NCBI RefSeq assembly: GCF_003073045.1
Contig: NC_037594.1
Span: 28,446,737-28,510,736 of the forward strand
From: Pomacea canaliculata
Taxonomy: Eukaryota > Mollusca > Gastropoda > Architaenioglossa > Ampullariidae
Length of the DNA: 64,000 nucleotides
Reading direction: 5' to 3'
Shown: positions 1 through 64,000 of the stretch, in pieces
How the letters are laid out: every line of letters starts with the position of its first letter
Position numbering within the stretch: position 1 is the stretch's first letter
The notes under the pieces: generated by a model
What the model saw: only the letters and a program-made list of their open reading frames with translations
Databases searched by the model: none
Told to the model about the DNA's origin: nothing
Translations under genes and position numbers: made by a program

Positions 1-1990
1 AATAATACGATTATTTATTAAATTATACAAGTAATATCATGATACACTTAGCTACCTTTGCTCTTAAGAATGATGGCCCAAAAAAACCCCGCGAAAATTC
101 AAATTAACTGCATAAAATATACCTTTTGGCAAAGCACCAAAGAGAGCTCCAGATCCGCAGAAAGATCATCGGTAGGCTCGTCCATGATGTGATAGTGATG
201 AGTCAAGCGTGAGCAGTGCTCGGCAGTATCCTCATCAGTCTCAACAGACCTGCCAAACCACCCTCGTGAAGCTATCCACTTTCTTAATTTAATAAGAGTT
301 CCCTAAGCGTCATCCTGACTTTTAAAAGGGTGTTTGGCAAGTGACCAATTACCTATCGAAACGTGGGTGCAGGAGAGATAACACGGGTTGCCACAGTTTG
401 CCCCTCCTCTCACTCTTATCGCGACCTCGATGCATTATAAGTCACACGGGAGATTAATATTTGTCAAGTCCATGTCAGAAAAGAATGCCTGCGTGTCTTC
501 TGAGCTCTCCGCACGGTATTATTATTTTTATTATTTTCGATGGTCGTCTTGAGAATTGTATTCTCGGGATAGAAAAAAAAACCCCAGCAAAAACAAAAAT
601 TAAAAATGGAGTAAATTTTGTGAGGTGGTCTTGAGACCTGGAATTAAGCTTGAAACCCGGTTTTCAACTGTGGCCACGAACATTGTCAGGAATGTATTAG
701 TGGCTGAATTTAGTTGCCTGACTGTATGTACGAGTGTGCTAGGAAGAAAGAAAAATTATTTGTGTGAGAGTGAGTAGCTGTGAGGAGAGCTCCCCCCGAG
801 CTTTGGAATGAGTTAACGAAAGTATGACATTCCTGCCATAACGGTGGTCCAATCTAAAAGTATTGTTAATAGAGAAATCAGGAACTCGTTTTATACTAGC
901 GATTCCTTGCCCAGTCAAGATACACTTACATAATTTTTAACTGTTATAATATTTAATATTTAATATGTAGCTGTTTCAATATTCCAACCTGTATTTTGCA
1001 TGGTTCGAATTTTAGCCGAAAAAATTGATGCGCATTAGGTAACTTTGGAAGAAAGAATCAATATTATTTGGAATCTCTGTGTTTAAAAGTGATTTATTCA
1101 TTTTACAAGGAAGATAAGCCACTGTTTATTTTATAAATTATTTGCAGTATGTTTTATTCAGTCTTACAGAAAAATTGCAAAGCAAAAAGAAAACAAAGAA
1201 AAGAACAGTTTTTAGTAAAGTAAAAGAAACAAAGAAAAGAGTACAGCTAAGCCAGAGGTATTTTGTTTTTGGGCACTCATGATACAAACAGAAAGCCCAT
1301 ATACAGTTGTTTTGCTGTTTGTAGAGTGAAAGAACATGTGTAAGAGACCACACACACACACACACAGAGTAGAGGCATGTGTTGGGGAGGGGTCGGGTGT
1401 GAGGTTGGGTGAGTGTAAAATGGAACAGATATCTTTGAGTGTAGAAATAAATGTCGTGCATTAAGTATATTTTTCAACTATTGTTTTAGGAGGTACAGAT
1501 GTTTCCTTTAGTCATCGCTTTATGTTTCAATATTCACTTTGAAAATCTTAACCTGTTTGAGAAAATGTTCCTCGTCAGTCATTTTAGAATTCAACTGAAA
1601 TAATGAGGAAGTGATGTCGCTTCATTCAAACTCCGCAACACAAACATTGAAATAAGTTTTTTGTTTAAAGTTTTCTAATCACTACCTTCCTACATCTCTT
1701 TCACTCTCTGCTGGAACGCACTTATAATGTTTTTAGGTGGAGTATAATTGTAAAAGATTCTGGTGGGTGTATTTAGGGGTAAATAGCGATATGTTCACGA
1801 ATATACTGGTTAAGAGTTCTTTGCTCTGCTTTTGTATGCAGATCACGTGCGGCCATTTTTTGCGACATCTCTCCAGACGACACTATACTAAATACTTCTT
1901 CCTCACAACCTCACACTCAAACACATTATATCACACACACGCACGCACTGTCATTTCGAGAACAGAGAAAATTTCTTTCACATGCTGCAT
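1..1990. other. 3' UTR remainder and intergenic flank without a gene
   Basis: AT-rich sequence with poly-A/T runs and a short CA microsatellite (1349-1366). No frame here has family-like composition, conserved motifs or believable splice borders. Part may be 3' UTR if a distal poly(A) signal is used. Confidence 0.6.
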
Positions 1991-1996
1991 TTTATT
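1991..1996 (-). terminator. Candidate poly(A) signal
   Basis: AATAAA on the minus strand lies about 170 bases past the stop codon in AT-rich 3' flank. Other AATAAA copies further on, for example near 1092 and 1127, could serve instead. Confidence 0.3.
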
Positions 1997-2163
1997 ATGT
2001 TAAATAGTTAAACATTTTTCTTACCAACAGCAGAAAAGCAACAACACCTTCTAACAATTCAGAATGCTTCTAGGATAGTCAACATTCCGAAACAAGAACA
2101 GTTGATTCATCTTCACGGAGTAGGGTTCGTGTTAAGTGTTAGTGTTTGTGTCCGTAGGAGCCA

Positions 2164-2477
2164 TCAGTTAGTCGGCGTGCATGCCCCGCAATCGCAGGCC
2201 TTAACCTCCAGGTAGCTATGCTTGATGCTGCTTCCGTCCTCGCAATGAAGGTGCACGTGGCGCCGCGTGGTGAGAGAGGGACGACAACAGCTGCATGCGT
2301 TGTTGCTGGCACCACACTGACCCTGACACTGCTGCAGGCCGTTGAGGGGCAGTGCGTTCCGACACATTACACCTTGCGGGCTGAGCACCTGGAGGTGGCC
2401 GATGCTGTCCTCGGGGGAATCGTAGATGGCGCGCGGACTGCAGGCGGAGCATTGGGAGGAGTTGGTCTTGAGAACGA
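2164..2477 (-). CDS. Exon 62: C-terminal cystine knot (CTCK) and stop
   Basis: The final exon encodes NSSQCSACSPRAIYDSP, then CQGQCGASNNACSCC, VHLHCEDGSS and KACDCGAC, ending in TGA at 2164-2166. The GxCG, C-x-CC and terminal C-x-C-x-x-C pattern is the mucin/VWF CTCK domain, which forms disulfide-linked dimers in the endoplasmic reticulum. Only about three residues follow the last cysteine, as usual for the family. Acceptor is TCCTCCCAG after a pyrimidine tract, and length fits phase. Confidence 0.86.
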
Positions 2478-5400
2478 CTGGGAGGAAGGAGATAAAGGTG
2501 GCTGATTATCATGAAAGTGACTTACATGCTAGTTAATTGCGTCCAAGCACTGTCCTAATAAATATTGTTTAAACAACATATACTACAAATTCTTCCATGT
2601 CGGTAGGCCACTAGATATCTAACATATCCGGACATTAACATCTAAAACTAGTTAACTTAAGATAAGGAAGAAAGAGAAAGCACGAAATGATGGAAGATAC
2701 AATTAAAGGGAACTTGAATGTTTACCTTTAGGAACACAAGTCAAACAACAGCCACTTCTGTCGTAACCATCAGCATCCTGCAAAATCAAGTCATTAACAT
2801 CAAAAATTACACGAAAATAAAGAAAGATAGAAATTATCTCGGTTCACTTTTCAGTGATGTGCGACTATATATGAACTGTATTCGTTAGCTTACACGTATT
2901 ATGCATGTGTATTAAGTATCTGGAATTAGCAGGTGAACGTGGCCATTGTCACGAACACGAGGAAAGTAATGTCATGACAAGCTGAGACTTACATCGTCAC
3001 ACAACGGCAGAGGTGTCGGGTCGAGGACACACACGTTGTGTCTCACGGACAAAGAAGCCGGAGTGGACAGGGTCGCGCTCGCAGGTCTTGGTGTAGCATC
3101 TGTCTGAAGATGGGATCCTCTCGCCCGTCTGGTTATATAGCAGATAGCAAAGACAATGAGAGCTGGGTATATTTCTACCTTTTACTTTTACTTTGTTAAA
3201 GATTAATTGTTAAAACGTCTCGTGTGTGCTGCCAGGAGTAAGGGGACTTGGCACTCACCGAGTAGACTGTTCCGTTGACCACGCAGCCTACGGCTTGACA
3301 CTGACCACAGCACTGACCTGGCACGTTGATGCGCTTCTCTCCCTAAGTCACAGACGAAAGACCAAACAGTAATCAAGCATTTGCATTGGATGAAGAGCTC
3401 GACAAAAAGAAAGAACGTAAATAATCGAAGAACTCGTTCATACTTAAAGAAAGGCCTCTTGGAGGTCATGTCTTTAAGAGAGAGAAAAGGAGGGGGTGAA
3501 AGAGTTTACAGATGTGGTTTCTTGCAGGTTACATGAATGCGGCTGAGTAACAGAAGCAATTAGTTAAAATGAAAGAGAAAACAGGACTGGAGGCTTACGA
3601 TCTTGCAGTCGGGACAACGTTGTTGCTGGCAGGACACGGACACCGAGCCATCACTCATCAGCATGCACAGACATGTCTTGCACGCGCCGTCTGTCCAGGC
3701 TTCGCCAGGCTGCAACGTCACGAGAACCGACAAGATGTCAGTCATCAAATTCTTATATTGATGAAATAAGCCTCTATCTGCGGGAAGGGTTTAAAGGCCT
3801 TTATTGAACATTGTTAATAAACCATGAACACTCTGTGTGTGTGTTTTTCCATGAACATGAATTATTTCTTAAGCCACTGTAAACCCATGCCTTTTTGTAG
3901 ATGAGTCATGGCAAATGGTGAAAAAGTCATTGTGAATCTAGTGATCCTGCAACTTGATCAGTGGGGTAGAGGTCAGTGAAAGACACGGTCCTCACCTGAT
4001 AGACGACCTCCATGGGTGTGGGGCTGCCATCATCCAGTCCGTTGCTGACCATGACGGTATGCAGGTATCGACACACCGGCTTAAAGGTGGTCACTGGACA
4101 CAGATATTCTTTATAAAAATGGAGCTAACAATAAAGCTAAGTAATTCGTCAGTGAGTCAGTCAGTCAGTCAGTCATGCTACGTCAGTCAGTCACTGGTGA
4201 CGACTAGTCAACGTCTCGATTTCTACCCCTTGCGTTACATTTCATTATTCAAGCCGTTTGTCGCGCTGTGTTCTATGCTTCTGGACCGTTCGTTATCATT
4301 AATCGTCGTTTAGCAGGCTGTTTGGATGTGTTGTCAGTAGAAGTAATGTTTCTCTTTGCGGTTCACATGACACTGCGTGTTTCTGTTCAAGATGGTGCAT
4401 GTGAAGACTAACACACTGGACCCTGACAATGTTACTGCATTATTCTGACCACTAATTGCATTAATATCGCCTGACGACTGTAGTCGCTCGTGGAGCCTAG
4501 TTATGACACCCTCTATGCGTTATACTCACTGCAGGCTTTCTGTGTACAGTTGCAGGCTTCAATGATTTCCACGATCTGAGATCCCTACAGAGAACAAATT
4601 AGTAAACGTTAGTGGTGTCAGTGGCAGACGTTTCAATCTCGCACTCCTCTAACTCTAGTTTAAAACGTAGCTGAGGGAGAGTTTTATTATCTAGTTCTAT
4701 GTGATTGTTCTATGGCTGGAACGACCATTTGGTCGAAATTTACCTGAGGACATGTTGGTTCCACGGTTTCTGGGCACTTCTTACTGCAATCTGGAACAAA
4801 CGTGCAATGATAAGCAAATAATATGCACCTGACACCTGAATAAATGCATCAAAGCGTATATTTCTAATGTGTTAGTATCCACTGTTTTTTTTATCCTAAG
4901 ATATTTTGCGTTGTAAGAGGTATTCACTCAAAATTCCGACTGTTACTAGTTTCATTGCGATCTTTGTGGACATTTCCTGTTTTAGGATAGTCATTATAAA
5001 GCCACTGGTTGAGGAAAGTCATGCGTATAGCCACTCCTACTGAGTAATCAGAAACTGATGCATGGAGTTCTCACCTGACGTGGGCGATGGTGTAACAAGA
5101 TTTTGCTGCACAGGATGAACGACAGGCTGGGCAGAGGGGCGTGCCGGTGGAGTAAAGACAGGCGTGAAACCTGCATGAAACGTGGAAACATTTGAAAGTG
5201 AGCTACAGACCCAGAGCGGGGAGTTTGGGTGAAATCAATCACGACAGGAGGTAGCAGCGGAAAGAATGCAAGAAAAAAGAACTTATCGACTATCCACGTG
5301 CTGAAAGTAATCTTTGTCAATGCAAAGTCGTTCAAACAGTTCGTGGCGCTCAAACAACTAAAACAATTGTGATACCGGGTACGTGAAAGCCAGGGGATAT

Positions 5401-8400
5401 ATCACGCAGGGAAGATGTTCGGGTGAACGCACTCACCACAGTCGATTTCGTCATCCACACAGTCCATGGCACCGTCACAGCGAGCGCTGCGTGCGATGCA
5501 CTGTCCGCTGCCGCACTGGAACTCGTCTGCTGCACACGTCGTGCAGGCGCAGGTGCACGTGTCGCGCTGCAGCGTGGAGACGCCCTGCAAATGTTTAAAA
5601 TGACATCTTATTTCTGTCGTGTTCGCGCGTGAAACAGCTTCGAATGCTCTCCATTTTTTGTCGACTGAACCCTTTCACGTCATCTACCAAAACAAGATAG
5701 AGATTCGATGAGAAATACAAATCTTTCAGTTGTAGACAAACAAGAGCTTTTATCTTTTATATTATTATTAAAATTACAAAAGTGAAAAGAGTTGAACATT
5801 AAATCAACGCTTGTCTATTAGTACTCCAGAACACTAGAAACAAATGATTAGCTAACATCATGGGAAAGAAATTATCGGGGGAACCAGCTTCAGAATAACT
5901 TGTCAGTAGCATGATGAAAGTAGGACAGAACAACTTGCGGTAACTTGAGACTTACATAAGAGCAGGGTGGGCAAGTCTTGGGAATGCAGCGCATCTGTCC
6001 GTTCAGACACTGGCATGTTTCGCAGGCGTTGTTGATTGTCACGTCTCGAGCCTGTCACCAATAACAAGGGAGTCAGACAAATGGCATTCGGACACGATGA
6101 GACACACATTGAGAGAAATTCCATCCACAGCACATAAGGTAGAAAGACATTACAATTACACCACATGAACGTAGAAACACGTTTCAGTCCCAGTACAAGG
6201 ACGTAGAATGTCACTTAAAGCACATCAGACTGACTAGACCTAGGGTAACAAGAAGCAAGGTCTGGAAGGACCAATACTCCTGCTTAATGTAAGCCACAAA
6301 GATACATGGTCAATACACACCCTAATGACTCTGTTGTCCACGACACACGGACACTCGCTGCGGGTGACGCACTTGATGCCGTCACAGTAGTGACCCACGG
6401 GACAGGAAGTTGGGCAAGAGGTCATGTCCAGACCGTTGTAGCAAGGTACCACGCTGGGCACCGGGTGAGCGTAGGGCTTGCGCTGTGGGCACAGCTGTTG
6501 GGGTGTTCGCCACTAAATAGAAAATATTTATTATTTTTTAGGTGAGGTTCTTTGATCAATCACTATCATTATGAAACTAACCATGATTTTCGCTTTTTTT
6601 ATGGAAAGTTCAAGTTGATGAACACAGAATCCAAGGTCTGTTTTAATCTGTCAAATCACAGAGAGCATCCCATACATAACTCTACAGAAAAATAAAAGCC
6701 TTCGTCGTTTTTCTTTACTGACTGGCGGCTGTTCTGCCAAGAGACTCTGTAATGTGTCATTTTGCCTGTTTAACACTTGTTGTCTGTAGAATGTGTGACA
6801 AACCTTTTTACTTACGAAGTTTTAACTAAAAGCAGACAATCACTTTTCACATATCACTTTGCCAAAGAATCTACGACATATACATCTTTTCTTGGAGGAT
6901 GTGTAATGTATCATTTATCAGAAGGCTGAACAAGAAATCAGTGTTAATCGCGGACGCATCCTAAGTCATCTCGGATGTATGGCAGGTCCCTGAGAAGATT
7001 TGTTGCAGCAGGCTCAAGATGCAACAATGCTGCTGCCACAGACCCACACACCAAATACTTACGGCACTTGGACGTCCTCCTCAGGCAGCCAAGACGAGCC
7101 TCATAGTTGAAGCAGGTGGCTTCAGAAACGTTGGCAGGTCTACAGACCAGGCCATCCCACAGGTTGCAGCGGACATGCTGGCCAGTCAGATCGGAGTCCG
7201 TCTTGTCCGGCGTGGCCGTGCGACACTGAATGGCCACAGGGTCGCGGCACGTCAGGGAAGCGGCTTGCAGCTGCTGCAAGGTGGACACGTCATTTCGTGA
7301 CAACAGGCTGGGCTGCTCCAAGTCCACCCAGACATCCCATTCCACGCAGTCATCTGCACAGTTAATGTAATCTTTTAACACTTAATTCTATGGAAAATAT
7401 ATCTCAAGCTCCTTGATAACGTTTGCATTTGTTATAAATATCTTACAAAATATGGGAGTAATGTATCCCTTTCAGTGCATGAGTTTTTTAATTGCTTTTT
7501 TGTCCACTGCAACAGGTTTATCCAATATTTCATAGGTCCCGATGCACAATAATTTTGAGGCTGACACTTTAATGTCTTCCGAAAGTTTTTGTTACAAGAG
7601 TGTATGCGCGCAATGATTGCCATATAATCTGGAGTTCTGAAATTTTCTCTTGCTGCTTCTTATCATATAGTACTTAGCAGATTCACTATTCTTGAGAATT
7701 ATTTTAGTTTCAAAATTAAAAGACGGCATAGGTAGCAACTATAGAATTGCGTGATTCAATACCTATCTCTTTGGGCAGTGGTGTTGCTCTAGGCTGCGCT
7801 GTTGGTGCTGCAGTGGGAATAACACCTGCAAGAATTACACATAAGTATATAGTAATTTTAATATGGAGATTTGCTTTATTTGCTATAACCATTTCCCGAG
7901 TGACGTTGTGTAGACTTTGGCACAGTACCTCTTGCATTTATGATCAACTATTAAAGTTACGCAAACACTTCGTTTGCAACCCACATATGTGTGTGTGTGT
8001 GCACGCGTTTACATACAAGGAAAAGTCAACTGGTGGGGAAAACATTAAATGTTCATGCAAAGAGGGAACGGACAGTGCTTGAAGTCATGATTCCATCCGG
8101 GGACTTATATGGATTGTATGATAGGAGTCAGCAGTTCCAATACAAATATTCATGCATCTTTTGCACTGTCTTCCTAAACACCAGCACAAGCAATTGGCAT
8201 CTTGAGACAACGGCCGTCTACAGCTGGGCACCTCGCTGCGGAATCGCTTCTCACCTGTAGGGTAGGCTTCGAAACAGCCCTGCAGCTCAAAACGCAGCGT
8301 GATGCGGCCTTGCCAGGTGACAGGGTGGATCCTCACGTAACGCGCTCTGATCGGTTGATGGAACATGTTGCGCACAGGAGTGACTGAGTCGCTGTTACCT

Positions 8401-11400
8401 TGCAACACCTGTGCACAGGACCGGAGGTTGATTACTGAGCACTGAGCTTTACTTACGAGAACACCGTCTTTCACCAAACACGTTCTGCATACTACTAATA
8501 CTAATGGTAAACAAAAAGTCTTTAATAATTTTCTTTTATGTAGAAATACGTTTCCCACGGGAATCGGTCCCCATTAACATATTTCGACATTCTGTTTTTT
8601 GTTTAGGTGAATGCTTTATATAGTTAGTGGCTTTGTGGATTTGTGGGTGTTCAGTGGATGATTTATTTCACGTTATAATTCAGCATCACCTGTAAGAATT
8701 CACGTGACCACGCCGTGCACGAGATTACTGGCACCCTACCTTGTCGACATTCTCCTCCTCGCGGTAGACGTTCCAGTTCACCCCGTCAGTGGAGAACGTG
8801 ACCTTGTAGGAAGTGACGTAGGAAGGCGCGTCAAAGCGACCCTGTGTCGTGACGCCAGTGACAAAGTGAGGGGCCAGAAGGTCGACTTGGATGAACTGGT
8901 CGAGGTCATCGCGTGACGGCATCCAACTGCTCAGCGAGTTCAGCCGCGCTTTTTGCGGCGCGTGCGTGACGTCACGGAAGGAGGAGGCCGAAATCATGTC
9001 GTCGCGTATGTTGCCGTTCGTCATGCCCATGTCCACGACGCACTCACCTGTTTCAGCGCATGTAAGAGAAAGTGAGCTGCAGTCAAGAAACATACGACTG
9101 TGGGGCATTCTCTTTCATTTCCACCTCATTCATTCATCCATAAGTTTCAATGATTTTTTTATAGCCCTTGCTTTTAAAGTCCTCTTAAACATCGCAAGCA
9201 GAATAACGCCTGAAACAGCTGACCATACCGTACCTACACTAAGACTGAAGTGTACGATGACCGATGACTCGTTACTCTAACAGTACCCGCTTCGAAGTCG
9301 ATTGAAAAAAAAGAGAAGAGAGAATGGGATGTTAGGAATCTAAGTCATCAATCTTCAGGGTGCGGGCTCCTCTCAATTTGTATCGAAGTCTTCTCGCCAG
9401 TTTGGCCCAGAAGTTTACCTTCTGTTTTACTAGCAAGGAGCCTACTAAAACGCATTTAATAGGAAACATTTTGACTAAGACAGAAATCTCCCATGTTCTA
9501 CCTGCGACGTCCGAGGGTGGACTGACTGTGATGGCAGCTCGGGTCGGGGGAACGACAGAGGGGATCAGCTGCGAGCAGTCCATGTGTCGCGGTTCGCACA
9601 GGAAGCGCACCTCGTAGTCGGTGCAGGTATGGCCAGGTGGGAGGTCATCGTTGCGACAGACATAGCCGTTGTACCGGGTGTCGCAGACGGAGGAAGCGGT
9701 GGCAGCGACGGCGCTGTCGGCAAGCCCGCTGCCCACGGCCCGGCACTCCACGGCTGTGATGTCCTCCGTGCGGCAGAACTGGAAGAACTTGCGCAGAAGC
9801 GTTATGGTCTCTTCCTCGCCGCGAGCGCTGGGCTTGTTACCGCTCATCCAGTCCGTCCATCCGCACAGGGACAGCTCTAGTTCCGGCGTTATGGTGGGTT
9901 CCTCGTCATTTATCGGGTTTGCTGCACACAGAAGTGAAGGTTGTATTTTTTAGTTTGTGCACATTCATGGACGGATTATCTTATCAAGTAGGAAAGGAGT
10001 GCATATGTTCAAGCAGCCCTAAGACCCAAGGGCAACTTGCTGGTTAGTGTTGTCCGCCTGTTCAGGACAGAAAACCTGCTCGTGAACATTTACAGTTACT
10101 ATTAATGTTGATGTATATCGTATACAATGTAGGACGGGATTTCAAATTGAAAATAAATGCAGAGGCATGTTGGCAAAGGGGAAGTAATGCTTCCACAATG
10201 TTGACGAGTCTACACAACCAAAATGAATGATTACTCTTAACAAGTGCCAACATTTAATAAAAAGACATATTGAAACAGTGGGGAATCTTAAAACACTCTT
10301 ATTTGTCTTTGGTTGTATGTTTTAAACGAAACGAAGTCATCAAATAAAAACAATTCAGTTTCTAATGAAATATTTTCCTTGAAGTATCCAATCACTTTCT
10401 TTGCAATTTTGTGCATCTGCTAACTAAGAAAAAATGAACTATACTGTTAAGCATCAACATCTGCACAACATAAACATGAGCAAAAAGAATACCATCATTT
10501 ATGGCTATTAATAAGCCTGTTAAAAGAAAAAAGTTACACAGTTCATCCTATGACTTTAAAACTGACACAAAATTTTCATGGGTATAACCTCGTTCTGAAA
10601 TAAGGGACAACTTACGATGACAGCTGCACTCGTATCGGATCTTGTAATCGCTGCACGGGATGGGGTCATTGTCGGCGTTGTTACACACCAGTCCACCATC
10701 TACTGTGCATGTCAACATCTCGCCACTACTGAAGTACTCGATGTCTTCCGTAGTTCTGCAGTCCACCTGCGTCACGCGACCGCCGGGACAGAACTGGCTC
10801 AGTTGTTGTGACGTCATCTTCTCCACGTCACCGTCGCCCGTGTCGGGACTGTCGTTGTTGATCCAGGCAGACCAGCCGTTGACGCATGTCCTCGGCGCTG
10901 CGGCTGTAGTGATGGCCACGGCTGCAGTGGATGGGCGTTGTGTATGTTCTGGTGCTGGTGACGCACCTGCTACAGAAGCATTCACATCATCATCGTTACT
11001 TTTTGCGTCTGCTCTTAGAAGATGGAATAGCAATTCTTACAAGGATGTAATAAAATTCGTAACTTCTTAATGTGTTGGCAGGACTGTCATAAGAGACTCC
11101 TAATACGAAATTCCTCAACGTTCAGATCAGCTTTATTGTACCTGGACAAGAGCACTCGTATCGAATTTTGTAGTCGCTGCACGGAACGGGGTCGTTGTCG
11201 GCGTTGTTACACACCAATCCACCGTCTACTGTGCATGTCAACATCTCGCCGCTGCTGAAGTACTCGATGCCTTCTGTAGTTCTGCAGTCCACCTGCGATA
11301 CGCGACCTCCAGCGCAGAACTGGCTCAGCTGTTGTGGTGTTATCTTCTCCACGTCACCGTCGCCCGTGTCGGGACTGTCGTTGTTGAACCAGGCGGACCA

Positions 11401-14400
11401 GCCGCTGATGCAGTTACCGGTGGGTGCAGCTGTAGTGGCTAACGGCCCGGGTGTTGTTGGTATACCCTGCGTCTCTTTGGTCGGTGATGGAGTTGTCAGT
11501 GCTTTTATGAACAAACCACATTCATCAAATTGTTTTCTACACTACTGCGTATTATATGCATAAGTAAACATTATTTCCAAATAAAGCTACAGGGGTTTTA
11601 AGCTCATCTCATTAAGACAAAGTTTAGCAAGGAAAACATCAAATAATATGTTGTTATTAAATGCACTTTCCTTTTCAAAGATCACGCTTTCACACCAGTA
11701 AAAGTTTTATGTAATATACAGTACATGTATTAAATAAAAGCCTAAGATACGCAAAAGATTATAAAAATACAGGAGAATAAAATATACATGAGAACAAGGT
11801 TTTTGAGCATCTAAATATACAAAAAGATTCTCTTTCTAATTAGAATACTAAAATTTCGTCTTTAAACTACATAAAACTGCGATTTGTTTTCGTAGAATGT
11901 GCTTGATGATGTTGACAATTAACGATAACATACCTGGACATGAGCACTCGTATCGGATCTCGTAGTCGCTGCACGGGATGGGGTCATTGTCGGCGTTGTT
12001 ACACACCAGGCCGGTGTCCACGGTACACGTCACGATCTCGCCGCTGCTGAAGTACTCGATGCCTTCTGTAGTTCTGCAGTCCACCTGCGACACGCGACCT
12101 CCAGCGCAGAACTGGCTCAGTTGTTGTGGCGTCATCTTCTCCACGTCACCGTCGCCCGTGTCGGGACTGTCGTTGTTGAACCAGGCGGACCAGCCGCTGA
12201 CGCAGTTACCAGTAGGTGCAGCTGTAGTGGCTAGTGGCCCGGGTGTTGGTACACCTTGCGTCTCCTTGGTCGGTGCTGGAGTTGTCGGTGCTTTTATGAA
12301 CAAACCATACTCGTCAAATTGTTTTCTACACGACTGCGTATTATATGCATAAGTAAACATTATTTTCAAATAAAGCTACAGGGGTTTTAAGCTCATCTCA
12401 TTAAGACAAAGTATAGAGGGGAAAACTTAAAATAATATGTTGCTATAAAGTGCACTTTTCTTTTTTCTTTTTCAAATTTTAATAAAAGCATAAGACGCGC
12501 AAAAAAGATTATACTCAAGTAAAATACAGGAGAGTAGAAAATACACGAGAAAAAGGGTTTGTCTAAACAAAAGTACAAAAAAAAAATCTGTAATCAGAAT
12601 ACTAAAATTTCGTCTTTTAAACTACATAAAACTGCGATTTGTTTTCGTAGAATGTGCTTGATGATGTTAACAATTAACGATAACATACCTAGACATGAGC
12701 ATTCGTATCGGATCTCGTAGTCGCTGCACGGGATGGGGTCATTGTCGGCGTTGTTACACACCAGGCCGGTGTCCACGGTACACGTCACGATCTCGCCGCT
12801 GCTGAAGTACTCGATGCCTTCTGTAGTTCTGCAGTCTACCTGCGACACGCGACCTCCAGCACAGAACTGGCTCAGTTGTTGTGACGTCATCTTCTCCACG
12901 TCACCGTCGCCCGTGTCGGGACTGTCGTTGTTGAACCAGGCGGACCAGCCGCTGATGCAGTTACCAGTAGGTGCAGCTGTAGTGGCTAGTGGCCCGGGTG
13001 TTGGTACACCTTGCGTCTCTTTGGATGGAGCTGGAGATGGCAGTGCTGTTAAGAACAAGAATAATGATCCATTTGTTCTTCTGTAATGAGTATGGCATTA
13101 TCAGTTACACTTTTTTTATATAAGGCTTATTCAGATTTTAAGTTCTACATATCAAGACATTGCTAAAGAAACACGAAATAAAAACCAAAATTTTGTAATG
13201 GGAAGACATTTTCTTTTCTAGGAATAAGTCTTGAAGTGACCGACAGGCCATTCCTTTATATGACGACACGTAAGAAGGTTATACTCGATATATTCCGGCG
13301 AGTACGCAAAACACATGTTAAAACTCCCTGATCATCTAAAAAGACAACAAACTTCTCACTTTGATTAGACTGTTGGTTGGTTTAGCAAAAATGTGCTTCA
13401 ACCTTTCGATGATTTCATACTCTAAAAGGAGATGTAAAGGAGGAAAAAGGAAACCGCAGTTCTGACCACGTGTCACGCGCATGAAATGCACGACCTGCTC
13501 ACTGCAGTGGTGACAAATGTTTGAGCCAGTATATGACCAGACGCCTCTCTGAGATAAGAATCGTACATTACTGTCTTCTAAATCAAATAAAACTTTAAGC
13601 TTCTTCGTCTGGTGTGTTTCGATAATGTTTTCAAATTTAGGAAAACAGACCTGGGCATGAGCACTCGTATCGGATCTCGTAGTCGCTGCACGGGATGGGG
13701 TCGTTGTCGGCGTTGTTACACACCAGGCCGGTGTCCACGGTACACGTCACGATCTCGCCGCTGCTGAAGTACTCGATGCCTCCTGTAGTTCTACAGTCTA
13801 CCTGCGACACGCGACCTCCTGCGCAGAACTGGCTTAGTTGTTGTGACGTCATCTTCTCCACGTCACCGTCGCCCGTGTCGGGTCTGTCGTTGTTGAACCA
13901 GGCGGACCAGCCGCTGACACAGTTGCCTATAGGTTTAACTGTTGTGACTGTTGCTGCAGGTGTTGGCTGACTATGGGCCTGGCTAGTCGGTAGTGCGGAT
14001 GGCACTCCACTTGTTGCTCTCGGAGGTTCTTGATGTAAATTTGGGAAAAATACCAACAGTAAAATAGGTTTCCGCAAAATTATCTAGCTTTTGAGTTACG
14101 ACCTGTAATTTAAGCGATAAAACTAACAGCGCAGTGATTAGAATGTTAAACTTTTATTTATTTGTACACAATACATTTCAAGAAGAGACACTGTCTTTAG
14201 ATTAAAGGGATTGTAAAGGCAAAATAAAAGTGCTTAGAATGGCGTAAAGAGTAGGATCCATTTGAATCTCGTCTATTTATATGTGTGTTCATGTGGAAAA
14301 CGTTGAAGGTTTTTAGTAGAATGTTGTGTTTAATAAGAGAAATTACACGGGACTCTTTTTTGCTTCCACGAAGTCTCGTTCTCCGTCACGTGACCCTATG

Positions 14401-17400
14401 ACGTGTGGTTTCCATAGTGACAACCATGCTCGAGAATGTGCTGCACCGATTGCCACGAAAAGATGGAAAAGATTCAAAATTGTCTTTTCATCAGTTTCCG
14501 ACAGACAGAGTCTTACAAGCCTGACACACAGAGTGCGTCATACGATAAAATGACGTCAAATCTTCGCAATGACCTCAGACACTTCCTGTGCGTGTGACGT
14601 CATAAGGAGACTGACGTCACAAGGAGACTGATGTCACAAGGAGACTCGTCTGCTTGACCATCTCAGGAAGCTATCGTGGTTACACGGCGGAAGGACACAA
14701 GGTCGATTTCACTGGATTTTTTCAATGTTTATAAACATCGGCAACCGAAATAGTGCTAATAAGTGGTAATAAAGTGAGAAACGAATCCTTTATTTCTCCT
14801 GTGTTGCTCTCGTGCTCTGTCATTGCAACTAAATATATTTTTGTAACGTTTGACCTTCGCCACAGCCTTATCACAAGCCTTTAGCATCCCTTTAAGCACT
14901 TGTTAAAAATTTACTAAAGTAAGACATCGTTGCATTACTTTATATTCAGCTGTGATGTTAAATACAAGTCAACTTTTCACATCTAGATCTTGTTTACGCT
15001 GGGATATTGGTTTTATTTCACTGTCCATAGAGTTATCGTAGTTTTCATCGACTTAAGCTATAGCTTTGATACTTAGCACCTCGCCTTCATTATCTGTAGT
15101 AAGTAATCGCAAGGACCTACCTGGACATGAACACTCGTATCGGATCTCGTAGTCGCTGCACGGGATGGGGTCATTGTCGGCGTTGTTACACACCAGGCCG
15201 GTGTCCAAGGTACACGTCACGATCTCGCCGCTGCTGAAGTACTCGATGCCTTCTGTAGTTCTACAGTCTACCTGCGACACGCGACCTCCAGCACAGAACT
15301 GGTTCAGCTGTTGTGACGTCATCTTCTCCACGTCACCGTCGCCCGTGTCGGGACTGTCGTTGTTGAACCAGGCGGACCAGCCACTGACGCAGTTGCCTAC
15401 AGGTTCAACTGTTGTGGCTGTTGCTGCAGGTGTTGGCTGACTATGGGCCTGGCTAGTCGGTACTGCGGATGGCACTCCACTTGTTGCTCTCGTCGGTTCT
15501 TGATGACGTAAGTTTGGAAAAAGTACCAACAAAAAAATAAGTTTCTGCAAAATTATCTTTTTTGGGGATACGACCAGTAATTAAGCCGAAGTTGCTAATA
15601 CCACAGTGACTAGAATGTTATATTTATTTGTACACAATATATCTAAGCAGTTTTCACATAGACCTAGACATTTAGTTTAAAATCCACCAAACAGAAGTAA
15701 AATTTCTTTCGACTGATTTAGCACAAGCTTAAATATGGCTGTAAACTCAAAACATTACATTTTTACGTTTAGACCAGTTCATTAGAAATTGTCTTCGGTT
15801 AGACGATGTTCGTAGTAGACTTTTTTCTTCTACTTCAGACCTTGCATTGTTTTAGTCATTCCCTCCTCATGATCTGTAGTCAATAATAGCAGAGACCTAC
15901 CTGGACATGAACACTCGTATCGGATCTCGTAGTCGCTGCACGGGATGGGGTCGTTGTCGGCGTTGTTACACACCAGGCCGGTGTCCACGGTACACGTGAC
16001 GATCTCGCCGCTGCTGAAGTACTCGATGCCTTCTGTAGTTCTGCAGTCTACCTGCGACACGCGACCTCCAGCGCAGAACTGGTTCAGCTGCTGTGACGTC
16101 ATCTTCTCCACGTCACCGTCGCCCGTGTTGGGACTGTCGTTGTTGAACCAGGCGGACCAGCCGCTGACGCAGTTGCCTACAGGTTTAGCTGTTGTGACTG
16201 TTGCTGCAGGTGTTGGTTGACTATGGGACTGGTTAGTCGGTACTGCAGACGGCACACCACCTGTTTGACTCGTAGGTTCTTGATGACCCACATTTTTAAA
16301 AAGTAGCAACAGTTAAAAAGGGTCTGCAGAATCCTCTAGTTTTTTTTGAGACGACCTGTAGTTTGTCGCAAGTATAAATGACAATGGTTAGGGTGTTAAC
16401 TTAAAGGTTATTTATTCACAACACATGTAAAAAACTTCACAATGCCTTCAGAATGAACATTTAGTATAAGATCTGCCAAACGAAGACTTCTGGGATTTGT
16501 TTTTGTACCAGCTTACGTAAATCTGTAAACTCACGTCTGGACCAAGTTTACGCTGGGTTTTGTCGTTCAACGGACTCAAAGAGACTAAAGATTTATTACT
16601 TTTTTCTGCTTTAGCAAGATCGTTGGTGCTGTGTACCCGGTCCTCAATTTATGTAGCAAATCATGGCAAGGACCTACCTGGACAGGAGCATTCGTATCGG
16701 ATCTCGTAGTCGCTGCACGGGATGGGGTCGTTGTCGGCGTTGTTACACACCAGGCCGGTGTCACGGTACACGTCACGATCTCGCCGCTGCTGAAGTACTC
16801 GATGCCTCCTGTAGTTCTGCAGTCTACCTGCGACACGCGACCTCCAGCACAGAACTGGTTCAGCTGTTGTGACGTCATCTTCTCCACGTCACCGTCGCCC
16901 GTGTCGGGACTGTCGTTGTTGAACCAGGCGGACCAGCCGCTGACGCAGTTGCCTATAGGTTTAACTGTTGTGGCTGTTGCTGCAGGTGTTGGCTGACTAT
17001 GGGCCTGGCTAGTCGGTACTGCAGATGGCACACCACTTGTTTGTCTCGTTGGTTCTTGATAACATAAATTTGGGAAAAATACCAACAGTTAAATAGGCAT
17101 CTGCGAAATTATCTATTTTTGGTGATACGACCAGTTATTTTGTCGATAAATCTAATAGCAAAGTGACTTTATTGTTAAAATTATATTTATTAGTACACAA
17201 TGCATTTCATGAACTGACACTGTTAATTGATAAAGCATTTGTTTAAAATCTGCTGAAGATATCTTTGCATTACTTTATTTTCAGCTGAGATGTGAAATCA
17301 AAGTCAAGTTTTCACATCTAGATCTTGTTTACACTGAGTTATTGCTTTTATTTTGCAGACCACAGGTTTTTCGTTGTTTTTGTCGACTTCAACTAAAGCG

Positions 17401-20400
17401 TTGAGATTTTGTACCTCGCCCCCACTGTCTGTAGTAAGAAATCGCAAGGACCTACCTGGACAAGAACACTCGTATCGGATCTCGTAGTCGCTGCACGGGA
17501 TGGGGTCATTGTCGGCGTTGTTACACACCAGGCCGGTGTCCACGGTACACGTCACGATCTCGCCGCTGCTGAAGTACTCGATGCCTTCTGTAGTTCTGCA
17601 GTCTACCTGCGACACGCGACCTCCAGCACAGAACTGGTTCAGCTGTTGTGACGTCATCTTCTCCACGTCACCGTCGCCCGTGTCGGGTCTGTCGTTGTTG
17701 AACCAGGCGGACCAGCCGCTGAGGCAGTTGCCTACAGGTTTAACTGTTGTGACTGTTGATGCAGGTGTTGGCTGACTATGGGCCTGGCTAGTCGGTGCTG
17801 CAGACGGCACACCACCTGTGTGACTCGTCGGTTCTTGATGACGTACATTAAAACAAAGTAGCAACAGTTAGTAAGCGTCTGCAGAATCCTCTATTTTTTT
17901 TTTTTTTGAGACGACCTGTCGTTAGTAGAAATGACATAATGGTTACGATGCTAACTTAAAGGTAATTTATTCACACTACAAATAAAGAAACTTAAAATTG
18001 CCTTCAGATTCAAAATTTATCTTAAGATCTGCTATATGGAGACTTGTGGGAATGTTTTTCGTACCAGCTTACGTATATCTGTAAACTCACGTCCGGAAAG
18101 AGTCGTTAGTAAAGCTTTATTACTTTTTTTTCCCCAGCAAAATCTTTTGTCTTGTGTACCCCGTCCTCTTTATTTGTAGTAAATCATCGCAAGGACCTAC
18201 CTGGACATGAACACTCGTATCGGATCTCGTAGTCGCTGCACGGGATGGGGTCATTGTCGGCGTTGTTACACACCAGGCCGGTGTCCACGGTACACGTCAC
18301 GATCTCGCCGCTACTGAAGTACTCGATGCCTCCTGTAGTTCTACAGTCTACCTGCGACACGCGACCTCCAGCACAGAACTGGCTCAGTTGTTGTGACGTC
18401 ATCTTCTCCACGTCACCGTCGCCCGTGTTGGGACTGTCGTTGTTGAACCAGGCGGACCAGCCGCTGACGCAGTTGCCTACAGGTTTAACTGTTGTGACTG
18501 TTGTTGCAGGTGTTGGCTGACTATGGGCCTGGTTAGTCGGTACTGCAGATGGCACTCCACCTGTTTGTCTCGTTGGTTCTTAATGATATAAATTTGGGAA
18601 AAGTAAGAAAATAAGTATCCGCAAGATTATTAAGTCTTTGAGATACGACCTGTAATTTAAGCGATAAAACTAATAGCACAAGTGACTAGAATGTTAAAAT
18701 TTTATTTATTTATTTATCTATTCACAATACTTTTCACTGTCATCAGATAAAGCATTTGATTAAAATATGCTAAGGGGAGATATCTTTGGATTATTTATTT
18801 TCAACTGAGGTCTAGCAATGAAATCAACGTCAAATTTTCACACCTTGATCTTGTTTACTTTTGGTTATTGCTTTTACGTCTCAGACCACAGATTGATCGT
18901 TGTTTTCATCGACTTCAACTAAAGCGTTGACATTTTGTACCTCACCCTCATTGTCTGTAGTAAATCGAAAGGACCTACCTGGACAAGAACACTCGTATCG
19001 GATCTCGTAGTCGCTGCACGGGATGGGGTCATTGTCGGCGTTGTTACACACCAGGCCGGTGTCTACGGTACACGTCACGATCTCGCCGCTACTGAAGTAC
19101 TCGATGCCTTCTGTAGTTCTGCAGTCCACCTGCGACACGCGACCTCCTGCACAGAACTGGCTCAGTTGTTGTGACGTCATCTTCTCCACGTCACCGTCGC
19201 CCGTGTCGGGACTGTCGTTGTTGAACCAGGCGGACCAGCCGCTGACGCAGTTGAAAGACACACCTTGACTAGTAGCAGTTGGCGGGGTTGTGGAGACTGC
19301 AAAATGTTAATGGTGTACTTTTATATTTTCTTGAAATGCAAGGTCTGCATCTATAACGTGCTGTTTCTTTTGAGTTTGGTCTTGTTTTATTTATTCTTTA
19401 CTCGAGTAAATAATACCTGTGTACCGCAACGAGTTTCATCCCACTGTTTAGTGTACCCAGATGTTATCTAGTTCCCAGGGTTACGGATATTAGACAGTGT
19501 GGGAGGGGAGATGAGCCCCTGCCTCACAAAGGTAACCATGATAAAATAGTAAATATCATAAAGGCATCAATATCACACTTTACAATCGCTATTGAAAAGC
19601 GCGCAATCTATGAAAGACTCAAACCCCCATCATTAAAAATTAAAGTTTGTTTAATTAATTATTTTTTCTACTTAGATGAGTTTTACACAAACCTGGGCAA
19701 GGGCAGTAAACACGGATTTCATAATCGGAACAAAGGCCGGCATGGTCGGCGTTAGTGCATATCAGTCCCTCCTGCACATCGCAGACGACAGAGGCGGGGG
19801 CCGGGTGCTGAGTGGCCGCATCACGGCACTGCGCCATCAGTGGCTTGTCACAGATACTGTACACAGACCGCAGTAAGGTCAGGCTCTCCACATCGCCGCC
19901 ACCTGTGCTGGGCTTGTCCACGTTCATCCAGGCGCTCCAGCCACACGCTGGCTGCACGTTGGGGCTGACCCCAGGCTGTGCCGTCGGCGTCGCAGAGGGC
20001 GTGACCCCCGTGCACGTGAGATCGTGCACTGTGCACAGCGCGGCGTTGGAGTGGCAGCTGCAGTCAGAGCAGGAGTCTGCAGGGTTCTTCCATGTTTCGA
20101 AAGGCTGAAAAAAAAAAAAAAAAAAATTAAGGTCGTCACGAATAAGCTACATGTCTGACATACATCTAAACGTTTTATATCTGACGGAGAATCTTGCTAC
20201 AATGCTCAAGCCTTCACCTTAAATTTTCCTTATGGTATGTGAAAAGGATGGGATATAAATATCATATTATACTTCTTGAAGAGCACCATCTCTCTTTTAT
20301 CTTGTACTCTACATCTTGAATGACTTGAAACTGTGCATTGAATGAGGGGTGGAAAGTGGTAAGTTTTAGGTTGTGCCTCAGTGCTTTCGCGTTTGGGATT

Positions 20401-23400
20401 TTGATGTACGTATGTTAAAAAGGGCAGTTGAACGGTTGCGCTTGAAGTGCAGAATTTGGGGAAGACATACATAGATGCGATCATGCTATTACCAAAGTAC
20501 ATGACTAGAAAAATACTCTCATGTAATCAGATCGATAGTAAGGGAGCTTATCGTCCAGATGCAGATAACATTAAATGATGTTTGGTTCCCCTAGACGTCG
20601 TGGCTGGTACTTCCAGAGTGAGATTGATTAGTGAGAGAGAGAAAGATCCTTCAGCAGTGAGAAGAATCACAGAATCCTTCAGGTGTTGGAACAATTATGG
20701 AATCCTTTGAGAGTGAGAGGGAATACCTACTACCTGTTTAGTCATTACCATTTACTACTGAACGAGCTGTACAGATTGGAATGACTGCTAATTTAGAGAG
20801 AACAGAATAAAGGTTAAGTTGGTCTGATCACTGACGTCTCACGCGTATACACACATGTGCACACACTGATTGAAAGGAAGGATATAGAAACACGTATCGA
20901 GGAAGAAAACAAAACAGAGACAAGAGACCAGCAAGAGCGAGAAATAATATAGGCCAAACCACTCACCATGGCTCTGGTACCATCAGGCTTTAGGCACGGG
21001 CACATTTCCTGTGGCACACACGTGGTGCTGTTCAGCCGTTTTTCGCCCGGTTGGCAAAGAAGTGATTCGAGTGACTTGCACCCTGGCACACACGTCCTGG
21101 AAACGGAGTCGTCACAGCCAAATGAAGATCGGGCCGTGTAGTCACACAGCTCGTCACACAGGTATGCGCAGTTGTCCCACCCTTCACCGTCGGTGCACGT
21201 CTGGTTTTCTGCACATACACACAGAAGAATAAAACTAAATACTAGAAGAGATACAATACATTAAATAACATCTGTACACCTGCTAGAACTAACAGGTCAA
21301 ATACGCAAGAAAATGCATTGTGACTATATGCCATTGTTTGCTGATATGAAACGATTAAAAGAACTGATCAAACTGTCAACCAAAGGGAAAAAAAAATAAT
21401 GAAGATTCGTTACACGTTGATTGATAATCTGCGAGGGTTAATGATCACGTTGTTTTGCAGTTGTTTTTTTTCAATAAATGTATTTTTTGTTGTTTTTTTT
21501 TTTTGCCTGAGAAAGCATTGTGCCTTTATACTGATGGTACTTTCCCATACAATAACAAGCAGAGATTTTATCGAATAGTTCTGCGCCCAGTAAATCCATC
21601 AGCTTCATTACAGACTCCTAGAATCGAACCTGTTTTAAAAGCGTTTTACAAGAAGTGATACTTTAAAAAACACCCCCACTCATTACATCCCTGTATTCAT
21701 TATTCTTTTGGACTGGGCTGATTCCTCTGCTGCTAGAAAGTGCAAGTGAAACTAAGATATTTATCTCACCTGGTGGTTTGTGGTCAGGTAGGCTAGGTAT
21801 ATCCGTCTGATGTGGTATAAGCGTCGGCTTTGAACCTATAACCAAAGGAAGCAGAAGCATGATGAAAATTTTTCCGTTACAAATTTATATGAGTTTTAAG
21901 TTAAATACTATTTGCCTCTGGATGGCTGGAACATGTACGAAGAAGAAGCAAAAAAGAAAAAATCCAATCAAACAAACAACAAGGAGGAGACAGTAACCGA
22001 AGCTAACACGCAACGAGCTGTTAATGCACACCTGTACATTCCGCTGACCAACACAGGACCCTAATCTCGTAGTCATGGCACATCTTTGTCGTCTGCTCGC
22101 TGTTGTAGCATCGGAGGCCGTTGAGAGGGTCGCAGGTGGCGTTCTGACCGACAGCTCTATTGGTGCGCCGGTGCTGGCTACGCGGCACGCTACGTTGGTG
22201 ATGGTGGGGCACAGACCGTACGTCTGCTTCAGAAGCTCGATTTTCTCGAGGTCGCCCAGGTCGGAGGGACTGGACGATGGCTTGTCGGCGTTTAGCCAAG
22301 GGGACCAGTTGCACCTGACGACGATTGGCTGATTGTATCCTGGGGTTTGGAAGGTCGGTGAGATGTAGGACCCAGGAGTTGTTACATCTGCAAGGTTGTG
22401 GAAGTCGATGAATCACCGAATGTTTCTTTTGTTATACAGTATACAAAACACGAAAAAAGTCATCGTCGTTGGGAAAAATTATAGTCTCTTACATTATGCC
22501 TTGCTAACACATCGATGTTGTTCAGTTCACATCAATATGTGTTAACCTGCTAAATAACATAACATCAAATCTAAAAAAAAAAATCCGAGTAACTTCAAAT
22601 TAATTTGTTTTGATTCAGAAAGAAAACATTGTCGAAAAATAATACTGTTAAAAAGTAGACACAGAAACCACGAGGTTAAGCGAAGATTTCAAAATTTTGA
22701 AAAAAAGTTAACTCGAGATCTTACAAAAAATTGTGAACAAGAAACGTTTTGATTGTACTTACCCGCGCATTGACAGAAATATCGGATCCGGTAGTCTGAG
22801 CAGGGCATGGGTGAGTTGTCTTGATTGTTGCAGGTTAGACCTGTTTGCAGATCACATGTTGCTATCTCTCCACTGCTGTATGATGGGATGTCGCCGTCCA
22901 CTTTATAACACTGAATGTTTGAGATCGTTCCGCCAACACAGATGTCAGCTAGTTCTGCTGTGGTGAGGTGCTCGTATTCGCCATCACCAGTGGACGGGGT
23001 GTCCCTGTTGATCCAGGGTGTCCAGAAACTCTGTGAGCATGTGGTTATTATGGTATTTGTTCGAATGGTTGACGCAAACGCCGGAAGAGTAGACTGCGCG
23101 AAGACGGAGGGCGTTGGTGTGACAGCAGGATGACTCACTGGAGCCTGAGTAGGCGTCTCGCCACAGTCACATCTGTACCGGACTTGATAGTCGCTACAGT
23201 CGACTGGGAAGTTGTCTGAGTTCTTGCATGTAAACCCTGCGTAAGATCGCAGACAAGAACCTCGCCCGAACTAAAGTATTCGATGCCACTTGCAGTCTGA
23301 CAGTCGATTTCTGTTATCTTTCCTCCGACACCACAGAACTGCACGAGCTCACTGTCTGTCAACTTTTCCATATCACCATCACCTGTAGTTGGTTTGTCGC

Positions 23401-26400
23401 GATTAATCCAAGCTGACCAGCCGGAAATACAAGTAGAACCAGTTGGCTGGGTTACAGCTGGGGTCTGAGTAACTGGCTGTGTGGTTGGTGTTTCAATACA
23501 TTCACATCTGTATCGGATTTTGTAGTCGTTGCATGGGACTGGCTCGTTATCTACATTGTTGCAGATGAGCCCCTGATCAACATCACAGGTGACAACCTCG
23601 CCAGAACTGAAGTATTCAATGCCAGTGACAGTCTGGCAATCAACTTCTACCATCTTGCCATTAGGACACAGTTGTTGTTTCTGTTCGGTTGTTAGTTGCT
23701 CGCGGTCACCGTCGTTTGTTGAGGGTGTGTTGATCCAAGTGGTCCATCCAGGTGTGCATCTACCAGGAGCCGGAGTCGGTGTGCCTCCAGTTTGAGCTGT
23801 CGGAGAAATGGATGGCGTTTGTCCACTAATGCTTGGTGGTGAAGCAGAAGGTGATTCGCCTGATGTACCAGTTGGCTGCGCAGTAGGTTGCTGGAGACAT
23901 TCACATCTGTAGCGGATTTTGTAGTCGTTGCATGGGACTGGCTCGTTATCTACATTGTTGCAGATGAGCCCCTGATCAACATCACAGGTGACAACCTCGC
24001 CAGAACTGAAGTATTCAATGCCAGTGACAGTCTGGCAATCAACTTCTACCATCTTGCATTAGGACACAGTTGTTGTTTCTGTTCGGTTGTTAGTTGCTCG
24101 CGGTCACCGTCGTTTGTTGAGGGTGTGTTGATCCAAGTGGTCCATCCAGGGTGTGCATCTACCAGGAGCCGGAGTCGGTGTGCCTCCAGTTTGAGCTGTC
24201 GGAGAAATGGATGGCGTTTGTCCACTAATGCTTGGTGGTGAAGCAGAAGGTGATTCGCCTGATGTACCAGTTGGCTGCGCAGTAGGTTGCTGGAGACATT
24301 CACATCTGTATCGGATTTTGTAGTCGTTGCATGGGACTGGCTCGTTATCTACATTGTTGCAGATGAGCCCCTGATCAACATTACAGGTGACAACCTCGCC
24401 AGAACTGAAGTATTCAATGCCAGAGACAGTCTGGCAATCAACTTCTACCATCATGCCATTAGGACACAGTTGTTGTTTCTGTTCGGTTGTTAGTTGCTCG
24501 CGGTCACCGTCGTTTGTTGAGGGTGTGTTGATCCAAGTGGTCCATCCAGGTGTGCATCTACCAGGAGCCGGAGTCGGTGTGCCTCCAGTTTGAGCTGTCG
24601 GAGAAATGGATGGCGTTTGTCCACTAATGCTTGGTGGTGAAGCAGAAGGTGATTCGCCTGATGTACCAGTTGGCTGCGCAGTAGGTTGCTGGAGACATTC
24701 ACATCTGTATCGGATTTTGTAGTCGTTGCATGGGACTGGCTCGTTATCTACATTGTTGCAGATGAGCCCCTGATCAACATTACAGGTGACAACCTCGCCA
24801 GAACTGAAGTATTCAATGCCAGAGACAGTCTGGCAATCAACTTCTACCATCATGCCATTAGGACACAGTTGTTGTTTCTGTTCGGTTGTTAGCTGCTCGC
24901 GGTCACCATCGCTTGTTGAGGGTGTGTTGATCCAAGTGGTCCATCCAGGTGTGCATCTACCAGGAGCCGGAGTCGGTGTGCCTCCAGTTTGAGCTGTCGG
25001 AGAAATGGATGGCGTTTGTCCACTAATGCTTGGTGGTGAAGCAGAAGGTGATTCGCCTGATGTACCAGTTGGCTGCGCAGTAGGTTGCTGGAGACATTCA
25101 CATCTGTATCGGATTTTGTAGTCGTTGCATGGGACTGGCTCGTTATCTACATTGTTGCAGATGAGCCCCTGATCAACATCACAGGTGACAACCTCGCCAG
25201 AACTGAAGTATTCAATGCCAGTGACAGTCTGGCAATCAACTTCTACCATCTTGCCATTAGGACACAGTTGTTGTTTCTGTTCGGTTGTTAGTTGCTCGCG
25301 GTCACCGTCGTTTGTTGAGGGTGTGTTGATCCAAGTGGTCCATCCAGGTGTGCATCTACCAGGAGCCGGAGTCGGTGTGCCTCCAGTTTGAGCTGTCGGA
25401 GAAATGGATGGCGTTTGTCCACTAATGCTTGGTGGTGAAGCAGAAGGTGATTCGCCTGATGTACCAGTTGGCTGCGCAGTAGGTTGCTGGAGACATTCAC
25501 ATCTGTATCGGATTTTGTAGTCGTTGCATGGGACTGGCTCGTTATCTACATTGTTGCAGATGAGCCCCTGATCAACATTACAGGTGACAACCTCGCCAGA
25601 ACTGAAGTATTCAATGCCAGTGACAGTCTGGCAATCAACTTCTACCATCATGCCATTAGGACACAGTTGTTGTTTCTGTTCCTTTGTTAGCTGCTCGCGG
25701 TCACCATCGCTTGTTGAGGGTGTGTTGATCCAAGTGGTCCAACCAGATTTACAGGTTGCTGGATTAGGAGTTGGCGTTTCTCCCGTTGGACTGCTTTTTA
25801 TTGTTACGCCTTGAAAAAAATTTGATGCTAATTATTGCAATGTGTGTAAATGTAACTGAATCACTCAATATAAACATAGCAATTAAAATATGAGACTTAA
25901 TATCTTTATGTCTATTATTTATAATTTAATTTCTTATTTATCTACGGTATGTTTGAATGTTTAGCTTTATTTGTTTTGTCAATGCATCACAAACAAAATT
26001 CATCCTGTCAGAGAAGTTTAGCGACTTATATATATAATACAAAAATGCCAGAAATAAGCAGCAGTCAGGTTTCTTCGCCTTTTATCTTATCTGGGTGATT
26101 TCAGACAATTTTCTCGGTGCTAACAGAAAATGTGAACAGAACTGTTCTTTGGTTATGCTTTTGAATGAATTCATGAATTTGCAGTCTAAAGGTGCAATAT
26201 TTAAGAAATAAACTCACCACTACAGTCACACATATATCTGATCATAAAGTCCTCGCAAGGCAAGGGAGCATTTATCTCTGCATCGCAAGTAAAGCCCGTC
26301 TCGACATCGCAGTTGGTGATCAGCGGCTTATTGTAGGACGGCTGGTTATCGGCCACAGCGTTGCACTCCACCTGACTGACCTTGCCCCCGCGGCACCAGC

Positions 26401-29400
26401 TTTCTAGCTCCTCTTTGCTCAGCTGCTCGTGGTCACCGTTGGCCACGTTCTTGTTGCGATTGTACCACGGCGACCAGCCAGCGGCGCAGCTGCCTTGAGG
26501 GGGAGGTGTGGGGGTCGTGACGGCGGGAGTTGGCGAAGTGCATTCGTCGCACAGCACGCGAATCTCATAGTCGAAGCAGGTTTGCTCGGCCGTGTCGAGG
26601 CACATTAGCATCAGCTGTTGCTTGTCACACGTGACGTCCTTCTGGCCAGCCTGGTCCCAGGCCACGCGCGTGCCAGCTACGCGGCACTCAATGTCCAGCG
26701 CCTGCTGTGGCTGGCACACGTGCACCAGTCCTCCTAGGCTCTGCAGGCTTTCGTACTCATTGCCCTCGGAAGGCTTGTTGCTGTTCACCCACGATGTCCA
26801 GTAGCGGCAGCCGGCTGACGTGAAGCTGGGGCTGATGCTAGGCTGTGCAGTGGGCGTGACGCTGGGACCCACCGTCGGGGTGCTGACCAGCAAAGGCGGG
26901 GCGTGGCTGATGGAGACTCGCATCCGAAGATGTTGAAGCGCAGTGCGATTTCACCATGGTACTCTGTTGGCCGGATGCGTATGTAACGCGCATGAATGAC
27001 CGGGAACAAGTGCATGACGGGGGTGTTCTGGTCGGTGTTACCTTCAAAAATGTTTTGAATCTGGTTGCCAGAAGTTGGCACAGGGTAGAAGTTCTGGCCA
27101 TCGTTACTGTAGTAAATCTCATACCGGGTCACCCAGTAGGGACTGTCCGCACTTCCCTGCGTCGAGATGCCGCCAATCGCGTAGGACGTCAAAAAGTCCA
27201 CTTCGATCCATTGTCTGTCGTTTGATACACTAAAATACAAATATTTACTTGCTGTGTTTATTGTTTAAATATAATTATGCATAACAAAAACTTACAAAAC
27301 ATGACTTAAAATAATCTGCAAAACAAGTGAAAACATTAAACCTGTTCTCTTTAGGATGACTACGTTGTAACTTAAAGGTGCATAAGCTGTGGGCATATGT
27401 TACCTCGGTCTCCACCCACTGGCATAAGGACCATCCTGCTCGGTGAATATTCGAGCTCTGTCAGGCATGTGGAACATATCCAGATAGCTAGAAGCCCTCA
27501 ACTGACTGTTGGAAATAACCAACGGGTTGCTGAGACCCATTGGAACGTTGCAAACTGAAAAAATCATGAGTGTTACATTATAAAAAAAAAAACTGGATAA
27601 AGAGGTTAACTACGTTAAAAAGATATGGACAATGCTTTATAATGTGAAAGTTACAGTTTAGTCCGTAATTTTTATATTACAACGGTGTTGTTGATTTTCT
27701 TTTAATCTAAAAACTAACCGTTTGTGGTACAGTATTAGTAACGAATGGTAAGTCAGTAAAGAATATGGATTGTTACCATGGATAGGGACGAGTATTGATA
27801 CGCCAGGCTCAGCAGAAGGTGAAGCTGTGGGTGTAAATCCTGTGGGTGGGATGTCAGGTCGGCAACCAAGAAGATCGAAACGCAGACCATAACCCAGAGG
27901 CGACGAGGAGATCGGGTACAGACGCACATAACGGGCCAACACGTCACGGTTGAAGAGGTTACGCACCGGTGTGTTACGATCAGTGTTGCCTGTGAAGATG
28001 TACGGGGTGGAGTCGCCAGGCTGGGAAGTGTACTGCGTGAAGGTGTTGCCGTCGATGCTGTAGGAGATGGTATAGGACGTCGTCCAGCGGTCTGTGTCCG
28101 GGCTGCCTTGGGTCATCACGCCGGAGATCAGTTTCAGGGAGCGCAAGTCGACTTGGATCCACGGTGTATTCTCGACTCTGTCACAGACAAAACAGGCAGT
28201 GCTTGGGGCTGTGTTGCGTCTGTCATTTTGGATATACTGTTTTTATGTCAAACAGTACATTTCTATGATTGTATATACAAGAATTAAAAAAAAAAACTGA
28301 AAAGATTCTGAAAATCTATTATACATATGGACGAAGCCAGTTTTCACTCTAAAAGCATTTTACCCAAAATTTTCCCATCCAATCCAAGAATGCACTAGCT
28401 TTAGGAGATGGAGATTGAATGGATTATATAATTCGCATTCTAACAGTAAGACGGTAAAACAATCAAAACAACAGTATTTACTTTGGAATCCATGATCCTC
28501 CTGTCTCGAAGGTGACTGTACTGTATAGGCGGCCATGGTCAGGCCCGTGAAGGGTGTCTAGATAGGATGATGACGTCAGCTGTCCGGGTGTCACGATGTA
28601 AGAACTCTCTAGCCCCATGGGAACCAGACACACTAGAGAAACAAACAATATGCACAATGTCATTTAAGTTTCATCTAAGAACAATGTTATTATAATTGCC
28701 TCTCTGTCATCAGGTTTTTTTTTAAAGATGATTAGATGTCTGCAAAACTTTGTTAAGACTTTTTTTTTCCTAAATCCCATTCACTATAATAAATGGGACT
28801 GCACTAATCTCACCTGACGGTGTCGTGAAACTGGGATTAACTGTTGTGGGGGTCTGACCAGAAACATTGGGTGGTACTGCAGTTGGTGTTTGTCCCGACA
28901 CTGGAGATGGGCTCACCGTAGTTACTTGGTAGTTTATTGGAGACGGATTGCAGCCAACCACGTTAAATCTAGAAAACGACAGCAAAACAATCATTTTTAG
29001 TTGGTAGCGGTTCCCAATATCTGTCACAAAAATAGCAGCGTGGTTAAAGTATTTCAATAAACACTTTTACAGAGCGAAGACCGATGAAATGCCAGTCTTT
29101 TTCATAATAAATTTCTTGCGCAGAAATATTTAAATGCCATACGTGGTTATAATTAGTTACGATATTTCCTGTCTGTACACAAGGATGAAAAACATGCCAT
29201 ATCGCTGGGTAGGAAATTAAAGGCTGATAGGCAATGTCTGTTACAGAACTGTGAGAAAAATATCACTATTTAGGCGCAGACATAAGCGTTTGTCGTCTGG
29301 GCGATCACGCAAAAATACATGGTTCTTGGATTCCCAAACCCACGTCTACGCATCTTCGCATTTCGCTTAGTACCTAAGCTCCAGGTTCTCTGTGGCATCG

Positions 29401-32400
29401 ACAGGCACAATGCGGATGTACTGGGCGACGATGTTGCGGTTGAAGAGCTGCGCAGACGGTTGGTTGCCGTAGTCAGTGGCTCGGAAGATGTAAGGAGGCG
29501 TGGAAGGACTGTCTGTGTAGTCCGTGAAGGTAATGCCGTCAATGCTGTGCTGCACGTGGAACTGTCCTGTTGGTCTGCCTTGCAGCAGCACACCTGACAC
29601 CTGCTTTAGCTCTTCGAAGTTCACTTGAATCCATGGGTGTTTGTCAGTGACACTATACATACACATTTTTATTAGATCTCTCGGCATTAGAAACGAAATG
29701 CGCTACAAAGCCACTGTAGTCTACGTCATTAAATACAGAATAAACTACGTGGACAGTACATAAGCTACCAGAAAGAAATATTTTGGAATAATGTTAAAGG
29801 CTATAGACATGAATACAATCCTGACACTTGTATCCCAAAACGAACGGCCTTAAGAATGATCTTCAATCTGTTCTAGTGCTGCACAAATTGTAGGGCTAAA
29901 GAATATTTTAGTCTTCCAAGTCAATCAAGTGCGTGGCGTTTATGCGACCTACGAGGATGAGTGTTTTACATACGCTGGGATCCAAGAGGGGGCGCCACTG
30001 CTGTAGTCTTGAGTAAGTCTCCCCATGCTAGCCTTGTGCTCCTCGTTCAGGTGAGAAGAAGACTGGATTTGCTTTGTCTGTTATAATCTGGAAGTTCTCT
30101 AGACCCATCTTGGTAAAGCATACTGCAAGCGACGAAAAATTGTACAGTATACAGTTAGGATAGTAAGTGAGGATCACTAAATATGTCTATCGTTCGACCA
30201 TGGTAAGCTTATTAAGTTTTGTACTTATAAACTTTATTAAACTGTACACGCTTGCTGTAGTGTATAAATACTAATGATTTGTATCATCTTTCAAACACGC
30301 GCATGTACAGAGCCTAGTGGAATAGGATACAAGTAGGAAAGGAACAAAAAATATCCACAAACAGAAGTCGCCTCCAAAAAAAGGAGACGGATGGGATATG
30401 GATGGAGGTGATAGATTTTTTTTAAGAAGAAAAACCATTATTTCCTAGGGTAGCAGAGTCGACGTTTTAGGTGGTATAAGCAGCGTGTCTTTGAGCGCAA
30501 CCAAACAGTTGATGTATTCTTTGCAGTAAGCAAATGATAAAAGAGACAAAAAAAGCTGTTATGGAAAAGTCCGTTTAGTATAAAAGAAACAATTTATGAT
30601 GTATAATTATTAAACACTATGTTTTGATGACGAAAATGTCACACCATTCTAATTTATGACTGTTTCCGTTTGGGAAAGCACTCCCCAAATTAGCCGCTCT
30701 GCTTTCTAGCACCATCCACTTACGTGGTTCTAGAGTGGGTCTGGCTGAAGGCAAAATTGTTGGAGTGGCAGGTGAGGTTGAGGTGATGCCTGTTCCTCGC
30801 AGCCCAGCAAATTGAAGCGAAGTGCGATGCCAGCCGGCGCCCAGGAGACCGGCACTATTCGCCAGAAGCGTGCCATTATTGGTGCGGACAGAAAAGCCGT
30901 CTTCACCGTATTCCTGTCGGTGCTGCCACTCAGTTCTGTCGGAATGTTGTTGGTTCCGGTGTAAGTTTGGAAGCTATAGCCGTCGTTGCTGTAACGCAGA
31001 AGGAAGCTCGTTGTCCAACGGTCGTCTACAGGTGAACCTTGGATCAACAGGCCGGACACAGCCATGGGACGAAGTAGATCCACTTGTAGCCATTGGTTAC
31101 CATCGTTTGTGCTGTTACAGCGAGATTGCATGAATTTGAGCAGAAGGAAAGAGGATCTCAATACTTTAACGCACTTTCGTGTATGTCATCAATGATTTAA
31201 CAATATTATCGCTTACAAAGCAGAACACTTTTGTCGTTGAGTTGCCGCCAGAGCTCAATATCGAAAAAAAGAACATGAAGGGAAAAATTAAGTGTTATGC
31301 ATTTTAGTTTTATTAAAAAAGATTAGTTAATATACAGTTAGTTGTACATTTGTGTACATTGTGCACTGAGTACATTACGTAAAGGAAGTAAAAAGATTTT
31401 GAATGATGTACCATTGTACTTACAATGGAACCCAGGCACCATGTTCGTTGAACAGTCTGCCCGCAAAGGCAGACGTGCTAAACAGCATAGAGCTGGAGGA
31501 CGTGAGTTGCGAGTCGGTGACCTTTTGAGCATTAGTGATGGTCATCGGGACATTACAGATGTAACCTTTAAGGAATAAAAATTAATTTAATCCTTTCAAT
31601 TAAAAAAATCCACGAAAAAAACTAATCGAAATAAACTAACAATGTAAGCTTGTGAACATTTGTCTGACGAACTGTATTAAAAAAAAAAAAGCAGAAAAAA
31701 TCAGTGTAATAACCTAAGTGTGCAGTAGGTGTTGGACCAGTGTACAATGGCGGGTATGTCGACATTGGGGGAGCTGTCCAATGTTGTGAAATATCAGGTA
31801 TTGGTGTCTCTTGAGTGTGCCCTGGAGGCCAAACAGGTGTTGGTGTCTCGCCAGTGTAGAATGGATACGGTGTAGGTGATTCTCCGCTTACACCAGGAGG
31901 ATGAGCAGATGGCGTTGGACCGTGTGCATGGTGGTACGGCGTTAGTTTCACCCGTCCACCCGTCAGCCTGGATAAGGTGTGGGAGACTCACCGCTATTTG
32001 AATAGGGCCCAGCAGGTGTTGAATAGGGCCAGTGTAGCCTGGTGGATACGGTGTAGTGATTCTCCGCTTACACCAGGAGAAGAGCAGATGGGTTTGGACC
32101 AGTGTACCATGGTGGGTATAGGTGTAGGTGATTTCACCCGTCCAGCCTGGTGGATAAGGTTGTGGGGATACTCGCCGCTATTTGAATAGGCCCAGCAGGT
32201 GTTGGTGTCTCGCCAGTGTAGCCTGGTGGATACGGTGTAGGTGATTCTCCGCTTACACCAGGAGGATGAGCAGATGGCGTTGGACCAGTGTACCATGGCG
32301 GGAATGCTGTGGTTGTGGGGACCCGTCCAGTCTGGTGGATACAGTGTCTCGCCACTGGTGCTGAGGAGGATGAGCAGACCATGGCGTGGCCAGTTACCAT

Positions 32401-35400
32401 GGCGGGAATGCCGGGTTGTGGGACCCGTCAGTCTGTACATGTGTGGAGATTGGAGCAGATGGCGTTGGAACCGGACCATGGTGGGAGTTCACCCGTCCAG
32501 CCTGGTGGATAAGGTGTGGGGGACTCGCCGCTATTTGAATAGGGCCCAGCAGGTGTTGGTGTCTCGCCAGTGTAGCCTGGTGGATACGGTGTAGGTGATT
32601 CTCCGCTTACACCAGGAGGATGAGCAGATGGCGTTGGACCAGTGTACCATGGCGGGAATGCCGTGGTTGTGGGACCCGTCCAGTCTGGTGGATACGGTGT
32701 CTCGCCACTGTGCTGAGGAGGATGAGCAGATGGCGTTGGACCAGTGTACCATGGTGGGTATGGCGTCGGAGTTTCACCCGTCCAGCCTGGTGGATAAGGT
32801 GTGGGGGACTCGCCGCTATTTGAATAGGGCCCAGCAGGTGTTGGTGTCTCGCCAGTGTAGCCTGGTGGATACGGTGTAGGTGATTCTCCGCTTACACCAG
32901 GAGGATGAGCAGATGGCGTTGGACCAGTGTACCATGGCGGGAATGCTGTGGTTGTGGGACCCGTCCAGTCTGGTGGATACGGTGTCTCGCCACTGTGCTG
33001 AGGAGGATGAGCAGATGGCGTTGGACCAGTGTACCATGGTGGGTATGGGCGTCGAGTTTCACCCGTCAGCCTGGTGATAAGGTGTGGGGGACTCGCCGCT
33101 ATTTGAATAGGGCCCAGCAGGTGTTGGTGTCTCGCCAGTGTAGCCTGGTGGATACGGTGTAGTGATTCTCCGCTTACACCAGGAGGATGAGCAGATGGCG
33201 TTGGACAGTGTACCATGGCGGGAATGCCGTGGTTGTGGGACCCGTCCAGTCTGGTGGATACGGTGTCTCGCCACTGTGCTGAGGAGGATGAGCAGATGGC
33301 GTTGGACCAGTGTACCATGGTGGGTATGGCGTCGGAGTTTCACCCGTCCAGCCTGGTGGATAAGGTGTGGGGGACTCGCCGCTATTTGAATAGGGCCCAG
33401 CAGGTGTTGGTGTCTCGCCAGTGTAGCCTGGTGGATACGGTGTAGGTGATTCTCCGCTTACACCAGGAGGATGAGCAGATGGCGTTGGACCAGTGTACCA
33501 TGGCGGGAATGCCGTGGTTGTGGGACCCGTCCAGTCTGGTGGATACGGTGTCTCGCCACTGTGCTGAGGAGGATGAGCAGATGGCGTTGGACCAGTGTAC
33601 CATGGTGGGTATGGCGTCGGAGTTCACCCGTCCAGCTGGTGGATAAGGTGTGGGGGACTCGCCGCTATTTGAATAGGGCCCAGCAGGTGTTGGTGTCTCG
33701 CCAGTGTAGCCTGGTGGATACGGTGTAGGTGATTCTCCGCTTACACCAGGAGGATGAGCAGATGGCGTTGGACCAGTGTACCATGGCGGGAATGCTGTGG
33801 TTGTGGGACCCGTCCAGTCTGGTGGATACGGTGTCTCGCCACTGTGCTGAGGAGGATGAGCAGATGGCGTTGGACCAGTGTACCATGGTGGGAATGGCGT
33901 CGGAGTTTCACGCGTCCAGCCTGTGGATAAGGTGTGGGGGACTCGCCGCTATTTGAATAGGGCCAGCAGGTGTTGGTGTCTCGCCAGTGTAGCCTGGTGG
34001 ATACGGTGTAGGTGATTCTCGCTTACACCAGGAGGATGAGCAGATGGCGTTGGACCAGTGTACCATGGCGGGAATGCCGTGGTTGTGGACCCGCCAGGAG
34101 ATCTGGTGGATACGGTGTCTCGCCACTGTGCTGAGGAGGATGAGCAGATGGCGTTGGACCAGTGTACCATGGTGGGTATGGCGTCGGAGTTTCACCCGTC
34201 CAGCCTGGTGGATAAGTGTGGGGGACTCGCCACTATTTGAATAGGGCCCAGCAGGTGTTGGTGTCTCGCCAGTGTAGCCTGGTGGATACGGTGTAGGTGA
34301 TTCTCCGCTTACACCAGGAGGATGAGCAGATGGCGTTGGACCAGTGTACCATGGCGGGAATGCTGTGGTTGTGGGACCCGTCCAGTCTGGTGGATACGGT
34401 GTCTCGCCACTGTCTGAGGAGGATGAGCAGATGGCGTTGGACCAGTGTACCATGGTGGGTATGGCGTCGGAGTTTCACCCGTCCAGCCTGGTGGATAAGG
34501 TGTGGGGGACTCGCCGCTATTTGAATAGGGCCCAGCAGGTGTTGGTGTCTCGCCAGTGTAGCCTGGTGGATACGGTGTAGGTGATTCTCCGCTTACACCA
34601 GGAGGATGAGCAGATGGCGTTGGACCAGTGTACCATGGCGGGAATGCTGTGGTTGTGGGACCCGTCCAGTCTGGTGGATACGGTGTCTCGCCACTGTGCT
34701 GAGGAGGATGAGCAGATGGCGTTGGACCAGTGTACCATGGTGGGTATGGCGTCGGAGTTTCACCCGTCCAGCCTGGTGGATAAGGTGTGGGGGACTCGCC
34801 GCTATTTGAATAGGGCCCAGCAGGTGTTGGTGTCTCGCCAGTGTAGCCTGGTGGATACGGTGTAGGTGATTCTCCGCTTACACCAGGAGGATGAGCAGAT
34901 GGCGTTGGACCAGTGTACCATGGCGGGAATGCTGTGGTTGTGGGACCCGTCCAGTCTGGTGGATACGGTGTCTCGCCACTGTGCTGAGGAGGATGAGCAG
35001 ATGGCGTTGGACCAGTGTACCATGGTGGGTATGGCGTCGGAGTTTCACCCGTCCAGCCTGGTGGATAAGGTGTGGGGGACTCGCCGCTATTTGAATAGGG
35101 CCCAGCAGGTGTTGGTGTCTCGCCAGTGTAGCCTGGTGGATACGGTGTAGGTGATTCTCCGCTTACACCAGGAGGATGAGCAGATGGCGTTGGACCAGTG
35201 TACCATGGCGGGAATGCCGTGGTTGTGGGACCCTCCAGTCTGGTGGATACGGTGTCTCGCCACTGTGCTGAGGAGGATGAGCAGATGGCGTTGGAGTGTA
35301 CCATGGTGGGTAATGCGTCCGGAGTTTCACCCGTCCAGCCTGGTGGATAAGGTGTGGACTCGCCGCTATTTGAATAGGGCCCAGCAGGTGTTGGGGTGTC

Positions 35401-38400
35401 GCCAGTGTAGCCTGGTGGATACGGTGTTAGGGTGATTCTCCGCTTACACCAGGAGGATGAGCAGATGGGTTGACGAGTGTACATGGCGGGAATGCGTGTT
35501 GTGGACCCGTCCAGTCTGGTGGAAGGTACGGTGTCTCGCCGCACTGTGCTGAGGAGGATGAGCAGATGGTGTTGGACGTTGGAACCGTGTACCATGGTGG
35601 TATGGCGTGGAGTTTCACCCGTCCAGCCTGGTGCTAAATAAGGTGTGGGGACTCGCCGCTATGTTGCGGGAATAGAGTGTTGGTGTCTCGGTGTAGCCCT
35701 GGGCCAGCAGGTGGATACGTGTAGGTGATTCTCCGCTTACAACCAGGTAGGATGAGCAGATGGCGTTGGGACCAGTGTAATGGTGAACCGTCCAGTCTGG
35801 TGGATACGGTGTCTCGCCACTGTGCTGAGGAGGATGAGCAGATGGCGTTGGACCCAGTGTACCATGGTGGGTATGGGTCGGAGTTTCACCCGTCCAGCTG
35901 GTGATAGGTGTGGGGGTACTCGCCGCTATTTGATAGCATTTGGTGTCTCGCCAGTGTAGCCTGGTGGATACGGTGTATGATTCTCCGCTTACACAGGAGG
36001 ATGAGCAGATGGCGTTGGACCAGTGTAACCATGGCGGGAATGCCGTGGTTGTGGGACCCGTCCAGTCTGGTGGATACGGTGTCTCGCCACTGTGCTGAGG
36101 AGGATGAGCAGATGGCGTTGGACCAGTGTACCATGGTGGGTAATGGCGTCGGAGTTTTACACCCGTCAGCCTGATGTGATAAGTGTGGGGGACTCGCCGC
36201 TATTTGAATAGGGCCAGCAGGTGTTGGTGTCTCGCCAGTGTAGCCTGGTGGAATACGGTGTAGGTGATTCTCCGCTTACACCAGGAGGATGAGCAGATGG
36301 CGTTGGATAAGGTGTTCCAGTGTACCAATGGCGGAGCCTGGTGTGGGACCGTCCAGATCTGGTGGAACGGTGTCAAAGCACCAGAAGGGGTCGCCACTGT
36401 GCTGGAGGAGGATGAGCAGATGGCGTTGGAACAGTGTACCATGTGGGCTGGCGTCGAGTTTCACCCGTCAGCCTGTGGATAAGGTGGTGGGACTCGCCGC
36501 TATTTGAATAGGGCCAGCAGGTGTTTGGTGTCTCGCCAGTGTAGCCTGGTGGATACGGTGTAGTTGATTCTCCGCTTACACCAGGAGGATGAAGCAGAAT
36601 GGCGTTGGGACCAGTGTACCATGGCGGGAATGCTGGTTGTGACCCGTCCAGTCTGGTGGAATACGGTGTCCTCGCACCTGTGCTGAGGAGGATGAGCAGA
36701 TGGCGTTGGACCGTGTACCATGTGGGTATGGCGTCGGAGTTTCACCGGGAGGAATCTCGCGGGAAAATCACTCGGTGGATAATGTGGGGGACTCGCCGCT
36801 ATTTGAATAGGGCCAGCAGGTGGATTGGTGTCTCGCCAGTGTAGCCTGGTGGATACGGTGTAGGTGAATTATCCGTTAACACAGGAGCAGTGCACGTGAC
36901 CAGTGTACCATGGCGGGAATGCGTGGTTGTGGAACCCGTCCGTCTGGCTGAATGCCGTGAGGAGGGATTGTGGGACCCTCCAGTCTGTCCATCCTGTGGA
37001 TAGGTGTGAGGGGGATCGCGTATGTGAATAGGGCCAGTGCTGAGTGCTGGTGGATACGAGGTGATAGACCAGATGGCAGTTGACCATTGTAACCCAGTGC
37101 GTGGTGTGGGACCACTGGTGGGTTGTTCGATGTGCGTCGAGTTTAATGGTGGAATGGCAGTTTATCCGTCCAGCTGGTGGGTAAGGCTGTGGGGACTCGC
37201 CGCTATTTGAATAGGGCCAGGTGTTGGTGTCTCGCCTTAGTGTAGCGGTGGTAGGATGAGGTGTAGGTGATTCTGCCGTCTTTACTTACCACCAGGAGGA
37301 TGACAGAGGGCGTTGGACCAGTGTAACCTGGCGGAATGCTGTGGTATGTGGGACCCGTCCAGTCGTTGTGGTGATACGTGTTCTCGCCCACTCGTCTGAG
37401 GAGGATGAGCAGATGGCGTTGGACAGTGTAACCTGGTGGGAATGGTGGGTGAATGGCGTCCGGAGTTTCACCCGTCCAGCTGTGGAAAAAAATAAGGTTG
37501 GGGGACTGCCGCTATTTGAATAGGGCGCAGCAGGTGTTGGTGTCTCTCCTTGTAGGCCATGTAGCCTGGTGATAGGTGTAGTGTGATTCTCCTCTTACAC
37601 CAGGAGTGAAAGCAGATTGGCGTTGGCAGTGTACCATGCGGAAATGCTGTGGTGTAAGGACGTCAGTCCTGGTGGATGGTGTCTCGACCTGTGCTGAGAA
37701 GAGGATGAGCGATGCGTGGACGTGTACCATGGCGGGTAATGGGTCAGTTCAACGCGTCCAGCTGGTGGATAAGGTGTGGGGGACTCGCCATTTTGAATAG
37801 GGCCCCAGCAGGTGTTGGTGTCTCGCCAGTGTAGCCTGGTGGATACGGGTGTAGGTGATTCTCCGCTTACACCAGGGGGGATGGAGCAGATGGCGTTAGG
37901 ACCCCAGTGTACCATGGCGGAAATGCTGTGGTTGTGGGACCGTCCAGTCTGGTGGATAACGGTGTCTCGCCATGTGCTGAGGAGGATGAGCAGATGGCGT
38001 TGGACGCAGTGTACCATGGGTGGGGAATATGGCGTCGGAGTTTCACCCGTCCCGCAGCGCTGGTGGATAAGGTGTGGGGGACTCGCCGCTATTTGAAATA
38101 GGGCCCAGCAGGGTGTTGGTGTCCGCCCAGTGTAGCCTGGTGATACGGTGTAGGTGAATTCTCAGCAGGAAGGATTTAGCATGGCGGTTGGACAGTGTTA
38201 CGCTGGCCGGTAGGTGGTTGTAGGACCGTCCTATTGGTGGAATACGTGTGTCTCGCAGTGCTTGATGAGGATGAGCGTTGGAGGACCAGTGTACCATGGC
38301 GGGAATGCCGTGGTTGTTGGGAACCCGTCAGTCTGGTGGAGACGACGGTGTTCTCGCCCACTGTGCTGAGGTAGGATGAGCGCCACTGGCGTTGGACCAG

Positions 38401-41400
38401 TGAGGAGGATGAGCAGATGGGTAATGGCTTGGACCCAGTGTAAACCATGGTGGAAATGGCGTCGAAGTTTCAGCCGTCCAGAGCCCTGGGGGGTGGGAAG
38501 AATTTTAAGTGTGGGGGACTCGCCGCTATTTGAATAGGGGCCAGCAGGTGTTGGTGTTCGCCAGTGTAGGCCTGGTGATACGGTGTAGGTGATTCTCACG
38601 CTTAACACCAGGAGGATGACAGAGGGCGTTTTGGAACCAGTGACCATGGCGGGAATGCTGTGGTTTGTGGGACCCGTCCAGTCTGGTGGATACGGTGTCT
38701 CGCACCTGTGCTGGAGGAGGATGAGCAGATGGGCGTTGCGACCAGTGTACCATGGTGGGAATGGCTCGGGAGTTTCAATCCCGTCGCCAGCCTGGTGGAT
38801 AAAGGTGTGGGGACTCGCTCTTAATTATGGATGGGGGGCCAGAGGTGTTGGTGTATCGCCTGTGTAGCTGTGGATACGGTGTATGTTGATTTGCCGCTTA
38901 CACAGGAGATAGAGAGGGTTGGACAGTTGTCCATGGCGGAATGCTGTGTTGTGGGACCCCGTCAGTCTGGTGGATACGGTGTCTCGCCAATGTGCTGAGA
39001 TGATGAGCAGATGGCGTTGGACCCGTGTACCATGGTGGGAAATGGGTGGAGTTTCACTGTCAGCATGGTGGGTAAGGTGTGGGGGATCCGCTATTTTGAA
39101 TAGGGCAGCAGGTGTTGTGTCTCAGTGTAGCTGGTGGAATTACGGTGTAGGTGATTCTCCGCTTACACCAGGAGGATACAGAGGCGTTTTGGACCAGGTG
39201 TACCATGGCGGGAATGCGTGGTTTGGTGGGACCCGTCCATCTGGTGGATACGGTGTCTCGCACTGTGCTGGAGGAGGCATGAGCAGATGGGCGTTGCGAC
39301 CAGTGTACCATGGTGGGTATGGCGTCGGGAGTTTCAACCCGTCCAGCTGGTGGATATAGGTGTGGGGGATCCGCTATTTTGAATAGGGCAGCAGGTGTTG
39401 TGTCTCAGTGTAGCTGGTGGAATTACGGTGTAGGTGATTCTCCGCTTACACCAGGAGGATTGGACAGAGGCGTGTTGGACCCCAGTGTACCATGGCGGAA
39501 ATGCGTGGTTGTGGGACCGCGTCCAGGTCCTGGTGGATTACGGTGTCTCGCCATTGTGCTGAGGAGGATGAGCAGATGGCGTTGGACGCAAGTGTACCAT
39601 GGGTGGGGTATGGCGTCGGAGTTTCACACCGTCCCGCAGCGCTGGTGATAGGTGTGGGGGACTCGCCGCTATTTGAAATAGGGCCCCAGCAAGGGTGTTT
39701 GGTGTCCGCCAGGTGTAGCCGGTGGATAACGGTGTAGGTGAATTCTCCGCGTTTAACACCAGGAGGATGAGCAGATGGCGTTGGACCAGTGTACCATGGC
39801 GGGAATGCCGTGGTTGTTGGGACCCGTCAGTCTGGTGGAGATACGGTGTTCTCGCCCACTGTGCTGAGGTAGGATGAGCAGATGGCGTTGGACCAGTGTG
39901 ACCGGTGGGTAATGGCGTCGAGTTTCCCGTCCAGGCCCTGGGGGGTTTGGGAAGAATTTTAAAAGGTGTGGGGGACTCGCCGCTATTTGGAATAGGGGCC
40001 ACAGCAGGTGTTGGTGTTCGCCAGTGTAGGCCTGGTGATACGGTGTAGGTGATTCTCCGCTTACACCAGGAGATGAGCAGATGGCGTTTTGGACCAGGTG
40101 TACCATGGCGGGAATGCGTGGTTTGGTGGGACCCGTCCATCTGGTGGATACGGTGTCTCGCACTGTGCTGGAGGAGGCATGAGCAGATGGGCGTTGCGAC
40201 CAGTGTACCATGGTGGGTATGGCGTCGGGAGTTTCAACCCGTCCAGCTGGTGGATATAGGTNNNNNNNNNNNNNNNNNNNNNNNNNNNNNNNNNNNNNNN
40301 NNNNNNNNNNNNNNNNNNNNNNNNNNNNNNNNNNNNNNNNNNNNNNNNNNNNNNNNNNNNNAGAGAAGATTGTTACCATGGTGGGAATGGCGTCGGAGTT
40401 TCCCAAGCAGCCGTCCAGACCTGTGGGTAAGGAGTTGCTGGTAACTTCGCACGCTATTCTGAATAGGGCCCAGCAGGTGTTGGTGTCTCGCCAGTGTAGC
40501 CTGGTGGATTACGGAGTGTAAGGTGACTTCTCCGCTGTACACCGCAGGAAGGATGAGCAGTATGGCGGTTGGACCAGTGACCATGGCGAGGAATGCCGTG
40601 GGTTTTTGTGGGACCCGTCACAGTCTGGTGTATAAGGTGTCTGCGCTCACTTGTGCTGAGGAGGATGAGAAGATGGCGTTGGACCTCGTCGTAACCATTC
40701 GGTGGGATCATGGCGTCGGAGTTTCAGCCGTCCAGCCTGGTCTGGTAAAGGTGTGGGGGACTGCGCCGCTATTTGAATCAGGCCACAGCATGGTGTGGTG
40801 TCTACGCCAGTGTAGCCTGGCTGGAATACGGGTGTGTGTGATTCTCCGCTTACACCCAAGGAGGATTGAAGCAGAGGGCGTTGTGACCAAGTGTATCGCT
40901 CATGGCGGGAATGCTGTGGTTGTGGGACCCGTCCAGTGTGGTGGATATCGGTGCTCTTCGCCACTATGTTACAGTGTGTGGAGGAGGATGTAAGCAAGCG
41001 TTGGAACGCGTGTATCCATGGTGGGTATGGCTGCTCGGAGTTTCACCCGTTCCAGCCTTGTGGCATGCAGGTGTGGGTGGACTCCGCCGCTTATTTGAAT
41101 CAGGACCAGCTGTGTAGAGAGTAGTATACCCTCCACGGGACACCAGTTTCTTTATACAGCCTGTCATGGTCATAGGAACAACAGAATACTCAGTGTATCA
41201 GAGCCATTAGGAGATTTCCGCTTACACCAGCGAGTGATGAGCACGAATGGCGTTGACCAGTGTACCAATGGCGGGAATGTGTGGTCTGAGGACTCCGTCC
41301 AGTCTGGTGGAGTACGGTGTCTTCGCCATGTCGGCTGAGCGGAGGATGATCGAAATGGCGTTTGGTACACCTGTGTATCCATGGTGTATGGCGCTCCGGA

Positions 41401-44400
41401 CTGTTCACCCCGCTCAGCCTGGTGGATAAAGGATGTGTTTCGGGACTCGCCGCTATTTGAATATGGGCCCAGAGGCTGTTGCGTTGTCTCGCTAAGTGTA
41501 GCCTTGGATGGATACGGTGTAGTGATTCTCCGCTTACAGCCAGGAGGATGAGCAGATGGCGATTGGACAGTTGTCACCCACGATAGCTTCTCGAAGCATA
41601 ATAGGCACTACTGCAGACACTAAGCTGTGGTTGTGGGACCGTCCAGTCTGGGTGGAATACGGCTTGTCTCGGCCACTGTGCTGAGCGAGGATACAGAATG
41701 GCGTTGACCAGCTGTACATGTGGAGATTGGCTTCCCGAAGATCTTATTTACCGTCCTCACTCGTGGCTCGGTACGGGTGCACGGCGGCTCGCGCCTATCT
41801 GAACTAGGGCCCAGCATGGCTAGTGTTGTCTCCCAGTGTGAGCTGGATGGATACGTTGGTAGGCGATTCTCGCTTATACCGCAGACTCGATTAAGTCAGA
41901 TGGCCGTTCTGATCCAGATCGTACATGGCGAGACATTCCTGTGGTCTGTGGACCTCCATCCAGTTCTGGTGGCTAAGGTTGTCTCGCCAGCTGTGCTGAC
42001 TGAGGAATGAGAGATGCTGGACCGTACCATTGTGTGGATGGCCGTCGCGAGTTTCTCACCCGTCACCTTGTGGGTAACGTGTGGGGGACTCGCCGCTTAA
42101 TTTGATAGTCGAAGCAGCCAGGTGTTGGTTCTCGCCAGTGTAGCCTGGTGGATACGGTGCTCAGGTGATTCTCCACATACAACCAGTGAGGATGACAGAG
42201 GCGTTGGATCGCAGTGTATCCTGTGCGAGGAGCTTGGTTTGTCGGGGACGCGACCTCCAGTGTGGTGGATAGGTGTCTCGCCATCGGTGCTGAGGAGGAT
42301 GATCAGATGCGTAGACCATTGGTCCGATGGTGGGTTGGCGTCGGAGCTTTCCACTCCGTCCACCTTGTGATATGCTGTTGGGGGACTGACGCCGCATTGC
42401 AATTAGGCGCGCCAGCTCTGGTTTGGTGCTCGTCCAGTGTAAGCCTGTGGATCACCGGTGTTCAGGTGATTCTCCGACTTACACAGGAGGACTGAGCCAA
42501 TCCGTTCGGACTAGTGGTACATTGCGGAATGCTGTGTGGTTGTAGGACCCGTCCAGTCTGGTGAATACGGTGTGCCTTCTGCACCACTCAGTGCTGAGGA
42601 GCGATGAAGCAGATGGCGTTGAACCTGTACCATGTGGTATTGCGTCGGAGTTTCACCCGTCGAGCGGTGGAGCGTGTGTGGGGGGACTTCGCCGCTATTT
42701 GAATAGGGCCCAGCCAGGTGCTTGGTGTCTCGCCAGTGCTAGCTGGCTGAGATCCGCGTGTAGGTCATTTCTCCGCCTACCAGCGAGATGAGCATGATTT
42801 GCGTCATGGACAGTGTATCCATGGCCGGGAAAATGCTGTGGTTCGTGGATCCGGCCAGCTCTGGTGGATACGATGTCTCGCCACTTGTGCTGAAGAGGAT
42901 GAGCAGATGCAGTTTTTGGAACCAGCTGTACCAGCTGGAATGGCTCGGAGTTTCACCGCCGTTCCAGCCTGGTGGGCTAAGGTGGTGGGGGACTGCTCCG
43001 CTATTTTGAATAGCGGCCTCAGCAGGTTGATTTCGGTTTCGCCTGTGTAGCCTGGTGGATTACGGTGTAGGTGATTCTCCGCTTACACCAGGCGGATTGA
43101 GCAGCGATGGCGTTTTGGACCAGTGTATCCAAATGCCGGACTATGCTGTGGTTGTAGGACCCGTCCAGTCTGCTGGATACGTGTCTCGCCACTGTGCTGA
43201 GGAGAATGATGCAGTGACGGGAACCAGTAGTACCATGTTCGGCTATGGCGTCGGAGTTTCTCACCGTCCCGCCTTAGTAAGTTGGGGACTCGCCCTATTT
43301 GAATAAGGCCCTCAGCAAGGTGCGTTGTCGTTCTCGCCAGAGTGTACTGCCTGGTGAACCGGTGTAGGATGATTCTCTCGCTTACACCAGGAGTGATGAT
43401 GCAGAGGCGTTGGACCAGTGTACCATGGCGGGAAATCTGTGGTTGTGGGACCCTGTCCAGTCTGGTCGATACGCGTGTCTCGCCACTGTGCTAAGGATGA
43501 GCATGATGCTTGGATCGCTGTGTACCATGGTGGGAATGGCGTCGTATTGTTCCACCCGTCCAGCCTGTGGATAAGGTGTGGGGCGATCTCCGCCGCCTAT
43601 TTGAATAGGCCAGCAGATATTTGTTGTGTGATCTCCCCTGTGTGAGCCTGGTTGATACCGGTGTAGGTGATTTCTCTCGCTTAAGCACAGGACGTGGAGC
43701 GAATGGCGTTGGACCACGTGTGGCCATTGGGTTGGATATTGCTGGGTCGTTGTTTTGGACCCTGTCCGAGTCTGGGTGTACGGTGTCTCGCCACTCTTGC
43801 TGAGGATTTTTCGATAGCAGGTCTGGATCGCGTGTACCATGTGGGACAATGGAGTCGAGTTTCACCTTCCATCTGGTGGGTAAGGGTGTGGGGACTCGCC
43901 GCTATTTGAAATAAGGGCCCACGCAGGTTTGTGTCTCGCCAGTGTAGCCTGCTTGATACGGTGGTAGGTATTCTCGCTTACACCAGGAGGATGAGCCGCC
44001 AGGGCGTTGGACCATTGTACCATGTGTCGGTAATGCTGTGTTGTGGGACCCGTCCAGTCTGGTGATACGTGGTCTCGCACGTGTTGCTAGGGGATGACAC
44101 ATGGCTTCAGACCCAGTGTCACCCTGGTGGGGCATGGCGTCGGAGTTTCTACCCGTCCAGCTGGTGGATAATTGTGTGGGGACCGCCGCTTATTTGAACT
44201 AGGGCCCAGCAGGTGTCGGTGTCCTCGCCTGTGTAGCCTGGTGGATAGGCGTATGGTCGATCTCCGCTTAACAACCGGGATGATGAGGGGCGTTGGACCG
44301 TGTCACCAATGCGGGAATGCTTGTGGTTGTGGGACCTCAGTCTGTGGATACGAGTGTCTGCGCAATTCGTGCCTGATGAATGAGCCAGATCTCCGCTTTG

Positions 44401-47400
44401 GACCCGGTACCAATGGTGGTCTATCCGGCGTCGATGTGGTATGGCGGGGTCGGACTTTCACCCGTCCCAGCCTGGTGGATAAGGTGTGGGGGATCGCCGC
44501 CTTTATTTTAGTCCCCGCCAGCAGTGATTGTGTGTCTCGCCAGTAGTGGTAGACTTGGTGGACCACGGGTTAGGTGATTTCCCGCTTTACACCAGGAGCA
44601 GATCATGCAAGATGGCGTTGGACCAGTGTACCAACTGGCGGAATGCCGTGGTGTTCGTGGGACCAGCCCTCCACGTCTGTCATGGATACGGTGTCTCGAC
44701 ACTCGTGGGCTGAGGCCAGGATGAGAGCCCCAGATGGCGTTGGACCCGTTATCACTCGTGACCGCGCTGGTGGGTATGGCGTCGGAGTTTCACCCGTCCA
44801 GCCTGGTGGGTAAGGTGTGGGGGACTCGCCGCTATTTGAATAGGGCCAGCAGGTGTTGGTGTCTCGCCATGTTAGCCTGTGGATACGGTGTAGTTGATTC
44901 TCCGCTTACACCAGGAGCATGAGCAGATGGCGTTTGGACCACCTGTAACCATGGCGGGAATGCTGTGGTTGTGGACCCGTTCCCAGTCCGTTGGTGGATA
45001 CAGTGTCTCGCCCACTGTGGCTGAGGAGGATGACCAGATGGCGTTGGACCAGGTACCATGGTGGTATGGCGCGGCGGAGTTTTCACCCCCAGCCTGTTGT
45101 GGTAAGATTGTGGGGGACTACCCCGCTATTTGAATAGGGCCCAGCAGAGTGTTCGGTTCTCCGCTGTTAGCCTGGTGATACAGGTGCATAGGTGATTCTC
45201 CGCTTACACAGGAGATGAGCAGATGGGTTGGACCAGTGTACCATGGCGCGGAATGCTGTGGTTGTGGGACCGTCCAGTCTGGTGGATACACGGTGTCTCG
45301 CCCCTGTGCTGAGAAAGGATGAGCAGATGGCGTTGACCAGCTTTGTACCATGGTGCGGTATAGAGCGTCGAGTTTACGCCACCGTTCAGCCTGGTGGATA
45401 GAGGTGTGGGGGACTCGCCGTATTTGATAAGGGCCCAGTGTTGGTGTCTCCAGTGTAGCCTGGTGGATAGAATTACGGTTAGGACTGATTTCTCGCCCGC
45501 CTTAACACCAGAGGATGACAGATTCGTTGGCAAGTGCTCCATGCGGAAATGCATGTTGTTGTGACCTCCACTCTCGGGGATACGGTGTCTGCCAGCTGTG
45601 CTAGAGGATGACCAGGCGTTGCGACCAGTTACATGTGGAAATCGTCGAGTTCCAACCCCCGTCAGCCTGTGATAGGTGGGGACTCCCGCTTTTGGAATAG
45701 GCCCGCGTGTTGTGTCTCGCCAGTGTATCCTGTTGGATAGGTGTAGGTGATTCTCCGCTTACCACAGGAGGATGACAGCAGATGGCGTATGGACCAGTGT
45801 ATACCATGGCGGGAATGCTGTGTTGTTGCTGGGACCACGTTCCAGTCTGCGTGATACGGTTCCTCGCACTGTCTGCTGAGGAGGATGAGCAAGGCGTTTG
45901 CGACCGTGTACCATGGTGGTGCGTCGATCCACGGAGTCCAGCTGTGGGGTAAGGTGTGGGGACTCGCCGCTACTTATTAATGCCAGCTAGTGTTTGGTGT
46001 CTCGCCACGTGGTACCTGTGGATACGGTAGTTACGGTGATTCTCCGCTTACACCAGTCGAGATAGCCGGATGGCGTGACCCCAGCGGTAACCATGGCGAG
46101 AATGCGTGGTTGTGGACCCGCTCCTCTGTGAGATTAGCGCTGTCTCGCCCTGTGCTGAGAGATGAGCCAGATGGCGTTGGACCCGATGCGTTACCATGTG
46201 GATGCGTCGGGTTTCACCCAGTCCAGCCGAGTGGGTAAGCTGTGGCGGGACTCCCGTCTATTTGGGGGACTCCCGCATTTCAGGGCCCCAGCAGACGGTT
46301 GTGTCCTTGCAGTCGCCAGTACGGTGGATCACGGTGTAAAGTAGTGATCCTGGTGTAAAGGATCTCCGCTTACACCACGAGCATGAGCAGGAGGGCGTGC
46401 GCAGAATGGACCACAGATCGTGGACCAGGACCATGGCGCCCGGAATGCTGTGTTCCTGTGGGACCCGCTATCTGTGGTGATACAGAGATGTGTCTCGCAA
46501 CTGTGCTGAGAGGATGAGCAGTCGATGGCGTTGCACCAGTGTATCCATGGGGGATCGTGCGTCGGAGTTTCCACCTCCAGCCTGTGGGTAAGGTGTGTGG
46601 GGACCTCGCCCTATTATGAATAGGCCCAGTGTATGTCGTCGTGCCAGTGGTAAGCCTGGTGGATACGTGGTAGGTTTTCGCTTATACCAGGAGGTGAGAG
46701 ATGGTTTGGACCAGTTACCATGGCGGAATATGTGGTTGTGGGACCTCATCTGGTAATTAGTGTCTCGCGCACTCCGTGCTGAGGGGATAGCAGATGGCGT
46801 TGGACCAGTTTACCATGGTGGAATCGGCGTCGGGTCTTCTACCCGTCCACCCTGTTGGTGTAAGTGGTGTGGGGGACTCTGCCGCATATTTCTGAATAGG
46901 CCTATCGTTGTTCGTTCTCGCCTGTGTGCTGTGGATACGGTGTAGGTTTCCCTCCGCTTACACCACAGGGGATGAGCAGATGGCTGTTGGACAGGTATCA
47001 TGCGATGCCTGTGGTTGTGGGACCGTCAGTCTGGTCGATACGGTGTCTCGCCACTGTGCGAGGAGGATGAGCAGCATGGCGTTCTTGGACAGTTTACTTG
47101 TGGGATGGCGTCGGAGTTTCACCCGTCCGCTGGTGGTGAAGGTGTGGTGACCTCCTCCTTTTGAATAGGCCCACAGGTGTTGGTCTCGCGCCTTGTGTAC
47201 TGGTGATAACGGTGTTAGGTGAGTTCTCCGCTTACACGAGGATAGCAAGGCGTTGGACCAGTGTAGCATGGCGGAATGTTGTTGTGGGACCCGCAGTCTG
47301 GTGGATATGGCTGTTCCCACTGTGCTGGAAGGGATGACATATGGTTCACTTGGACCAGTGTACATGGTGGTAAGCGTCCGGAGTTTCAGCCCGTCAGCCT

Positions 47401-50400
47401 GTGGATAAGGTCGTGGGGACTCGCCCTATTTGGATAGGGCCCAGCAGTGTTGGTTCCTCGCCAGTGTCCTGTGGATACGTGGTAGGTGATCTCCGCTTCA
47501 CAGGATGATGACAGATGCGTTGGACAGTACATGCGGGAATGCTGTGTTTGACCCGTCCATCTCGTGGACTACGGTGTCCTCGCCACTGTGCTGAGGAGAG
47601 AGAGCAGATGGCGTTGACCAGTGTCCCAGTGGGTATGCGTCGGTTTCACCTCCAGCCTGTGGTAAGGTGTGGGACTCGCCCAATTGAATAGGCTCTAGAG
47701 TTGTGGTCCGCCAGGTAGCCTGGTGACGGTTAGTATTCTCCCTACACCAGGGAGACAGAGGGCGTTGGACAGTGTACATGGGGAATGCTGAGGGTTGTGG
47801 GACCCGTCCTGTCTGTGGATAGTGTCTCGCCACTGTGCTGAGAAGATCGAGCAATGGCGTTGGAACAGTGTACCATGGGGAATGGCGTCGGATTCACCCT
47901 CCACGTGGTGATAGTGTGACCGCGCTATTTCGAATAGGGCACAGTTGTGTCTTCGCCTGCGTACCTGTCGATCGTGTAGGTGATTCTCCCTAACCATGAG
48001 AGCGCATATGCGTTGGACCGTGTACCATCGGAATGCTGTGGTCTGGTGCGACCCCGTCCCATCTGGTGGATACGGTGTCTCGCCACTGTGCTAGGAGGAT
48101 GAGCCATGCGTGATCCACTGTACCATGGCGGTACGTGGAATTTACCCCGTCACTGGGGTAAGTGGGGGGATCGCCGTATTTGATAGGGCCCAAGTGTTGG
48201 TTCGCCCAGTTAAGCCTGCGTGATAGGTGTACTGATCTCGCCTTTACCCAGAGATGAGCAGAATGCGTTGACCAGTGTAACCAGGCGGGAATGCTGTGTT
48301 GCGCCGTCCATGGCTGGAATCGGTGTCTCCACTGTGCTGCGGAAGAGCAATGCGTTGGCCATGTACCATGTGGTATGGCTCCGAGTTTCACCGCGCCTGG
48401 TGATAACGGTGTGGGGACCGCTATTTATGGGCCCACAGTGTTTGGTGTCTCCAATGACCTGTGGATCGTTAGGATTCTCCGCTTACACCGAGATGAGCAG
48501 ATGGCTTGGGACAGTTACCAAGATGCGGGAATTGTGGTGTTGGACCGTCCAGTCTTGGAATACGGGTCTCGCCACGTGCTGAGGAGGATGACAGAATGGC
48601 GTTGACCGTGGACCATGGGGTGAATGGCGTCGTTTCACCCGTCCCTGTGGATAAGGGTGGGGGACTCGCCTATTTGAATAGGCCCACGGTGGTTGGTCGT
48701 CTCGCCTTTAGCTTGTGGATACGGTGTAAGTTCTCCCTTACACAGGGGATGAGCAGAGGTTGATCCAGTACCATGGCGGAATCATGTGTTGTGGACCGTC
48801 CAGTCTGGTGGAACGGTTCCTCGCCACTTGCTTAGGGAGATCAATGGCGTTGACCATGTACCTGGGGAATCGTCCGAGTTTCCGTCCGCATACGTGGTAA
48901 GACTGTGGGCGACTCGCGTTATTTAATAGGGCCAAAGGTGTTGTGTCTCGCCATGTAGCCGTGGAAATCGGTGTATGTGATTCCTCCGCTTAGACCAGGA
49001 GGATGACAAAGCGTTGGCCAGTGCTACATGCGGGAAATCCGTTTGTGCCCGTCCAGTCTGTGATACGGTGTCTCGCAAGTCGGGAGTTTGACCGATGCGT
49101 TGACCCGGTGTACCATGGTGGGAATGGCGTCGGAGGTTCAACCGTCCCGGTGGGTAAGTGGTGGGGACTCGCCGTCTATTTAAATAGGGCCTAGCCGTTT
49201 GGTGTCACTCGCCGTTAACTTGGATCGGTGTAGGTGATTCTTCGCTTCACAAGGATAAGCAGAGGGCTGGACAGTGTACATCGGAATGCTGGTTGTGGGA
49301 CCCTCCAGTCCTGTGTACGGTGTCTCGCCACTCGTGCTGAGCAGATGACAGAGACGTTGGACAGTTACCATGGTGGTATGCGTCGGGTTTCATCCCTCCA
49401 GCCTGGGGATAAGTGTGGGGGACTCCCGCTATTTGAATAGGGCCCACAGTGTTGGTTCTCAGTTAGCCTGATAACGTAGTGATTCTTCCGCTTCACCAGG
49501 AGATGAGCGGAGAGGGGTTGGACAGTGTACCATGGCGGGAAATGCTTTTGGACGTCCTCTGTGGATAGTTTCCAGCATTGCTGAGGAGAAGAGCACCAGT
49601 GTACTTGCGGGATGCGTGGGACCCGTCCAGCCTGGTGGCAGGTGTGGGGGGATTTTGAATGACGCGGCTCACAGACGTGTTGGTGTCTCCCGTGTAGCCT
49701 GGTGGTAGGTGCCAATGCTTTTGGAACCAAGTGTCATGTGTGGTAGGCGTCAGTTAACCCTCCATGTGGACTAAGGTGTGGACTCGCCGCTATTTGAATA
49801 GGGCCCAGCATGTTGGTGTCTCGCCAGTGAAAGGGGGCATAATTGTTGGGGATTCGCATCCGTAAATGTTGAAGCGTAGTGCGGTTCTGTATGATATTCG
49901 ATTGGGCGAATGCGGATATAGCGAGCATGAACAATTGGGAAAAGGTTCATGACGGGAGTGTTTTGATCGGTGTTTGCCTTCAAAAATGTTTTTCGATTGG
50001 TTTCCCGAGGAAGTTGGCACAGGGTAGAAGTTCTGACCATCGTTACTGTAGTACAGTTCATAGCGGGTCACCCAGTAGGGACTGTCTGCACTTCCCTGTG
50101 TGGCGATTCCTCCAATCGCGTAAGACGTTAAAAAGTCCACTTCGATCCATTGTTTGTCATTAGATACGCTGGAATGAAAACATAAAGATACTGAAAGATT
50201 TCATTTCGTCAGAGAGACGATAAGTGATTTTTGTTGTTTATGTTTTTGCATGATATAATCATGTAGTGTCTCAAACTGCATGAAAGTCCTGCAAGATGAG
50301 ACAGAAAATAAAAGGACTAGTTAGAAGAGGCTGTTATTTAGAGAATTATTTATCACTTGAACGTACGAATTTCGACAGTGTTATGGGATTACCTTGGTCT

Positions 50401-53400
50401 CCATCCACTGGCATAAGGCCCGTCCTTCTGGGTAAATATTCGAGCTCTGTCAGGCATGTGGAACATATCCAGATAGCTGGAAGACCTCAACTGACTGTTG
50501 GAAATAACCAACGGGTTGCTGAGACCCATTGGAACGTCGCAAACTGTAATAAATACGAGTGCAAAATTAAAAATAAAATAATAAAAAATTATGATAACAA
50601 GTTTAGGAACATTGAGCTATTCACACTTATTTGAAAATCAATTTCTTTATTGTGTAGATTTTTGTATTGCCCTGAAGACCAGCTATGTGGTATCCTAGTA
50701 AAGAATGTGTACTGTTACCCTGGAGAGAACAGGTGTTGATACGCCAGGCTGAAGCTGAGGGTGTTGCTGTGGGTCCTGTGGCTGTAGGGCCAAACGTGGT
50801 GGGAACTGGGATGTCAGGTCGGCAGCCCAAAAGATCGAAACGCAGACCATAACCCAGAGGCGACGAGGAGATCGTTACAGACGCACATAACGGAACGTCA
50901 CGGTTGAAGAGTTGCGTACCGGGTGTTACGATCAGTGTTGCCTGTGAAGATGTACGGTGAGTCGCCCAGCTGGGACGTGTACTGCGTGAATGTTGCCGTC
51001 GATGCCGAGATGTATAGGACGTCGTCCAGCGGTCTGTGTCCGGCTGCCTGGTCACCACGCCGGAGATCAGTTTCAGGGAGCGCAAGTCGACTTGGATCCA
51101 CGGGGTATTCTCGACTCTGTCACAGATAATAAGAGTGACTATGCAGTCTTCTTACGTATTCAATATAAATGCACGTTCTTAACGACATAGTGCGTAACGA
51201 TATATCGCCAAGCAAAAACAAAAGGTCATCAGGTCTTGTAAGTCAAAAAACGTGTAAACCCTTCAGAAGATGAGGAACGACTTGAAACACGGATTTACAG
51301 CTTTTGCAATAAAACAGGCCAAAAAATATTCCTTACTTTGGAATCCACGATCCTCCTGTCTCGGAGCTGACTGTATTGTATAGGCGGCCGTTGTCAGGCC
51401 CGTGCATGGTGTCTAGATAGGATGAGGACGTCAACTGTCCGGGTGTCACGATGTAGGTACTCTCCAGCCCCATGGGAACCAGACACACTAGAGAAACGAA
51501 CAGTTAATGGGGTTATTGCATTCCATTTAGCTTTGATCTATGATAAGTTTAGTACAGTTATGTTGACTCCGTAAGATCCTCTCTCACTATAAATGCATAC
51601 TGCTTAAGTTGGAGAACACATCTTAAATCCAATTTGATCAAAGATATCCTCGCTGTGATCTCACCTGAAGGTGTTGTGAAACTAGGATATTCTGTGGTTG
51701 TTGTTAAGGACGGTGTCTGACCAGAAACGGTTGCAGGTGTTGCAGTTGGTGTTTGTCCTGGTACTGGAGACGGGCTCACGCGATAGTCTGGTAACGATGG
51801 GTTGCAGCCAAGCACGTTAAACCTGGAAATGGAAAACAAAGATGTGAGCAGCGGCATTTCGCTTTCAATAATAAGCTTAGCCTTTAGTAAATATTTAACA
51901 CTTGCAGTTCTCCCATTTCCTAAACAATTGCAGACAACTTTTTTTAAGGGCCAAACACGTGGAAGCCGGTTTTGTCCCATTTGATAAAACATATCATACT
52001 TTGCTCCTGCATTGGCAGTTAGCAGAAAAGAAGTGTCATCTGTCTGAATGAAAACAGACAACAGGTGTAAGCGTTATCTGCCTTGTAAATTGTGAGAAAT
52101 CTGTCACTACTAAAGAAGTTAACTTTATTGCCCCTGCTTTTTTTTAGAATTTTTTGTTTCCTCAAACATGTGACCTAAACCAACGTCTGTGTCTCCTGAT
52201 GGGTACCTGAGATTCAGGTTCTCTGTGGCATCGACAGGAACGATGCGGATGTACTGGGCGACGATGTTGCGGTTGAAGAGCTGCGCGGACGGTTGGTTGC
52301 CGTAGTCAGTGGCACGGAAGATGTAAGGAGGCGTGGAAGGACTGTCTGTGTAGTCCGTGAAGGTAACGCCGTCAATGCTGTGCTGCACGTGGAACTGTCC
52401 TGTTGGTCTGCCTTGCACCAGCACACCTGACACCTGCTTCAGCTCCAGGAAGTTCACCTGAATCCAGGGATGTCGGTCGGTGACCCTACATAAAAAATTT
52501 TTTCCTAAGATCATCTGGCATTACTATACTCTTTATGAAAGCTTTAAAGCCAAGTTCCATCGCATAAAGCGCTCATTAACAGAGAGTGCTCCAGATCTGA
52601 GGGTATAAATGAAACCAGAAATAAATGTTAGCATATGCTCGAGGTTCTAACATTAATATAAATAAAATATCGTCAAGAAGAAAACAATTATAAAGCGTGC
52701 GTCAGAAAATGCTCACTGAAAGAATTTCAGAATGACCTCAAACCGCTTGCAGTCGCTTGAACTTTTAATCTTAAAAGTTAATCATGAAATGTTTTTGCAA
52801 GAGACGATGATGACAGTGTTTCACATACGCTGGGATCCAAGAGGGGGCGCCACTGCTGTAGTCTTGAGTAAGTCTCCCCATGCTGGCTTTGTGTTCCTCG
52901 TTCAGATGAGAAGAAGACTGGATTTGCTTGTCTGTTATAATCTGGTAGTTCTCCAGACCCATCTTGGTAAAACAAACTGCAAGAGAAGAAGGTGTACATG
53001 AGCATGGAGTCAAGACGTAAGCAAGACCACGATTATTCTGCTTTAGCAATGTCTGGAGGTCGAGTTTGGCGAGTTTAACTTGACATAGAGAAGGGAATCG
53101 GACTGCATTGGTTTATCGTACTCAAAAATAATCTTCAATTACCTGGCAAACACACACTCATATATACATACCGTAAATTTCGGTATATTGAGCGCATAAG
53201 CCGTACCTCCTACACTTTTTTCCAAATCTCTACATTTTTTTAAGAATAAGCCGCAGATATATCCGACTTGAAAGCTGCATCGTAGGCATTTCATCTCGTT
53301 TTTGGCATGATGAGAGTGTGTGCTTCAACACTGATCTGAACGCTTCAGATGTATGCGGCTTTGATTTTAAAATGTAAACAGTTAACATTGTAACAACGGT

Positions 53401-53573
53401 GACAGTTAACACTTTAACAATGAAACATTAATCGGAATCTTAAAACAAAAAAATCAGAAAAATCTGCATCGCTGTTTAAGCCGCAGGGGGAAAAAGTCTT
53501 GGTTTATAGTCCGAAATTGAAGATACATATGAGGAAAAGAAGAAAGCGAAAAGAACACAAGATGAAAGTGTCT

Positions 53574-53650
<77 letters not shown>

Positions 53651-56600
53651 GTGAGCTTTGCCAGCTCACATTTCCACGTGGTCCTGGTTCGATTTTTAAT
53701 TAAAAAAATATTACATAAATAAGTTTTGTGTAAAGTTGATTTATGCTGTAGCATAAAATAAAAGCACACAATGATAAATACTTTTGAACCCGTTACCATG
53801 CTTTAATAATTACGTTTGTACCAGTTACCATGCTCTTAAAAATATCGATCACAGGCTGATACTATTGTACCGTATTTACTGTAAACACATTACTGTATTT
53901 ATTGTATGTCATGTCTACTTACGGGGTTCTAGTGTGGGTCTGGCTGTAGGCCAAAGCGTCGGAGTGACAGGTGTGGCTGTGGTGATGCTCTGTTGCTCGC
54001 ATGACAACAAGTTGAAGCGAAGTGCGATGCCAGCAGGCCCCAGGAGACCGGCACTATTCGCCAGAAGCGTGCCGTTATTGGTGCGGTCAGAAAAGCCGTC
54101 TTCACCGTATTCCTGTCGGTGCTGCCACTCAGTTCTGTCGGGATATTTTCGGTGCCGGTGTAGGTCTGGAAACTGAAGCCATCGTTGCTGTAACGAAGAA
54201 GGAAGCTCGTTGTCCAACGATCCTCTACAGGTGAACCTTGGATCAACAGGCCGGACACAGCCAAGGGACGAAGTAGATCCACTTGTAGCCATTCGCTACC
54301 GTCGTTTGTGCTGGTAGACAAAGTTAACAAGAACTGACTGAGTACATAAGTTTCTTATCGTAGATTTCGCTAGAAAAAACAAAAAAAAACAAACGATATT
54401 TACACGTTTATCAAAGCATAACAAAAATAAGTGACAACAAGTTCCTCGAACTATTACATACGTAAGCAGTAAAATTCACCGCTTGCATCACATACGCTGT
54501 ACTAGGTGAAATCGGACGAGTAACAGCGAAAGATGCGTCTGTACTTACGATGGAACCCAGGCACCGCGCTCATTGAACAGTCTACCGGCGAAAGCTGGTG
54601 TGCTGAACAGCAAAGAGCTGGAAGACGTCAGTTGGGAGTCAGTGATCGTTTGCGCATTGGTAATGGTCATCGGGATATTACAGATGTAACCTGCCGATAC
54701 GAAGGAGCACTTCAATTTTTCTATCTCTTTTGCTAATGGATATGATAGAAAATAGTTCTTTTGCCTTCAAACATCTAAAAGAAATAACACATTCCCAAAA
54801 CATATTTGCAATAGACATAGACACAATTTTCAGCGTACCTGGAGATACAGAAAAAGTGCTGATTGGCAAAGGAGTAGTAAACAACGGAGTTTCACCGGTG
54901 TGCCATGGTGGATATGCTGTTGGTGTTTTTCCGCTGACTCCAGGAGGGTAAGGTGAAGGCGTTTCACCAGTGTACCATGGTGGATATGCTGTTGGTGTGT
55001 TTCCGCTGACTCCAGGCGGGTAAGGTGACCATGGTGGATATGGTGTTGGTGTGTTTCCGCTGACACAGGAGGGTAAGGTGAAGGCGTTTCACCAGTGTAC
55101 CATGGTGGATATGGTGTTGGTGTGTTTCCGCTGACTCCAGGAGGGTAAGGTGAAGGCGTTTCACCAGTGTACCATGGTGGATATGGTGTTGGTGTGTTTC
55201 CGCTGACTCCAGGAGGAAAGGTGAAGGCGTTTCACCAGTGTACCATGGTGGATACGGTGTAGGAGATTCTTGATTTGTTGGGGGTGTTGATGTAGTCAGT
55301 AGTCCGCAACCAAGGAGATCCAGTCGTAGAGTAATATTTTTTTCCCATTCGGTTGGATAAATTCTAACAAAGCGAGCTGCTATTTCTTTGGTGAAATGGA
55401 TGTGTACTGGCGTTTGATTGTCGTTATTAGCCGCAAAGATAGTAGGGATGTCTTGCATTTCTTGACTGACCGGAGTAAAGTCAGCTCCGTCCACACTTGT
55501 TGACACTGTGAGCTTGGTCACCCAATATGGCATTGTAGGATGACCTTGAGTTACTATTCCAGTAATAAATTCTGGCTTTGCTAGATCGACTTGTATCCAC
55601 TGATCAGTATCCATAAACCTGTCATTGAAAAGAGAAGTATTATTATGGTCGGCCTGCTTCGAGACAGTAAGATACATACAGCTTAGTTAGGGTGTCTCTT
55701 ATTTTACATTTTTTCTCTTACATATTTTCTCTCTCATTTCTTAAAATTCTCAGTGTACTTTTTCTCCTTCTTCCTCCTTTTGTGAACTTCGAGAAATATC
55801 TGTTTAAGCAGCGCGTATGATTGATTAATATCGTATGAATAAAATTGTCCTTCAGCATTAACCAGCATGGATTCATCTCACCTATCAAGTTTGTCTTCCG
55901 GGTCATTCTTTTAAAAGTAACTGACACAAAATGAAGATGTCAAAATTCTTGTTAAAATGAAAATGTTTGTTCTCTAAAATCTGATCGATGTCGGGTGCAG
56001 ATAATGCACATGCATACACCACAAGCAGGCGCGCCTTCTGTATGGCGTTGTGCACCAGTGTACCCGTCTCTAGTGTCAAGGAACAAAGATTGAGATAGAG
56101 AGTAAGAGAGCAAGGGGAAAAATTTAATCGTCGTTGAACACAGCTCAGCTTCATAATCTCGAGTAAGTCACAGAGGTCTGGAAGACTGTGTGTGAGTGTG
56201 AGTGCGTGTGCGCATATGTTACCTTGGCATCCATGCAGACTTGGCATCAAGCCGCCCCATGTACGATTCGTGAGAGGCGTCGAATGAAGACGAGGCTGCA
56301 ATCTGATCACGGGTAATAACACTCGGGGATCTGACACCCAACGAGTCTTCGCACACTGTGGGACAAAGGGGTTAAAGTGCGGGTGAGTGGGTTGTGTATC
56401 ACATCGATGGATGCGTGGCACGTATTGAAAGATTGTGTGTGTGTGTGTTGTCGTCGTGTAAAAGTATGTGAGTGAATATCATTATTTATTTCATTACATA
56501 TGCATAATAGGCATGCACTTGTTACATTAATGACGATGTAACGCAGAGACAGAATGTTTGTATTTTTAAGGTAAGGATATAATTTGCAAGTAGATATTTT

Positions 56601-59600
56601 TCTGTGTTTTAATTTATTATAAAACCACTAAATATCATCATATTCCTTCAAACGTTTTGACTGAAGAAGCACTGACCATCCCTCTTTATAGAATTTTAAA
56701 CCAGGTTGGCGCAGAACAGCTTTTTTATTTGACGCAATTATATTTTAGTGAATTATTTTCTTCACATCACTGCTGTCAAAATATTTCCTAACGTTTTCAC
56801 CTGATTCTTATAAAATTTTGTAGATTTGTGATTTTCATTTTATTTATTTTTTTTTTTATAAAATAGAACCTTAGTCAGACCTCTACCGGTAAAGGAAAAT
56901 GGTTTTTCACAGCAATGAAATTTGTCTATTAATTGTGTAGTTTTACATTTTTCGAATGTATCAGTCAGTTTGAGATAGTTCATTGCATTACAGAAAGCGA
57001 AGAACATATTTGCAAAATATGGTAGGGATGTCATTATTACTGAATAGACGCGATCATGATCATAAACCATTTATGTAGTGTAATTTATGTCGTATTAACC
57101 CCACCTCACTAAAATATAAATTACATCAAAAGAGCTGTCCTGCAGCAACCTAAATTAAGGGAACTATCATTAGTTTGTCAGCTGTAGATGTTGGCCTATA
57201 CATCTCTTTTCCTTCTCGTATGCACCATATTGATTGTAATCTTTGTATATTGTTCTGAACGAAACAAGTAAACTTTTCTAAATCGTGCTGCTCAAGTGTT
57301 TATGCCTCTCGATATTGCTTACCCATTTGGGTTACGACGACCACAGGTACCGTAGTTTCTTGACTGATGACGGGAGTAGTTCTTGTATACGGCTCCGAAT
57401 GACCAACTGAATGTGGAGTTGGGCCTGTGTACCACGGAGGGTAAGGAGATGGTGTTTCTCCGCTATATACGGGTGGGAATCCGGGAGTTGGTGTTTCATC
57501 AGAGTGTTCATCAGGATGTGCTGTCGGAGTCTGGCCTGTGAACCATAATGGATAAGGCGAAGGGGTCTCTCCAGTGTAACTGGGTGGGAAGAGAGTGGAT
57601 GATGTGCATGCATCAACGCAGTGGAACCTCACTTGATAGTCGAAGCATTTAACGCCGTTTGGCTGTTCGCTGTCCAAGCAGACGAGGCCATGGTTCAAGT
57701 CACACGTTACACCTACTTGTTTAGCTACGTCGAATGGGATACCATTCGGGTTGGCTGAGGTTGGTGACACGCGACACTGGATTGCCACCGGGTGCTCACA
57801 GAAAGGATAGGTCAGGCGCAAGTTAGCAATGGTCTCGTAGTCACCGCGTGAAACGGGAGTGCGAATGTCCGAGTTCATCCAAACTGTCCATTGACAGGAC
57901 GGCACTGGACTCCAGGGCTGACCAGGTATCGGCGTTATATTCGGTTGAGCTGACGGTTGGGCTGTTGGGACGCCTGTAATCATCACCATCACCGAAGATT
58001 TAAAATAAACACCCTGGCGATAGAAACGCTTCACGAAAAAAAAATGTTTTTAACGAGCCTCCAGATCACATCCTTCCATCTCATCCTCAAGCAAAGGACC
58101 CCACACACGCCACCTACCTTGGCCGCAGTCGCACTCAACGCTGATTTCGTAATCGTCGCATAGACCGCTGGTGGCGGCGCTGTCGAGGCAGATGAGACCG
58201 GTGGGCAACTCGCAGATGACAGTGTCCTGATTGCGGTGGTACGGCTGCTGCGTCAGTGTGCTGCGACAGCGGATGGCGCGAGGCTGTTCGCAGAAGCTGT
58301 AGTACTGGCGCAGCTCCCACAACAGTTCGTAGTCGCCTGGGCCCTGGCTTTCCGAGCTGCGCATGTCAGTCGGCGAGTCAATGTTCATCCAGGCCGACCA
58401 TCCTTGCGTGCACGTGTAGGGCAGAGTAGGCGCTGGTGTCGGAGGTGACTGAGTTATTGTAGGCGTGGTCGTAGTTTCTGAAGAAAGAGTTCGGGTGAAC
58501 AAAATTATACCTATGTGCTGATTATGAGGTTTCATTCTCTCATTAATGTATGCAGTGAGTGAAAGAACGGGAGAAAGATACTCACATTTCATAAAACACT
58601 GAGGAGATGGAGGACACCCATCGGCATGGCGGGAAATCCCAACAAAGGACTCACTACCCATGCGTTATAGGCTGAGACGTTTAACTTACAACAATATCAA
58701 GAAAGTTTATTTTTATATCTAGAAACCAAGAACCTAAGCTATGGAAAGTCGAATTCCGAACAAAAATCTAAAATATTGGGACACGAAGTGTAGAGGTGAA
58801 CTCCAAGTGCCGAGCAAGCTTTTGCAGCCTGAGCAGCAGGCTTAATTTAATTCTAAGAATAATTACTGAAATAGGAGATTACGATTTATTTCCTCACAGA
58901 TATAACATCCTTCCTAAAGTTTGAAAACACGGCGTGTCCTATTGCAACCTACATCCTACTTTCCAACAAATAAAAGTGACAGGCCATTTTATTCATTTCA
59001 ACAAGTAAGCAATAAGTATAACACATGTAAAAAAAACATACAACTGATAGTATAAATGTACTGCTGCATGTGGGAAGACTGCGTAATGAACAGAGAGAGT
59101 AAATCAAACTAATTCGCAAGAGTCAGCGTCCTTTACCTTGTGAGCAGTCACAGTATACTCTCATCTCGAAGTCAGGACACTTCGCGCCCTGAGGCTGGTT
59201 AAAGCACGCTAACCCAGCTTTGGTATTGCACACCATCTGAAGGTCTTCGGTCTGGGTGAGAGGTTGCATGTCTCCCACCCGCCTGCACTCCACCTGGGTA
59301 GTATATTCTTCCGGACAGATGTCCTCCTTCTTCCTGATGTCGGGCAAGGACTCGATGTCGCCCTGGCTGTCCAGGCTGTGCGTGTTAAACCACTGGGTCC
59401 AGCCAGTCTTCTTGCAGGTCAGGGTGACTGAACCCGTAACCGTGCTTGAAGACACTCCCGGGGTGGTGGGAGAGGAGCTGCCGGGTACTCCGCCTGTCTT
59501 ATCTGGGGTTGCGCCACTGAAGGCGGGTGTGACTCCAGGACTGACTGTTGGTGCGATACTCGAGGTACCAACAGTGACAAGTTCGCCTGTAAAGTAGAAA

Positions 59601-62600
59601 ACACCTAATTTGAAGCCATGATTATCGTGTTTTACATGACAATTATTACGCATAAATTATCACTAAATTATCAGTAATTTCAGATTATTTCTTTTCATCA
59701 TTGAACATTGACTATTGTACATAAATCATTAATTACTCTGAATGTATAAAGATTAATTTTATAACTGCATAATTATAAACTTTTGTATATGAATTAATCA
59801 TGTACTGCATGGCAGGTGTGACTAATTACGCTTTCAGTGCTGGTCTAAAGAGCTAAGATCCCACATTCGGCAGCGTTAGACTTTGATATCTTCAGACTTA
59901 CAGTTGCAGTAGAAGCGCACTTCATAATCCTTGCACATCTGGTTCTGGGCCTGGTTGCTATGATAGCACGTGAAGCCACTCTGCAGGTTGCACGCGGTCA
60001 CCTGGCCCGAGTACACGGAGGACGTGGGCTCACCCACAACGCGGCACTCGATGGCCTCCATGGCCTCCTCCTGGCAGAAGGCGTAGCGCTGGCGCAGCGT
60101 CGCCATATTTTCGATGTCACCCTTGCTGGCGGAGGTCGGGGCGGAGGCCGACATCCATGACGTCCACCCTTGGTAGCACACTGGCGTTATCTGCGTGCCA
60201 GTAGGCGTCGGTGAGGGGGTGGTGCCACTGGACAGTCCTGGAGCCAGGGTGGGAGCGGCGGTGGGCTTGGCGGTCGGAACCAGAGTCTGGCAGAAGCCAA
60301 AGCTGATGTGTTCGAGAACGCCTCGGCGACAATTGCTGCACAGACGATGAAATCAGATGTTACTAGACTTCGTCTTAGCCTGCATGTTTCCATTGCACAT
60401 GTCCAAAAAAGACTGCAGAATTCCTATCGTGGACAATACTTGCACATGATTTGGCCAATTGTCGTGACCATATATGGACAAATAGATAAGGAGAAGTTGC
60501 AAGATGGACATCTCTTTTTTTGAGTTGGGAAGGAAAAATTTTTGGGTGCATATTGATAAATAAAAATTAAAAAGAAATCCTTCATCGTGGGTATTTTCAG
60601 GCTCTAAGAAGGAACTGATAGAATTCACTTCATGAGCAGAGAAGCGACAATACGTGGCAAAGTGTTGAGACGTTAAACCTCCGAAGTGGACGGCTCGGCA
60701 TGTTGCTTAAAGTTCTAATGTCATGAACGTTCGCCCCAAAACCGTTTGTTTCTTGTGACCTTTACACCACAGATTTGCCTAACATTTTCTCGGTTACGAA
60801 ATGTCTTTTCCGAGATAACAGTAAACAGGAAAGGTTATGCATGTCTCATTGCTATTCTGTAAAAGTACGTCCTTACCAGATCTCGCATGCATGGTTGCAT
60901 ACAGTGTCGTCGTAGATTCGCTCGCCCTCGCGGTAGACTCTGCCGTTGATGGTGCAGGAAGGAGTCTCGCACAGAGGTTCCGGAATGCACGTGACTGGAG
61001 GCTTTAGGCTAGCGTAGACCTGTCCAGGTGGGCAAGGCTCGAGGTCACAGCCTTCGAAACACAAGCCGTTGGCGTTCTGACACTCATTCATCAGTTGGTC
61101 GTACACAAGCAGGTTGTCGCAGGTTTTCTTCGGACAGGCGCTCATACAAGGATTGTAGATCTCACAATCATCGCATTGGATCGCTGTAACAATCATTAAA
61201 ATCGTGGAAATTAGGAACAGTAGTTATTATAGAACTGTTAGAATAAGTTGTTCAAATAATCAGATTGAATTAGTTATTAGAACTGGATGATCTACCAACT
61301 AGAACTGCTCATTATTTATTCTAATTAGTGAAAAAATTATCTTAATTGTTAGAATAAATTCATAAAATCATTAAGATTATTGTATGTAGTAGTCAGATTT
61401 TATAAAGACAATAGAATCAGTGATTAGAAGTTATTGGAAGTTTGTAAACTGTTCTTGGCTGCTCTGTATGGCATTGCTTTGTAGAGCTAGGCATACATTG
61501 GGTAAGACAGCATTCCTTTGGCTTTAAGGAATCAATTGCATCAATATGATGGAAAGACGTTGGGGTGTATTAAGAAAAATGTCACTGTCCTCATCCCTTG
61601 TATCTATCTAAGACGTTTCCCATGTTACTTACGACACAGTTCGTTGCTTCTCCAGTTGATGGCATGCCCTTTGCTGGCGCAAACGTGTGCGTAGGCAGCG
61701 ATGGCCGTGCAGAGACATTCACAGTCGCCGCCCATGTCGCAGCCACACGTGTCGTAGATACAGTGGTCCAGGTACTTTTGGTAAGGCTCCACCAGGTGAC
61801 AGGCACTGAAGATGGCGGACTTGATGATGCCGCACTTCTCCTGCGCCCACGGTTTGCGCTGTGGCTCGCTCTCGCACGTGTCTGTCACGTCGGTGGAGGG
61901 CGTGCAGTAGCTGTGCAACTTCCAACTGTCGCCAAAGGCAGTGGATCTTACGACGGCGGGCCCGCCTTGAGGGGTGGTGAAGTCGTCTTTTTGGTCGCCG
62001 TTGAAGTTGCCGCACAGACCCTCCACCTAATTATGAAAAAACACATACGTTGCATACCTTGCATACGTTTTCAGCCAATCATGTGCCGTCGAAAATAAAG
62101 CACACCTAAACGCCTTATCATCATTTCTTTTACTCATTAAAGCAATGATAAATATCTTCCACCCCACTACTACCTAGTCTTGATCTTTATTATCATTGCT
62201 TTTAGCTTATACTTCTAGTCGCTGACTTTATTGAACCTTCATACTTGTTACAGCTCAGTGCCATTACCCTTACGGCACGAAATGAAAAAGAACTGACCCT
62301 TCCCTGTGCTCCGTGCTGAGTCTGACGTAGACACGCGTGCCTTTATCCCATTGGATGCTTAGGCCGAAAGGCGTGTCGATGTAGACGAAGTCCCCCACCT
62401 CTCGTGCCGTGAAAGGTGAGCCGGGATCTGGCTTGACCGACTGACCGCGAATCAGCTGCAACCTGTAGAAGGTGGGCGTGCCCGACTCGCCCACCGTGAT
62501 CTCAGACTCTTGGAGCACGTGACCCCACTCGTTCCGCAAGCCACGTTCTCGGTGGTGACCTGGAAGGGAGTGGCACTTCCGTCCCTGGAGCGCACCAGCA

Positions 62601-64000
62601 CGTAGTCACAGCTGCCCTGGAACTGGTACTCACGCCCGTCGAACGTCGTGTAGTGGGACTCACCGAGGGCGCTGCAAACCGCCGGGCAGTCGTTGATCTC
62701 ACAGGCCCACTTTCTTCTCCGGCACTTGCTGCAGGCAGATTGTTTTTTGTCACCGTGCTGCTTTGATAGCGAAATGATCCTTATATCTCTGTCCCCTTAT
62801 TTTTTTCATGGTTTTTGTGACAGGTAAAAGTAAAAGTTACAAAAGGTAAAATGTTCCATGGCTCAGAGGCGGTAGGGGTCAGTAAATGGTAAGTGATTGA
62901 CCATGGAAAAACTTCAGTGATTAAATCTGGTGCCACTTTGCTGAAAATCTGCTGGGTGGGCAAGGAGTTTTCTAGGTATAGGCTAGAGAAAGCCTCAAAC
63001 CAGTAACTTTTTGCTAAATCTTAGAGCACTCATCACTTGAGTATGAATCCTCCCAAATAACCCTTAACTGGCTTCTTACTTTAAGGACAAGCACTGAAAG
63101 CGATGTTTACGGTACTAGGTGACAATTAAACAGCAGTGATTAAGATATCAGAAGGCTATTGTCTGCTTTAGTGTGTAGCCTTGTATCAAGTGGAGATATG
63201 GAACTCTTCAGTGTCTCGCTTTTAATTGTATGGTAAATACAACTCACTCTCCATCCCATTTGTAAACAAGTATGCATTTTAAGTGATACATACGGGGGAA
63301 AAGGTACAAAGTATCGCGAACTCATTTTAAGTGATCTTTCCAGACATGAACCAAAACTGACAAAGACAGACGCAAAGGTTTCTTCATAGAAACTCACCAT
63401 TGGTTACAGTCCATTGATATGATGTCACCTTCGTGGTAGGCCTTGCCACCATAGTAACACGGGCACATGGAGGTTTCGATGCACTGCTCGCCTTCCAACA
63501 CAAAACCTTCTACACACTGGCAGCCGGACTTGCAGTTGGTCTCATCGCAGGCGGCGCTCTCTTCATCCAAGCTTTTACAGGTCTTGGGGCAGTTGGATAT
63601 GCACTCGCTGTACACGGTGTTGTTTGGGCACAGCGGCTCGATGTGTGTTGGAATTTTCTCAATTGTCAGAGGAGAACAAGTCCACTGAGCTTTCGTGCAT
63701 ACGCTAATAGAAATAGCAACAACAATAATAATATTAAGAAGAATTCGTAGTAGTATATATTACATAAATAGGTTCTTCTAGTTGCAAGTAGTGCCGTACA
63801 AGTCAAAACTAGAAGCCTCCCCCGTAACTGTTCCAACCAACGACTCAGGGTGTTAACTGAGACATCTCTTCTTACAATCCTAAGAAAAGAATGATGATGA
63901 CTGCGATGAAGAAGACAACGACAAAAAATAATAAGAGGAAATTCCTCAGCTCCTCTCACCAGATGTCTCTGCCTTTGAGAGTGGTATAACCTGGCGGATA
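2164..64000 (-). CDS. Giant gel-forming mucin-like protein with D3, WxxW, F5/8C and CTCK domains (3' part, about 62 exons)
   Basis: This is a secreted, multimerising mucin / VWF-family glycoprotein; its 5' end lies beyond the window. The exons form one chain: nearly all have GT-AG borders and matching phases, and module borders are usually phase 1. The order D'D3, WxxW, mucin repeats, VWC and terminal cystine knot follows gel-forming mucins such as MUC2 and MUC5, while F5/8C domains recall insect hemolectin. Inside the cell such proteins dimerise through CTCK and multimerise through D3; outside they form a hydrated gel. I count 29 WxxW and 10 F5/8C domains. About a dozen exons have lengths off by one base from the expected phase, which I read mainly as assembly errors. 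No promoter is in the window. The chain could in principle be two neighbouring genes, but no internal start, signal peptide or stop with poly(A) signal was seen. Confidence 0.85.
2726..3709 (-). CDS. Exons 58-61: von Willebrand type C modules
   Basis: Exon 58 (3599-3709) encodes GEAWTDGACKTCLC and CQQQRCPDC; exon 59 (3259-3342) encodes PGQCCGQCQAVGCVVNGTVY; exon 60 (2993-3128) encodes GERIPSSDRCYTKTC and NVCVLDPTPLPLC; exon 61 (2726-2777) encodes DRSGCCLTCVP. The CxxC ... CCxxC spacing is that of VWC. Exon 60 is 136 nt where 135 is expected: one extra base near 3045, between ERDPVHSG and VRHNVC. VWC modules lie next to the cystine knot in VWF, MUC2 and hemolectin. Confidence 0.76.
3996..5170 (-). 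CDS. Exons 54-57: linker and small Cys-containing exons
   Basis: Exons are 5075-5170 (TPVFTPPARPSAQPVVHPV, Pro-rich linker), 4744-4790 (CSKKCPETVEPTCPQ), 4530-4584 (IIEACNCTQKAC) and 3996-4093 (FKPVCRYLHTVMVS ... PMEVVYQ). All four have GT-AG borders and lengths that fit phase. The small exons resemble the segment between D4 and the VWC modules of VWF and mucins, but I cannot name a domain with confidence. Confidence 0.65.
5437..6512 (-). CDS. Exons 51-53: TIL, VWC-like and LDLa modules
   Basis: Exon 51 (6321-6512) has linker TPTAVPTAQA, then CYNGLDMTSCPTSCPVGHYC and CVTRSECPCVV (TIL-like). Its length is one base over the expected value, with the frame change between the linker and VPSVVPCYNG, near 6465-6480. 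Exon 52 (5956-6051) encodes CETCQCLNGQMRC, a VWC strand. Exon 53 (5437-5584) encodes CTCACTTC, then an LDL-receptor class A domain, FQCGSGQCIARSARC and CDGAMDCVDDEIDC, with the acidic residues that bind calcium. TIL-VWC-LDLa clusters occur in SCO-spondin and hemolectin relatives. Confidence 0.76.
7063..7353 (-). CDS. Exon 50: WxxW domain 29
   Basis: The exon encodes CVEWDVWVDLEQPSLLS, VSTLQQLQAASLTC, VAIQCRTA, GLVCRPA and CFNYEARLGC. It is 291 nt, phase 1-1, and open throughout. This is the most C-terminal and one of the most diverged WxxW domains; the usual GDGD turn is replaced by LLSRND. Confidence 0.74.
7763..7825 (-). CDS. Exon 49: 21-residue Pro/Thr linker
   Basis: A 63-nt symmetric phase-1 exon encoding VIPTAAPTAQPRATPLP with acceptor TTGCAG and donor GTATTG. 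It carries the PTAQP word seen in other linkers of the gene. Confidence 0.6.
   Translation of the reverse strand: MLFPLQHQQRSLEQHHCPKR
8255..9047 (-). CDS. Exons 47-48: C-terminal F5/8C domain j
   Basis: Exon 47 (8740-9047) encodes ECVVDMGMTNGNIRDDMIS, then SSWMPSRDDLDQFIQVDL, FVTGVTTQGRFDAPSYVTS and VTFSTDGVNWNVY. Exon 48 (8255-8408) encodes NSDSVTPVRNMFHQPI, ARYVRIHPVTW and ITLRFELQGC. The intron position differs from the other nine F5/8C copies, which split after the SWxP motif, so this is an older, independent copy. Both exons fit phase. Exon 47 is notably rich in CpG. Confidence 0.8.
9502..9921 (-). CDS. Exon 46: WxxW domain 28 with Pro/Thr tail
   Basis: The exon encodes PNPINDEEPTITPEL, then CGWTDWMSGNKPSARGEEE, VECRAVGSG, YNGYVCRNDD, CTDYEVRFLC, and a tail IPSVVPPTRAAITVSPPS. 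It is 420 nt, phase 1-1, and intact. The domain is strongly diverged from the neighbouring array, so it marks the outer edge of the recent expansion. Confidence 0.8.
10616..19296 (-). CDS. Exons 35-45: eleven tandem WxxW exons (domains 17-27)
   Basis: Exons: 18979-19296, 18201-18578, 17456-17833, 16678-17054, 15901-16278, 15121-15498, 13651-14028, 12689-13045, 11934-12290, 11142-11501, 10616-10966. Each encodes one linker (for example PTSQAHSQPTPAATVTT or PTPGPLATTAAP) plus one WxxW domain with GWSAWFNNDSPDTGDGDVE, VDCRTT, IEYFSSGE, CNNADNDP and YEIRYECSC. All are multiples of three and symmetric phase 1-1 except 16678-17054 (377 nt), which lacks one base near 16761. Three linker families are seen: PTSQAHSQPTP (13651-18578), KETQGVPTPGPL (11142-13045), and unique ones in the two outer exons. 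Domains are nearly identical, so the array is recent. Confidence 0.88.
11142..13045 (-). repeat. Second family of exon-plus-intron repeats
   Basis: The introns 11502-11933 and 12291-12688 share long stretches (words such as AAGCTACAGGGGTTTTAAGC and ATGTGCTTGATGATGTT). The flanking exons share linker KETQGVPTPGP. Unit step is about 755-790 bp. This is a separate amplification from the type X/Y introns. Confidence 0.75.
14206..14891. mobile_element. Non-autonomous DNA transposon with TTAA target duplication
   Basis: The 686-bp insert begins AGGGATTGTAAAGGC and ends with the near-inverse GCCTTTAGCATCCCT (13 of 15 positions pair). TTAA flanks it at 14202-14205 and 14892-14895. It splits an intron that is otherwise of type X and explains why this intron is about 700 bp longer than its relatives. 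No coding frame is visible. TTAA duplication with AGGG ends fits Kolobok- or piggyBac-type MITEs. Confidence 0.68.
14551..14636. promoter_or_regulatory. Cluster of CRE/ATF-type palindromes inside the MITE
   Basis: TGACGTCA occurs at 14551-14558, 14595-14602 and 14612-14619, and TGATGTCA at 14629-14636, the last three as part of a short repeat of about 17 bp ending in AAGGAGACT. The perfect octamer is the CREB/ATF site. Any regulatory role is inference; the sites came in with the transposon. Confidence 0.3.
19693..21208 (-). CDS. Exons 33-34: TIL, VWC-like segment and WxxW domain 16
   Basis: Exon 33 (20967-21208) encodes a TIL-type cysteine-rich segment: CTDGEGWDNCAYLCDELC, CDDSVSRTCVPGC, CVPQEMCPC. 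Exon 34 (19693-20104) starts in phase 0 with PFETWKNPADSCSDCSCH, completing an E/VWC-like strand. It then has linker TPSATPTAQPGVSP and WxxW domain CGWSAWMNVDKPS ... CSDYEIRVYCPC. The acceptor of exon 34 follows a long T tract (the A run at 20107-20127 on the plus strand). Both exons fit phase. Confidence 0.75.
21770..21835 (-). CDS. Exon 32: 22-residue linker
   Basis: A 66-nt symmetric phase-1 exon encoding SKPTLIPHQTDIPSLPD, a Pro-rich linker without cysteine. It is supported by acceptor TTATAG, donor GTGAGA and phase continuity with exons 31 and 33. Confidence 0.6.
22032..22387 (-). CDS. Exon 31: WxxW domain 15
   Basis: The exon encodes VTTPGSYISPTF, then CNWSPWLNADKPSS, GDLEKIELLK, CRVAS, and in a second frame CDPLNGLRCYNSEQ and CHDYEIRVLC. 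Length 356 nt is one short of the phase-1-1 value. The frame changes near 22158, between IELLKQTYG...CRVAS and NATCDPLNG. Borders are TTGCAG and GTGTGC. Confidence 0.74.
22763..25809 (-). CDS. Exon 30: eight WxxW domains in one exon
   Basis: The exon is 3047 nt. Its 5' end has linker SSPTGETPTPNPATC, followed by six nearly identical WxxW units (GWTTWINTPS, VEVDCQT, IEYFSSGEVVTC, LICNNVDNEPVPC, YKIRYRCEC). Each unit is joined by the same linker, which contains PSASPPSISGQT and PTAQTGGTPTPAPG. Two more diverged domains follow: GWSAWINRDKPTTGDGD near 23410 and FWTPWINRDTPSTGDGE near 23010. The frame is broken by a lost base near 24055 and a gained base near 24150, which offset each other, and a lost base near 23240. 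These account exactly for the net one-base shortfall against phase. Confidence 0.82.
23490..25790 (-). repeat. 399-bp coding tandem repeat (WxxW plus linker)
   Basis: Six copies with a constant 399-bp (133-codon) step, for example landmarks at 23589, 24387, 24786, 25185 and 25584. Copies differ at only a handful of positions, such as GTT/GTC and TGCC/TGCA variants, including in the glycosylated linker and at third codon positions. Such likeness means recent amplification or ongoing gene conversion. Confidence 0.88.
25810..26217 (-). other. Intron between exons 29 and 30
   Basis: 408 bp of AT-rich sequence separating the exon with WxxW domains 5-6 from the eight-domain exon. No repeat or gene seen. 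Confidence 0.6.
26218..27554 (-). CDS. Exons 28-29: F5/8C domain a and WxxW domains 5-6
   Basis: Exon 28 (27404-27554) encodes CNVPMGLSNPLVIS ... SGWRPR. Exon 29 (26218-27229) completes the domain (QWIEVDFLTSYAIGG, ARYIRIRPTEY, LRFNIFGC). It continues without an intron into a Thr/Pro linker (TPTAQPSISP) and two WxxW domains: CRYWTSWVNSNKPS ... CFDYEIRVLC and CAAGWSPWYNRNKN ... CEDFMIRYMCDC. Length is 1012 nt where 1013 is expected; one base appears lost in a C-rich run near 26897, between GCESPSATP and the linker. Confidence 0.8.
27777..28632 (-). CDS. Exons 26-27: F5/8C domain b
   Basis: Exon 26 (28482-28632) encodes CLVPMGLESSYIVT ... GGSWIPK; exon 27 (27777-28177) encodes TPWIQVDLRSLKLISGV, QGSPDTDRWTTS, ARYVRLYPISS and LRFDLLGCRPD, then linker GFTPTASPSAEPG. 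Both lengths fit phase and the frame is open throughout, making this the cleanest reference for repairing comparison with domain f. It ends with a phase-1 donor GTAACA. Confidence 0.82.
28814..30122 (-). CDS. Exons 23-25: F5/8C domain c and Pro/Thr linker
   Basis: Exons are 29974-30122, 29374-29652 and 28814-28968. They encode CFTKMGLENFQIIT, HPWIQVNFEELKQVSG, AQYIRIVPVD and FNVVGCNPS, then linkers PTAVPPNVSGQT and TPTTVNPSF. Exon 23 is 149 nt where the paralogue has 148: an extra T (plus strand) near 30073 breaks the frame after ITDK. The other two exons fit phase exactly and match paralogue lengths (279 nt for the middle exon). Confidence 0.8.
30724..31565 (-). CDS. Exons 21-22: F5/8C domain d
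   Basis: Exon 21 (31424-31565, 142 nt) encodes YICNVPMTITNAQ ... EHGAWVP and fits phase. Exon 22 (30724-31111) encodes QWLQVDLLRPMAVSG, LIQGSPVDDRWTTS, ARFWRIVPVSWAPAG and LRFNLLGCEEQ. Exon 22 is one base short (388 against 389). Comparison with domain h places the loss near 30795, after GCEEQ, leaving the last 25 or so linker codons out of frame. The intron before exon 21 is only 148 bp and links it to the giant exon. Confidence 0.78.
31714..50168 (-). CDS. Exon 20: giant single exon, F5/8C end plus mucin tandem repeat
   Basis: The exon opens at acceptor TTCCAG (50168) with an F5/8C segment and ends at 31714 before a weak donor GTTATT, after ...YTGPTPTAHL. In between lies a Cys-free repeat of 95 residues. 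In the clean part (about 32.5-35.3 kb) the frame stays open for many hundreds of residues. By hand count of one unit, Pro, Thr and Ser make up 29, 17 and 8 of 95 residues, as expected for a densely O-glycosylated mucin domain, and 13 residues are aromatic, which is unusual. Nominal length is about 18.4 kb, or some 6,000 residues, but the 100-N gap and noisy sequence above 35.3 kb make the true length unknown. No splice sites interrupt the clean units. Confidence 0.75.
31720..49830 (-). repeat. 285-bp mucin tandem array with a 12-residue inner repeat
   Basis: The period is 285 bp (95 codons), clear from about 32.5 to 35.3 kb. Each unit has eight sub-units of about 12 residues on the pattern P-T-P-Y-P-P-x-Y/W-T-G-E/P-T; examples are PTPYPPGWTGET, PSAHPPGVSGES and TTAFPPWYTGPT. 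One sub-unit is shorter (10) and one longer (13), so 95 rather than 96 codons. At the 3' edge (31.7-32.5 kb) units are diverged or indel-bearing. By length the array would hold roughly 60 units, an unreliable number given the gap and errors. From about 35.3 kb upward nearly every line of sequence carries small indels. Confidence 0.85.
40262..40361. other. Assembly gap of 100 N
   Basis: A run of exactly 100 N lies inside the mucin array; 100 is a conventional placeholder, so the true size is unknown. The 179 bases before the gap (40083-40261) are identical, errors included, to 39183-39361, which points to a collapsed or overlapping contig end. Confidence 0.97.
49830..50543 (-). CDS. Exon 19 and the start of exon 20: F5/8C domain e
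   Basis: Exon 19 (50393-50543) encodes CDVPMGLSNPLVIS ... SGWRPR. The rest of the domain opens exon 20 at 50168 (QWIEVDFLTSYAIGG, SPYWVTRYELYYS, RYIRIRP-like) and ends at GCESPT near 49850. There the frame runs straight into the mucin repeat with no intron. Several indels lie between 49880 and 50010 when compared with domain a at 26930-27229. The domain is otherwise nearly the same as a. Confidence 0.75.
50719..51487 (-). CDS. Exons 17-18: F5/8C domain f
   Basis: Exon 17 (51337-51487) encodes CLVPMGLESTYIVT ... GGSWIPK and fits phase. Exon 18 (50719-51116) encodes TPWIQVDLRSLKLISGV, then LGYGLRFDLLGCRPD. Against its clean paralogue at 27777-28177, exon 18 has several one- or two-base losses between about 50750 and 51050. 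Its total length is 398 nt against 401. The local breaks are of the kind found in unpolished long reads and are denser here because the exon lies near the noisy mucin region. Confidence 0.75.
51665..52976 (-). CDS. Exons 14-16: F5/8C domain g and Pro/Thr linker
   Basis: Exons are 52829-52976 (CFTKMGLENYQIIT ... SWIPA), 52207-52485 (HPWIQVNFLELKQVSG, QGRPTGQFHVQHS, AQYIRIVPVD) and 51665-51822 (FNVLGCNPS, then linker PTATPATVSGQT). This F5/8C copy is split over three exons where most are split over two: an extra phase-2 intron lies just before the terminal FNVLGC strand. All three lengths fit phase. The paralogous domain c has the same extra intron, so that intron predates the block duplication. 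Confidence 0.8.
53171..53522. mobile_element. Possible hAT-like MITE in an intron
   Basis: The 352-bp segment starts CCGTAAATTTCGG and ends with the near-inverse CCGAAATTGAAG. It is flanked by ATACATA on both sides (53164-53170 and 53523-53529), with an eighth base mismatched. Inside, the word ATAAGCCG or TAAGCCGC recurs in the two ends. Eight-base duplication suggests hAT, but the family is a guess and no coding frame remains. Confidence 0.42.
53575..53651. repeat. (CAGA)n microsatellite
   Basis: About 19 tetranucleotide copies with a single phase slip near 53610. It lies just beyond the possible MITE, in the intron between exons 13 and 14. Confidence 0.9.
53923..54690 (-). CDS. Exons 12-13: F5/8C domain h
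   Basis: Exon 12 (54549-54690) encodes YICNIPMTITNAQ ... ERGAWVPS, and exon 13 (53923-54310) encodes EWLQVDLLRPLAVSG, LIQGSPVEDRWTTS and ARFWRIVPVSW. Exon 13 is 388 nt where 389 is expected. Comparison with the paralogue at 30724-31111 places the missing base near 54040, just after the VPVSW motif. The last residues form a Thr/Pro linker (TARPTLEPR in the shifted frame). It pairs with domain d in the downstream block. Confidence 0.78.
54839..56355 (-). CDS. Exons 10-11: F5/8C domain and short mucin array
   Basis: Exon 10 (56223-56355) encodes the first third of a discoidin F5/8C domain (CEDSLGVRSPSVIT ... SAWMPR). Exon 11 (54839-55618) carries the rest (QWIQVDLAKPEFITG, QGHPTMPYWVTK, ARFVRIYPTEW, LRLDLLGC). 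F5/8C domains bind lipid or glycan surfaces through loop tips; the ligand here is unknown. Exon 11 then runs into about five 24-residue units, PTPYPPWYTGET followed by PSPYPPGVSGNT, 72 bp each. Units near 55060 and 55220 have small indels against their neighbours, and the exon length (780) does not fit phase, so the frame is broken in the array, probably by sequencing error. Confidence 0.78.
55619..57322 (-). other. Introns around exon 10
   Basis: 55619-56222 and 56356-57322, the latter being the longest clean intron of the 5' half and strongly AT-rich between 56460 and 57290. No coding segment is convincing; short GT-rich tracts lie near 56190 and 56430. Confidence 0.55.
57323..57973 (-). 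CDS. Exon 9: WxxW domain 4 with a short Pro/Thr/Ser mucin tail
   Basis: The exon opens with a VPTAQPSAQP linker, then CQWTVWMNSDIRTP, GDYETI, CRVSP, GLVCLDS and CFDYQVRFHC. After the domain come several 12-residue units such as PSPYPPWYTGPT and FPPVYSGET. They share the P-P-x-Y-x-G-x-T register of the giant array in exon 20 but are diverged from one another. Length 651 nt, phase 1-1, no frame break. This may preserve an older form of the mucin repeat. Confidence 0.78.
58118..58477 (-). CDS. Exon 8: Thr/Pro linker and WxxW domain 3
   Basis: The linker ETTTTPTITQSPPTPAP leads to CTQGWSAWMNIDSP, GDYELLWELR, CRSTL, GLICLDS and CDDYEISVECDC. The exon is 360 nt and phase 1-1 with clean splice borders (TTTCTTCAG, GTAGGT). 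The linker is almost pure Thr and Pro and so is likely O-glycosylated. The W-S-A-W core matches that of the 11-exon array downstream although the rest is diverged. Confidence 0.8.
59137..59586 (-). CDS. Exon 7: Thr/Pro linker and WxxW domain 2
   Basis: The linker (TVSPGVTPAFSGATP ...) is about 60 residues and rich in Pro, Ser, Thr and Gly. The WxxW domain has CKKTGWTQWFNTHS, GDIESLPD, VECRRVGD, GLACFNQ and CPDFEMRVYCDC. The exon is 450 nt, symmetric phase 1-1, with acceptor TTTACAG and donor GTAAAG. Sequence is diverged from the other WxxW copies, so this is an old module rather than part of a recent array. Confidence 0.8.
59902..60335 (-). CDS. Exon 6: end of D3 plus WxxW domain 1
   Basis: The first residues (CNCRRGVLEH...GFC) finish the D3 E-like strand. 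A Pro/Thr linker (KPTAAPTLAPG) leads into a WxxW domain: CYQGWTSWMSASAP, GDIENM, CRVVG, GFTCY, CKDYEVRFYCNC. WxxW (PF13330, the CysD domain of MUC2, MUC5AC and CILP) holds a W-x-x-W site for C-mannosylation and conserved cysteines, and in mucins it affects non-covalent cross-linking. D3 followed directly by CysD is the same order as in vertebrate MUC2/MUC5. Length 434 nt fits phase 1-1 with no frame break. Confidence 0.8.
60877..62728 (-). CDS. Exons 3-5: D3-type VWD-C8-TIL assembly
   Basis: Exons are 62298-62728, 61633-62026 and 60877-61183. VWD begins CPAVCSALGESHYTTFDG and reaches VEGLCGNFNGDQKDDF in exon 4. C8 follows with DTCGCDMGGDCECLC and AAYAHVCASKG...INWRS, very like D3 of VWF and MUC2. 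Exon 5 holds CPKKTC and a TIL domain ending CIPEPLC, then an E strand. D3 is where VWF and mucins form intermolecular disulfides, so this region probably builds multimers. The GDPH self-cleavage motif is absent (GESH instead). Exon 3 has two apparent one-base losses: one near 62515, just after CSKS, and one at its donor, where phase is off by one. Exons 4 and 5 fit phase. Confidence 0.82.
63398..64000 (-). CDS. Exons 1-2: end of an E module, then TIL' and E' (D' region)
   Basis: Exon 63960-64000 runs off the window and ends in ...GRDIC; exon 63398-63703 continues with VCTKAQWTC. Then comes a TIL domain with dense cysteines (CPNNTVYSECISNCPKTC ... SGCQC ... CIETSMCPC), and an E'-like strand YYGGKAYHEGD. 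This matches the D' segment before D3 in VWF and gel-forming mucins. The high-side border of exon 2 has a pyrimidine-rich tract before AG, and the donor GTGAGT follows. Both exons fit phase (306 nt, start 1 and end 2). The D1-D2 propeptide-like region should lie just beyond base 64000. Confidence 0.8.

Follow-up and report, generated by a model that had tools for sequence, protein, structure and literature searches.

The gel-forming mucins MUC2, MUC5AC, and MUC5B carry two, nine, and seven CysD domains, respectively, and Oikosin1 of the tunicate Oikopleura, which belongs to a secreted mucus house, carries 13 (PMC6861317). A delivered protein with twelve such domains (12-CYS, or poly-CYS) was described to stiffen mucus and to lower its mesh size (PMC6861317). 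Proteins with VWD, C8, and TIL domains recur in invertebrate adhesives, including Sfp1, Mlig-ap1/ap2, and several limpet pedal-mucus proteins (PMC7037938, PMC8621496, PMC7333891). Sea-star Sfp1 is a cohesive protein of the temporary adhesive; it contains VWD, C8, and four F5/8C (discoidin) domains together with C-type lectin and EGF domains, and is cleaved into four subunits (PMC7037938). The flatworm protein Mlig-ap2 has 14,794 residues, with N-terminal TIL, VWD, C8, and LDL domains, a long repetitive core, and TSP1 at the C-terminus (PMC8621496). VWD, C8, TIL, and LDLa are likewise described for SCO-spondin, hemolectin, and limpet P-vulgata_3, and SCO-spondin also has a CTCK and TSP1 repeats (PMC7333891). 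Limpet P-vulgata_11 (“Mucin x2”, oikosin-like, 201 aa; PMC7333891) may be a published mollusc CysD fragment.

A 64,000-base stretch of DNA (the window) was analyzed for a candidate gene on its minus strand, whose N-terminal side lies near 64000 and whose stop codon is at 2166-2164. The window probably holds the greater part of a single gene encoding a giant secreted mucus glycoprotein rich in cysteine which, by the mechanism proposed below, would form cohesive or sticky mucus. Roughly 12,000 residues lie inside the window (a rough sum of exon readings in which the array length is uncertain) and the N-terminus is missing; D1-D2 and the signal peptide would fall beyond base 64000, outside the window. 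From the N-terminal side, the order begins with a D3-type assembly, four CysD, one F5/8C with a short repeat, four F5/8C, and a long Pro-Thr repeat exon. These are followed by four further F5/8C, 24 CysD with one TIL/VWC-like insert, one F5/8C, one CysD, and then TIL-like, LDLa, VWC, and CTCK domains (Table 1). The initial annotation had described such a D3-to-CTCK architecture with 29 WxxW and 10 F5/8C domains, starting at coordinate 2164, which is now accounted for by the stop codon. Domain counts, order, and strand were borne out by Pfam and PDB profile matches, all on the minus strand: PF13330 matched all 29 WxxW loci (one piece per locus, E≤0.001, best 8.7e-22), and PF00754 matched 11 of 11 pieces of the ten F5/8C loci.

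Table 1. Features of the candidate gene, listed from the N-terminal side; “below cut-off” means below Pfam's own cut-off for that family.
Feature	Position	Strand	Basis and remarks
TIL-E exon before VWD (D' by position)	63398..63703	-	PF01826 E 5.4e-11
E' and first part of VWD	62298..62671	-	VWD E 6.2e-16; frame appears to change inside exon (by eye)
End of VWD and C8 of D3	61633..62026	-	C8 E 3.8e-20, VWD E 9e-6
TIL-E of D3	60877..61183	-	PF01826 E 1.3e-4, below cut-off
WxxW 1-3, one per exon	58118..60335	-	Profile search and Pfam
WxxW 4, then in frame GETPSPYPPWYTG-type repeats	57323..57973	-	Profile, PF13330
F5/8C 1, two exons	55300..56355	-	PF00754 E 1e-22; spliced reading
Short array, same repeat type as long array, after F5/8C 1	54830..55270	-	Tandem-repeat and sequence reading
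F5/8C A, B, C, D (copies 2-5), two exons each	49850..54732	-	Profile, PF00754; A, C, D with small indels relative to sister copies
Long proline-threonine array continuing from F5/8C D exon	31714..49850	-	Unit 285 bp = 95 aa; N gap 40262-40361
F5/8C A', B', C', D' (copies 6-9), two exons each	26920..31565	-	Profile, PF00754, spliced reading
WxxW 5-6, single exon	26218..26882	-	Profile, PF13330
WxxW 7-14, eight CysD in one stretch read without introns	22763..25809	-	Profile; copies 11 and 13 split over two frames
WxxW 15, split over two frames	22032..22387	-	Profile
Internal TIL exon	20967..21208	-	PF01826 E 1.3e-4, below cut-off
E/VWC-like cysteine-rich stretch and WxxW 16	19693..20104	-	PF13330 E 4.2e-19; cysteine-rich stretch by eye
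WxxW 17-28, twelve CysD, one per exon	9593..19252	-	Profile, PF13330; 16.95 kb copy split over two frames
F5/8C 10, two exons	8255..9047	-	PF00754 E 3.2e-18 and 9.9e-9; spliced reading
WxxW 29	7085..7351	-	Profile, PF13330
TIL-like cysteine-rich exon	6321..6512	-	By eye; no Pfam match
LDL receptor class A domain (LDLa) exon	5437..5584	-	PF00057 E 3.4e-9
VWC-type, three short exons	3003..3777	-	First PF00093 E 5.1e-4, below cut-off; second by eye; third no Pfam match
C-terminal cystine knot (CTCK) exon and stop	2164..2477	-	PF00007 E 6.1e-4, below cut-off

For the D'D3 assembly proposed at the outset, TIL, VWD, C8, and TIL were found by Pfam, and the C8 is mucin-like. The VWD is spread over two exons, which match profile positions 1-63 and 136-155, respectively; its middle, read by eye in another frame, had no Pfam match. 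As a single stretch the C8 exon scored 111 bits to a MUC5AC chain and 109 to MUC2, and 96 and 95 to the second and third repeats of VWF. Within the long MUC5AC and MUC2 chains the best-scoring stretch was the last one, and the MUC5AC and MUC2 chains that match the exon best are taken here to be D3 constructs. D' is less sure and rests on position: the TIL exon at 63.7 kb scored 49 bits to the first VWF TIL versus 37 to the TIL before D3 (labels by chain position). An EGF_3 match (E 0.032) lying under the TIL was below cut-off and was dropped as chance. At the opposite end, the claimed cystine knot is confirmed by the VWF CTCK in the PDB (9qrv, E 4.2e-5; 4nt5, E 7.8e-5), with the Pfam match below cut-off. 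The upstream boundary of this exon is uncertain (2466 or 2477), and an AATAAA is found at 1996, ~170 bases past the stop.

Searching with a profile built from the window copies gave 33 CysD matches in the 29 loci, all on the minus strand, and 4 of the 29 loci were split over two frames. Inside the profile bounds 21 of the 29 copies have eight cysteines and four have seven, the remaining four being pieces of split copies. The profile also matched MUC5B, MUC5AC, and MUC2 chains in the PDB (best E 2.6e-18), and the CysD (WxxW) feature of gel-forming mucins is present in the gene. An AlphaFold model of copy 1 (pLDDT 80.5) was compared with solved structures, and six mucin chains were matched at TM 0.66-0.78 (query length), five of them at E≤0.001; on this model copy 1 is predicted to have the CysD fold. 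Two modes of CysD expansion are found in one gene, with eight copies in one stretch read without introns versus mostly one per exon elsewhere. The stretch of eight contains a 399-bp tandem unit (5.6 copies, 98% match) with 12-residue Pro/Ser/Thr linkers. Mid-gene, the CysD series is broken by the internal TIL exon and the E/VWC-like stretch, as if the tail of a D assembly had been left behind or inserted. One CysD copy had no relative in prokaryote genome contigs or viral contigs, a result with no bearing on novelty among animals.

Fourteen profile matches to F5/8C were found, 13 of them in the ten loci; the match at 42.3 kb was weak (E 0.35) and was dropped as chance. In each of copies 1-9 a short upstream exon carries the first part of the domain, and a phase-2 GT-AG junction joins the two exons (9/9). 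F5/8C 10 has its GT-AG intron elsewhere in the domain and in phase 0, and this difference in place and phase from the other nine suggests a separate origin within the gene. Spliced readings were clean from opening to closing cysteine in half of the copies (1, A', C', D', and 10). C and D are scrambled mid-domain and A near its end, all by indels; the readings of B and B' stay open, with the closing cysteine not seen. Blocks A-D (49850-54732) and A'-D' (26900-31570) are direct duplicates flanking the long array, and some stretches outside their F5/8C exons align too. The paired second exons differ by 27/322, 19/279, 12/303, and 46/308 substitutions (4-15%), and because these differences are unequal, haplotype duplication was ruled out as the source of the blocks. 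An AGAC microsatellite of 19.5 copies lies between F5/8C exons at 53575-53651. Factor V/VIII, neuropilin, lactadherin, and retinoschisin are among the best 60 of 67 PDB matches for F5/8C. These proteins bind lipid or protein partners. In the sea-urchin protein Nectin, F5/8C-type domains are described to bind galactose and N-acetylglucosamine (PMC7037938). As with CysD, a single F5/8C copy had no relative in viral contigs, which has no bearing on novelty among animals.

The 95-residue repeat unit contains 29 Pro, 17 Thr, 12 Gly, 8 Tyr, 8 Ser, 4 Trp, and 1 Phe (Pro 31%, Ser+Thr 26%, Tyr+Trp+Phe 14%), and by eye it is made of eight sub-units of ~12 residues of the type GETPTPYPPWYT. The threshold for PTS repeats quoted for Lang et al. 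is Ser+Thr at least 20% and Pro at least 5% (PMC2515642); the unit exceeds both, with 25/95 and 29/95 residues, in an array that is for the most part unreadable. At 57.6-57.3 kb CysD 4 continues in frame into repeats of this type, which fixes their reading frame. The 12-residue pattern recurs, minus the aromatic residues, in the linkers that separate CysD 7-12 (GESPSASPPSIS, GQTPSISPTAQT), suggesting such a linker as the starting point of the array. By extent the array, spanning 31.8-49.6 kb, corresponds to ~62 units. A clean core of ~3 kb (about 32.4-35.4 kb) is 97% identical to the unit, still with 37 indel events and with frame changes inside. From 35.5 to 40.25 kb identity is 82% with 101 indel events per kb (353/480 single-base), and from 40.4 to 49.6 kb it is 80% with 126 per kb (960/1160 single-base); inserted or deleted columns make up 15% of this noisy array (about 35.5-49.6 kb). 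True divergence was ruled out as the cause of the 80-82% identity, given that both noisy zones have three to five times as many inserted or deleted columns as substitutions and that only 70 of 1640 indel events there are multiples of three. The pattern looks like that of uncorrected long reads, which appear to affect the adjacent F5/8C C as well. A gap of 100 N lies at 40262-40361, with the same repeat unit on both sides. Owing to the indel load and this gap, the copy number, length, and frame of the array are not established. The giant mucin repeats first claimed are thus real as repeat DNA, whereas beyond the clean core they are noisy, gapped, and not readable as one open frame. Over 35500-51500 as a whole, sequence quality falls sharply, with indels resembling raw reads, the N gap, and broken F5/8C exons adjoining, and annotation pipelines would probably split the gene there.

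All recognisable domains are on one strand. Minus-strand ORFs of at least 60 aa outside the array (n=140) matched 18 Pfam families at E≤0.01, and ten of these fit the architecture (CysD, F5/8C twice, TIL, VWD, C8, LDLa, VWC, Cys_knot, and DAN). The other eight look like chance and were dropped (BsuBI_PstI_RE_N, CBM_3, Ntox50, PHO4, NHL, Gemini_C4, NTS_TR130, and OMP_b-brl_2), as was a match to Nmad4. None of the 77 plus-strand ORFs of at least 75 aa outside the array had a Pfam match at E≤0.01. The sole NCBIfam match among the 140 minus-strand ORFs (2.4e-5) was taken as chance, and no Rfam match reached the gathering score. When ten short pieces were searched separately, Pfam gave no match for eight: the second-frame part of VWD, two short C-terminal ORFs, and all five F5/8C first exons tried (0/5). 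Exon phases were then considered. For the 22 WxxW rows, the best donor chosen without a phase constraint was in phase 1 in 20 (one donor being common to two rows), and for the nine first F5/8C exons it was in phase 2 in eight. Over all exons, phase 1 was found for 25/50 best donors and 25/53 best acceptors, the latter showing a mild bias. In a phase-constrained exon chain 3 of 52 junctions clash and two more are untestable; the chain was selected for its fit and is therefore weak evidence. The long repeat follows F5/8C D, and at the end of the array a phase-1 donor at 31714 fits the next acceptor, in phase 1 at 31565.

Based on the exon phases and on the lack of any other recognisable gene in the window, a single transcript across the domains is favoured. 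It is unlikely that what is read here as one gene is really two or more adjacent ones, or a chimera that assembly created at the N gap. That view draws on the gap and noisy sequence in the middle of the gene, on the blocks of four F5/8C on each side of the array, and on an exon chain built with a fitted model; the same unit continues across the gap, however, the unequal second-exon differences argue against two haplotypes, and among the scanned ORFs the CTCK was matched once and no further gene turned up. Several exons have frame changes, which could also be taken as signs of a decaying pseudogene. They were found in 4 of 29 CysD, in 3 of 10 F5/8C (A, C, and D), and, by eye, in the VWD exon, and those in CysD (16.9-24.2 kb) are away from the noisy array. 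Among ten intact CysD copies (17-19 and 21-27), mean dN was 0.032 and mean dS 0.240 over 45 pairs; the values for F5/8C A/A' were 0.045 and 0.191, and those for B/B' 0.036 and 0.204. Such low dN relative to dS suggests that the copies compared have been under purifying selection. With low dN/dS between copies, and with noisy zones (including F5/8C C beside the array) that have the excess of indel columns and the scarcity of multiples of three (70/1640) of uncorrected reads, decay is very improbable and the frame changes are likelier to be assembly errors.

Read as one gene, the product is best described as a secreted mucus protein, cohesive or adhesive and linked by disulfides, that combines parts of gel-forming mucins with parts of the hemolectin/SCO-spondin type and has a function that we infer from its modules. 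In mucins and VWF, D3 and CTCK are the ends at which chains are linked. Chains of the window protein would accordingly be expected, from sequence, to dimerise through the C-terminal knot and to be joined through D3. The Pro-Thr repeat, presumably O-glycosylated, would hold water and act as a spacer, and the 29 CysD could stiffen the gel through numerous weak, reversible cross-links. F5/8C domains might attach to glycans or lipids, either on the substrate or on other constituents of the mucus. The outcome would be a cohesive, sticky mucus that might serve in feeding, coat eggs, or cover the foot or body, its use as an adhesive being a guess. Of all parts, the Tyr/Trp repeat is the one least like a mucin; that it adds weak contacts is conjecture.

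Other functions can be built from the same modules. There is a considerable, if less than even, chance that the protein is an ordinary protective or lubricating invertebrate mucin with no special adhesive role, its F5/8C domains serving only to anchor it, whether on other glycoproteins of the mucus or on its own epithelium. Its modules are those of protective mucins, the sequence itself nowhere says glue, and the unit passes the Lang et al. threshold with 26% Ser+Thr and 31% Pro (PMC2515642). Against a protective mucin, none is known to us with ten F5/8C domains and a Tyr/Trp-rich repeat. The window also contains F5/8C, VWD, C8, TIL, LDLa, and CTCK, the domain set of the hemolectin/SCO-spondin type, their placement in one protein being assumed. 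With VWC (below cut-off), these are the family parts of a hemolectin/hemocytin-like clotting or immune protein, which would have acquired CysD and act in haemolymph; this is improbable, because so many CysD (29) and so extended a Pro-Thr array are features of mucus and because the C8 exon scores best to gel-forming mucins. Beyond the preferred reading of a cohesive mucus protein, it is possible, though doubtful, that the gene represents a separate class of gel-forming mucin. In this class a large CysD array, tandem discoidin domains, and a 12-residue Pro-Thr repeat bearing Tyr and Trp would give one molecule three routes to cohesion and make it a natural adhesive hydrogel, with Tyr and Trp at regular spacing where the repeats of ordinary mucins are non-aromatic.

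The gene resembles MUC2, MUC5AC, and MUC5B in having a putative D3 assembly, CysD, a Pro-Ser/Thr-rich repeat, VWC, and a C-terminal cystine knot. To our knowledge, these three mucins have no F5/8C or LDLa and their repeats are without Tyr and Trp; we likewise know of no D3, F5/8C, or CTCK in Oikosin1, and of no CysD array or Pro-Thr array in SCO-spondin, hemolectin, or P-vulgata_3. F5/8C domains do occur in proteins of the SCO-spondin/hemolectin type. No earlier case is known to us of CysD and F5/8C combined in such numbers with a Tyr/Trp-bearing Pro-Thr repeat. Among the open-access literature matches listed and their passages, no protein with both CysD and F5/8C was named. The 29 CysD compare with two, nine, and seven in MUC2, MUC5AC, and MUC5B, and many CysD in a secreted mucus structure is a likeness to Oikosin1 (PMC6861317). 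VWD, C8, TIL, and LDLa, found in the window, also occur in SCO-spondin, hemolectin, and P-vulgata_3, and CTCK in SCO-spondin (PMC7333891). Mlig-ap2 is similarly giant, with TIL/VWD/C8/LDL domains and a long repetitive core, but it differs in its C-terminal TSP1 and in that no F5/8C or CysD is mentioned in the description drawn on here (PMC8621496). Sfp1 has VWD, C8, and F5/8C in common with the window but differs in its C-type lectin and EGF domains and in that no CysD is listed for it in the account cited (PMC7037938). C-type lectin, EGF, and TSP1 families were absent, at E≤0.01, from the 140 minus-strand (at least 60 aa) and 77 plus-strand (at least 75 aa) ORFs outside the array within the window.

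The contrast first drawn between vertebrate mucins with few CysD and no F5/8C and hemolectin with F5/8C was slightly too sharp, since nine (MUC5AC) and 13 (Oikosin1) CysD have been published (PMC6861317) and VWD and F5/8C are described together in Sfp1 (PMC7037938). The locus also serves as a warning that repeat arrays of such genes can be badly assembled and hence missed in annotation. If it is one transcript, the gene connects two groups usually treated apart: the gel-forming mucins, with CysD and PTS, and the VWD/discoidin proteins found in the glues and clots of invertebrates. Its product would then also be a poly-CysD protein occurring in nature, with over double the CysD number of Oikosin1 (13; PMC6861317), in which the idea that this number sets gel stiffness could be tested.
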